A stretch of DNA of 64,000 nucleotides from Cercospora beticola (taxonomy: Eukaryota; Ascomycota; Dothideomycetes; Mycosphaerellales; Mycosphaerellaceae), in NCBI RefSeq assembly GCF_033473495.1, contig NC_088935.1, positions 1,364,001-1,428,000 of the forward strand, in the 5' to 3' direction. The position numbers and the translations under genes were made by a program. Below the pieces are notes generated by a model. The model did not search any database. It was not told the origin of the DNA and saw nothing but the letters and a program-made list of their open reading frames with translations. Shown here one piece after another: positions 1 to 64,000 of the stretch; positions within the stretch are counted from its first letter, which is position 1; the number at the start of each line of letters is the position of its first letter.

Positions 1-405
1 GCTGGCGCTACAGGTCCGACTATCAAGTCGAAAGCGATCATCGAGGCATCGACGCGTAGGAGAGTGTTCGAATGGCGAGTTCGTGAAATTGGCGATAGCC
101 TTCCCCCATGGGCGAGCGAGATACGCGTAGATGCGATGAAGTGGAGAGTCACTTTCAGGCGGCCCGAGCTAAGGCCAGGCACGACTGAGCAAGGATCCGA
201 CCGTCTCCACATCGGGGTCACGGGATTCTTGCTCACAGAACGCGTGCTGGTTCTTCTCAACACATGGGCGATGACGGAATGCGTTAGTCTGCAGGCGTGA
301 GATATGGCGTTTCCTCCTCTTCACCAGGCGATAGCGAGCTCTCCGTAGACAGTCTCGCACGCACTCTCACAGTCGTCGGCGGCGCGAGGACAGCATTACG
401 ACGAG
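1..405. other. upstream flank of the cystinosin gene, no gene called
   Basis: GC-balanced sequence before the first assigned start codon. Only short overlapping frames without recognisable domains are present. It probably holds the promoter and 5' leader of the transporter gene that starts at 406, and possibly the end of a gene lying outside the window, but I see no motif that decides this. Confidence 0.5.
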
Positions 406-1324
406 ATGGCATCTGGCGAGCTTACTCACTTCGCGCATATCATTTCTTGGTACACGAAAGTATAAATCGCGCCTCTGATCTGTTCTAACGGCGACTAGGA
501 TTTTCGGCTGGGTCTACTTCACAGCCTGGACGATCTCGTTCTTCCCACAAGCTGTTCTGAACTGGCGCCGACAAACGACCCATGGATTGATGCCAGATTT
601 CCCTCTGCTCAACTGCTTTGGATTCTCGTGCTACACTATCAGCACCATCCTTTTCCTGTACTCGCCCACGATCCGCCACCAGTATGCCGCACGACATCCT
701 GCGTCTCCGGAGCCAACAGTCCGCTTCAACGACCTCGCCTTTGGGTTGCTTGCTCTGGTAATGAGCTTTGTGACATATTCACAATTCTGGCCTCGACTCT
801 GGGGTTGGAACCCAAAAGCTACAATTCACCGACATGTCACGAAGGTCACTCTTGGCCTGATATATGGCGGCTTCCTAGCTTTGACCATTCTATTTCTCAT
901 CGTTGTGAGTAAAGGTGGCGACCAGGGTGGCCGCGGATGGGCATGGATCGATGTGGTATACGGTTTGGAGTACATCAAGCTCATGTACACCATTTTCAAA
1001 TACGTCCCGCAAGTTGTGTCAAACTTCCGCAGAAGGTCAACATTAGGATGGTCTATCGAACAGCAGTTACTGGATTTCACTGGTGGCACCCTCAGCCTTG
1101 CACAACTGGTCATCGACAGTAGCCTTCAATCGGATTGGAGTGGTTTGACGGGGAACCCTCTCAAATTCGGCCTGGCGAATATTTCACTCGTCTTTGACAT
1201 CATCTTCATATTGCAACACTTTGTGCTCTTCGGACCTGTCGAAGAAACTCCAATACCCGATGATTCAGCGAGGGAGCGGTCTGAAGCTGAAGCGGAAGCC
1301 TTGTTGCCCGACGGACGCAGATGA
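406..1324 (+). CDS. ERS1: cystinosin-family PQ-loop transporter (ERS1-like vacuolar cystine/H+ symporter)
   Basis: Two exons, 406-449 and 499-1324, give 289 residues. The 49 nt intron starts GTACAC, has a CTAAC branch motif and ends CTAG, and joins a split Trp codon (TG|G). Exon 1 supplies the short N-terminus before the first membrane segment. PQ-loop 1 has Pro31-Gln32 followed by a Trp-Arg-Arg motif; PQ-loop 2 has Pro185-Gln186. A membrane Asp at about 207 (Leu-Asp-Phe-Thr-Gly-Gly) matches the Asp needed for proton coupling in cystinosins. Several hydrophobic segments fit the seven-helix family; the C-terminal tail is acidic and polar. Known role of the family: proton-coupled export of cystine from vacuole or lysosome (yeast Ers1, human CTNS). 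The family call is firm; the yeast symbol is by homology only. Confidence 0.88.
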
Positions 1325-3271
1325 CACGGCACAACTGTGATAGACCTGGTTAGACATGTAGTTGAGGAAGCAAGATACCGACACCGAAACGATAGCCAGC
1401 TTCGAGACTAGATATCATGGCGGCCATAAAGTTTCGGCATGTTTCACGTTGTGCTCGCCGCACGGCGTGCTTACAAAGTCATTTTTCCAGTGACACCGTG
1501 CGTCAGGATGGCAGACGATTAGACAGTGCGCCAATAGCAGTAAAATGATTGAATGCCGCGGGTGAACCGGTTTTTTGTACGCCTGGAAATTGGAAGGTTC
1601 GAAAAAGGTTCAATGGAGATTTCCTTTCATGCGGATGATATGCATACAGAGGGTGTCTTGCCTCGTCGCGAGCCTGCCTCCGATGTACCTCTCTGTATAT
1701 GCGGAGTAGGGAGGGTCCGACTGTCCAAGCATGTGAAGCCCGAGGACAAGCATAGCGTATGAGGCGGCCAATTGTAGTGTGCTCTCAGTGACCCAGGCCC
1801 CCTTATGCTGTCCTCTGTTGCACGGACTGCAGCATGCAGAGCAGTCGCCCAGCTCCCACGATTCAGACAACCATGTACCAGGATAAGCTGCGCGGCAGAT
1901 GGCTGGAAGCTGTTGTCCACGTTTTCTGTGACAGATGCCCGCGAGCACGCGCCAGGCAGTTTCGAACGTGCTGCACAAAGCACAACGAAGTCGAACGCAC
2001 TTCGTACATCGAGCATCGGCTTTTGGAGGCGTCCCGGAAACCTGATTGGGGCATGGACAGTGCACGCTGGGTTGGTGATTTTCGTTAGCTGCAAGCCGGA
2101 TCGTCAGCCAGCATTGCGTCGCATCGCAGCGCATCGCACGGCTGTTCCTCGCGTACTTCTGCACCGGCCGCGCTGTTGCGCAAGGGAGCTGCAGCAGCGA
2201 GCACTTCACCTCTTCCCTCGATACCATCCGGCTGCTGATGTGCCCAACGTGCGGCGAGTAATGCCATGCGCCCGCTGGAGCTGCGCGCACGAGTCAATGG
2301 GGTGGAAAGACCTCCCCAGACGACGTGCGCCGCCGCCCGGCCGCCACTGAGCAACGCAGGACCAAACTCTGTTCTGCTCCCTTCGTGTGCGGAACGCGTC
2401 GCTACTGGCCATGGTCGTCCTCGCAGTGGCACTTGCGCAGGCCACCGCTCTAGTCTGTCAACGGTCGCCTCGCTCCACGCAGGAACGCGGTGCTCTGGCC
2501 GCAGATCTGCGTGCGCGAGCAACGGTGCACGCCCACCATGCAGCTGGACGCAACAGCAAGGAGGATCGATCACTCGCCGTGGGTTACGAGACGCCCAGAT
2601 ATAGAGCAATGGCCAACCCTGCAGGCGGGCGTTGCGCGAGACCTTGTCGCATCTTTTCTTGCTGCTCTGCATTATCGGCCCTGTCAGCCTCGAACCGGAC
2701 CACCGACCGACCCAACGGGACATGCTCGAATGACCGATGCACTCCTCGCGCGCCTCGGTGACGCAGCAAGTCCTGCCACTGCCGTTAATACTCGGCCGGA
2801 ATGAGAGCAGCGCTTCGAAGGCGTCCAGCACCAAACGCGATTCCGCCATCGGCCTGGGAGGCTTCGTCCGCAAGATATCCTTGAAACGACCAACTTCGCA
2901 GTCGCCGAGTCACGAAACGATGGCTCCGGTCTACAGATTGGTAAGATACGTCACCATATTCGCTGTCCTCAGCCTTGCCTATACGAGACTCGACTAGCCC
3001 ACGCGGCACTCTATTTCACTTTCTGCTGTGCGACCCTACCGCACACACCATCCGTCATCCTCCACTGCTCCGATCGAGTTTCATCACCACCCCAGTCGCC
3101 GTCCGAGATATACTTCTCGCAGCTGCATGGGCACCAAAGCAGCTGTGTCGCGTCCGGGATCGATTTCAGCCGCTTGCGCGAGCGATAACTCATCACTTTC
3201 TTGCTGCGTTCCTGCATATTTGGACCGCACTCCCCGCACCACCGATTTCCAACGCTCGCGCACGAGCGCCA
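1325..3271. other. 1.9 kb intergenic region / likely promoter and leader of the RGS-LOV gene
   Basis: GC-rich toward the right. Several overlapping frames on both strands exceed 200 codons, but many begin at non-ATG codons, none shows a domain, and they overlap each other, as expected by chance in GC-rich DNA. The stretch ends at the RGS-LOV start codon, so it probably contains that gene's promoter and a long leader. No clear TATA box or RNA gene was seen. Confidence 0.45.
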
Positions 3272-5870
3272 ATGCCTTTCAAACCAACGCGCGAGATTCG
3301 TCTAAAGGCGTTCAGTTCCGCTTACGAGTATGTGAAACAGTACCCGCAACAGTCGTCCAGCGGTCGGCGAGAACTGCGCGCAATGGAGAAGGAGAACCAG
3401 AAGGATCGCCCGCAGGCCGGCACATCGCTCTCTCGCGACCGCAGTAAGATGAACAGTGTCGACACTGTTGACACTGCCATCTACTCACCGGCAGTACTCA
3501 ACGACCTGGCCAATGGCACCACCAGTCAGGATGCTGGGCACGCGCGACGTTCGCTGGCACGGAGCTCGACTCAGTCAGACGGCACTGCAGCGCAATCAAA
3601 GAGCATTCACAGCGTCGACACGGATTTGCCACAATCGCCAAACTTCGATATGGACGACGCGCCTGGCATGGCCGCCGCGCCAGCTGAGCTCAGTAAACGA
3701 GGCATCCATATTCCCACCAGAACCAGGTATGTCCCTGCATGTATAGTAACAAGTAACTGACGAGGGGCACACCGTGCTGATACCCTGCGATGTAGCAGCA
3801 GTAATGACAAATCGACCATTGTACAGCCATTCCAGCCTACGCCAGCGAAGCCAGCGACATGGCAAGATGCAAATCACGAAGTCGTCCCACCTTCGCCCGA
3901 CACCCCAGACGAGCCGGTTTATGATGCTGGGGCACGTAGCAGTGCAGGCTCCATGTTCTCACAGGAAACAGCAGCGACATCAGTTCATACCCTTCCGCCC
4001 CTGCAAACCAAAGGACCCGACAATGCTGATCCCACGTATCTGGAGCCGGTGATGGAAGACGATCCGAGATCGTGGGATCTCGTGGCACCTATCGAAGAAG
4101 GTCAAGAAGAAGAGCAATACGGTCTTGAGAAGCGAGCAGATCAATTGTTCAGCGCTGAGCATCTAAGAATTATCTTTGAAGACCCGCGCCTGCTTCTCAG
4201 ATTCACGGGGTATTTGAACTCACACCGACCGCAAAGCATTCCTGTATTGATATATTACCTGGATGCGCTGAAGGCCTTGAGAGCGATCAATTACGCCAAC
4301 GCAATCTCGGAAGCGTTGGAACCAATCAAGGGCCAGAGCTTCACTGACGAGCCTTCGAAGCCAACACTCAACGCCACACTGGAAGAGAAGGCAAATCGCG
4401 CATTTGAATCGCTGGTGCAGGAAGATCTCCCTGCTTACATCGCTCACATCTGGACTCAAGTCGTGAGTGTCAGTATACAGCGAAGAATCACTGGCACACT
4501 GGCTCCGCATCTCAGAGAGGCAAGCGAAGGACTGGCCGAGGTATTTTGCCTCACAGATCCAAGTCGGGCTGACAATCCTATCGTGTTCGCCTCAGAGGAA
4601 TTCACGAGAACAACGCAATACGGCATGAATTACGTGATCGGCAGGAATTGTCGTTTTTTGCAAGGTCCCAGGTCCTCGCCGCATGCAGTTCGCAGATTGG
4701 CCATTGCGAGTGCAAATGGCAAAGAGCACGTCGAGGTCTTCGTGAATTATCGACGAGATGGCAGCCCGTTCATGAACCTTCTAATGACCGCGCCTTTGAT
4801 GGACAGCCGCGGAAAAATCCGATACTACATTGGCGCCCAAGTGGACGTCTCTGGGCTGATCAAGGACTGCAGCGAAATGGAGGGGCTTGTACATCTACTA
4901 GAAAAGGAGCAAGCCGAACGCGAAGGCCAAGAAGTTGAGGAAGAGCACAAGGACGAGTTTCAAGAGCTCAGCGAAATGTTCAACGGCGCTGAGCTTGACA
5001 CAGTGCGCAAATTTGGTGGCCGCATGCACAAGGAATACGTGGATGACAGCGATCGCGAGAGTATACATCGTCCTCGTCTGTTACTCAAAGACCCTAGCCA
5101 GGAAGAGGTGGAGAAGAAGCGCAGCATGTCCAGCGACGCCTCTTCGGCTCTGAAGGAGCGTCTGAATGGCAAGCTGGAAGGAGTGTATCAGAACGTAAGT
5201 TGGAAGAATCAGCGGGATTTGATTTTGGCCCATGAGCTGACATGTCTGACAGTATTTGCTCATCCGACCTGCTCCCTCATTGCGAATTCTCTTTACCTCG
5301 CCGTCATTGCGAGTGCCCGGAATCCTGCAATCCCCATTCCTAAACCGCATTGGCGGCTCCAGCCGCGTTCGTTCAGACTTAGCAGCTGCTCTGGGTGAAG
5401 GTCGCGGTGTGACAGCCAAAATCAGATGGCTCACCCGACCTGACGAAGCTGGTGAAGGAGAAGGTCGTCCACGATGGATACATTGCACCCCGCTTCTTGG
5501 CCATTCTGGCGCTGTCGGTGTTTGGATGGTGGTCCTTGTCGATGAGGAGGGATCTTTACCCGGCGGTTCATCCGGGAGACGCTTTAGGCAAGCGCCTCCA
5601 GTATCGTCAAACATTGGCGGAAAGGAATGGGACTCCACAAGTGCTCGCGAACGACGGCAGCAAATCGCATACGATAAGAGCGACGTGCGAAGAGGCGCTG
5701 CTGGCAAAGCTGATTACCATCGACCAGCAAGTCGAAGTGGCATTCACAGCTCGGCGGCGAGCGTGAACCATCTTGCGAGCCCAACTCGCGCCAGAGAGCG
5801 AGGTGGGCCTGAACCACATCATCTGACAAGCGCGTCTGCCAGTGAGTTTTCTTTCAACCTGCGAGGATGA
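3272..5870 (+). CDS. RGS-LOV blue-light photoreceptor (RGS domain + LOV/PAS domain)
   Basis: Three exons, 3272-3726, 3796-5194 and 5253-5870, encode 823 residues. Introns are 69 nt (GTATGT...TAG) and 58 nt (GTAAGT...CAG with a CTGAC branch); frame is kept across both. A polar Ser/Thr-rich N-terminus of about 260 residues precedes an RGS-like helical domain at about 267-393, then a LOV domain at about 397-507. The flavin-binding signature Gly-Arg-Asn-Cys-Arg-Phe-Leu-Gln is at 434-441 with the photoactive Cys437, and the domain ends in the usual Ile-Gly-Ala-Gln-Val-Asp strand. A charged, probably helical linker follows at about 509-555. Exon 3 encodes a second PAS-like fold (about 619-720) and a basic polar tail. 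This order matches fungal RGS-LOV proteins such as Botrytis BcLOV4, whose LOV domain drives light-dependent membrane binding; a link to G-protein signalling is inferred from the RGS domain. An upstream in-frame start at 2975 is possible; 3272 has the better context. Confidence 0.88.
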
Positions 5871-6283
5871 TAGAACTGGACATGGAGAACGAAGTAACGT
5901 TTTGGAATCTCTTTGAGTCGATGAGGCGTTCTTTTGGTCTGAAGGCAAAGCGGCGCAAGCCAGCTTCTGGAGCATGTATTATATTATACCCCAAGTTGCG
6001 CATTGCAGACGGTTCATGTAAGAAGAGAAAGTGAAATAATGTATCTTCGACCGATTCAAGTCTCTCCTAGCATCTCTCGCACGGCCTCGGCCATTCCTCG
6101 GGTGATTTCCCCGAAATCTGCTACATGTAGATCACTTCACTCTGTCGTCACTACTCACACTGTATCGAATATTTTGAAACAAATTATCATGAACACAAAC
6201 ATGATCAAATAAATTACATTGAATCCAAGAACGGGAGAAAACAGAACCGACAAGATTGAATACCTTTGAGCCTGCAAGACAAG
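5871..6283. other. intergenic region, no gene seen
   Basis: 413 bp between two same-strand genes, moderately AT-rich. It must hold the 3' end of the RGS-LOV transcript and the promoter and leader of the next gene. No RNA gene, repeat or conserved reading frame is apparent. Confidence 0.5.
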
Positions 6284-6802
6284 ATGGCTGACGCCACACC
6301 CACGACTGGAGAACACGTCCACGCGAAACCGACTCAAGACTCTCGCCTGGCAACCACAAAATCCAATATCAAATACCTCTTCGACCCTAAGAATGCTTCT
6401 CATCAGCCCTCTCAATTCCGCACACGAGCTTTGCTTCGCAGTCTGCGATACGTTACCATCTTCATCTTCTGGCGTCTGGTCCGTTATGCCAAGTATGCAG
6501 CTGTAGGAGCCATTACAGCTGCGTTGGCTACTACTGCTATCGGGTCAGTGGTCAGTGGTGTGGGCTTTGTTGTCGCGCCTACGGGGATTGTGGGCGGCGC
6601 GACGATGGGGTTGGTTTGGGCTGTGGCGAAGTTTGGGTGGAGGAGGGTTTGGAGGGATGGCAAGAAGAGAGGTGAGGCAGATGGGCATGGCGACGCGAGG
6701 AGGGATGAGAGGGAGGATGCGGAGGGTGTGGATGATTTGGGTCGTGGGGAGAGGAGGGTTATGGAGGTTAGGACGCCGGGGGCGAGGGTTGAGCCTTGGT
6801 GA
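6284..6802 (+). CDS. small hypothetical protein with a Gly/Ala-rich membrane region
   Basis: A single exon of 172 residues. I place the start at the ATG at 6284 (context AAGATGGCT); the frame stays open slightly further upstream but without another ATG. Residues 1-50 are polar; 51-70 are basic and aromatic; 71-117 form a long hydrophobic Gly/Ala/Val-rich stretch with room for two membrane helices separated by a Pro-Thr-Gly turn. The tail (118-172) is rich in Arg, Asp, Glu and Gly. I do not recognise the family. It reads in the same direction as the RGS-LOV gene, 413 bp downstream. G-rich codon use in the last third is unlike the first two thirds. A membrane-associated role is inferred from composition only. 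Confidence 0.6.
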   Translation: MADATPTTGEHVHAKPTQDSRLATTKSNIKYLFDPKNASHQPSQFRTRALLRSLRYVTIFIFWRLVRYAKYAAVGAITAALATTAIGSVVSGVGFVVAPTGIVGGATMGLVWAVAKFGWRRVWRDGKKRGEADGHGDARRDEREDAEGVDDLGRGERRVMEVRTPGARVEPW

Positions 6803-7071
6803 GGGAAAGCTGTGAAGTTCGGCGTCCACTTCGATAAACTCTGGTAACAGGTATATCCACATTTACGAGCTGATAGCCTTCGCAACTGCGGTCTCCAATT
6901 GTGAGACCTTACCGCTGATCACTGCATCGTGTTATCGTCGTATGCTAATCCCTCAGGGTAACAATAGACACAAAATCTTTCAACGTCACCGACGTTCTTG
7001 CCCTCGCAGTAGTATCTCGAGCAAGCGGCTATATACATCCTGCTCGCTGCCCTCACATCGAATCCATTTCC

Positions 7072-7221
7072 GGCTTTATAGTGCAGTGGCCAGCACGTCC
7101 AGTATCAAGGAGAGTCTGCGAGGAGAATGTGGTTCTGCCTGGGATTCGTTGGGACCATACTCATGCCTTGTGAAGGATGGAGTGATGACTGGAAAACCCA
7201 CGTTCGATTCGTGGTGGAGCC
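7072..7221 (+). tRNA. tRNA-like unit 1 with a ~79 nt insert in the anticodon loop
   Basis: A full cloverleaf can be drawn. The acceptor stem 7072-7078 pairs with 7215-7221 at all seven positions, allowing two G-U pairs. The D arm is GTGC/GCAC (7081-7096). The anticodon stem is TCCAG (7098-7102) with CTGGA (7189-7193). The T arm is CCACG-TTCGATT-CGTGG (7198-7214), perfect. A run of five T, a polymerase III stop, begins three bases after the acceptor stem. 86 nt lie between the anticodon half-stems, so an intron of about 79 nt is implied. The base after the 5' half-stem does not give U33 in the usual place, so the anticodon is uncertain. The D arm and acceptor resemble fungal tRNA-Gln. Confidence 0.5.
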
Positions 7222-7572
7222 ATCTTTTTGCCTCTTTTGATTATGCTGCCGCACCCGTTCGTACCGAGTAGGTGAAGTGAGCGTCCTTTGTTACATCACC
7301 AAGCTACTAGAATGGAACATTGGGCGTCCTCTTTTGCACCAGATGAAATTTGTGTTGTCATTTCTAGCATCCTCTTTACGTATTTAAGGCATCTAATGAT
7401 TTGCGTCGTTAGGAGAAGACAAGTCTTGTGCTGTGTTCGACTAGCATATTGACCCTCTCACTTCTGACATCTCCTTTAGACTCCTTAATCACTACATGTC
7501 TCACCTTTTCCTCTTTACTCAGCATAACCGACTAGCTATAAATTCGCTCACATTGAAGCCAAGCATAACAAT
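7222..7572. other. spacer between tRNA-like units 1 and 2
   Basis: 351 bp. It begins with the T-run terminator of unit 1 (7225-7229). The remainder is AT-leaning and I see no reading frame or repeat. Confidence 0.5.
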
Positions 7573-7709
7573 GGCTTCGTGGTGCAATGGTCAAGCACAT
7601 CCAGCTCTGGTGAGGACGTGCACTCTTCGTGGATTTTCCGCATCGCTCGGCCGGTTGTAACGACCCGCAAGGGCGCGTGGAAGATCTACGTTCGATTCGT
7701 AGCGAGGTC
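7573..7709 (+). tRNA. tRNA-like unit 2, possible tRNA-Gln(CUG) with a long intron
   Basis: Acceptor stem 7573-7579 pairs with 7703-7709 at seven of seven positions, counting wobbles. D arm GTGC/GCAC at 7582-7598. T arm CTACG-TTCGATT-CGTAG at 7686-7702, perfect. The anticodon 5' half-stem TCCAG (7600-7604) is followed by CT and CTG, giving U33 and a candidate CUG (Gln) anticodon at 7607-7609; the 3' half TGGA (7678-7681) leaves one mismatched pair. The insert in the loop is about 65 nt. A six-T run lies 25 nt downstream. This unit has the best-placed anticodon of the four. Confidence 0.5.
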
Positions 7710-7953
7710 AACGTTTGTCATGGGGCTGCGTTGCTTTTTTGCTGTCCATCGCTCCCTCATAGCAATTAAGCAGGATAGTACGAATGGGCAACGTAGCTAT
7801 AGTCTTCTTTCCCTTTGGCTTGCATACGAGTCGACCCTCTTCCTTTTGTCCCTCATCTTCCAGACGGTAATCTTGGAGGCTGAGCACTGCACTTCACCTC
7901 CTCTTCTACTTTGGGCCTATGTATTCGCCAATATGTGGTCTAGATGAGATCAT

Positions 7954-8104
7954 GGCTCCATGGTGCAGTGGCGAGCACATCCAGTGCCCATTAGGATGCA
8001 TGCGGCAGGGCGCGCATGCATGCCGGCTGTAGCATTCCTGCCTTCGGGCGGCCCCTGCGGGGGTGGAGTGACTGGAAGACCCATGTTCGATTCGTGGTGA
8101 AGCT
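7954..8104 (+). tRNA. tRNA-like unit 3 with a ~80 nt insert in the anticodon loop
   Basis: Acceptor stem 7954-7960 pairs with 8098-8104 at six of seven positions. D arm GTGC/GCAC (7963-7978). Anticodon stem TCCAG (7980-7984) with CTGGA (8072-8076). T arm CCATG-TTCGATT-CGTGG (8081-8097). Four T at 8110-8113 follow. The 87 nt between the half-stems are GC-rich and can fold on themselves (GCATGC repeats near 8000-8025, GGGCGG and CCCC runs near 8046-8064). Anticodon not assignable. Confidence 0.45.
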
Positions 8105-8211
8105 GTCAGTTTTGCTCTCGCCTTTGCTCTTCCTACTGTCGTTCAAGGCATGGCAGTGCTGTCTCTCTTTTGCGAATAGTCACGATTCTGTGTCGCTTTC
8201 TTCAGCATGAT

Positions 8212-8321
8212 CGAGCCGTGGTGCAGTGTACAGCATATCCAGTGGGGTCGCGGGCTATACTGGTTCTGATTCCCCGACTGTTGGACGACTGGAAGACCTA
8301 CGTTCAATTTGTAGCGAGGCC
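8212..8321 (+). pseudogene. tRNA-like unit 4, decayed
   Basis: Keeps the D arm (GTGC...GCAT, with one weakened pair), anticodon stem TCCAG/CTGGA (8238-8242, 8289-8293), a T arm with changed loop TTCAATT (8298-8314), and five T at 8329-8333. The acceptor stem no longer pairs (7 nt before the D arm against 8315-8321), and the D loop has lost the GG pair. It ends 63 bp from the stop of the convergent HIT-finger gene. Probably a non-functional member of the same family. Confidence 0.45.
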
Positions 8322-8384
8322 GGTCCACTTTTTGCTCAATGGTTCTCCTCTGTATCGGAACACTTTTTTCACACTTCATTCAAT

Positions 8385-9082
8385 TCATCCACCAAATCTG
8401 ATTGCACACAGCTTCGTAAATTCGCGCATGCCTTCGGAGAGCTCGACATGGTTCACTTCTCGCAGCTTTTTGATCAAATCGAGACCTTGCTTATCAGCTT
8501 TCACTTGCGTCCACGGGCCATGTTGTCTCTCATCGACAGGCAGCTCGTCCGCGATATTACCACGTCCGCCCTGATAGCCACCTCTGAAACCTCCACGACC
8601 TCGTCCACCACGGCCCCTGAATGTCTTGGGTCGCTGAGGCGCGCTGCCATCGTCGAACCATTTCTGCTTTCCCCAGGTGTAAGCGTCCTCTGGGCCAGGC
8701 TCTATCGTGATTCCGTATACGAGCTGAATCTGATATCGAAGATAAGGATATCTGGTCAAAAGCCGTCTAAATTCTGCATCATTCTCGAAGCCGTCGAACT
8801 TGGAATTTTCATGTGATTTCGACTTGTCATCTTGTTGATTTGTCGATTTGCTGTCCTGAACTGCCGAATCTTGTGGACGTCCTGCAGCAGTGAGAGCTGG
8901 GTTGGTAGACGCTTCGTCCTCATGTACCGGCTTGTGAATTCTGTTACATGCGACCGAGCAGCTGCCGAACTGTTAGTGATGCTCGAGCTGTAATGAGGAA
9001 GTTGATCCTACTATCTTGTCTCGCATTTTGGACACCGATATTTCGACTCAGCTTCGTGACATACGCCACATATCGCAGGCAT
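8385..9082 (-). CDS. HIT zinc-finger protein (ZNHIT3/Hit1-like, box C/D snoRNP assembly)
   Basis: Two exons on the minus strand, 9082-9012 and 8961-8385, 215 residues. The 50 nt intron has GTAGGA at the donor, a CTAAC branch and ends GGCAG; the join rebuilds a Tyr codon (TA|C) inside the finger. The HIT finger is complete: Cys5, Cys8, Cys17, Cys20, Cys25, Cys29, His33, His37. A polar Lys/Asp/Ser linker follows, then a helical segment starting near residue 86 (Phe-Arg-Arg-Leu-Leu...Tyr-Leu-Arg) like the conserved C-terminal part of ZNHIT3/Hit1, an RGG/GGR-rich stretch at about 139-158, and a C-terminal helix ending Arg-Phe-Gly-Gly. HIT-finger proteins of this class help assemble box C/D snoRNPs with R2TP factors. 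The RGG insert suggests RNA contact (inference). Convergent with the tRNA-like cluster. Confidence 0.82.
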
Positions 9083-9230
9083 CACTGCAGTCTCGTTGTT
9101 GGCAATGCATGGAATTCTAGAATGGGAGTATGCAAGCGAGTTGCATGTGATGGAAGAAATGTGGAGAGGAAGGAAAGGAAAGGACGGGGGCCGAAACCTT
9201 AGTGGTTGCCACTACGAATTTCGATTAAAA

Positions 9231-10344
9231 CAAACACATCTTATAGCACTCTACTACCTCTATTACGCCCTATAGCACTCGTAATACACTTATAGCATGC
9301 CTCGCTATACTATTAATTATAGTTAATAGTATAACTTTATTAAGGAATATATAGAGATAGATATACTCTAAGTTATAATTATTTCTAAGCTTACTACTAA
9401 GGGTATTACGATGTTAATACGCACCCTTAGCTATACTATATTAAGCTAGAACGTTCTTTATACTACTTAAAAGCCTAATTAGTATCTTAATAATAAATAG
9501 AAGCTATAACTATATATTACTTAGCTATATAACTTTATATATACTACTAATACTAAGATAGTAGAGATTCTTAAACTAGAAGGATTCGTAATTAGTACCT
9601 ATCGCTATAGTATAATATATAAAGAAATAGGTTTATAGAAGTATAAATATAGTATTAAATAAAAAGAAAAAGAAGAAAAAATTATTAGATTATTATTAGT
9701 AGAACTATAGAGGTCTATAGTAGAGTCGTTTAGTAGGCAGAATCTATATATATATATATATATATAAAGATAAAGTATAATATTATCGGATAGTTTATAA
9801 CCTCTATACTACTACTATAGCGCTAAGTATACTACTAATAATTCTAGTAACTATATATATACTACTATATACGATCTTAACTTAGAAAGTCTTTATAAGT
9901 ATACTAAATATATTCGTAAATACTATAGAGCTATTATTACGCCTAGACTATTATATATAATCTTAATAGATATATACTATAAATTCGAGTATTAGAATAT
10001 CTAGATCTATACTATAATTAATATCTATTCGCGCTATATTATATAGATTTATATCGGAATTACTAGCTATATAGCTATCTTAGTTCTCGCTTAATATATC
10101 TATACTCTATATACTACTCGAATAGTACTATAAATAGTTAAATCGGATCGTAGTATAGAGATAATTCTAGCTACTAATATCTATTATATAGTTCGTAAGA
10201 CTTACTATAAATAGTTATAGAATTCAGACGATATACTAATAGTATACTTAATTTTTAATAAGGTATTTAAATATAGTACTAGTAAAATAAATTAGTGTAT
10301 TAAAGTATAGTATTAGATAGAGACGTCGGATAGGCTCGTATTAT
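9231..10344 (+). mobile_element. RIP-mutated relic of a DNA element with a DDE integrase core (rva_4-like)
   Basis: Composition switches to AT-rich at about 9,225. From about 9,940 to 10,340 one frame runs without frameshift, broken only by TAA/TAG. It aligns by eye with the eukaryotic integrase core domain found in fungal proteins reading Val-Asp-Gly-His-Asp-Lys...Tyr-Ser-Arg-Tyr-Ile, then Arg-Ser-Asp-Arg-Gly-x-Glu, then Ser-Thr-x-x-Asn-Gln-Arg-Ile-Glu-Ala. Here the first Asp (in Ile-Asp-Ile-Tyr-Tyr-Lys) and the second (in Ser-Asp-Arg) survive, and the catalytic Glu has become Lys (in Ile-Lys-Val), as a G-to-A change would give. The preceding 400 bp matches the usual helical N-terminal part. 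The 3' side is cut off at the Copia LTR. A (TA)n run lies at about 9,745-9,764. Confidence 0.6.
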
Positions 10345-10542
10345 AGGTATAATATATAGTAGAAGTAGAGGTAATAAGTAGGAACTAACCGAGTTAATTA
10401 TATTAGTTAGTTATAAGTTATATTTTACTTCTAAAATAGGTATTAGCTAGGTTATATAACCTAGTATTATATAACCTATATTATCTAATTCTAATCTCTA
10501 AAGTATCTCTTAGAATATCTAACTAGACTATACTTTCTAATA
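10345..10542 (-). repeat. Copia copy 1, 3' LTR (outer end truncated)
   Basis: 198 bp matching the 222 bp LTRs at 28,494, 30,908 and 41,891. It contains the internal palindrome built on AGGTTATATA/TATATAACCT. The outer ~24 bp found in the other LTRs are replaced by the integrase-relic sequence. Confidence 0.8.
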
Positions 10543-13500
10543 CTTCTACTTAGACTAGATAGTCTTCTACTTATATTTCTATATTTAAATCTATTTCTAA
10601 ATTATAATAAGTTATTAGATACTATAGTTATATAGTTAGAGCTATATATCTAATCTATTTTAGTTTAACTCCTTAGCCTAGTATTATAGAATAGATATAC
10701 TTAGAAGCTTATTTTCTCTAGAAGTTTAGCTATTCTATTCTATCTCTCTTTTAGGCTTTTCCTTTTTAGACTATATATAGATTCCTAGATTCTAATTACT
10801 TATTATATATAGTAAGCTACTTCTTCTATAGTATAACTCCTAGGCTTAGTTTTATATATACTATAGTATTTCTAATACTAGAGCGCCTACCTTTTATTAA
10901 TTATTCTAAGGTCTAGAGTTTAATCTATAGTTAGAGTAGAGATCCTTTTACTTTTCTTTATATAAGCTAGAGTTATTTTATAAACTCCTAAAACTATAGC
11001 TTATTCTTTAGTTTAGTTAGACTATTAATAACTATCTCTTTTATTAGAATATATTCTACTATAACCTTTCTCTACTACTAGAGATATCTAATATAGTTAT
11101 ATATAATATTAATATATTTAGATCTCTTATAGATATATATATCCTTAATAAGAGTTAAAGCTACCTAATTATCTTCTATAATTTATACTAGCTTTAGTTC
11201 TCTTACTATATTAGAATATACTTTTATAGTTAGTTAGAATAGGTATTCTCCTACTAACTCTATATAGTCTATCTCTCTTAAGAGTACTACTAGGAACTAA
11301 GATTGCTTTATATATATATTTATAGCTATATACTTAGCTTCTATTATTAATATTATAATAGACTTTTGCTTCCTACTTATCTAAGAAACTAGAGCTCTAT
11401 AAAGAAAGAAGATACTCCTAAGAATTAAGACTCTATCTACTTTGTCTATTATATAGTTAGAGTCTAAATATCCTATTAGGCTTCCTCTATTTCTTCTAAA
11501 TATTAGTTCTAAGTCTTAGGATAACCTTAGGTACCTTACTAGTTTCTTTAGAGCTTATATATACCTCTTAGTTAGGTCTAAGATATATAAGCTTAACTTT
11601 CTAAAAGAGAAAGTAATATCTAGTCTTATTATAACTATAGGCTATATCTAGATACTAGTTTAGCTTTAGTCCTCTATCTTATTCTCTCTCTTATTATATA
11701 AGCCTATTAGTTTTAGGCTATTATAACTATCTATTAGTAAGAGAGTTAGGTTAGCTATATCCTTAGTTATTCCTAGCTTTATAAAGTTCTTCTAGATAAA
11801 GTATTCTTAATTAAGCTTTAAAGTTCTAGCTTATCTATCTCTTATTAACCTTATTCTAAGAATTTTCTCTAGTTCTCTAAGATCTTTAATTTTAAATACT
11901 TTATCTAGCTATTCCTTAAACTAAAGTATATCTTCTAGCTTTAGTACTATAATTAGAATATTATCTATATAGATTAGAATTAGAATATTCCTTTCCTAGT
12001 AGATAAGAAGATATAGATCTACTTCTAATTATATAAACCTAATCTGTTTTAACTTTAAGATATAGAGTTTATTCTAGTCTCTTACTACTTACTTTAGTCT
12101 ATATAAGCTTCTTAGGATTTATAGGACTATATTAGGTAGAATTTTAACTTCTAGTAGTAGTATTATAAAGATTTCTTCTTAAAGTTTACTCTTAGTAAAT
12201 ATATTATTTATATCTACTTAGTAGAGTTCTAAATCCTTCTTATAAACTATAGCTATAAATACTCTTAAAGTATTATACTTAACTATTAGTATAAAGGTCT
12301 TTTAGAAATTAACTCTAAACTTCTAAAAGAAACTTTTTATAACTAGTTTTACTTTAAACTTCTTAATAGCTCTACTAATTAATCTCTTTATATTAAATAC
12401 TTACTTAGATATAATAAGGTTTACTTCTTTAGATAGAATAGCCTCTATCTAAGTATTATTACTTCTTAATATAGTTAGTTCCTCTTAGACTATATTCTTC
12501 TATATATATTTCTATTTAGAATTCTAAATTACCTTCTTATAGAACTTTAGAATAGATACTTCTTATCTCTATATAGAGACTTAAAGAGTAATTACTATAA
12601 ATATAGACTTCTAAACTTCTAATAGAGCTTTTTAAATCTACTTCTATTCTTAGTTTTAAACTTAGCTTAGAAATACTTTATAATACTTAGTACTAGGCTC
12701 TTTCTTCTATTTATATTCTCTCTATTTCTTTTAAAGTACTTATCTTATTACTATACTATAAGCTTTTAGCTCTAGGCCTAGTCCTTTATTTAAAATAGAT
12801 CTCCTTCTCTTTTATTTATAAGTTTAGTTTTAGTTTCTCTTCTAATCTCTATTTCCTTATAGGTCCTATTATATAATATTTAATTCTCTTACTTTAGAAT
12901 ATAGTCTTCTACTAGTACTAGGACTAGCTTATCTATTAACTTCCTAGCTTAGCTTAAGTAGTTTAGTAGTTCTACTTTTCTTCTACTAGAGTTATAGTTC
13001 TCTAGAGTTTTCTTCTTCTAGATTTTCTATTCTCTAGTACTCCTTCTTATCCTTTAGTAGAAGTAGTAACTATATAAAGAGTATTTAGCTAGGACCTATA
13101 AGTTTAGTTACTATAGCTATAGATATAGTAGCTATAGAAAATATAACTACTATTAGCTTCTTTAGAGGTCTACTAACTAGGTTTCTAATAGATATACTAC
13201 TTACTTAATTAAGCTTAGGAATATTTAGCTCTATATTTCCTCCTTTCTTATACTTAAACTAAGTAGTAGTATTATAGGCTTTAATAGCTCTTATATTAGG
13301 CTCCTAGAAGAGCTATATTTTAGTAGTATTAGGAATATACTTAATAAATATAGTATCTTTACTTCTATTTATTAGTTTATTTAATCTTATCTCTACTAGC
13401 TAGAACTTAGAATCTATATAGACTACTACTTTATAACTCTAAACTCTAAAGTATAATACTAAGAGTTAAATATCTAAAAAGGCTTTCTTAGGTAATACTT

Positions 13501-14230
13501 TAAATCTATTAATTTCTAGGCTATTAGAAAGAGAATTTCTAATAACTATATAGGCTACTAAGGCTTCTAGCTAGAATTTAATAGATATATAGGTATCTTC
13601 TAGTATTATTCTTATATAGTTTTTAGAGATTTAGATTAACCTCTTAACTACTCTATTCTAGATAGAGTTATATACTTTAGTTATATAGAAGGAAATTCTA
13701 TATTCCTTTTCCTACTACTTTAGTATAGTAAGAAGCTCTCTTACTCTATTACTCCTTATAATCTAGAAGGAGTTTCCTAATTATAGCTTAGCTTTTACTT
13801 TCTAGTCTTTAAGGATACTTAGTATATCTTCTCTAGACTTTATTAGAAAAGTCTATTTCTTTTTTAAGAAGTTATTAATAATCTTAAGCTACTATTTATA
13901 TTCTAATTTTAAAATAAATAAAGAGCTATAAATATTAATAGAAACTAGAAATAACTTTTAGAGTTTTCTTTTAGTTTCTTTTTTTCTATATTTCTTTATT
14001 TTTACTAAGAAATATACTCTATAAAGTTAGTATTTCTTTAGAATAGGAATCTAAGCCTTTAAGTTAAATACTTTATATAGGTTTCTAAGAAAACTCTCTC
14101 TAAAATCTATAAGTCTTCTATACTAAAGCTTCTACTATTCTTAGAACTTTTCTTAGACTTTAAAAGTATAAGCTTTATTCTTTTATTTTTTATTAAAGTA
14201 TAATATTATAAGCTTCTATAATATATTATT

Positions 14231-15288
14231 GCCTATAAAATCCTATTATATATCTCTATATAGTCGTAAGTAGAAATAGATAGCTTCGGCTATATTAGTA
14301 AAGTATAGAGTAGCTAGATATTTATAGAAGTAGAAAGAAAGTAATAAAAAAGTCTAGAATTTCGACCTAAGAAGATTAGAGAGCTTCTAAGAATATAAAG
14401 ACGACGCTAGTATAGTATAACTACTATAAGATTCTAATACTCGACTATAGAATAGCTCTTCTAGGTAGTAAATACTACTATAGGTCTAGAGGCTAGAGTA
14501 GTAACCTAGGCTCTAAATAGACTAAAAAGAAGGAACTAAGTATATCTAAAGGAAGGCTTTAATAAGAAAAAGTAAAGATAGTAGAAATAGAAGAAAGGAA
14601 TAGTAGTATCTCTATAGATACTAGAATAATTAGCTACTAGGAGCCTTTTATCTAAATAGAAGACTTTAAGATAGACTAGTTCCTTTACTTTAGAGCTTTC
14701 TAGAAACTTTAATTCTAAAAGTAGAGTATCTAATATAAGCTATCTAACTCTATACTATACTTAGAGCTACCTATAAAGATACTTACTATTCTAGATATTC
14801 TATAAAAACTAGAATTTCTCTAGATATAAGTTATATAACTAAGTACTAAGGAAAGTTAAAATCTAAGTAGAATTTATATAGAAGATACCTACTCTAGAAA
14901 CTAGTAAGAAAGAGTTAGATATAGGAATAGTATAGATACTAGCGTAGAGACTAAGACTATATATATAGGCTTAAGTCTCTAAGCTAGTAAGTAAAAGGAT
15001 TAGGCTCCTAAGTACTAATAATATAGGAAATAACTAAGAAGAACTACTATAAAGGATCTAAACTATTAAGATAATATAAATTATCCTAAGAAGAACTAGA
15101 AACTATAGAAGTAGTAGGCTATATAGAGCTTACTATAAAATATAAAGATATAAGAAGGTTTTTCTACTAGAGAAAGTTTTTCTACTAGAGTACTAGTATA
15201 AAGACTTTTCTACCTACGAAAAATATAGAGCGTACTACTTACTCTAGTTAAAAGAGGTAGACTAGTATATAAGAATTATCTATCTATC
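14231..15288 (+). mobile_element. ~1.05 kb non-autonomous LINE-like element, copy I
   Basis: Flanked by a 14 bp target-site duplication (TATAATATATTATT at 14,217-14,230 and 15,289-15,302) that interrupts Copia copy 1; Copia copy 3 shows the empty site. It begins with CCTATAAA and ends in an (ATCT)n tail preceded by about 60 bp closely similar to the 3' end of the LINEs at 21,995 and 37,067. A decayed reading frame lies around 14,580-15,130. Copy II (26,871-27,912, - strand) has the same two ends, so this is a defined element rather than a random 5' truncation. Confidence 0.7.
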
Positions 15289-16735
15289 TATAATATATTA
15301 TTAATCTCCTTAATAAATAGTACTTCTTCTAATAGTTTTATCTAGATAACTAGTTTTCTAGATAATAAAATAAGTATAAATTTTAGTAGTTAAATACTAT
15401 ACTACTAGCTAAATTAGCTCTAAGAAATAAGATTTACTTCTAGACTAGATATAAAAAGAATATTCTTAAGAATAATTTGTTTTTCTCTTTTTCTATCTAT
15501 TATTATATTTCCTATATATATAGCTATTAGATAGCTATCTCTAACTTTAATCTACTTTTTCCTCTAAAAAGGTTTTAGTTTTCTAAAAAGTAATTCTTAG
15601 TTAGTTATATATAATAAAGTATAGGAGTTAAGTAGCTATTTTAATAGTATATACTTATTTTTTACTTCTATAGTTAAGTATATAACTTTATTAATATTAT
15701 TATCCTCTAATAGAAATTAAGATACTTTAAATACTATAGAAGGCTCTATATCTTCTTAAGTAGTATATATTTTCTTAGAAAACTTTCTTAAGCTTTATTT
15801 CTTCTTAAGAAATTAGACTTTTAGATTAAGTTTCTTTACTATTTCTTTTAATACTTCTCTATCTAGTAAAGATCTCCTTCTAAAAGTATTCTCTATAGGT
15901 AGTAATCTTCTTTTCTCTATTCTATTAGTCTATTTTAGGTTAATAGATCTCTTAGTTTTATTAAGATATAGATACTTAGTAATATCTCTAAAATACTTCT
16001 TCTTATAGAAGTAGTATTTTAGCTTTATACTTTAGATCTCTCTACTCTTAGTAAATATTACTATTTCTTATAACTAGTATCTATACTATATTAACTCCTC
16101 TACTTTAAAGAGTTAGAGGATTTCTTTAGAGTTTAAGTTATTCTAAGCTTAAATAGTCTACCTTATACTTTTATACTTAGCTAGAAGTATAAAGAGTAGA
16201 TATTTAATCCTTATATTAGAAGTCTTATAGTATAACTCCCTCTAGTTAATCTCTATAATCCTTCTTTTAAAGTTACTAAAGTAGACTTATAATTTCCTAA
16301 TTATATTCTCTAGTTCTATTTTAAAGATTATAAATTCTTAGATAATAGCTATTATATATATCTATTAGACTTTACTATATTTCCTATATAGCTTTATCTA
16401 GATATTATATACTCTTATTTTATCTATTACTTTATTTTAGTTATCTATATAAAGACTTTCTATTAGAATATAGATTATCTTTATATTATCCTTCTACTAT
16501 TTTAAGCTAAACTCTAAAAAGGTAGTACTTTTCTCTTTACTTAATAAAGCTTTAAATACTTTAGCTAGAGTAGGTACTAATAATTTCTTTAAGTCTAAAA
16601 TTATTTAGAAGATTTCTTTTCTTCTAAGTATATTTTCCTATAGCTTAAACTATAGTCTCTAGTTCTTCTTTATTAGAGTTAGTATTCTTCTCTTATTTAA
16701 TTTACTTATTAAATCTATTTCTATAAAATTAAATA

Positions 16736-19700
16736 GGATATTCTAATATAGGAAATATAAATAGTAAAAACGAAGTAACTACTAGCGATAGCTAGTAAAC
16801 TAAAGAGATAGATAGGAGGGCCTCTAGCGATAGTAGTAGAGGAATAGGTAGTTAACTAAGACCTCTACTAGCAACGCTAAAGGCTACTCCGAAGAGTATA
16901 ACGCGCTCTATAAACCTAGTAACTACTATACTAATATACTAGATAATAATTCTACTAAATAAAAATAAACGCGCCCTAGTAGGCGACGACGACGACGGCG
17001 GGAGGCCTCGAGGCCTCCTAATACGCAATAATACTCTCCGACCGATACTACGACGCTATAAGTAGAGAAGAGAGCCTAGGAGAAGGAGGTTGCGACTCTA
17101 ACTCCTAGGCGGCCTAAATCTGCCTATAACTACCTCTCTCTAGCTAATAAGGCTAGAAAACAACTACTAATACTAATACTCTAAAACTAATAATCTAAAA
17201 GAACCTAAAAATACTTATAGAACAAATCTAGAGTTACCTCGATATCTAGATAACTCTTTCTCTCTCTCTAACTCTCCTCCTTCTCTAATAGGCCTAATAG
17301 GCCCTCCTCTACCTTACCTTCCGCCGGGAAGAGTCCTAGACTCTTTATGCTATCTAGAAAACTCTCTAGAGCCGCCTAATACCTACTACTACTACCTCTA
17401 AAATATAGGCCTAGATAGCCTAAATTAGATATATAATACTAAAGCTCTAGCCTTAGGTATCTATAACTATCTTAGTAAGGATAGGAAACTAAGAAGAAAA
17501 AGAGATAGCAAAGAAGATAAGCTATAAAGAGCTTAGAAGGAAACTAGGAGTATAGTAGTTTAAGGCTATATAAAAGCTCCTAAGTAGAGACTTTAAAGTT
17601 ATCCTCTATAGAAAAGAAGAGAAAAGTAGGCTAGAGAAGGACTAGTCTTAGCTTAAGGCTATATACCTAGAAGCCTAGGTAGAGATACTAAGCACTTAAG
17701 TAATTATATATAGTATTAGGATATCCTAGAAGCTAGAGAATATAAATAGCTAGGTCTAACTCGACTAAGATAACCTTATCTAGTTCCTAGAGAGACTTAA
17801 AATTAGGAAGGCCTTTTAGCTTAAGAATTAGAAAGCAAGGGAAGAGACTAACTTCTTATTAGTAGTTATAGTAGTATAGGATAGACAAACTATAAGAGAA
17901 ATATATAGGAGAGGTATTACTATTAGATTAATATAGTATATAGTAGAACTATACTACCTATAGTAGAGGATTATATAATGCCTTAAGTATAATAGCTTTA
18001 GGTATATTACTACCTACTATAAGGCTATAGAAGATATATATAGAAACTATATAGAGAAGTATAGGATAGATAGCTATAAGGAGAAGAAAATTAAATACTA
18101 TAACTATAAGGGAGACTATAAGGTATACTCCCTCTAATATAGCTATAAAGCTACTATAAAGGCTAAAGCAAGAGCATTCTTAGAGTAGTTTAAAAAGCAA
18201 TAGGAGATAGCCTTAGGCCTAATATAAGGAGATAGTAATATAGAACCTCTAATCCTTAAAAGGAAAGCTCTACTAGCTAAGCCTCTATAGAGGAATATTA
18301 GATATAAAGGCAGGCCCCTAGGTACTATAGTAGTAGTAATAGCTAGTAGGAGGCAAGCAAGCAAGCTCTACTTCCCTTTTATATAGGAGAATAAGGACAC
18401 CTAAGAGGTAATAAGCACCTACTAGGAAGATATAGATATTAACCTAATTAAGCTCCTCTTCTAAGAATCCTATAAATCCTATAAGTAGCTAAACCCTAAC
18501 AATCTACTAATATAATATTAATAGGTTAAATACTACCTAAACTCTACTACTAGATAGCTAAGCTATAGAAGAGGCTATAGTAATAGTACTATAAGAACTA
18601 TAGCTTAATACTATAAATAGTAGGACTAAAGCTAAGAAAGGATACTCTATAGTCCTTCTACTCTAGTAGAACCTAAGAGTAGCAATACTTATATTAGATA
18701 AAGTTAAAACTAATAGCTAGAAACTACTCTTCTATAATATAGGTAACTTAGTAACTATCTAAGTCTAGATACCTATAGGAACTATCTCTATCTATAACTA
18801 CTATAACCCCTTAGAGCTAATAAGCTATAGATAAGAAGGGACTATCTCTATACTCTAAGAAGCACTATTATAAACTCTAGGAGATATAAAAGCAAGCTAT
18901 ATAGTAGTAGGAGACTTTAACCTCTACTACCTAAAATAGAGAGGAAATATAACCTAAACCTAATATACTATAGTAGATAAGCTTATTAAAACAATTATAG
19001 AGGCCTAACTATAGCTAGCCCTAGAGCTAGAGATAATTATATAGGAAAGATATATAGCTAGCTACTAAATACTAGACCTAGTCTTTATTAGCCTCTCTCT
19101 CTAAAACCTAATCTAAGAATATAAAGCTCTTCTAGAAGAAATATATAGCTCTAACTATATTTCTCTTAGGATAACTCTCTATATTAACTTCTAAGAGCTA
19201 AAAGGAAGAAGCTAGAGAAAGTAGTAGAAAGCTACTAACTAGGATAGAATCTAGGACTTTATAGCCTAAGATACTAACTAACTTAACTAACTCCTACTTA
19301 ATATAAGAGAATACCTAGATATACTAGCCTATAGAATATAATCCTCTATTTAGAGGATTATAGAGGAGATAGTTCTAATAGCTAGACTATTAAGCTATAT
19401 AAAAATAGTATAGACCTAGGAATATAAAGAGGCTATAAAGCTAGTAAGAAGAAGAAGAAGAGAATAGAGAAACTATAAAATAGAATAGAGCTATAAGCTA
19501 TACCTTAAAGCATTATATATAAGAAGTAAAGCTATAAGGAAAGAGCAGAACCTAGCTTAGAGAAAACTAATAAAAGAAGTTATAAAGGACTCTAAGAAAA
19601 TCTAGAAAATAGCTAAATAGGCTAGAGAGAGAGCTAACTAAAGGCACTAGCTACTATACTTTCTAAGCCTAGCCGATATAGAGTATAATAGAGATACTAA

Positions 19701-22700
19701 TAAGAAGAAAGCTATAATCCTAGCAAAACACTTCTTCCTAGACCTAAGAGAGGCAGACTTAAGTAATATCTAATATACCTAACTACTACTCTAATTCTAG
19801 ATAGAGGTTAAGGTTTAACTAAAGGAAGTAGAAGGAGTCCTTAGGAAACTACTTAGTAATAAGGCCCTAGGACCTAACTAAATACTAAACCTCTTACTAA
19901 AAGAGTATAGAGAATAACTTTCCCTAATCCTAGCTAAACTCTTTACTATATACCTAAGGATAGTATACTACTCTAAAGCCTTTAAGTACTCTATAATAGT
20001 AGTACTTAGGAAACTATAGAAGCTAGACTACTTAAAGCTAGAAGTATATAGACCTATTGCCCTACTTAATATAATAGCAAAGGTCCTAGAAGCTATAGTT
20101 ACTAAGAGGATATCTAAGGAAACTAAAGAAAGGAAGCTCCTCCTAGAAGAATAAATAGGTACTAGGCCTAATAGGTCTACTACCTTAGTATTAGACCTTA
20201 TTACTAAGTAAGTAAAAACTATCTAGGAAACTAAGCTAGGAGCTATAGTATCTATACTCTACCTCGATATCTTAGAGGCATTTAATAAGGTCTCCTACTA
20301 GAGGCTACTTTATAATATTAGAATAAAAGGCTTTCTAGACTATACTATTAGCTTTATCTAATTATTCCTCTAAGATAGGACTACCTACCTAAGGCTTAGA
20401 GACTTTATAGACTAACTAAGGCTCTAAAATATAGGAATTCCCTAAGGCTCTACTCTATCTCTAATCCTCTTCCTTTTCTTTACTTCTACTCTACTCCTAA
20501 TACTCTATAAAGGGACTACTTTAGTAATAGGGTTTATAGATAACTTTAATATCCTTATATATAGTATATTAATAGAGGATAACTATAGGCAACTTAAGAA
20601 AGCCTACTAGAAATATAAAGAATAGGTAAGAAGATATAGAGTAGAATTTATACTATAGAAATATTAGCTAATCTACTTTACTAAAAGTAGGAAGTATAAC
20701 CTTAAAGCTATAGTCTAAATCTAGAGATTTAATAGAGAACTACTACTATTACTTAGACTCCTCGGAGTATAGGTAGATACTAAACTTAAATAGAGTCTAT
20801 ATATTAAATAAGTAGTAGAAAAGGGAGCCTACTAAATATAATTACTTTAGAGACTATATAAGTCTATATAGGGAGTATCCTTCTAAAAAGTAAAGCATCT
20901 CTATATAGTAGTAGTAAGACTAGCTATTACTTTTAGCTACTAAGTCTAGTCTAACCTAGAGAGTATATAAGGCTACTATAGGAACTTTACTAAACCTATT
21001 AAGAAGATCTAGAGGGAGGCCCTAAGGAACATTATAGGAGTATATAAGTTAGTTATAACTATAGTTCTAGAGAGAGAAGCAAATATTACTCCTCTCTATT
21101 TATATACCTAGGACCTAGCTAGGTAAGTATCTAAAAAGCAAGACACCTAACCTATATACTAGTATATTAAAGACAGGTATAGGGAGATTAAAAGGCAAGT
21201 ATAAGTAGGAAAGAGAGCTAGGTAACCTATACTACTAACCTAAACTAGATAGGAGGAAATCCTCTAGATAGTATAAGGCTAAGAAATAACGATATAGGCA
21301 TACCTAGGTAGTAAGGCATAGTAGGCTAAATACTAGTAGAATAGAAGGTAGGAAAGGAATAAGGAAGAGAGAAGAGTAAGAGCAGGAGGGGAATAACTAC
21401 TAGTATAGAAAACTACTACCTCCTCTACTATTAGACTAACTCTATATAAAGGACTTACTAGACTAGAGAGTATAATAGTTATACTCTTAAGGATAGAGTA
21501 TATTAGGATAAGGCAATACCTTACTAGAAGGAGAGTCCTAGGTTTTATACTAGACTACGAATATAGGTAGAGTTATAAGATACTAAAACATATATATATA
21601 TTCTGCCTAAAATAGAACGAGAGAAGATACTAGCTATTCTAGGCAGAGGTATCTATAAACTAGAAGGATCTAGCTAATATAAAGAGAGAGCTATATATAA
21701 TAGTAAGGTAGCTTATCTAAGAAGAGGTCCTAGACTAATTCTTACTTATAAGAGAAGAGATATAGGAGGAAAAGAGAAGAGAGAAAAGGAAGGATAGAGC
21801 CTAGTAAGAGGAGGACTTACTAGATACCTAGTATTATCCGAAGGAAAATAGAAGCGAAGGAAGCGGCTACGTAGGCTATAAATAAAGAGATATATAAGGG
21901 TTTTTCGAAGGCTTTTCCCTTAACCGAAACCTATAGAGCGTACTGCTTACTCTAGTTAAAAGAGGTAGACCGGCGTATAAGAATTATCTATCTATCTAAT
22001 ATACTAGATATAAATAGACCTAATAGATAGACTTAATAGAGCTAGATAGGTCCTCGAGACCGAAACCTCCTTACTTAAGAACTCTATCCTCTCTATCTTC
22101 TACGACGCGTATAAAGTCGTATCTCTACTCCTCCTCTACTCTACTTAGAGCGACCGAATCGACTAGCTTACTAAAGAGGTAAGTAAACTCGCTGCTATAA
22201 TACGTATAGCGACTCTAAAGACTACTTCTTCTACGACTATTAAAAGAGAATAGGATACGTACTATATACTCGTAGTTAGTTACGTAACTATAATCCGAGT
22301 ACTAGAAGGAAAGGAACGTAAAGCTCTAAAGAAGAGGTCCTATATAGATATTCTTAAAAGTATTAAAACTGCGAGTAGCAACGTAGTCGGAGTCTAGAAA
22401 ACCTATAATAGAGTAAGAGTATTCGCTACTAGTAAAGCTAGCCTAAAGGAACTAGAAAAAGACGAAAAGTAGGTAATAGTTTACTTTAGAAAGTTAGTAA
22501 GAATAGAGAAAGGTAGCTTCTAGCTACTAGTATACGACGTACTAATAACTAGTATATAAATAAACGCGAACGATACGATCGTATAGTTTATCTAAAGTAA
22601 TAGGATACTATACTCTAGCTTAGTTATTAAATAGGCATTCTTTCTAAAAGGCCTAGTCTATAGAGTAGATAGGAAGACGACGAGCGTAGTTATCGAAGTA

Positions 22701-25700
22701 AATAATATCGAAACGGCTAGAGAAATCTATCTACGAGGTATTACCTATAAGAGGTACTTCCGGATAGTCGAACTATACTCCTCGAAGTATAGACCTATAT
22801 AATATAGAAAATATATATAATAGAGCTATATCGAGAAGTACTATAAGATAGAAGTAGAGTATAGGAAGTATATAGAGAAATACGAGATAAGTATATATAT
22901 AGCTAGTAGTAATAAGTATACTAACTATAGAGAGAAATATATAGTATAGTAGTTAGAATACTAGGTAAGATAGATATAGAAAGAGAAGGTATAGAGAGCC
23001 TATACTACGCTATATAATATCCTCGACCGAATAATAACGAAAATAAGCCTAATAATAGGAAGTATAGCTCTACTACTACCTCTACTACTACTACCGGCAC
23101 TTATATACGATACGGGAGATAAGCGACTAAGAGCGGAGTCCCCGATAGATATAATACTAGCTAGGCGAGAGCTAGAGAGGCCGAGGAACGCAGATATTAT
23201 ATAGATAGTAAGGGACTATAGCTAGAGTAAGATTATAAGCTTTATAGAAAGCGACGACTATACTTTCGATATATATATTCCTCTCTCTAGCGCGCCTAAA
23301 TCCTTACGATATATAATACCGACTAGAAACCTAGTCGATAATAATATAGCAGACGATAATAAATAGTATATCTACTCTTACTATCCTATAGTATAATATA
23401 AACTATAGTAGAAATAAAGTAATAATCCTCTTCTTATAGGTACTCGACTCGAAGAGATACTATATAGTCGCTATTTAAGAACCTTAGATTAATCTATCTA
23501 CGAAACTAATATTCTAAATACTAGGGTACTATTATATTATCTCCGGATCGGGAACTACGAGAACGTATACGTATATCTCTAAAGAAATCGACCTCTAGAC
23601 GTAGAAAGCTATAATAGTAGAAGACGATATCGTTATAGTTATAGTCGAAATATACTATAAAAGTATAGTAGTTCTTAACTACTATAATCTACTATAACTA
23701 ATAGAGAGCTATAAAGAGGAGACGCTCCTAACTATTAGGAGACTCCTTAAGGATAAATAGTAGTTTATAATAGTTAGAGACTTTAACCTATACTACTCGG
23801 ACTAGTTAGAAGGTAACTCTCGACTATACTAGATAGCGTCTAAGCTAAGAGCTATTATAGAAACTAACGATATATAACTAGCTATATCTAAGAGACTTAT
23901 TACTTAGGAATCTCCGAGAAGCTAATAGATACTAGATCTCTTATAGGTTAGTAGAGATATCTTCTTTAGTCTTACCTAGTATAAGGTAGAAAAGGAACTA
24001 GATTATAGATCTAACTACCGGCCTATAGCTACTAAACTTCTCCTATCTTATAAGTATACCTAACGCAAGCCGCGCCTATAATAGAAGAAGGCCGACTAGG
24101 AAGGAGTTAGAGAAGGCATAAGAGTAACTACGGACGAAATTACTACCCGACGCCTAGACTCTATAATAGATATTAGCCGAATAGCTATCGATCTAACTAC
24201 TACGATTATACTCGTAATCCGGGCAAAAGTACCGGTCGCAAAACTCTTACTATACGCTACTATATAGTAGACTATAGAATATAGCTACCTTACGAAATAG
24301 GCCTACCGAGTAAAGTAGGTATAGTAAAGGAGTAGAGACGTCCTTAACTATATTTTATACTAAAAGGCTAAGAACGAAAAAAAAGACAAATTCGACGCGA
24401 TATAATATAAGTATAGCAAGAGACCGTCCGAGAAGTTATAGCTAATAATAGTAAAGTATAGAAACTAGCGAAATAGGCGAGATAACCGAAATAAGCTACT
24501 CTTCTCTAATTCTTCTCTATTCGATCCTAGAGCGACTACCTATAAGATAGTAATAAGAGCAAAGCGAGAGCTCTAGCGATATACTTCTTCCTACTACTAG
24601 TTAATATAGACCTAAGCGATATCTAGCTAGTTTAAACTCTAATAATCTCTATCGACTAAAAGATTATAATAGAAGACGTACTTAAGGCGATAAAACGACT
24701 CTCGAAAAACAAGGTACTCGGCCTAGATACAATCCTAAACGAGCTCCTTAAAGTATATACTAGTACGCTTGCCCTAGCTCTATTTAATATCTTCTCTATA
24801 TATACGAGACTAGGCTTCTACTCCAAAACGTAGAAAGACTTAACTATAGTAGTTCTATAAAAGCTCTAAAAACTAGACTATATAGAGGCTAAGTTATACC
24901 GACCGATCGCTCTACTTAATATAATAGTAAAGCTTCTTAAAGCTATTATTACTCGACGTATATTAGCTATCGTAGAAGAAAGAGACCTACTTCTAGTAAT
25001 ATAGATAGAAGCCCGACTAAACTACTCTACTCTATTCGTACTAGAGTTAATAACCGAATAGATCTATATAGTATAGAGCTACTCGAAGCCGAAGGTAGTA
25101 TTAATACTCTATCTAGATATCTCCGGCGCCTTCGATAAAGTCTTATACGACTATCTTATCTATATTCTACGCTAGAAAGGCTTCCTACTATAGCTAATAT
25201 ACTTCGTTACGTTATTCCTTATAGACCGTACGACGAGCCTCCGACTCGGTAACGCTATAAGTAGCAAATAAGCGATAATAATAGAAATCCTATAGAGGTC
25301 TACTCTATCGCTAATCCTATTCCTATTTTTTGCGTCCGAACTTCTTCTATAGCTAGAGAGTAGAGAGACGACGGAGATAGAGTTCGTCGACGATATAGGA
25401 ATACTAGTAGTCGGTACTACGACCGAGGGAAACTATAAAAGGCTAGAGTAGGCCTATAAGAAGTATTATATCTAGGCCGAGCAATATAGAGCTAAGTTTA
25501 TCTCCGATAAATACTAGCTAATCTACTTTATAAGGAAGAGAAAATAGAACAAAATAGCAAAGGTTACGATCGTAGAGTTTAATAGCGAACTAGTAGAATT
25601 ACTACGCTTCCTAGAGGTCTAGGTAGACTCGAAGCTTAACTAGAAGGCTAATATAGAGGCTACTATATAAAAGGCAAGAGCGACTACTAAGGCACTATAG

Positions 25701-26855
25701 AGACTCTTATAGTCTATATAGGGAGCCGACCTACTCTATATAAGACAAATATATAATATAATTATACGAACTATACTTATATATAGCAGACTAGTATAGG
25801 TAATATAATAGCGAATAAACGTATAACTCTTCGAAGTCGCCTAGAACGTTAACCTACGCCGAATCGCCGGAGCCTACTATACTATACCGGTAGACGCGCT
25901 ATACTACGAAATAGGCACTCTACTAATTAAAGACTACCTATACGAGAAGACGTCCTAATATATCTAGAAGATAGAAAACCTAATAGTAACGGAATATATA
26001 TAGCGTTAGTACTATAAGATTAGAAACTCGTACTACTAATAATATATAGAAGATCTCCTCTAAATAAGTAATACTTAACTCGGCTATAATATATAGGAAG
26101 AAGTATAGCCTAACGAAGTATAGAATAGATACGATACTCGATACCTCTAGTAGGAGGAAAGCTAGAGAACTATAGTAGCCTAACGACGAGAGACAGACCT
26201 ATAGGCGCCCTCTATATAGTATATATAGACGAGAGGAGACGATAACCGATACTAGAAATATAAAGAGCTCTCCTACTCTAAGAGTACGGCCGTAATACTA
26301 CTCCGAATAGAGTATATCGGGCTTAATATATACCTATATACGAGGAATATCCTAGAGTTCGATAGCCTAGTATACGAGTACGGAGTAAGACGATAAATAG
26401 AGAAATATATCCTACTCTAGTACCCGAATATAGTATAGAGTAGAAACGAGTTTATCCGATTAATAGAGAGTATAAATATATAGACTATACTATTAACTAT
26501 AAGAGAGATAAAACTAGTAGTATAATACCTAATAGTACTTAAGTGCCTCTAATAGTTCGTATAGGTAGAGGTAGAGCCGACGATAGAGTAGAGATAAGAG
26601 AGAGAGATAGGAAAAGAAAAGAGAAAGAAGAGCCTAGACCTAAGAGAGAATAGGTACTCGAGGATTGCTAATCTACGATTATATATAACGATAACTCGAT
26701 ACCTAAGAGCGCTATAACAGGCGCGATATATAAAGTAAATAGAAGATAGGTTTTTATATCGCGAGACTTTTCGCTCTCTAAATAAAGATATATAGATAGC
26801 TCTATATAGACCTAGATAGAAGCCGGTTTAAAAATATAAGACTTTATCTATTTAT
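16736..26855 (+). mobile_element. LINE family B (non-LTR retrotransposon), interrupted by LINE family A
   Basis: Flanked by the 15 bp duplication CTATAAAATTAAATA at 16,721-16,735 and 26,856-26,870. Removing the nested LINE (16,946-22,010) leaves about 5.05 kb. The endonuclease region is near 23,600-24,000 (Arg-Asp-Phe-Asn-Leu motif at about 23,770). The reverse transcriptase is near 24,700-25,600, with Leu-Asp-Ile-Ser-Gly-Ala-Phe-Asp-Lys-Val at about 25,120 and the catalytic Phe-Val-Asp-Asp preserved at about 25,387. Many TAA/TAG stops come from RIP. Unlike family A, its coding part is full of CpG. Inserted in Copia copy 1. Confidence 0.82.
16946..21995 (+). mobile_element. LINE family A (Tad-like non-LTR retrotransposon), copy L1
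   Basis: 5,050 bp, flanked by a 15 bp duplication (CTAATATACTAGATA at 16,931-16,945 and 21,996-22,010), inserted in LINE B. A CpG-rich leader (16,971-17,140) precedes a gag-like ORF1 with a decayed Cys-rich knuckle near 18,090-18,140. An endonuclease follows (Gly-Asp-Phe-Asn-Leu at about 18,910), then a reverse transcriptase at about 19,800-20,800 with Gly-Ile-Pro-Gln-Gly-Ser at about 20,430 and the catalytic pair now Asp-Asn at about 20,536 (RIP-type change). Ends in a short (ATCT)n tail. It is less decayed than L2/L3 at several sites. The 73-codon frame on the opposite strand at 18,143-18,364 is a shadow of ORF1. Confidence 0.85.
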
Positions 26856-26870
26856 CTATAAAATTAAATA

Positions 26871-27912
26871 GATAGATAGATAATTCTTATATACTAGTCT
26901 ACCTCTTTTAACTAGAGTAAGTAGTACGCTCTATATTTTTCGTAGATAGAAAAGCTCTTATACTAGTACTCTAATAGAAAAACTTTCTTATATTTTTATA
27001 TTTTATAGTAAGCTCTATATAGCCTACTACTTCTATAGTTTCTAGTTCTCCTTAGAATAATTTATATTATCTTAATAGTTTAGATCCTTTATAGTAGTTC
27101 TCTTTAGTTATTTCTTATATTATTAGTACTTAGAAGCTCGATCCTCTTATCTACTAGCTTAGAGACTTAAGTATATATATATAGTCTTAGTCTCTACGCT
27201 AGTATCTATACTATTCCTATATCTAACTCTTTCTTATTAGTTCCTAGAGTAGGTATCTCTCTATATAAATTCTACTTAGATTTTAACTTTCCTTAGTACC
27301 TAGTTATATAATCTATATCTAGAGAAATTCTAGTTTTTATAGAATATCTAGAATAGTAAGTATCTTTATAGGTAGCTCTAAGTATAGTATAGAGTTAGAT
27401 AGCTTATATTAGATACTCTACTTTTAGAATTAAAGTTTCTAGAAAGCTCTAAAGTAAAGGAACTAGTCTATCTTAAAGTCTTCTATTTAGATAAAAGGCT
27501 CCTAGTAGCTAATTATTCTAGTATCTATAGAGATACTACTATTCCTTTCTTCTATTTCTACTATCTTTACTCTTTCTTATTAAAGCTTTCCTTTAGGTAT
27601 ACTTAGTTTCTTCTCTTTAGTCTATTTAGAGCCTAGGTTACTACTCTAGCCTCTAGATCTATAGTAGTATTTACTATCTAGAAGAGCTATTCTATAGTTA
27701 AGTATTAGAATCTTATAGTAGTTATACTATACTAGTATCGTTTTTATATTCTTAGAAGCTCTCTAATCTTCTTAAGTCGAAATTCTAGACTTTTTTTTAT
27801 TATCTTCTTTCTACTTTTATAGATACCTAGCCGCTCTATACTTTACTAGTATAGCCGAAGCTATCTATTTCTACCTACGACTACGTAGAGGTATATAATA
27901 GAACTTTATAGG
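26871..27912 (-). mobile_element. ~1.05 kb non-autonomous LINE-like element, copy II
   Basis: Inverted relative to copy I (14,231-15,288) and colinear with it over its whole length. Flanked by CTATAAAATTAAATA at 26,856-26,870 and 27,913-27,927, the same 15 bp used by LINE B. The (ATCT)n tail lies at the left end and abuts the tail side of LINE B. RIP-mutated. Near 27,130-27,210 it shares a stretch with the flank sequences at 28,716-28,763 and 29,449-29,475. Confidence 0.7.
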
Positions 27913-28470
27913 CTATAAAATTAAATAAATAAATCTAAACTCTAGAAATATAAGCTCTTTTAATCTAATTAGTAGCTTCTAGATTTCTGCCTTCTCTAGT
28001 TACTAAGACTCTTCTCTCTTAGATAAAGTATCTAAGGACTCTTCTCTCTTATAGGAGTTAGTTAGGTTCTTAGGTAGAGAACCTCTAAAAGATCTACTTT
28101 CTTAGAAGAGTACTACTAGCTAGTTCTAAAGTATTAGTAGTACTTAGTACTTAGACCTAGTCTTATCTACTTAGGTACTAGAATCTAAAGCTTATTCTTT
28201 CCTTTTTATACTTCTTTAGTATACTTCTCTTTTAAAGTAGAGTATATCTTACTAGACTTTTCTCTATCTTACTTACTCTTTAGAAACTTCTAGCTTATAA
28301 CTAGAATCTTCTAAAGCTTCTAGATAGTATAGATAGAATATACTTCTAGTTTCTTTTATACTCTTTTCCTACTTCTCTATCTAGTTAATACTATAGGTTC
28401 TATAAGAAGTAATATATATTACTTTAAGAATAAGAAAGCTAACTCTTTCTACTTAGAGCTTCTCTATAAA

Positions 28471-28488
28471 CCCGAGCTTATAACCTAT
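28471..28488 (-). other. Copia copy 1 primer-binding site (initiator tRNA-Met anticodon arm)
   Basis: Five bases inside the 5' LTR. Read on the minus strand, the site contains AGGTTATAAGCTC; undoing one G-to-A and one C-to-T change gives AGGTTATGAGCCC, the complement of the GGGCTCATAACC(T) anticodon arm of initiator tRNA-Met. Drosophila copia primes from an internal fragment of the same tRNA. Confidence 0.65.
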
Positions 28489-28493
28489 TAAAT

Positions 28494-28715
28494 TATATTC
28501 TTATAGGTACTTATCGAATAGATATAACGTAGTAGAAGTAGAGATAATAAGTAGAAACTAACTAAGTTAATTATATTAGTTAGTTATAAGTTATATTTTA
28601 CTTCTAAAATAGGTATTAGCTAGGTTATATAACCTAGTATTATATAACCTATATTACCTAATCCTAATCTCTAAAGTATTTCTTAGAATATTTAACTAGA
28701 CTATACTTTCTAATA
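28494..28715 (-). repeat. Copia copy 1, 5' LTR
   Basis: 222 bp, the same length as both LTRs of copy 2. Ends read TATTAG...ATATA on the element strand; the family's TG...CA ends would become TA...TA by RIP. Carries the AGGTTATATA palindrome. Confidence 0.8.
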
Positions 28716-28770
28716 GATACTAGTATAGAAATAAAGACTATATATATAAACTAGAGTCTCTAAGCTAGTA

Positions 28771-29441
28771 TAATAGCGAAATCCTAGAGCTTTGTTTCGT
28801 TGCCTCTCGGCTAAAAAGGTATAATATCCGAGCTTAGTAAGTACGGATAGCTCTAGGTTATAAATCTTTAGTATATTACTACGTAACCTAGGCATTACGT
28901 AATATTACGTAACCCGCTCTTATAACTATCCCCTTCCTTAGAAGGCGACGCCCCGGCGCTAAGCCCGGATTACGTACTTAGAGGCCGTAGTATATTACGT
29001 AACTAAGAGTGCTTACTAAGTTATATTAACTCTAAAGCGATAGGTAAGGGACTATAGAAGTATATAGGTCGCACGCGTACGGAACCTAGTTACGTAATAC
29101 GAGTACGTAATAAGGCAAATCTATAAACGTTATCTAGTACTAAGGTATTTAGCTTTAGTACGTATACCGACGCAATTTTAACTCTGCTTTTTAGCTCTAA
29201 GCGAGGATCGAACTAAAGACCTCGGATATACTAAGCTACCGACTTCGGCCGAACCTATAGTAGAACTATTAAGCTTAGATATTCTTATAATAGCGAAATC
29301 CTAGAGCTTTATTTCGTTACCTCTTAGCTAAAAAGGCATAATATCCGAGCTTAGTAAGTACGGATAGCTCTAGGTTATAAATCTTTAGTATATTACTACG
29401 TAACCTAGGCATTACGTAACATTACGTAACCCGCTCTTATA
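28771..29441. mobile_element. 671 bp miniature LTR element (TRIM-like)
   Basis: Two direct terminal repeats of exactly 154 bp (28,771-28,924 and 29,288-29,441) enclose 363 bp. The element is bounded by a 7 bp duplication GCTAGTA (28,764-28,770 and 29,442-29,448), and the flanks join into a continuous sequence also found in the ~1.05 kb elements. Each repeat starts TAATAGCG and ends CTCTTATA, as TG...CA would after RIP. The repeats differ mainly at transition sites, and the first is less mutated. The inside has no coding capacity, several TTACGTAA palindromes and a tRNA-like segment. No convincing primer site or polypurine tract was seen, so TRIM is the best of several names. Confidence 0.55.
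29193..29256 (-). other. tRNA-like segment with polymerase III A- and B-box motifs
   Basis: On the minus strand it reads an A-box-like TAGCTTAGTATATCC (29,238-29,224) followed closely by a B-box-like AGTTCGATCCTC ending near 29,202. The spacing is shorter than in a normal tRNA and no full cloverleaf is clear. It lies inside the mini-LTR element; the mirror copy is at about 63,706-63,769. It may be a tRNA-derived promoter captured by the element. Confidence 0.4.
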
Positions 29442-29448
29442 GCTAGTA

Positions 29449-30907
29449 GATAAGAGGATCGGGCTTCTAAGTAAGTAATTATATAAGAGCTAGAAGTATA
29501 TAGCTCGAGAGATATAGCTTATTAGACGTTAAGATATAATAGCTAGTACTACTTATACTTAGTATAGAATAAAAGTACGTAGAACGTATATAAACTAAGA
29601 AGATAAGAATTATTCTTAATATTTCTAGATAGAGAGTCTAGAGGCGCTTAATATATTACTATATTCTACTCTTATAATTATAATTCTTCTACTTTATTAA
29701 GAGTAGCGATCTATTAAGACCTATTATACTTACGCGAAATATATCTACTTAGCAGACTAATTATAATAACGATATACTAAACGATAGATAGCTATTAGAC
29801 TATATTAAAAAGATATTAGAATCCGGAATAATATAAGCTAAAGAGAAATAGAATAAGGATATAAATAATACTAACGACGCTAGTAATATATATATAATAT
29901 ATAGGCGCCTCTAAGCTAAAAATAATACGTTATATAAATAGCTAGAAATCTATACTCTTAAAGCTAAGAACGAATACTTACTAAGAGAAGTTACTATATC
30001 TAGAACGAATAAGCTATAAGTAGCGAAGTATATATTTTAATTATATCTATCTACTAACTACTATCTAAAGGAAGTACTAGCCGCTAAGTATAGCTAGTAT
30101 AGTAGTAGTAGCTATATAGTTATACTATAATAATTACTTCTCTCTTTATTTTAAAAAAGTATTATTCTCGATATAGTATATATCTTAGTACTAAATACGC
30201 GAGAGTATATCTTAGTCTTAAAGCGTAAGCTCTCTTTATATCTTTTAGCTATCTTAATATCTCTAGACTAACTAGCGCTCCTTCTTAGTAGTAGCCTTAC
30301 GTTTTATAAATCGAGTAGGAGTAGCTATAGTAGTCTCTTCCTAAGCTTCTACTAAGTAGCTCGAGTAGCGCTTAGTCTTCTCGATAGGCGTTTCTATAGA
30401 ACTATCTATTAAGCTAGTTTTTATTATAGACTTAGCTAAAGTTAGGCCGGTCTTTATTATAGACTTAGCTAAAGAGAATTTAGCGGCCGAGGAGTTAAGC
30501 TTAGTTAAGAAAGCTAAGAGTACTAACTTTCTAGTAGTTCTCTAGCTCTAGCTCTTTAGTATCTCGATTATAGTAGGCTTACTCTTCTTTAGCTAGGCCT
30601 TAGAGATAGTCTATTAAAGATTATCGGACTTCTTCTTATAGCGAAAAGGCTTAGCTAAAGCTACTATAGAGAGTTAGAGCTCGTCCTCTAAATCTTCTCT
30701 AATCTCCGAAGCTAGTAGAGAGTTAATAGTACTATCGGAGTTATTATTAGTAGTATTATCTATTAGGTATAAGAATAAGTATAAGTAGAGCGCCGAGTTA
30801 TCCTTCTATATCTAAGTAAGAGTCTAGTAGTAGCCGCGGATAGAATATAAGGAAAGAAAAAGGTAGTCTAGATATAAAAATATAGTATACTTAAATTTTA
30901 ACTTATC
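29449..30907 (+). mobile_element. unidentified RIP-mutated element relic
   Basis: One plus-strand frame can be followed from about 29,740 to 30,180 with only TAA/TAG stops. Its product would be Lys/Glu/Asn-rich and probably coiled (leucine-rich stretch around 29,780-29,990). I do not recognise it. The left end continues, across the mini-LTR insertion, from 28,716-28,763, and resembles part of the ~1.05 kb elements. Ends at the Copia copy 2 LTR. Mirrored at 62,055-63,513. Confidence 0.4.
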
Positions 30908-31129
30908 TATTAGAAAGTATAGTCTAGTTAGATATTCTAAGAGATACTTTAGAGATTAGAATTAGGTAATATAGGTTATATAATACTAGGTTATATAACC
31001 TAGCTAATATCTATTTTAGAAGTAAGATATAACTTATAACTAACTAATATAATTAACTTAGTTAGTTTCTACTTATTATCTCTACTTCTACTATATTATA
31101 TCTATTAGACGAGTACCTACGAGAATATA
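30908..31129 (+). repeat. Copia copy 2, 5' LTR
   Basis: 222 bp direct repeat of 41,891-42,112, differing at scattered transition sites. Contains the palindromic AGGTTATATA core. Confidence 0.85.
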
Positions 31130-31134
31130 AATTA

Positions 31135-31152
31135 ATAGGTTATAAGCTCGAG
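31135..31152 (+). other. Copia copy 2 primer-binding site
   Basis: ATAGGTTATAAGCTCGAG, five bases inside the LTR; the same RIP-altered complement of the initiator tRNA-Met anticodon arm as in copy 1. Confidence 0.65.
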
Positions 31153-32001
31153 TTTATAGAGAAGCTCTAAGTAGAAAGAGTTAGCCTTCTTATCTTTAAA
31201 GTAATATATATTACCTCTTATAGAACCTATAGTATTAACTAGATAAAGAAGTAGGAAAAGAGTATAAGGGAGACTAGAAGCATATCCTATCTATACTACT
31301 TTAAAGCTTTAGAAGATCCTAGTTATAAGCTAGAAGTCTCTAAAAAGTAGATAAAATAGAGAAAAGTCTAGTAAAGTATACTCTACTTTAAAAGAGAAGT
31401 ATACTAAAGAAGTATAAAGAGGAAAGGATTAGCCTTAGACTATAGTACTTAAGTAGATAAGACTAGGCCTAAGTACTAAGTACTACTAATACCTTAGAAC
31501 TAGCTAGTAGTACTTTTCTAAGAAAGTAGATCTTTTAGAAATTCTTTATTTAAAAACCTAACTAACTTCTATAAGAGAGAAGAGTCCTTAGATATCTTAG
31601 CTAAGAAAGAAGAGTCTTAGTAACTAGAGAAAGCAGAAATCTAGAAGCTACTAATTAGATTAAAAGAGCTTATATTTCTAGAGTTTAGATTTATTTATTT
31701 AATTTTATAGAAATAGATTTAATAAGTAAATTAGATAGGAGGAGAATACTAATTCTAATAAGGAAGAACTAGAAACTATAGTTTAAGCTATAGAAGAATA
31801 TACTTAGAGAAAAAGAAATCTTCTAGATAATCTTAGACTTAAAGAGATTATTAGTACCTACTCTAGCTAAAGCTAAAGTATTTAAAGCTTTATTAAGTAA
31901 AGAGAAAGGTACTATATTTTTAGAGTTTAGCTTAAAATAGTAGAAGGATAATATAAAGGCAATCTATATTCTAATAGAAAGTCTTTATATAAATAACTAA
32001 G

Positions 32002-35000
32002 GAAAAAATATAAACGCGCTCTAGTAGGCGATAACGACGATAGTAGAAGGCCTCGAGGCCTTCTAATACGTAATAATACCTCTCGACCGATACTATAATA
32101 CTATAAGTAGAGAAGGAAGTCTAGAAGGAGGAAGTTACGACTCTAACTCCTAGGTAGTCTAAACCTACTTATAACTACCTCTCTCTAGCTAATAAGGCTA
32201 GAAAATAACTACTAATACTAATATTCTAAAACTAATAATCTAAAAGAACCTAAAAATACTTATAGAATAGATCTAGAGTTATTTCGATATCTAGATAACT
32301 CTTTCTTTCTCTCTAACTCTTCTTCTTCTCTAATAGGTCTAATAGGCTCTTCTCTACTTCGCTCTCTACTAGGAAGAGTCGTAGACTCTTTAAGCTATCT
32401 AGAAAACTCTCTAGAGCTACCTAATACCTACTACTACTACTTTTAAAATATAGGCCTAGATAGCTTAAATTAGATATATAATACTAAGGCTCTAGCTCTA
32501 AGTATCTATAACTATCTTAGTAAGGATAGGAAACTAAGAAGAAAGGGAGATAATAAAGAAAATAAACTATAAAGAGCTTAGAAGGAAACTAGGAGTATAG
32601 TAGTTTAAGGCTATATAAAAGCTTCTAAGTAGAGACCTTAAAGTTATTCTCTATAGAGAAGAAGAGAAAAGTAGACTAGAGAAGGACTAATTTTAGCTTA
32701 AAGCTATATACCTAGAGGCCTAGGTAGAGATACTAAGTACCTAGGTAATTATATATAGTATTAGGATATCCTAGAAGCTAGAGGATATAAATAGCTAGAT
32801 CTAGCTCGACTAAGATAACTTTACCTAGTTTCTAAATAGGCTTAAAATTAGGAAGGCCTTTTAGCTTAAGAACTAGAGAGTAAGAGAAGAGACTAACTTC
32901 TTATTAGTAGTAATAGTAGTATAGGATAGACAAACTATAAGGGAAATATATAGAAGAGGTATTACTATTAGATTAATATAGTATATAGTAGAACTATACT
33001 ACCTATAGTAGAGGATTATATAATGCCTTAAGTATAATAGCTTTAGGTATATTACTACCTACTATAAGGCTATAGAAGACATATATAGAAACTATATAGA
33101 GAAGTATAGGATAGATAGCTATAAGAAGAAGAAAATTAAATACTATAACTATAAGAGAGACTATAAGGTATACTCTCTCTAATATAGCTATAAAGCTACT
33201 ATAAAGGCTAAAGCAAGAGCATTCTTAGAGTAGTTTAAAAAGCAATAGGAGATAGCCTTAGGCCTAATATAAGGAGATAGTAATATAGAACCTCTAATCC
33301 TTAAAAGGAAAGCTCTACTAGCTAAGCCTCTATAGAGGAATATTAGATATAAAGGCAGGCCCCTAGGCACTATAGTAGTAGTAATAGCTAGTAGGAGGCA
33401 AGCAAGCAAGCTCTACTTCTCTTCTATATAGAAGAATAAGGATACCTAAAAGGTAATAAGTATCCTCTAGAAAGATATAGATATTAACCTAATTAAGCTT
33501 CTTCTCTAAGAATTCTATAAATCCTATAAGTAGCTAAACTCTAATAATCTACTAATATAATATTAATAGGTTAAATACTACCTAAACTCTACTACTAGAT
33601 AGCTAAGCTATAGAAGAGGCTATAGTAATAGTACTATAAGAACTATAGCTTAATACTATAAATAGTAGAACTAAAGCTAATTTATAGTAGAACTAAAGCT
33701 AAGAAAGGATACTCTATAGTCCTCCTACTCTAGTAGAACCTAAAAGTAGTAATACTTATATTAGATAAAGTTAGAACTAATAGCTAAAAACTACTCTTCT
33801 ATAATATAGATAACTTAGTAACTATCTAAGTCTAGATATCTATAGAAACTATCTCTATTTATAACTACTATAACTTCTTAGAGCTAATAAGCTATAAATA
33901 AGAAAGGACTATTTCTATATTCTAAAAAGTACTATTATAAACTCTAGAGGATATAAAAGTAAGCTATATAGTAGTAGGAGACTTTAACTTCTACTACTTA
34001 AAATAGAGAGGAAATATAATCTAAACCTAATATACTATAGTAGATAAGCTTATTAAAATAATTATAGAGGCCTAACTATAGCTAGCTCTAGAGCTAGAGA
34101 TAATTATATAGGAAAGATATATAGCTAGCTACTAAATACTAGACCTAGTCTTTATTAGCCTCTTCTTCTAAAACCTAATCTAAGAATATAAAGCTCTCTT
34201 AGAAGAAATATATAGCTCTAACTATATCTCTCTTAGAATAACTCTCTATATTAATCTCTAAGAGCTAAAAGAAAGAAGCTAGAGAAAGTAGTAGAAAGCT
34301 ACTAACTAGAATAGAATCTAGGACCTTATAGTCTAAAATACTAACTAACTTAACTAACTCCTACTTAATATAAAGGAATACCTAGATATACTAGCCTATA
34401 GAATATAATTCTCTATCTAGAGGATTATAGAGGAGATAGTTCTAATAGCTAGACTATTAAGCTATATAAAGATAGTATAGACCTAGGAATATAAGGAAGC
34501 TATAAAGCTAGTAAGAAGAAAGAGAAGAGAATAGAGGAACTATAAAATAGAATAGAGCTATAAGCTATATCTTAAAGTATTATATATAAGAAGTAAGGCT
34601 ATAAGAAGAGAGTAGAACCTAGCTTAGAGGAGACTAATAAAAGAAGTTATAGAGGACTCTAAGAAAATCTAGAAAATAGCTAAATAGACTAGAGAAAGAG
34701 CTAACTAAGAGTACTAGCTACTATACTTCCTAAGCCTAGCTAATATAGAGTATAATAGAAATACTAATAAGAGGAAGGCTATAATCCTAGTAAGATACTT
34801 CTTCCTAGACCTAAGAGAAGTAGACTTAAGTAATATCTAATATACCTAACTACTACTCTAATTCTAGATAGAGGTTAAGGTTTAACTAAAAGAAGTAGAA
34901 GGAGTCCTTAGGAAACTACCTAGTAATAAGGCTCTAGGACCTAACTAAATACTAAATTTCTTACTTAAAGAGTATAGAGAATAAATTTCTCTAATTCTAG

Positions 35001-37067
35001 CTAAACTCTTTACTATATACCTAAGGATAGTATACTACTTTAAAGCTTTTAAGTACTCTATAATAGTAGTACTTAGGAAACTATAGAAGCTAGACTACTT
35101 AAAGCTAGGAGTATATAGACCTATTACTCTACTTAATATAATAGTAAAGGTCCTAGAAGCTATAGTTACTAAGAGAATATCTAAGAAAGCTAAAGAAAGG
35201 AAGCTCTTTCTAGAAGAATAAATAGGTACTAGGCCTAGTAAGTCTACTACTTTAGTATTAGACTTTATTACTAAGTAAGTAAAAACTATCTAGGAAACTA
35301 AGCTAGGAGCTATAGTATCTATACTCTACCTTAATATTTTAGAGGTATTTAATAAAGTCTTCTACTAGAAGCTACTTTATAATATTAGAATAAAAGGCTT
35401 CCTAGACTATACTATTAGCTTTATCTAATTATTCCTCTAAGATAGGACTACCTATCTAAGGCTTAGAGAATTTATAGACTAACTAAAGCTCTAAAATATA
35501 GGAATTCTCTAAGGCTCTACTCTATCTCTAATTCTCTTCCTCTTCTTTGCCTCTACTCTACTCCTAATACTCTATAAAGGGACTACTTTAGTAATAGGGT
35601 TTATAGATAACTTTAATATCCTTATATATAGTATATTAATAGAGGATAACTATAGGTAACTTAAGAAAGTCTACTAGAAATATAAAGAATAGGTAAGGAG
35701 ATATAGAGTAGAATTTATACTATAGAAATATTAGCTAATCTACTTTACTAGAAGTAGGAAGTATAACTTTAAAGCTATAGTCTAAATCTAGAGATTTAAT
35801 AGAGAACTACTACTATTACTTAGACTCCTTAGAGTATAGATAGATACTAAACTTAAATAGAGCCTATATATTAAATAAGTAGTAGAAAAGGGAGCCTACT
35901 AAATATAATTACTTTAGAGACTATATAAGTCTATATAGAGAGTATCCTTCTAAAAAGTAAGGTATCTTTATATAGTAGTAGTAAGACTAGCTATTACTTT
36001 TAGCTACTAAGTCTAGTCTAACCTAGAGAGTATATAAAGCTACTATAGAAACTTTACTAAACCTATTAAGAAGATCTAGAGAGAGGCCCTAAGGAATATT
36101 ATAGAAGTATATAAGTTAGTTATAATAGCTATTCTAGAGAAAGAAGCAAATATTACTTCTCTCTATTTATATACCTAGGACCTAGCTAGATAAGTATCTA
36201 AAAAGTAAGATATCTAACCTATATACTAGTATATTAAAGATAAGTATAAGAAGATTAAAAGGTAAGTATAAGTAGGAAAGAGAGCTAGGTAACTAGTACT
36301 ACTAACCTAAACTAGATAGGAGGAAATTCTCTAGATAGTATAAGGCTAAGAAATAATAATATAGATATACTTAGGCTATAAGGTATAGTAGGCTAAATAC
36401 TAGTAGAATAGAAAGTAGGAAAGGAATAAGAAAGAGAGAAGAGTAAGAGTAGAAGAGGAATAACTACTAGTATAGAAAACTACTATCTTCTCTACTATTA
36501 GACTAACTCTATATAAAGAACTTACTAGACTAGAGAGTATAATAGTTATACTCTTAAGGATAGAGTATATTAGAATAAGGCAATATCTTACTAAAAGGAG
36601 AGTCCTAGGTTTTATACTAGACTACGAATATAGATAGAGATATAAGATACTAAAATATATATATATATTCTATCTAAAATAGAACGAGAGAAGATACCTA
36701 CTATTCTAGATAGGAGTATCTATAAACTAGAAGGACCTAGCTAATATAAAGAGAGAGCTATATATAATAGTAAAGTAGCTTATCTAAGAAGAGGTTCTAG
36801 ACTAATTCTTACTTATAAGAGAAGAGGTATAGAAGGATAAGAGAAGAGAGAAGAGGAAGAATAGAGTCTAGTAAAAGAAGGACTTACTAGATACCTAGTA
36901 TTATCTAAAGGAAAATAGAAGCGAAGGAAGTAGCTACGTAGACTATAAATAAAGGAATATATAAGAGTTTTTCGAAGGCTTTTCTCTTAACCGAAATCTA
37001 TAGAGCGTACTATTTACTCTAGTTAAAAGAGGTAGACCGGCGTATAAGAATTATCTATCTATCTATC
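32002..37067 (+). mobile_element. LINE family A (Tad-like), copy L2, nested in Copia copy 2
   Basis: 5,066 bp with a 14 bp target duplication (TATAAATAACTAAG at 31,988-32,001 and 37,068-37,081). The matching uninterrupted Copia sequence lies in copy 1 near 16,440-16,470. Colinear with L1: CpG-bearing leader, ORF1, endonuclease (Gly-Asp-Phe-Asn at about 33,980), reverse transcriptase (Asp-Asn for Asp-Asp at about 35,606), (ATCT)n tail. It has more RIP changes than L1 and a 22 bp direct duplication at about 33,665-33,710 absent from L1. Its mirror copy L3 has exactly the same length. Confidence 0.88.
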
Positions 37068-40000
37068 TATAAATAACTAAGATAAGGTAATAGATAAGAT
37101 AAGAGTATATAATATCTAGATAAAGCTATATAGGAAATATAGTAAAGTCTAATAGATATATATAATAGCTATTATCTAAGAATTTATAACTTTTAAGATA
37201 GAACTAGAGAATATAATTAGGAAATTATAGGTCTACTTTAGTAATCTTAGAAGGAGGATTATAGAAATTAACTAGAGAGAGTTATACTATAAGACTTCTA
37301 ATATAAGGATTAAGTATCTACTCTTTATACTTCTAGCTAAGTATAAGAGTATAAGATAGACTATCTAAGCTTAGAAGAACTTAGACTCTAAAGAAATCCT
37401 CTAACTTCTTAAAGTAGAGAAGTTAATATAGTATAGATACTAGTTATAAGAAATAGTAATATTTACTAAAGAAAGAGAGATCTAAAGTATAAAGCTAAAA
37501 TACTACTTCTATAAGAAGGAGTATTTTAGAGATATTACTAAGTATCTATACTTTAATAAAGCTAAGAGAACTATTAACTTAAAATAAGCTAGTAGAATAG
37601 AGAAGAGAAGAATACTATCTAGAGAGAGTATATTTAGAAAGAGATCTTTACTAGATAGAGAAGTATTAAAAGAAATAGTAAAGAAACTTAATCTAAAAGT
37701 CTAATTTCTTAAGAAGAAATAAAGCTTAAGAAAGTTTTCTAAGAAAATATATACTACTTAAGAAGATATAGAGCCTTCTATAGTATTTAAAGTATCTTAA
37801 TTTCTATTAGAGAATAATAATATTAATAAAGTTATATACTTAACTATAGAAGTAAAAAATAAGTATATACTATTAAAATAGCTACTTAACTCCTATACTT
37901 TATTATATATAACTAACTAAGAATTACTTTTTAGAGAACTAAAATCTCTTTAGAGGAAAAAGTAGATTAAAGTTAGAGGTAGCTATCTAATAGCTATATA
38001 TATAGGAAATATAGTAATAAATAGAAAAAGAGAAAAATAGATTATTCTTAAGAAATATTCTCTTTATATCTAGTCTAGAAGTAAATCTTATTTCTTAGAG
38101 CTAATTTAGCTAGTAGTATAGTATTTAACTACTAAAATTTATACTTATTTTATTATCTAGGAAACTAGTTATCTAGATAAAACTATTAGAAGAAGTACTA
38201 TTTATTAAGAAGATTAATAATATATTATAGAAGCTTATAATATTATACTTTAATTAAAAATAAGAAAATAAAGCCTATACTTTTAAAGCCTAAGAAAAGA
38301 TCTAGAAGTAGTAGAAGCTTTAGTATAGAAAACTTATATATTTTAGAGAAAGTCTTCTTAGAAACCTATATAAAGTATCTAACTTAAAGGCTTAGATTTC
38401 TATTCTAAAGGAATACTAACCTTATAGAGTATATTCCTTAGTAAAAATAAAAAAATATAGAGAGAAAGAAACTAAAAGAAAACTCTAAAAGTTATCTCTA
38501 GTTTCTATTAATATCTATAGTTCTTTACTTATTTTAAAATTAGAATATAAATAGTAGCTTAAGATTATTAATAACTTCTTAAGAAAGAAATAGACTTTTC
38601 TAATAAAGTCTAGAGAAGATATACTAAGTATTCTTAAAAACTAGAAAGTAAAAGCTAAGCTATAATTAGAAAACTCTTTCTAAATTATAAGGAGTAATAG
38701 AGTAAGAGAGCTTCTTACTATACTAAAGTAGTAGGAAAAGGAATATAGAATTTCCTTCTATATAACTAAAGTATATAACTCTATCTAGAATAGAGTAGTT
38801 AAGAGGTTAATCTAAATCTCTAAAGACTATATAAGAATAATACTAGAAGATACCTATATATCTATTAAATTCTAGCTAGAAGCCTTAGTAGCCTATATAG
38901 TTATTAGAAATTCTCTTTCTAATAGTCTAGAAATTAATAGATTTAAAGTATTACCTAAGAAAGCCTTTTTAGGTATTTAACTCTTAGTATTATACTTTAG
39001 AGTTTAGAGTTATAAAGTAGTAGTCTATATAGATCCTAAGTTCTAGCTAGTAGAAATAAGATTAGATAAACTAATAAATAGAAGTAAAAATACTATATTT
39101 ATTAGGTATATTCCTAATACTACTAAAATATAGCTCTTCTAAGAGTCTAATATAAGAGCTATTAAAGCCTATAATACTACTACTTAGTTTAAGTATAAGA
39201 AAGGAGAAGATATAGAGCTAAATATTCCTAAGCTTAATTAAGTAAGTAGTATATCTATTAGAAACTTAGTTAGTAGACCTCTAAAGAAACTAATAGTAGT
39301 TATACTTTCTATAGCTACTATATCTATAGCTATAGTAACTAAACCTATAGGTCCTAGCTAAATACTTTTTATATAGTTACTATCTCTACTAAAGAATAAG
39401 AAGAAGTACTAGAGAATAGAAGATCTAGAAGAAGAAAACTCTAGAGAACTATAACTCTAGTAGAAGAAAAGTAGAACTACTAAACTACTTAAGCTAAGCT
39501 AGGAAGTTAATAGATAAGCTAGTCCTAGTACTAGTAGAAGACTATGTTCTAAAGTAAGAGAATTAAATATTATATAGTAGGACCTATAAGGAAATAGAGA
39601 TTAGAAAAGGAACTAAAACTAAACTTATAGCTAAAAGAGAAGAAGATCTATCTTAGATAAAGGACTAGGCCTAGAGCTAAAAGCTTATAGTATAGTAATA
39701 AAATAAGTACTTTAGAAGAGATAGAGAGAATATAGATAGAAGGAGGAGCCTAGTACTAAGTATTATAAAGTATTTCTAAGCTAAGTCTAAAGCTAAGAAT
39801 AGAAGTAGATTTAGGAAGCTCTATTAGAGATTTAGAAGTCTATATTTATAGTAATTACTCCTTAAGTCTCTATATAGAAATAAGAGGTACCTATTCTAAA
39901 GTCCTATAAAGAGGTAATTTAGAATTCTAAATAGAAATATATATAGAAGGATATAGTCTAAAAGGAACTAACTATATTAAGAAGTAATAATATCTAGATA

Positions 40001-41890
40001 AAGATTATTCTACCTAAAGGAGTAAACCTTATTATATCTAAGTAGGTATTTAATATAAAGAGATTAATTAGTAGAGCTATTAAGAAGTTTAAAGTAAGAC
40101 TAGTTATAAGAGGTTTCTTTTAGAAGTTTAGAATTAATTTCTAGAAGACCTTTATACTAATAGTTAGGTATAATACTTTAAGAGTATTTATAGCTATAGT
40201 TTATAAAAAGGATCTAGAACTCTACTAAGTAGATATAAATAATATATTTACTAAGAGTAAACTTTAAGAAGAAATCTTTATAATTCTACTACTAGAAGTT
40301 AAGATTCTATCTAATATAGTTCTATAAATTCTAAGAAGCTTATATAGACTAAAGTAAGTAGTAAGAGACTAGAATAAACTCTATATTTTAAAGTTAAAAC
40401 ATATTAGGTTTATATAATTAGAAGTAGACCTATACTTTCTTATCTACTAGGAAAGGAATATTCTAATTCTAATCTATATAGATAATATTCTAATTATAGT
40501 ACTAAAGCTAGAAGATATACTTTAGTTTAAGGAATAGCTAGGTAAGGTATTTAAGATTAAAGATCTTAGAGAACTAGAGAAAATTCTTAGAATAAGGTTA
40601 ATAAGAGATAGATAAGCTAGAACTTTAAAGCTTAATTAAGAATACTTTATCTAGGAGAACCTTATAAAGCTAGGAATAACTAAGGAGATAGCTAACCTAA
40701 CTCTTTTACTAATAGATAGTTATAATAGCCTAAAACTAATAGGCTTATATAATAAGAGAGAGAGAACAAAATAGAGTACTAAAGCTAAACTAGTATCTAG
40801 ATATAGCTTATAGTTATAATAAGACTAGATATTACTTTCTTTTTTAGAAAGTTAAGCTTATATATCTTAGACCTAACTAAGAGGTATATATAAGCTCTAA
40901 AGAAACTAGTAAGATACTTAAAGTTATCCTAAAACTTAGAACTAATATTTAGAAGAAATAGAGAAAGCCTAATAGGATATTTAGACTCTAACTATATAAT
41001 AGACAAAGTAGATAGAGTCTTAATTCTTAGGAGTATCTTCTTTCTTTATAGAGCTCTAGTTTCTTAGATAAGTAGGAAGCAAAAGTCTATTATAATATTA
41101 ATAATAGAAGCTAAGTATATAGCTATAAATATATATATAAAGCAATCTTAGTTCCTAGTAGTACTCTTAAGAGAGATAGACTATATAGAGTTAGTAGGAG
41201 AATACCTATTCTAACTAACTATAAAAGTATATTCTAATATAGTAAGAGAACTAAGGCTAGTATAAATTATAGGAGATAATTAGGTAACTTTAACTCTTAT
41301 TAAGGATATATATACCTATAAGAGATCTAAATATATTAATATTATATATAACTATATTAGATATCTCTAGTAGTAGAGGAAGGTTATAGTAGAATATATT
41401 CTAATAAAAGAGATAGTTACTAATAGCCTAACTAAACTAAAGAATAGGCTATAGTTTTAGGAGTTTATAAGACAACTCTAGCTTATATAGAGAAAGGCAA
41501 AAGATTTATACTCTAACTATAGATTAAACTCTAGACCTTAGGATAATTAATAAAAGATACGTACTATAATATTAGAGATATTACGGTATATATAAAACTA
41601 AGCCTAGGAGTTATACTATAGGAGAAGTAGCTTGCTATATATAATAAGTAACTAGGATCTAGGAATCTATATATAGTCTAAAAGAGAAAAGCCTAGAAGA
41701 GAAACAAAAGGTATATACTCTAGTATTAATATTACTATAGTATATACGATACTAGGCTAAGGAGTTAAACTAAGATAGATTAGATATATAGCTCTAACTA
41801 TATAACTATAGCACCTAATAACTTATTATAATTTAGAGATAGATTTAAATATAGGAATATAGGTAGAAGACTATCTAGCCTAAGTAGAAG

Positions 41891-42112
41891 TATTAGAAAG
41901 TATAGTCTAGTTAGATATTCTAAGAGATACTTTAGAGATTAGGATTAGGTAATATAGGTTATATAATACTAGATTATATAACCTAGCTAATACCTATCTT
42001 AGGAGTAAGATATAACCTATAACTAACTAATATAATTAGCTCGGTTAGTTCCTACTTATTATCTCTACTTCTACTATATTATACCTATCCGATAAGTACC
42101 TACGAGAATATA
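41891..42112 (+). repeat. Copia copy 2, 3' LTR
   Basis: 222 bp, the same length and termini as the 5' LTR. It lies outside the inverted-repeat arm and therefore has no mirror copy in the window. Confidence 0.85.
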
Positions 42113-44220
42113 ATTTAATATTAACTACTATTACTATAATCGCTAGTTCTATAATAGTTATAAATATAGGTAGGATATATTAAGCTATATCTTCCGATAT
42201 CTATAGTATATTTAGTAATAGACTAGATAATTAAAGAGACCTCGTATATATAGTATAGTCTATATAGTAAGTATAACCGATATAGTACTAAAGTAGAGAG
42301 CTCTCTCTCTATAGTAAGCTACTAGTAGAACTATAGCTAGTAGATATATTCTAAGTAAGTAATATTACTTATTTTTATTATATTTACGTAAAGTATAGCG
42401 CTAAAGACGAAGAAGTATAGAGCTTATACTTATATAAAGCGTTCGCTTCGGAGTATAATTATATATTATTCCGAAAATTAATATAAAGATCTAGTACTTT
42501 TACTTAGTAAGTAAATTCTATTCGTCTAAATTAAACTTTAATTAACCTATATAGTAAGAGCTAAAATACTATATAATATATCTATCTAAAGTAGTAATCT
42601 TAGATAAGAGAATACTCGGCTTAAGCTTTTAATAGAACGAAGGATAAGACTTAGTAGCCTACTTAGAGTTAGAAGACTTAATAAGGTTACCTAATCCTAC
42701 TAATCTAGTTTTAAAAGGAGGTAACTAACTTATAATAGTTCTTAGAGAGAGTTATTTATATATCTAATAATATATCTTCGTAGATAGTTTTTAAAGAACT
42801 ATATAATATTTAAGTCCTCCGAACTAATTCTTTAACTAAACGTTCTATACTAACCGCTATAATTATATCGTTTTATATAACTATATAGAGTTAGGTTACT
42901 ACTATCTAGGTTCGCCTAAATATATATTAAACGTCCTTAGGTACTAGTATAGTAATAGCTATTCTATATATTATATTAGTATAGTTAAAGCTAGTAAAAG
43001 TAGACTTTCTAGAGATCTATTTACTTTTATATTAGAGTTATAAGCTATATAAGCGTTATAGACCTTTTCTATATACTCTCTAGTATAGTAGTTACTTATA
43101 AGTATATCTACTCTAAATAGAACTAGAAGTAGTATAGTAAGAATAGACTTAAAATATATTATTTATTATAGTAGGACGTGTTTTATATAGAATATATAGT
43201 AAGGTTCTAGTAAGTAAAAGTCTATACTACTTTTACTCCGAGATAGAAAGTATTCTATTTTTATACTTTATTTAAAATATCTTTCTAATATAGACGACTC
43301 TTTTATATAATTTCTTACTCGGAACCTAAAATAGAGTTAAAAATAAAGTATTAGGAAATAGTATAGCTATAATTAGCTCTAAGTAGCGTAATAGCTTAGA
43401 ATAGTCCTAGGTCTAACTAGAAAGTATTACTAGTATAATAGACTTAGTTCTATAAGCGTCTAAGTAGACTAGATACTTATAGTATCGAGATATAACTATT
43501 ATAATAACCTATAATACTAGAGCGTATAGAATATTAGCTCTAAGAGAAGATAGTATTATTAGATTTAGTAAGAATAAGTATATAGAGAAGAAGACGTAAA
43601 TAAACTATTTATTAAGAAAGTATAAATCTATAGACTTTACTAGAAGTAAATAGAGATTAGTAGTATAACTCTAATTAGAGGCGGAGTACTAATAGACCTA
43701 TCTAGGATAATAATTTATAAGATCTATAATACTATAGACTAAGGAAAACTAAATAACTAATCGTTCCTTTCTTAGAATAAAGTACCTAGCTTTTATTTAT
43801 AGTCTAACTTATATAATATAATTCCTAGAGAAGTTAGATATCTTATTATAGTTTAATAGCTTAGATATAAGTTTATAAGAGCTAATCTTAGTATTTAAGA
43901 GTTCGTTAAGTTCGTTAGTTTATTATATATAGTTCTAATTAGATAGTTAGGTCGTACTTATAACTAATTCTTCTAAAACTATTAGCTTATTTCCTCTCTT
44001 CTTATACTATTAGCTTCCTCTCTTTATACTATTAGCTTATTACCTATCTCTTATACTATTCGGCTCTAAGTATACGAAATAAGATAGTATTAGTAATCTA
44101 AGCTTACGATCCGTTCCCGCGCAATCCCTACGACCCGGTAGTAGCTAACTCGGGCACGCTAGGCTTAAAGGTATCTCTTATAAAATAAGGGATATATTGC
44201 GTATAAAAGTAGCACGCTAT
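42113..44220. mobile_element. unidentified AT-rich RIP-mutated relic
   Basis: About 2.1 kb of RIP-type sequence that keeps CpG but lacks CpA. A plus-strand frame can be followed from about 42,600 to 44,090 with only TAA/TAG interruptions, but the product is not recognisable, and the other strand cannot be excluded. Bases 44,101-44,220 are less mutated, marking the edge of the graveyard. No terminal repeats were found. Confidence 0.35.
43978..44060. repeat. short imperfect tandem repeat
   Basis: Three to four imperfect units of 22-28 bp built on ACTATTAGCTTATT followed by a pyrimidine-rich segment. Confidence 0.6.
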
Positions 44221-44387
44221 CTATATGTTAATTAACGCCAAAATAAAGAACTCAGCTGCAGCGCAACGTAAGGTGGACGAGATCTATAGCATTAACTCTT
44301 TAATTATTAGTTTCTGCTTCGACATATCCTATCATTGCTTTGAGTGCATCGTGGCGCAGCATGCCCAGCGCTGTCACCGCAACCTGA

Positions 44388-44897
44388 ATCGCCTACGGCA
44401 AGAACGGAGGTTTCGGATTGGCCGACGAAGCCGACAAATTTGTGACCTCCAACGGTGTTATCTTCATCCCAACTGAGAACTCTGGCTACTATCTCCGCCA
44501 GTAGTGGACCATCCTGCGCACACACAACTTTATACAGCAAGTTGACGTGCAGACTGCGCATCCTCTGCTCATCCTTTCGACATCCAATGATCCTATCTGT
44601 CTACTTGTATCTGCCATATCAGCTTTCGACGCCTGTAAGGACTATGCCCTAGTGGAAGTAAAGGCCTTCGGACATTGCTCCGTCGCAGAAATGTTGAACT
44701 GCCTCGCAAAGCATGTAAGCGAGTTTCTTTACAACGGTGCCCTACCAGACGGATATGTCACCTGGGACGTGGATAGTCCGTACCCTATCAAGCCGGAGGA
44801 GGATGGCCAGATTAGGGCACAAAAGCATTTTGATGATCCGCAGGATTATAGGATGCATCTTGCACAATTGGAGATGGCGAGGGATTGGGATTGGTGA
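44388..44897 (+). pseudogene. TAP-like alpha/beta-hydrolase, C-terminal fragment with an internal stop
   Basis: Frame open from 44,388, broken by TAG at 44,502-44,504, then open to the stop at 44,895-44,897. The product matches the C-terminal domain of secreted TAP-like alpha/beta-hydrolases by its pattern: a His-Pro-Leu-Leu-Ile-Leu strand, an acid-carrying Asn-Asp-Pro turn (catalytic Asp) at about 44,590, a Tyr-Ala-Leu-Val-Glu-Val strand, then Gly-His-Cys-Ser (catalytic His) at about 44,674 and a closing Asn-Gly-x-Leu-Pro segment. The N-terminal half with the serine nucleophile is missing; AT-rich relic lies where it should be. The TAG sits directly after a CAG codon and could be a CAG-to-TAG RIP change. 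An extra intron covering the stop was considered but does not keep frame. Confidence 0.6.
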
Positions 44898-45916
44898 ATG
44901 ACGGCAAGGAGGTTTGCATGTGACGTGTGCGGCTGGGAGAGTCTACATGGAAAGTGACTTTGTGCGAAGCATAATTTGGCTTGTATTGTCTGTGTATATA
45001 TAGAAACCATGACTCAATATATGATTATCCGGTCGCTGAATGCATGACATTCTCAAAGACTACCGTCCTGCCATTAGTTCCGATTGTCTTCGCTTTGCGA
45101 CGACTGTTGCACGCGACAAGAGCAGATCCGTTGCACCACTCCAACACTTCAAGGAGTGGTTGGCCTTCGCAGCTCAACCCGGCGCTCTGCACGGCCACTT
45201 AGAGACGTGAAATCGAAACAGCCCATCCTTGCCGAACGCTTACAACGATTTTTTGTGCAGAAACGAAGCTTCTCTTTTCACGTGGGTTGCTGGAGTCGTC
45301 CAGGCCTCTACGCATGCGCTCGTATCGAGCAACGAAGAACCTTACTAACACGGCTTACCTCTTGCGATCAACAGGGCACCGACCCTGTGTTCAGTCAGCA
45401 CGAATTCCTCATTCGTGCTTCCGGCGGTGCGCCAAGGAAGTTTAACCCAAGTTCACCAACGAAATGCCAAGGAAAGTGGCCGAGACCAGGGCGGTCGAGG
45501 TCGTGGGAACTACGTTGCTACTAATAATTGTGTCAACCTTTGTTTGAGCAACAGCAGCAAGCCGTGTTATGCTTAGTTAAGCAATACGAACGACCGTGGC
45601 TCGTGTTTTAAAAGGAATGCTAACAGCCGTGCCTTGTTTCATACGGCTACCGGATCAATTCCTGCAAGTTATAACAACGTCTATCCTTGCTGGAAGACAT
45701 GCCGTTTAGGCCCTTCCCCCTGCTCCCTCCCCCAATAGCTTCGTCTAGCAGCTCACTAGCGACTTTCTATAATATGGGGCTCGTAGCTAGATCTACTAGG
45801 CTACGTATCAACATCTACTATATATTTATTGCACGTCATTTCCTGTTCTAGTAGACTAACCTTTTACGACACACTACTCAATTACAAGTTGTCTAGATTA
45901 TTACGTCTACGGAGAC
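44898..45916. other. no convincing gene; probable promoter of the secreted-protein gene at the right end
   Basis: Frames here start at non-ATG codons and show no domains. Small hairpins are visible: CCACTCC/GGAGTGG near 45,136-45,160 and a 9 bp stem AGCACGAAT/ATTCGTGCT near 45,397-45,419. A CCCAATAG box at about 45,732 and a TATATATTTA stretch at about 45,822 lie upstream of the ATG at 45,917 and may be its core promoter. Confidence 0.4.
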
Positions 45917-46257
45917 ATGCTCGCTTCAATATTCCTCCTTTCACTTGCTACTATTGCTTCTGCCGGTAACTGTATCGAAAGGGGCTATGGTCTACTAGAT
46001 TGCCCAAATCATACTGATAGATCATATTACTGGAGAGTAGGTACCGCAGATTTTTAGGACGCTCACAAGTGATTTCACTTTTTAGCGTGCTGATGATTTC
46101 TTGGCAGTGTCTGCCTTCCGCCAGAGACCCAGCGAACAAAGATGGCCCTCCTGGTAATCAGTGTCGCTTTGTATCGCGCGACACAGACGGAACGAAGTAT
46201 TACTGTGTATGTCTTGTTCCCTGCCCTATTGAAAGTCAAGCTAAGCAGTATACGTAG
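45917..46257 (+). CDS. small secreted cysteine-rich protein (candidate effector)
   Basis: Two exons, 45,917-46,036 and 46,108-46,257, give 89 residues. The 71 nt intron has GTAGGT at the donor, a TGCTGAT branch motif and a CAG acceptor, and lies between codons, keeping frame. Residues 1-16 form a typical signal peptide (Met-Leu-Ala-Ser, hydrophobic core, Ala-Ser-Ala before Gly17). The mature 73 residues contain seven cysteines: 19, 29, 41, 59, 73, 75, 79, with a C-x-C-x3-C cluster near the end. No family is recognised. Small size, secretion signal and cysteine density fit fungal effector-like proteins. It stands alone in the island, with pseudogenes on both sides and RIP-mutated repeats within 2 kb to the left and 3 kb to the right, yet has no stop or broken splice site. 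The effector role is inference; a defence or antimicrobial peptide is also possible. Seven cysteines is odd and leaves one unpaired unless it dimerises. Confidence 0.62.
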
Positions 46258-46753
46258 TGTCAAAACCGGCAACCTCGTATGGCCTAAAATCTATGCACTC
46301 CCCATAGAACGGTAACAGCTAACCCAAATTACTTAGCCTGTGCAGGTCCCCTTTGTGATTCGTAAGAGTCTAGGCTGAACACAGGCTTCTGGTCGGTTCC
46401 ATTAGGGTGGCTGGTGGCTATGGGCCGAGTGCTGGCTGGACCTTAGCCTCAACGGAGCCTAGGCTGGGCTGGAATTTCCGGGCAACCAAAAAGCTTTTCG
46501 TTAATCACTCACATCTCAAAATATACTCGTTGCTTCACGATCGACAAGACGTCACGTGGCCAGGAGAGAAGCAGCTCGGAAGCATGTGTGCCTCAATGTG
46601 AAACTTGCCAACCTGATGCATCTACAAAACCATGCTGCGATGGTTCACAAGACTATAACGTAGCTTTTGGACACAAGATGGGAAGAGTGAGGATTTTCAG
46701 ACTGCCAACGTTACACATCTGATGCGCTCACTGCTCGAGAACATGATCCCGAA
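46258..46753. other. no gene seen
   Basis: 496 bp of normal composition between the secreted-protein gene and a convergent long frame. It holds their 3' flanks. CTAGGCTGRR-like short repeats occur around 46,369-46,470, but nothing assignable. Confidence 0.4.
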
Positions 46754-47880
46754 CTAGTTCGTGCTGTCTGTGTCTTTGGCACTCGCAAATCGTCCAATTA
46801 TTGACTTTCGAGGGCGTACAAGTCGCCAATTTTTTTTAACCACGCGAAAGGCATGTCTCCCTTTCTGTCGCACCGACTCGCGAAGGGTCCGCAGGAGTTG
46901 GCTACTGTAATGATGCTGATGAGCGACCGTTATAGATCTTGAGTGGTCTGAGTGGACGACGCATTTCCGTTGGCGCCTTCGTGGAGCTCGCCGAGTTTCG
47001 GTGTTGTATTCTACGTGAAATCCACAATCCTCTCGCGCCTCGAAAGTTGATCCAGGTGACCTCCCCAGTTTGCATCGGCTTGAAGTGCGTTGTACACGCA
47101 GGTGCGGATATTCTGCCTCGTTTATGGCTGCAGGAACAGGGGTTGGTTCAATCGCGAGCAGAGCCGATTTGAGTGCAGCGAGCTCGGCCTTAAGAAATAG
47201 CCGATACTGACGCAGTTGGCGGCATTCGTCGTCGATGATTATTCTCTCGCGACTACGCATGTTGCCTTCCAGCAAAGACATTGTCATAAGGAATTGCGAT
47301 AGCAGCCGTATGAAACAAGATACGGCTGTCGGCATTCCTTTTGGAACTCCAGGCTCGGTCGTTAGTATTGCTCCAATAAAGCAAAGCACGGTTGTTGATG
47401 TTGGTTCAATAAAGCATAAAACAATTACTAGCAATAACGAAGTTCCTACGACCTTGGCCGCCCCCAGAACTCGGCCACTTTTTCCTGGCATTCCCTTCAC
47501 AATGTATTTGCGCGGCGCGACTGCAACACAAACCGACTCTGACTGGCCAGACTCGCTGCCTAGATGTCTTCCATCTCCTAATGGATTTGCGGAGTCATAG
47601 CTCATCACTTTCGCTGTCTCCGCTTGGGCTTCCTTCGTCACCCCGAGGATTTTTGAGGTGCTGAATACAAAGCGGACTCTAAAGGCAACAAGCTTTCCCC
47701 TCCTTCCGCGTTTTGCGAGCCTCTTGAAGTATTTTTTGTCCGTTGCCCTCCTTGTGCGAAATGCTGTTCTCCGTAGATCCTTATTTAACAGCAGAGGTCG
47801 CCTGGAGAATGAATTGTTTTGTCGGGAAATTGAGAGCAGGATTGCTTCGTAGGACCTTAAAAATGCTACGTTTGCCTATG
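46754..47880 (-). CDS. unrecognised long reading frame, hypothetical
   Basis: On the minus strand one frame stays open for about 375 codons, from just after a CCATAG acceptor-like site near 47,881 to the stop at 46,754. This is improbable by chance in DNA of this composition. The first in-frame ATG is at 47,605-47,603, giving 283 residues; otherwise an upstream exon is needed. The upstream part is very basic (many Arg/Lys). A hydrophobic stretch with two Val-Leu-Cys-Phe-Ile repeats (about 47,430-47,340) is followed by a helical Arg/Leu-rich segment (about 47,250-47,170) and a basic tail. I see no domain. It lies downstream of, and in the same direction as, the decayed Zn2Cys6 factor and could be remains of the same gene. 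Confidence 0.35.
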
Positions 47881-48150
47881 GTAGCTCTTTACCTTCTAGC
47901 GGTCAGCTCGCTAGTAGAAAAGTCTCCAAGATAGACTGCGCAGCCGCGATAGAGACCAATCTCTCTCGAGAAGGACATATGCACGCCGTTTGCATTTGAA
48001 GGTCTTAGCACACGCACGGAACACATGATTTCCGTAGTGGTCTGCGTGCCAGCTTCAGCCTTGACGACTCCAGTCTCTGCCCCAGAGGGAGACTCGTCGG
48101 CGTTGCGCTGCTCTCCATCAGTGAGCCCATGCCTTTTCACAAAGTTTAAT

Positions 48151-48509
48151 TTACACAACGATCCTGAAGAGAAGATCGATGAGATGTGAGAGGATTTCCA
48201 TCGCGTGTTCTAGCTTGATCTGCCTGTCCACCAGATCATACTGTGGTTGCTGCCGTTTCGTGATGCCTTCTCTGACGTCGTACTCGAACGCCAGTGCCCG
48301 CTCGTTACAGCGAGTGCACATGGCACGCTGACCTGAGCACCGGATTAAGGCCACTGAATCAGCCGACCAACAATTCTGACCAGGAAGCGCACCTTGACTT
48401 TTGCACGTCTGCAAATGACACAGGCGTTGGCGACTTGAGTTCGGCGAGGTTTGCCTTTTCTGGTTCCAAGCGGAGGAGACTCAAGCTTTGGTGCGGGAAT
48501 GCTGCTGTA
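48151..48509 (-). pseudogene. Zn(II)2Cys6 transcription factor, decayed DNA-binding domain
   Basis: Minus strand. Upstream of the gap the frame encodes a basic lead (Lys-Pro-Arg-Arg-Thr-Gln), then Cys-x2-Cys (48,422-48,411) and Arg-Arg-Ala-Lys-Val-Lys. A 53 nt intron-like stretch follows (48,392-48,340, donor GTGCGC). The next exon starts exactly at the third Cys codon: Cys-x6-Cys-x2-Cys-x6-Phe. Spacing is perfect for a fungal binuclear cluster, C-x2-C-x6-C-x6-C-x2-C-x6-C. Two defects are visible: the intron ends GG where AG is required, and the sixth Cys is Phe (48,288-48,286). No start ATG is found; a TGA closes the frame at 48,512. After the cluster comes a linker and a helical stretch, ending at a stop. 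Such proteins are nuclear regulators, often of accessory gene clusters; this copy is probably dead. Confidence 0.68.
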
Positions 48510-48607
48510 TCATTTCCTTTGATCTGTGATCAGCAAGGGAAGGAGACTCAAACTTTGGTGTGGGAATGCTGTTATATTATTCCCTTCGATGTGTAATTAG
48601 CAAATCC
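48474..48607. repeat. 67 bp tandem duplication (2 units)
   Basis: 48,474-48,540 and 48,541-48,607. The units differ mostly by transitions; at least four are CpA-to-TpA (either strand) in the second unit. The repeat overlaps the 5' part of the Zn2Cys6 remnant. Confidence 0.75.
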
Positions 48608-49190
48608 ATAGACGTCTTCATGAGCGATAAGGCTTTGTTGTTGCTTGTTTGTATACTGGACATTTGCCTATTCCAATACACTGCGTGCATCAATAGTTTA
48701 GACATAGATTTTCTCGAATGAGACACTCGCCGCATAAATTGCGCTGGAGACGGATCAGACTTCTCCCAATCGTTCAGCCTGAGAACCGGTATGCACAGTT
48801 CCAGAAACCCAAGCTGCCGTGCTTTTAAGTTTACAAGCACTTGACATCACAATGGGAGGGCGATCCTGTGACCAGGAACTTCACTCGCCACTCGATCTGA
48901 AATTTGAAGAGTGCTCAAATGCGCTTGACCTTGTTTCTTCTTGAACCTCTGCCATTTCTGGACTCGGAATTACAAGAGAGTACATGAGACCAGGCGTTTG
49001 GCAGAGATTGTCCGCCGGTCACCGGCGAATATCATGCCATGATGTTCGCGAACGGTCGAGTTCTCTGCGATTTTCGAAGACTGTCGCCAGAAAGTAGCTG
49101 AGCGACATTTTAGTAATAGCGTTTTAGCAATACTGCATTTCGAACCCCACTTGATGCCAATTATAGCAGATTTTGACCAACTTAGCCCTT
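48608..49190. other. right edge of the gene island, no convincing gene
   Basis: A minus-strand frame of about 87 codons (48,840-48,577) begins at a non-ATG codon and has no domain. Composition turns AT-rich at about 49,190. Confidence 0.4.
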
Positions 49191-51963
49191 CCTATATTCA
49201 ATATCTACGTAATCGTCTTATGAACCCTCGTAGTATAGTTTTATATATATATTAGGTTAGTAAGTTTTATATTATAGTACCTTAGGTAAGGATAGCTAAT
49301 AGGCTAATCCTTTATATAATACTATAGGTACTTTCGATAAAAATGTCTCTTAAGCCTATTACGATTACGGAATTTCTTTAAGCGTTTATCGATATAGAGG
49401 TCTGCCTTACCGATATAGAATATATATTACGTCGGAGTATATTCGATCGGAAACGGATCTTATAGCGCTTTTACTTCGCGTAGAAGGTCTATACTTATAT
49501 CTTTATCGTACGTACTAATATATACTAACTTTATATAATATATCTTCTATTCGATAGGTTTCTAGCTTCTAGCGCTAATACTACGTTTATAGTATTCGTA
49601 CGTTATCGATATTCCTCGATATAATCGGATATTATAAAAGTAAAGAGAGCTTTTATAGCGCAATTCTGCTCTTTACTAAGCTAACTATATAGCTAGACTT
49701 TCGATAGCGTCTTCTTATTATACTTAATAGGAGAGCGTTCGAGCTAACTCGTAATATTTATAGCGGATCGCTACTTATAATACCTCTATAGGATATCGGC
49801 TATTATAATCTTATATACTACTTTTCTTTTATTCTAGTACTATCGGTCTATTCTCTAGTAAGCTTTATAAAGCTAAGTACCTCGAGCTCTAGAAGACGTT
49901 CTATACTTAGTATAGATCTTCTTAACTAAGCTCTTTCGTATTCTATATAGTAGCTTTACTTCTAGGTAACGTATAATTTATACTACTTAGGTCTCGTTTA
50001 ATACGCGAGGTCGGCGCGGATCGATAGTACGAGTTATACTACTCGTAGCTCTTATAACCTCGGTCTAGAGCGCGAGGCTCTAGTAGATAGTATATATATC
50101 TTAGGTAATATAACGAGATAGGTAGTTATACTAAAATACTACTAAGCTCGTATACTAGAGGATTAGGTTCCGCTACGCGTTACTAATAAGACCTATAAGC
50201 CTTTAGCGACTAATCTACTCTATACTAGAATAGAACCTACTACTACTATCTAGAGCTTCGCTATTACCTCTATAGAAGTAGTAAGGTTTTACTATATACT
50301 CGAATCCTATAATTCTACCGAGCGTAGATAGTCTACTACGTAGCTAATTATCTATTATAGGAGTAGTAGCGGAGACTATAACTCTATATATAGTATTCTC
50401 TAGTCTACGAAAAAGTAGTATACTAGTCTTCGAGTCCTTAATCGGCAACTCTAGCTAGTTAAGACCTATAGGGACTCGAAGACGGAAAAGCTCTTCTAGT
50501 CCTATAAGGCCGGGCGCTACGAAGGCTTCGTCGGTAAATACTAGACTTAAGAGGAGTATCTACGAGTAGAGGAGAAGGTAGAGTTCGCTCGGGATATCTA
50601 GAATACTAAATATATTTCTAAGATATATATTAGTAATCCGGATTATATCCTTAAATACCGATAATAGTATAGCGGTACTACGTACGCGTCTTTTAAGCCT
50701 AGGTAACCTTTAGTATACTTAAACGTTAGCTCGATTAGAAGCCGTAGCTAATTACTTCTTATAGGATCTCGAAGAAGCGTAAGCTTAAAGTATTTATACC
50801 GGAGTCCTAGGAGCGTACCTAGCCGGTTGCCGGTAATACCTATAAGCTAGAGGATTAAAGCGAGTTATACTCTTAACCGTTCGTAGTCGAGCGTAAACTT
50901 AGGCGAGGTCTATAATGTTTTTAGTAGTTTAAATTTATCCTTAGCTCGTATAATCGGCTTCGGTCTCTTCTCCGTCTATAATCGGAACTCCTACGCTAGA
51001 CGCTACTAGACCTATAGTATATATAAGCGGTAGAAACCGAGCTAGGATAAGAGTATTAATACTCTATATATACTATATATCTAACTTTTAATCGTAGAGT
51101 CGATTATAATATAGCCCGTCTTAGTCTTCTATATAATATAGAAGGTGTTCTAGTACGTCTATAGAGTGCTTACGCTTCGCAAAGTCTCGTACCTCTATTC
51201 TAGTAACTAGTAAAAGAATAAGTAGACGATAGCGATAGGTATTACTTAGAGCGTTTCGAGGGCATCTTTCCTAGTTATCTAATAATATCTACGTTCGTTA
51301 GGTTAGTAGAGCACTATATACTACGTCGTAATCTACTTATACTAGTAACGTACTTATACTATAATCCCTTTACCTAGCTCTATAGCTACTTACTTCCTTT
51401 AGTATAAATCTTTCGTATATATACCGCCTCGTCGAACTCTACTTCTATACGTCTAAAGCGCTCCGCCTAAGAAAGCGCGTTGCCGATTTCTGCTATATAG
51501 CTTATAGCTAGGAGGACTCTACTACGTATAAGGCCTACGTTAGGTATAGAACTATACGCTATTCGTCTCGCGATTCCTTATAGTAGAGCAACTATACCTA
51601 GGCCGACTAGTAGAGTACTACGGGAGCGCGGTAGATATAAGGAGGAATAACGAATAAATAGGTAAGTCCGGCCGGCTAGCGACTCGAGAGATAGCGATCT
51701 AGCGCCTTTATATACCTTAGAGAGATAGAAGAGAGAAGGAGCAATTAGTATAGGTATAGAGATATAGCGAGGCGCGCGCTCTACGAGATAATATATAGGG
51801 CCTACTACCTACGCGAAGGTCTATTAACTAGGAGAGTTAAGGAGCGGCGGGCCGTAGCGTACGCTAAGTTATATTAGAGCTATCGAGCGGCGAAATAGTA
51901 TTCTAATTTATATATATTTACGTCCCGAGTTAGGAGCGATTTCGCTCTCCTCTCGTTTTATTC
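49191..51963. mobile_element. unidentified RIP-mutated relic, CpG-rich
   Basis: CpA is almost absent but CpG is common. From the ATG at 49,345 a plus-strand frame can be read for several hundred codons with only TAA/TAG interruptions, as if Gln and Trp codons had been hit by RIP; further right the best frame changes. No reverse transcriptase, integrase or transposase motif was recognised. Ends abruptly at 51,963, where the inverted Copia fragment begins; a small palindrome GAGCGATTTCGCTC lies at 51,934-51,947. Confidence 0.35.
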
Positions 51964-54900
51964 TATATAGTTAGAGTCTAAATATCCTATTAGGCTTTCT
52001 CTATTTCTTCTAAATATTAGTTCTAAGTTTTAGGATAACTTTAAGTATCTTACTAGTTTCTTTAGAGCTTATATATACCTCTTAGTTAGGTCTAAGATAT
52101 ATAAGCTTAACTTTCTAAAAAAGAAAGTAATATCTAGTCTTATTATAACTATAAGCTATATCTAGATACTAGTTTAGCTTTAGTACTCTATTTTGTTCTC
52201 TCTCTCTTATTATATAAGCCTATTAGTTTTAGGCTATTATAACTATCTATTAGTAAAAGAGTTAGGTTAGCTATCTCCTTAGTTATTCCTAGCTTTATAA
52301 GGTTCTCCTAGATAAAGTATTCTTAATTAAGCTTTAAAGTTCTAGCTTATCTATCTCTTATTAACCTTATTCTAAGAATTTTCTCTAGTTCTCTAAGATC
52401 TTTAATCTTAAATACCTTACCTAGCTATTCCTTAAACTAAAGTATATCTTCTAGCTTTAGTACTATAATTAGAATATTATCTATATAGATTAGAATTAGA
52501 ATATTCCTTTCCTAGTAGATAAGAAAGTATAGGTCTACTTCTAATTATATAAACCTAATATGTTTTAACTTTAAAATATAGAGTTTATTCTAGTCTCTTA
52601 CTACTTACTTTAGTCTATATAAGCTTCTTAGAATTTATAGAACTATATTAGATAGAATCTTAACTTCTAGTAGTAGAATTATAAAGATTTCTTCTTAAAG
52701 TTTACTCTTAGTAAATATATTATTTATATCTACTTAGTAGAGTTCTAGATCCTTTTTATAAACTATAGCTATAAATACTCTTAAAGTATTATACCTAACT
52801 ATTAGTATAAAGGTCTTCTAGAAATTAATTCTAAACTTCTAAAAGAAACCTCTTATAACTAGTCTTACTTTAAACTTCTTAATAGCTCTACTAATTAATC
52901 TCTTTATATTAAATACCTACTTAGATATAATAAGGTTTACTCCTTTAGGTAGAATAATCTTTATCTAGATATTATTACTTCTTAATATAGTTAGTTCCTT
53001 TTAGACTATATCCTTCTATATATATTTCTATTTAGAATTCTAAATTACCTCTTTATAGGACTTTAGAATAGGTACCTCTTATTTCTATATAGAGACTTAA
53101 GGAGTAATTACTATAAATATAGACTTCTAAATCTCTAATAGAGCTTCCTAAATCTACTTCTATTCTTAGCTTTAGACTTAGCTTAGAAATACTTTATAAT
53201 ACTTAGTACTAGGCTCCTCCTTCTATCTATATTCTCTCTATCTCTTCTAAAGTACTTATTTTATTACTATACTATAAGCTTTTAGCTCTAGGCCTAGTCC
53301 TTTATCTAAGATAGATCTTCTTCTCTTTTAGCTATAAGTTTAGTTTTAGTTCCTTTTCTAATCTCTATTTCCTTATAGGTCCTACTATATAATATTTAAT
53401 TCTCTTACTTTAGAACATAGTCTTCTACTAGTACTAGGACTAGCTTATCTATTAACTTCCTAGCTTAGCTTAAGTAGTTTAGTAGTTCTACTTTTCTTCT
53501 ACTAGAGTTATAGTTCTCTAGAGTTTTCTTCTTCTAGATCTTCTATTCTCTAGTACTTCTTCTTATTCTTTAGTAGAGATAGTAACTATATAAAAAGTAT
53601 TTAGCTAGGACCTATAGGTTTAGTTACTATAGCTATAGATATAGTAGCTATAGAAAGTATAACTACTATTAGTTTCTTTAGAGGTCTACTAACTAAGTTT
53701 CTAATAGATATACTACTTACTTAATTAAGCTTAGGAATATTTAGCTCTATATCTTCTCCTTTCTTATACTTAAACTAAGTAGTAGTATTATAGGCTTTAA
53801 TAGCTCTTATATTAGACTCTTAGAAGAGCTATATTTTAGTAGTATTAGGAATATACCTAATAAATATAGTATTTTTACTTCTATTTATTAGTTTATCTAA
53901 TCTTATTTCTACTAGCTAGAACTTAGGATCTATATAGACTACTACTTTATAACTCTAAACTCTAAAGTATAATACTAAGAGTTAAATACCTAAAAAGGCT
54001 TTCTTAGGTAATACTTTAAATCTATTAATTTCTAGACTATTAGAAAGAGAATTTCTAATAACTATATAGGCTACTAAGGCTTCTAGCTAGAATTTAATAG
54101 ATATATAGGTATCTTCTAGTATTATTCTTATATAGTCTTTAGAGATTTAGATTAACCTCTTAACTACTCTATTCTAGATAGAGTTATATACTTTAGTTAT
54201 ATAGAAGGAAATTCTATATTCCTTTTCCTACTACTTTAGTATAGTAAGAAGCTCTCTTACTCTATTACTCCTTATAATTTAGAAAGAGTTTTCTAATTAT
54301 AGCTTAGCTTTTACTTTCTAGTTTTTAAGAATACTTAGTATATCTTCTCTAGACTTTATTAGAAAAGTCTATTTCTTTCTTAAGAAGTTATTAATAATCT
54401 TAAGCTACTATTTATATTCTAATTTTAAAATAAGTAAAGAACTATAGATATTAATAGAAACTAGAGATAACTTTTAGAGTTTTCTTTTAGTTTCTTTCTC
54501 TCTATATTTTTTTATTTTTACTAAGGAATATACTCTATAAGGTTAGTATTCCTTTAGAATAGAAATCTAAGCCTTTAAGTTAGATACTTTATATAGGTTT
54601 CTAAGAAGACTTTCTCTAAAATATATAAGTTTTCTATACTAAAGCTTCTACTACTTCTAGATCTTTTCTTAGGCTTTAAAAGTATAGGCTTTATTTTCTT
54701 ATTTTTAATTAAAGTATAATATTATAAGCTTCTATAATATATTATTAATCTTCTTAATAAATAGTACTTCTTCTAATAGTTTTATCTAGATAACTAGTTT
54801 CCTAGATAATAAAATAAGTATAAATTTTAGTAGTTAAATACTATACTACTAGCTAAATTAGCTCTAAGAAATAAGATTTACTTCTAGACTAGATATAAAG

Positions 54901-55894
54901 AGAATATTTCTTAAGAATAATCTATTTTTCTCTTTTTCTATTTATTACTATATTTCCTATATATATAGCTATTAGATAGCTACCTCTAACTTTAATCTAC
55001 TTTTTCCTCTAAAGAGATTTTAGTTCTCTAAAAAGTAATTCTTAGTTAGTTATATATAATAAAGTATAGGAGTTAAGTAGCTATTTTAATAGTATATACT
55101 TATTTTTTACTTCTATAGTTAAGTATATAACTTTATTAATATTATTATTCTCTAATAGAAATTAAGATACTTTAAATACTATAGAAGGCTCTATATCTTC
55201 TTAAGTAGTATATATTTTCTTAGAAAACTTTCTTAAGCTTTATTTCTTCTTAAGAAATTAGACTTTTAGATTAAGTTTCTTTACTATTTCTTTTAATACT
55301 TCTCTATCTAGTAAAGATCTCTTTCTAAATATACTCTCTCTAGATAGTATTCTTCTCTTCTCTATTCTACTAGCTTATTTTAAGTTAATAGTTCTCTTAG
55401 CTTTATTAAAGTATAGATACTTAGTAATATCTCTAAAATACTCCTTCTTATAGAAGTAGTATTTTAGCTTTATACTTTAGATCTCTCTTTCTTTAGTAAA
55501 TATTACTATTTCTTATAACTAGTATCTATACTATATTAACTTCTCTACTTTAAGAAGTTAGAGGATTTCTTTAGAGTCTAAGTTCTTCTAAGCTTAGATA
55601 GTCTATCTTATACTCTTATACTTAGCTAGAAGTATAAAGAGTAGATACTTAATCCTTATATTAGAAGTCTTATAGTATAACTCTCTCTAGTTAATTTCTA
55701 TAATCCTCCTTCTAAGATTACTAAAGTAGACCTATAATTTCCTAATTATATTCTCTAGTTCTATCTTAAAAGTTATAAATTCTTAGATAATAGCTATTAT
55801 ATATATCTATTAGACTTTACTATATTTCCTATATAGCTTTATCTAGATATTATATACTCTTATCTTATCTATTACCTTATCTTAGTTATTTATA

Positions 55895-58800
55895 GATAGA
55901 TAGATAGATAATTCTTATACGCCGGTCTACCTCTTTTAACTAGAGTAAATAGTACGCTCTATAGATTTCGGTTAAGAGAAAAGCCTTCGAAAAACTCTTA
56001 TATATTCCTTTATTTATAGTCTACGTAGCTACTTCCTTCGCTTCTATTTTCCTTTAGATAATACTAGGTATCTAGTAAGTCCTCCTTTTACTAGACTCTA
56101 TTCTTCCTCTTCTCTCTTCTCTTATCCTTCTATACCTCTTCTCTTATAAGTAAGAATTAGTCTAGAACCTCTTCTTAGATAAGCTACTTTACTATTATAT
56201 ATAGCTCTCTCTTTATATTAGCTAGGTCCTTCTAGTTTATAGATACTCCTATCTAGAATAGTAGGTATCTTCTCTCGTTCTATTTTAGATAGAATATATA
56301 TATATATTTTAGTATCTTATATCTCTATCTATATTCGTAGTCTAGTATAAAACCTAGGACTCTCCTTTTAGTAAGATATTGCCTTATTCTAATATACTCT
56401 ATCCTTAAGAGTATAACTATTATACTCTCTAGTCTAGTAAGTTCTTTATATAGAGTTAGTCTAATAGTAGAGAAGATAGTAGTTTTCTATACTAGTAGTT
56501 ATTCCTCTTCTACTCTTACTCTTCTCTCTTTCTTATTCCTTTCCTACTTTCTATTCTACTAGTATTTAGCCTACTATACCTTATAGCCTAAGTATATCTA
56601 TATTATTATTTCTTAGCCTTATACTATCTAGAGAATTTCCTCCTATCTAGTTTAGGTTAGTAGTACTAGTTACCTAGCTCTCTTTCCTACTTATACTTAC
56701 CTTTTAATCTTCTTATACTTATCTTTAATATACTAGTATATAGGTTAGATATCTTACTTTTTAGATACTTATCTAGCTAGGTCCTAGGTATATAAATAGA
56801 GAGAAGTAATATTTGCTTCTTTCTCTAGAATAGCTATTATAACTAACTTATATACTTCTATAATATTCCTTAGGGCCTCTCTCTAGATCTTCTTAATAGG
56901 TTTAGTAAAGTTTCTATAGTAGCTTTATATACTCTCTAGGTTAGACTAGACTTAGTAGCTAAAAGTAATAGCTAGTCTTACTACTACTATATAAAGATAC
57001 CTTACTTTTTAGAAGGATACTCTCTATATAGACTTATATAGTCTCTAAAGTAATTATATTTAGTAGGCTCCCTTTTCTACTACTTATTTAATATATAGGC
57101 TCTATTTAAGTTTAGTATCTATCTATACTCTAAGGAGTCTAAGTAATAGTAGTAGTTCTCTATTAAATCTCTAGATTTAGACTATAGCTTTAAAGTTATA
57201 CTTCCTACTTCTAGTAAAGTAGATTAGCTAATATTTCTATAGTATAAATTCTACTCTATATCTCCTTACCTATTCTTTATATTTCTAGTAGACTTTCTTA
57301 AGTTACCTATAGTTATCCTCTATTAATATACTATATATAAGGATATTAAAGTTATCTATAAACCCTATTACTAAAGTAGTCCCTTTATAGAGTATTAGGA
57401 GTAGAGTAGAGGCAAAGAAGAGGAAGAGAATTAGAGATAGAGTAGAGCCTTAGAGAATTCCTATATTTTAGAGCTTTAGTTAGTCTATAAATTCTCTAAG
57501 CCTTAGATAGGTAGTCCTATCTTAGAGGAATAATTAGATAAAGCTAATAGTATAGTCTAGGAAGCCTTTTATTCTAATATTATAAAGTAGCTTCTAGTAG
57601 AAGACTTTATTAAATACCTCTAAAATATTAAGGTAGAGTATAGATACTATAGCTCCTAGCTTAGTTTCCTAGATAGTTTTTACTTACTTAGTAATAAAGT
57701 CTAATACTAAAGTAGTAGACTTACTAGGCCTAGTACCTATTTATTCTTCTAGAAAGAGCTTCCTTTCTTTAGCTTTCTTAGATATTCTCTTAGTAACTAT
57801 AGCTTCTAGGACCTTTACTATTATATTAAGTAGAGTAATAGGTCTATATACTCCTAGCTTTAAGTAGTCTAGCTTCTATAGTTTCCTAAGTACTACTATT
57901 ATAGAGTACTTAAAAGCTTTAAAGTAGTATACTATCCTTAGGTATATAGTAAAGAGTTTAGCTAGAATTAGAGAAATTTATTCTCTATACTCTTTAAGTA
58001 AGAAATTTAGTATTTAGTTAGGTCCTAGAGCCTTATTACTAGGTAGTTTCCTAAGGACTCCTTCTACTTCTTTTAGTTAAACCTTAACCTCTATCTAGAA
58101 TTAGAGTAGTAGTTAGGTATATTAGATATTACTTAAGTCTACTTCTCTTAGGTCTAGGAAGAAGTATCTTACTAGGATTATAGCCTTCCTCTTATTAGTA
58201 TTTCTATTATACTCTATATTAGCTAGGCTTAGGAAGTATAGTAGCTAGTACTCTTAGTTAGCTCTTTCTCTAGTCTATTTAGCTATTTTCTAGATTTTCT
58301 TAGAGTCCTCTATAACTTCTTTTATTAGTCTCCTCTAAGCTAGGTTCTACTCTCTTCTTATAGCCTTACTTCTTATATATAATACTTTAAGATATAGCTT
58401 ATAGCTCTATTCTATTTTATAGTTCCTCTATTCTCTTCTCTTTCTTCTTACTAGCTTTATAGCTTCCTTATATTCCTAGGTCTATACTATCTTTATATAG
58501 CTTAATAGTCTAGCTATTAGAACTATCTCCTCTATAATCCTCTAGATAGAGAATTATATTCTATAGGCTAGTATATCTAGGTATTCCTTTATATTAAGTA
58601 GGAGTTAGTTAAGTTAGTTAGTATTTTAGACTATAAGGTCCTAGATTCTATTCTAGTTAGTAGCTTTCTACTACTTTCTCTAGCTTCTTTCTTTTAGCTC
58701 TTAGAGATTAATATAGAGAGTTATTCTAAGAGAGATATAGTTAGAGCTATATATTTCTTCTAAGAGAGCTTTATATTCTTAGATTAGGTTTTAGAAGAAG

Positions 58801-60960
58801 AGGCTAATAAAGACTAGGTCTAGTATTTAGTAGCTAGCTATATATCTTTCCTATATAATTATCTCTAGCTCTAGAGCTAGCTATAGTTAGGCCTCTATAA
58901 TTATTTTAATAAGCTTATCTACTATAGTATATTAGGTTTAGATTATATTTCCTCTCTATTTTAAGTAGTAGAAGTTAAAGTCTCCTACTACTATATAGCT
59001 TACTTTTATATCCTCTAGAGTTTATAATAGTACTTTTTAGAATATAGAAATAGTCCTTTCTTATTTATAGCTTATTAGCTCTAAGAAGTTATAGTAGTTA
59101 TAAATAGAGATAGTTTCTATAGATATCTAGACTTAGATAGTTACTAAGTTATCTATATTATAGAAGAGTAGTTTTTAGCTATTAGTTCTAACTTTATCTA
59201 ATATAAGTATTACTACTTTTAGGTTCTACTAGAGTAGGAGGACTATAGAGTATCCTTTCTTAGCTTTAGTTCTACTATAAATTAGCTTTAGTTCTACTAT
59301 TTATAGTATTAAGCTATAGTTCTTATAGTACTATTACTATAGCCTCTTCTATAGCTTAGCTATCTAGTAGTAGAGTTTAGGTAGTATTTAACCTATTAAT
59401 ATTATATTAGTAGATTATTAGAGTTTAGCTACTTATAGGATTTATAGAATTCTTAGAGAAGAAGCTTAATTAGGTTAATATCTATATCTTTCTAGAGGAT
59501 ACTTATTACCTTTTAGGTATCCTTATTCTTCTATATAGAAGAGAAGTAGAGCTTGCTTGCTTGCCTCCTACTAGCTATTACTACTACTATAGTGCCTAGG
59601 GGCCTGCCTTTATATCTAATATTCCTCTATAGAGGCTTAGCTAGTAGAGCTTTCCTTTTAAGGATTAGAGGTTCTATATTACTATCTCCTTATATTAGGC
59701 CTAAGGCTATCTCCTATTGCTTTTTAAACTACTCTAAGAATGCTCTTGCTTTAGCCTTTATAGTAGCTTTATAGCTATATTAGAGAGAGTATACCTTATA
59801 GTCTCTCTTATAGTTATAGTATTTAATTTTCTTCTTCTTATAGCTATCTATCCTATACTTCTCTATATAGTTTCTATATATGTCTTCTATAGCCTTATAG
59901 TAGGTAGTAATATACCTAAAGCTATTATACTTAAGGCATTATATAATCCTCTACTATAGGTAGTATAGTTCTACTATATACTATATTAATCTAATAGTAA
60001 TACCTCTTCTATATATTTCCCTTATAGTTTGTCTATCCTATACTACTATTACTACTAATAAGAAGTTAGTCTCTTCTCTTACTCTCTAGTTCTTAAGCTA
60101 AAAGGCCTTCCTAATTTTAAGCCTATTTAGAAACTAGGTAAAGTTATCTTAGTCGAGCTAGATCTAGCTATTTATATCCTCTAGCTTCTAGGATATCCTA
60201 ATACTATATATAATTACCTAGGTACTTAGTATCTCTACCTAGGCCTCTAGGTATATAGCTTTAAGCTAAAATTAGTCCTTCTCTAGTCTACTTTTCTCTT
60301 CTTCTCTATAGAGAATAACTTTAAGGTCTCTACTTAGAAGCTTTTATATAGCCTTAAACTACTATACTCCTAGTTTCCTTCTAAGCTCTTTATAGTTTAT
60401 TTTCTTTATTATCTCCCTTTCTTCTTAGTTTCCTATCCTTACTAAGATAGTTATAGATACTTAGAGCTAGAGCCTTAGTATTATATATCTAATTTAAGCT
60501 ATCTAGGCCTATATTTTAAAAGTAGTAGTAGTAGGTATTAGGTAGCTCTAGAGAGTTTTCTAGATAGCTTAAAGAGTCTACGACTCTTCCTAGTAGAGAG
60601 CGAAGTAGAGAAGAGCCTATTAGACCTATTAGAGAAGAAGAAGAGTTAGAGAGAAAGAAAGAGTTATCTAGATATCGAAATAACTCTAGATCTATTCTAT
60701 AAGTATTTTTAGGTTCTTTTAGATTATTAGTTTTAGAATATTAGTATTAGTAGTTATTTTCTAGCCTTATTAGCTAGAGAGAGGTAGTTATAAGTAGGTT
60801 TAGACTACCTAGGAGTTAGAGTCGTAACTTCCTCCTTCTAGACTTCCTTCTCTACTTATAGTATTATAGTATCGGTCGAGAGGTATTATTACGTATTAGA
60901 AGGCCTCGAGGCCTTCTACTATCGTCGTTATCGCCTACTAGAGCGCGTTTATATTTTTTC
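55895..60960 (-). mobile_element. LINE family A (Tad-like), copy L3
   Basis: 5,066 bp, reverse complement of L2, with the same target duplication (55,881-55,894 and 60,961-60,974), the same internal 22 bp duplication and the same surviving motifs. It is a passive copy made by the large duplication, not an independent insertion. The plus-strand 73-codon frame at 59,553-59,774 is a shadow of ORF1. Confidence 0.9.
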
Positions 60961-61832
60961 CTTAGTTATTTATATAAAGACTTTCTATTAGAATATAGAT
61001 TGCCTTTATATTATCCTTCTACTATTTTAAGCTAAACTCTAAAAATATAGTACCTTTCTCTTTACTTAATAAAGCTTTAAATACTTTAGCTTTAGCTAGA
61101 GTAGGTACTAATAATCTCTTTAAGTCTAAGATTATCTAGAAGATTTCTTTTTCTCTAAGTATATTCTTCTATAGCTTAAACTATAGTTTCTAGTTCTTCC
61201 TTATTAGAATTAGTATTCTCCTCCTATCTAATTTACTTATTAAATCTATTTCTATAAAATTAAATAAATAAATCTAAACTCTAGAAATATAAGCTCTTTT
61301 AATCTAATTAGTAGCTTCTAGATTTCTGCTTTCTCTAGTTACTAAGACTCTTCTTTCTTAGCTAAGATATCTAAGGACTCTTCTCTCTTATAGAAGTTAG
61401 TTAGGTTTTTAAATAAAGAATTTCTAAAAGATCTACTTTCTTAGAAAAGTACTACTAGCTAGTTCTAAGGTATTAGTAGTACTTAGTACTTAGGCCTAGT
61501 CTTATCTACTTAAGTACTATAGTCTAAGGCTAATCCTTTCCTCTTTATACTTCTTTAGTATACTTCTCTTTTAAAGTAGAGTATACTTTACTAGACTTTT
61601 CTCTATTTTATCTACTTTTTAGAGACTTCTAGCTTATAACTAGGATCTTCTAAAGCTTTAAAGTAGTATAGATAGGATATGCTTCTAGTCTCCCTTATAC
61701 TCTTTTCCTACTTCTTTATCTAGTTAATACTATAGGTTCTATAAGAGGTAATATATATTACTTTAAAGATAAGAAGGCTAACTCTTTCTACTTAGAGCTT
61801 CTCTATAAACTCGAGCTTATAACCTATTAATT

Positions 61833-62054
61833 TATATTCTCGTAGGTACTCGTCTAATAGATATAATATAGTAGAAGTAGAGATAATAAGTAGAAACTAA
61901 CTAAGTTAATTATATTAGTTAGTTATAAGTTATATCTTACTTCTAAAATAGATATTAGCTAGGTTATATAACCTAGTATTATATAACCTATATTACCTAA
62001 TTCTAATCTCTAAAGTATCTCTTAGAATATCTAACTAGACTATACTTTCTAATA
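61833..62054 (-). repeat. Copia copy 3, 5' LTR
   Basis: 222 bp; mirror of 30,908-31,129. Confidence 0.85.
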
Positions 62055-63513
62055 GATAAGTTAAAATTTAAGTATACTATATTTTTATATCTAGACTACC
62101 TTTTTCTTTCCTTATATTCTATCCGCGGCTACTACTAGACTCTTACTTAGATATAGAAGGATAACTCGGCGCTCTACTTATACTTATTCTTATACCTAAT
62201 AGATAATACTACTAATAATAACTCCGATAGTACTATTAACTCTCTACTAGCTTCGGAGATTAGAGAAGATTTAGAGGACGAGCTCTAACTCTCTATAGTA
62301 GCTTTAGCTAAGCCTTTTCGCTATAAGAAGAAGTCCGATAATCTTTAATAGACTATCTCTAAGGCCTAGCTAAAGAAGAGTAAGCCTACTATAATCGAGA
62401 TACTAAAGAGCTAGAGCTAGAGAACTACTAGAAAGTTAGTACTCTTAGCTTTCTTAACTAAGCTTAACTCCTCGGCCGCTAAATTCTCTTTAGCTAAGTC
62501 TATAATAAAGACCGGCCTAACTTTAGCTAAGTCTATAATAAAAACTAGCTTAATAGATAGTTCTATAGAAACGCCTATCGAGAAGACTAAGCGCTACTCG
62601 AGCTACTTAGTAGAAGCTTAGGAAGAGACTACTATAGCTACTCCTACTCGATTTATAAAACGTAAGGCTACTACTAAGAAGGAGCGCTAGTTAGTCTAGA
62701 GATATTAAGATAGCTAAAAGATATAAAGAGAGCTTACGCTTTAAGACTAAGATATACTCTCGCGTATTTAGTACTAAGATATATACTATATCGAGAATAA
62801 TACTTTTTTAAAATAAAGAGAGAAGTAATTATTATAGTATAACTATATAGCTACTACTACTATACTAGCTATACTTAGCGGCTAGTACTTCCTTTAGATA
62901 GTAGTTAGTAGATAGATATAATTAAAATATATACTTCGCTACTTATAGCTTATTCGTTCTAGATATAGTAACTTCTCTTAGTAAGTATTCGTTCTTAGCT
63001 TTAAGAGTATAGATTTCTAGCTATTTATATAACGTATTATTTTTAGCTTAGAGGCGCCTATATATTATATATATATTACTAGCGTCGTTAGTATTATTTA
63101 TATCCTTATTCTATTTCTCTTTAGCTTATATTATTCCGGATTCTAATATCTTTTTAATATAGTCTAATAGCTATCTATCGTTTAGTATATCGTTATTATA
63201 ATTAGTCTGCTAAGTAGATATATTTCGCGTAAGTATAATAGGTCTTAATAGATCGCTACTCTTAATAAAGTAGAAGAATTATAATTATAAGAGTAGAATA
63301 TAGTAATATATTAAGCGCCTCTAGACTCTCTATCTAGAAATATTAAGAATAATTCTTATCTTCTTAGTTTATATACGTTCTACGTACTTTTATTCTATAC
63401 TAAGTATAAGTAGTACTAGCTATTATATCTTAACGTCTAATAAGCTATATCTCTCGAGCTATATACTTCTAGCTCTTATATAATTACTTACTTAGAAGCC
63501 CGATCCTCTTATC
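62055..63513 (-). mobile_element. unidentified relic, mirror of 29,449-30,907
   Basis: Inverted copy of the relic left of Copia copy 2, with the same decayed minus-strand frame. No independent information. Confidence 0.4.
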
Positions 63514-63520
63514 TACTAGC

Positions 63521-64000
63521 TATAAGAGCGGGTTACGTAATGTTACGTAATGCCTAGGTTACGTAGTAATATACTAAAGATTTATAACCTAGAGCTATCC
63601 GTACTTACTAAGCTCGGATATTATGCCTTTTTAGCTAAGAGGTAACGAAATAAAGCTCTAGGATTTCGCTATTATAAGAATATCTAAGCTTAATAGTTCT
63701 ACTATAGGTTCGGCCGAAGTCGGTAGCTTAGTATATCCGAGGTCTTTAGTTCGATCCTCGCTTAGAGCTAAAAAGCAGAGTTAAAATTGCGTCGGTATAC
63801 GTACTAAAGCTAAATACCTTAGTACTAGATAACGTTTATAGATTTGCCTTATTACGTACTCGTATTACGTAACTAGGTTCCGTACGCGTGCGACCTATAT
63901 ACTTCTATAGTCCCTTACCTATCGCTTTAGAGTTAATATAACTTAGTAAGCACTCTTAGTTACGTAATATACTACGGCCTCTAAGTACGTAATCCGGGCT
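63521..64000. mobile_element. partial miniature LTR element, mirror of 28,962-29,441
   Basis: One 154 bp terminal repeat (63,521-63,674) and 326 bp of the inside, including the tRNA-like segment (about 63,706-63,769). Cut by the window edge. Confidence 0.55.

Follow-up and report, generated by a model that had tools for sequence, protein, structure and literature searches.

A near-identical inverted repeat of dead transposons within an AT-rich, RIP-affected block of Cercospora beticola

The window, the whole 64,000-bp stretch analysed from the genome of Cercospora beticola, a pathogen that causes leaf spot of beet (C1:1,364,001-1,428,000), contained a large inverted repeat whose long, near-identical arms lie on opposite strands of one chromosome in the assembly sequence. 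Judging from the elements in the arms and from the positions of their edges, the repeat may be a real, young inverted duplication, produced when dead copies of a single LTR element, here called M, provided the homology for copying. We give this reading about an even chance. The locus illustrates a known type of event with unusual clarity and is not a new kind of structure.

Geometry and element content of the arms

In a self-comparison of the window, positions 28,962-40,998 and 51,964-64,000 were reverse complements; over 12,037 bp they showed a single mismatch, no gap and a constant coordinate sum of 92,962. This bore out the original prediction of an inverted repeat with arms of at least 12 kb and no indel, and the 10,965 bp that it had placed between the arms correspond exactly to positions 40,999-51,963. 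The right arm was also said to run past the window, making the true size larger. It does so, although by 348 exact bases only: after the flanking chromosome was added, the exact arms covered 28,614-40,998 and 51,964-64,348 (12,385 bp, one mismatch, no indels). The arms, the spacer and the elements that compose them are as follows.

28,614..40,998, plus strand: left arm, exact part (12,385 bp), differing from the right arm at one site
51,964..64,000, minus strand: right arm, extending to 64,348, beyond the window
40,999..51,963, no strand: spacer of 10,965 bp between the exact arms
27,913..28,719, minus strand: M3, 5' part of a copy of M; the exact arm starts within its LTR
30,908..42,120, plus strand: M1, copia-type LTR element (LTRs at 30,908-31,137 and 41,891-42,120), interrupted by K
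32,002..37,081, plus strand: K, non-LTR element of about 5.06 kb, inserted in M1
51,964..62,054, minus strand: M2 with K, right-arm mirror of M1, cut at the end of the captain relic
49,154..51,963, minus strand: captain relic of family F with a DUF3435 tyrosine-recombinase domain, reading inward from 51,963, with many stops

The arms are nested dead transposons, in which the non-LTR element K splits the copia-type M, together with a small core. Three Pfam scans were made of the arms, each covering two of the six frames, and matches were obtained in one scan only. M1 matched RVT_2 (E 3.7e-20, at about 40,004-40,687), and K gave a weak RVT_1 match below the Pfam cut-off (E 4e-4, at about 35,108-35,743). 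K was flanked on both sides by the 14-bp direct repeat TATAAATAACTAAG, and its mirror copy in the right arm lies at 55,866-60,959. A copy of M in the right flank, M4, had no K at the matching site, and at another locus (L026) a different K was found inside a different M, with an overlap of 19 bp. A candidate target duplication of M1 (TTATC and TTAAC) agreed at four of five bases, a weak match. The core (28,720-30,907) was composed of pieces that occur separately elsewhere; a 2-kb query (28,962-30,961) was intact in the two arms only, among the 79 matches listed. An Rfam search of the window returned no matches.

Repeat searches covered the 36.07-Mb genome in ten contigs, and copy numbers are lower bounds (at least), as scoring covered the best candidates only. 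Outside the two arms, the closest copy of K was 94% identical (among the 33 matches listed), as was the closest copy of the outer stretch of M (among the 40 matches listed), and the closest copy elsewhere of the arm-internal part of M was about 95% identical (among the matches listed). A divergence of 6% would correspond to about 743 differences over the arms, against the one seen. Since the closest other listed copies of K and M are only 94-95% identical, the identity of the arms is neither chance nor ordinary likeness among local repeats.

The edges of the exact repeat

The core is abutted by the 5' LTRs of both M3 on the left and its partner M4 on the right, the latter beginning at 64,243, outside the window. 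Within the exact arm, M3 and M4 were identical over 106 sites, whereas outward of it, over about 700 bp (27,913-28,613 against 64,349-65,049), they differed at 45 of 701 sites. Ten fetched copies of M compared with M3 showed 43-52 differences over the same outer stretch and 1-5 inside, and the outer part of M4 was closest to M1 (32 of 701 sites different). Because M3 and M4 agree fully inside the arm and differ outside it as unrelated copies do, the outer edge of the exact repeat is, on this comparison, a sharp switch within an LTR common to two otherwise unrelated copies of M.

The inner edge on the right coincides with the end of a captain relic. The relic matched PF11917 in two frames of the minus strand (E 4.3e-46 and 1.6e-13, from about 50,939 down to 49,572), with the domain starting about 1 kb inside the 51,963 edge and reading inward. 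The matched stretches contained 27 stops in the two frames, so this is not an intact mobile captain; genome-wide, five of 46 DUF3435 rows were free of stops, all of them on contig C4. Six of the seven full-length-type copies of F listed had their ends no more than 2 bp from the right inner edge, the seventh being 155 bp short, and the terminus is thus common to independent insertions, at the captain end only. Immediately after the terminus, all five copies compared continued with TATA, and four of the five with TATAT, before running into unrelated DNA. Among positions of M, 4.5% start a TATA run and 1.8% a TATAT run, and by itself the TATA match therefore has a chance of a few per cent at a random join. 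Given that F copies end at the edge and that TATA follows in five of five, the captain looks inserted in M and not joined at random, as judged from one end.

On the left, M1 crosses the inner edge (40,998) unbroken, as another copy of M does at this point, and is, by alignment, the matching (paralogous) empty site for the captain insertion. No remainder of M2 beyond the far side of the relic was found in the spacer, which suggests that the left end of the captain insertion was rearranged or lost. A search for a captain terminal repeat at the far side gave loose matches only (3-5 mismatches in 15), none of them convincing. Another copy of F (locus L023) also matched DUF3435 (E 1.3e-39 and 2.5e-11); a HET domain and dynamin domains adjoin this copy.

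With Starships, the locus shares an inward-reading captain at a common terminus, single-copy genes nearby and a HET domain near another copy of the captain. A passage of PMC12289983 describes the captain recombinase as typically the first gene of a Starship and gives a size range of 15-700 kb; here, only a RIP-dead captain end is known instead of a full element, and the distance from the captain edge to the end of M1 is at most 9.8 kb.

RIP and the age of the arms

The repeat lies in an AT-rich block of about 77 kb (about 9.2-86.4 kb in window coordinates), bordered by ordinary DNA of 50-56% GC and the only such block within the 174 kb examined. In 2-kb windows over 10,001-43,999 and 50,001-64,000, TpA/ApT was 1.64-2.09 and (CpA+TpG)/(ApC+GpT) was 0.00-0.13; the usual limits of the RIP indices are given in a passage of PMC7882544. 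One arm contained 25 CA and 7 TG against 555 AC and 480 GT, and, with both strands counted, the arms retained 32 CpA, 424 CpC and 2,763 CpT sites. Among five copies of K, 647 of 713 substituted columns were C/T or A/G, and the variable sites, sorted by unambiguous context, numbered 113 of 114 at CpA, 153 of 281 at CpC, 199 of 1,140 at CpT and 0 of 32 at CpG. High TpA/ApT, depletion of CpA+TpG and C-to-T differences in RIP context were thus found together, and the composition of the block is that left by RIP close to exhaustion. Three DNA methylase genes were found in the genome, one of them with a BAH domain and a strong full-length match to a cytosine methyltransferase in the PDB. A centromere was also considered as an explanation of the AT-rich block, but copies of its repeats occur at many places on all ten contigs, and nothing identifies the block as one.

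The captain stretch is itself RIP-saturated. Its RIP border, at about 49.2 kb, coincides with the point where similarity to other copies of F stops, and the copy on contig C8 showed the same pattern, as would be expected if RIP hit repeated DNA and spared single-copy neighbours. The captain must have arrived before its RIP, and the arms would have been made alike later, since twin arms that had gone through that RIP would be expected to have diverged at many of the 32 CpA and 424 CpC sites, yet they differ once. Because the arms retain just 32 CpA sites, the effect of RIP on them is weak, and this age argument is less firm than one for fresh DNA. The sole mismatch pairs 36,878 in the left arm with 56,084 in the right. 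Read on the same strand, the left arm has A and the right arm G, and three of four other copies of K have G and one has A; the left-arm base therefore likely, though not certainly, arose by a C-to-T type change.

In its TpA/ApT of 1.6-2.1 and near absence of CpA+TpG, the block resembles the RIP-affected AT-rich blocks of filamentous ascomycetes; in contrast to these, it contains a 12-kb duplication essentially untouched by RIP. Frequent sex in C. beticola is supported by mating-type and linkage data, according to a passage of PMC12034460. A passage of PMC10294615 reports crosses of Zymoseptoria tritici in which 12 tetrads retained a 14-kb duplication, 10 of them with new C-to-T changes in it. 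That duplication is likewise young, of similar size and in a related fungus, whereas the DNA duplicated here is RIP-saturated and shows one difference, and its few CpA sites weaken the comparison. Somewhat speculatively, RIP-exhausted transposon blocks might serve as a refuge for duplications, in which, with nearly all CpA gone, DNA can be copied without renewed mutation, and large inverted duplications with single-copy genes between them can arise and persist through sexual cycles; we regard this as doubtful.

Origin of the repeat and content of the spacer

Before the proposed event, the left side would have carried M3, the core and M1 (with K), in that order, and the right side a captain relic inserted in a pre-existing M2, with M4 outside M2. 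One side may then have suffered a break or gap, with the inverted block of the other side serving as the template for repair, whether by ectopic gene conversion, gap repair or break-induced copying between M elements in opposite orientation. Copying would have stopped at its outer end within the LTR common to M3 and M4, and at its inner end where M1 and M2 cease to be homologous, at the terminus of the captain relic. One mismatch in 12,385 bp, against 5-7% between other copies of the same elements, supports recent copying. Neither arm was singled out as the donor by local alleles of 13 copies of M (three in the window and ten fetched loci). Events between dispersed retrotransposons, whether by ectopic (non-allelic) homologous recombination, gap repair or break-induced copying, likewise have edges in homologous repeats, a long identical tract and inverted orientation; here, however, a captain relic sets the inner edge by ending the homology, and the mechanism is read from sequence alone.

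The original prediction had named a real, recombination-prone repeat and an assembly artefact as the two options. That is the right pair, although the nested transposons and the captain edge had been overlooked. An artefact is the strongest competitor, a possibility that we take seriously while rating it well below real copying. The assembly would have left the right locus via a repeat, walked the left arm again in reverse and rejoined in another M. Both right-arm edges indeed fall within or at copies of a single repeat family, and near-perfect identity over 12 kb would also be expected from a repeated assembly path. A wrong path through M would, however, normally leave bases private to M2 beside the captain, and the 2,783 bp next to the edge contained none. 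Another copy of M compared with M1 around 40,998 differed at 126 sites over these 2,783 bp and at 71 of 1,122 sites outside the arm. Two further points count against an artefact: the 174 kb around the locus contain no N, and the arms do differ by one base.

A one-ended event, which we consider unlikely, would need homology on one side only and no prior M2: a broken right end would have invaded the LTR of M3, copied the left arm inward and been end-joined at the captain. The LTR switch at the outer edge is what such an event would produce, and the overlap at the join is no longer than a few bases. The join would nevertheless have had to hit the captain terminus exactly, next to a TATA run of the kind seen at four other captain copies.

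Large inverted repeats in general have arms that are kept alike by continuing gene conversion, and an old palindrome maintained in this way would fit that behaviour. We find this improbable here: outside the exact arms homology is limited to the common M element, no gradient of divergence runs along the arms, and the arms are identical down to the final base at the inner edge, a place at which conversion should become less complete. Finally, an inverted duplication that came first, with the captain inserted into the right arm later and then partly lost, would account for M1 as a perfect empty site, yet is very improbable, as the captain is RIPped to saturation while the identical, equally exposed arms differ at one site.

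If the repeat is real, the locus is a clear snapshot of structural change in a RIP-dead block: old, RIP-scarred copies are several per cent apart, which allows both recombination edges to be placed to the single base. The locus would also provide a dateable sequence of captain insertion, RIP and duplication, and it predicts a repeat private to one isolate or clonal line, with the spacer possibly in both orientations. The question is raised of whether RIP can still control DNA in which no CpA remains. If the repeat is instead an artefact, it is a warning that long-read fungal assemblies should be checked at the level of reads wherever AT-rich transposon blocks occur. Inversion of the spacer by recombination between the arms is possible; M is intact in either orientation, and the present orientation is therefore uninformative about past flips. 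Amplification or breakage driven by the repeat had also been suggested, and nothing in the analysed sequence supports either.

The gene island and secreted-protein gene predicted for the spacer were recovered, with the following features.

44,000..49,190, no strand: GC-normal island without RIP signature, from the profiles of GC and CpA+TpG
44,505..44,897, plus strand: fragment of a TAP-like alpha/beta hydrolase (PF08386, E 9.3e-8)
45,917..46,257, plus strand: two-exon gene for a small cysteine-rich protein of 89 aa (exons at about 45,917-46,036 and 46,108-46,257)

Between the end of M1 and the island lies a RIP-saturated stretch of 1.9 kb (42,121-44,000), of which no other copy was found among the matches listed. 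The spacer is predicted to carry one intact gene, for a small secreted protein, plus the hydrolase fragment. The 89-aa protein has a signal-like start (predicted secretion), and both exon parts were identical to an 89-aa protein recorded for Cercospora beticola (P0121), which supports the assignment of the genome to this species. An open reading frame at 46,757-47,641 (minus strand) had no homologue at E 0.01 and no Pfam match. Part of 46,588-47,421 resembled, with its orientation reversed, the DNA next to another copy of F (66-80% similarity). From the RIP border beside it and the like pattern at the C8 copy, the island is possibly cargo of a former Starship. In the flank, an open reading frame at 3,953-5,398 encodes a PAS domain; among the 120 matches listed for it there was no C. 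beticola protein, a Cercospora zeae-maydis protein matched at 92%, and the best match listed was at 98%.

Variation among K copies, and a RIP-saturated stretch

Copies of K, the non-LTR element of about 5.06 kb nested in a copia-type element, were compared from window 16957-22000, window 32003-37066, the right flank and two stretches fetched from other loci of the same genome (L026 and L027). C/T variation among these copies affected CpA, CpC and CpT sites but was absent from CpG (0 of 32 sites), which seems to have been either spared or previously exhausted. Window 42121-44000 was RIP-saturated, and no other genomic copy of it was found among the matches listed. Its saturation could be due either to RIP leakage or to the loss of partner copies.

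Small secreted-protein gene and inverse similarities

45917-46257, + strand: intact two-exon gene for a small cysteine-rich protein (89 aa, signal-like start)

One search gave a single match for the product, an unnamed C. beticola protein with which it agreed at every residue. Window stretches 46588-47421 and 45463-45699 were similar to each other in inverse orientation, and also, inversely, to DNA adjoining another copy of the captain (a DUF3435 Starship-type tyrosine recombinase) on contig C2.

Captain copies elsewhere in the genome

Five of the 46 DUF3435 entries in the genome were free of stops, all on contig C4 (C4:3497805-3503632 and C4:1341362-1341970); these are possibly less decayed captains. 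A HET domain and dynamin domains were located close to another captain copy, on contig C8 (fetched stretches L023, 5137-5601, and L028).
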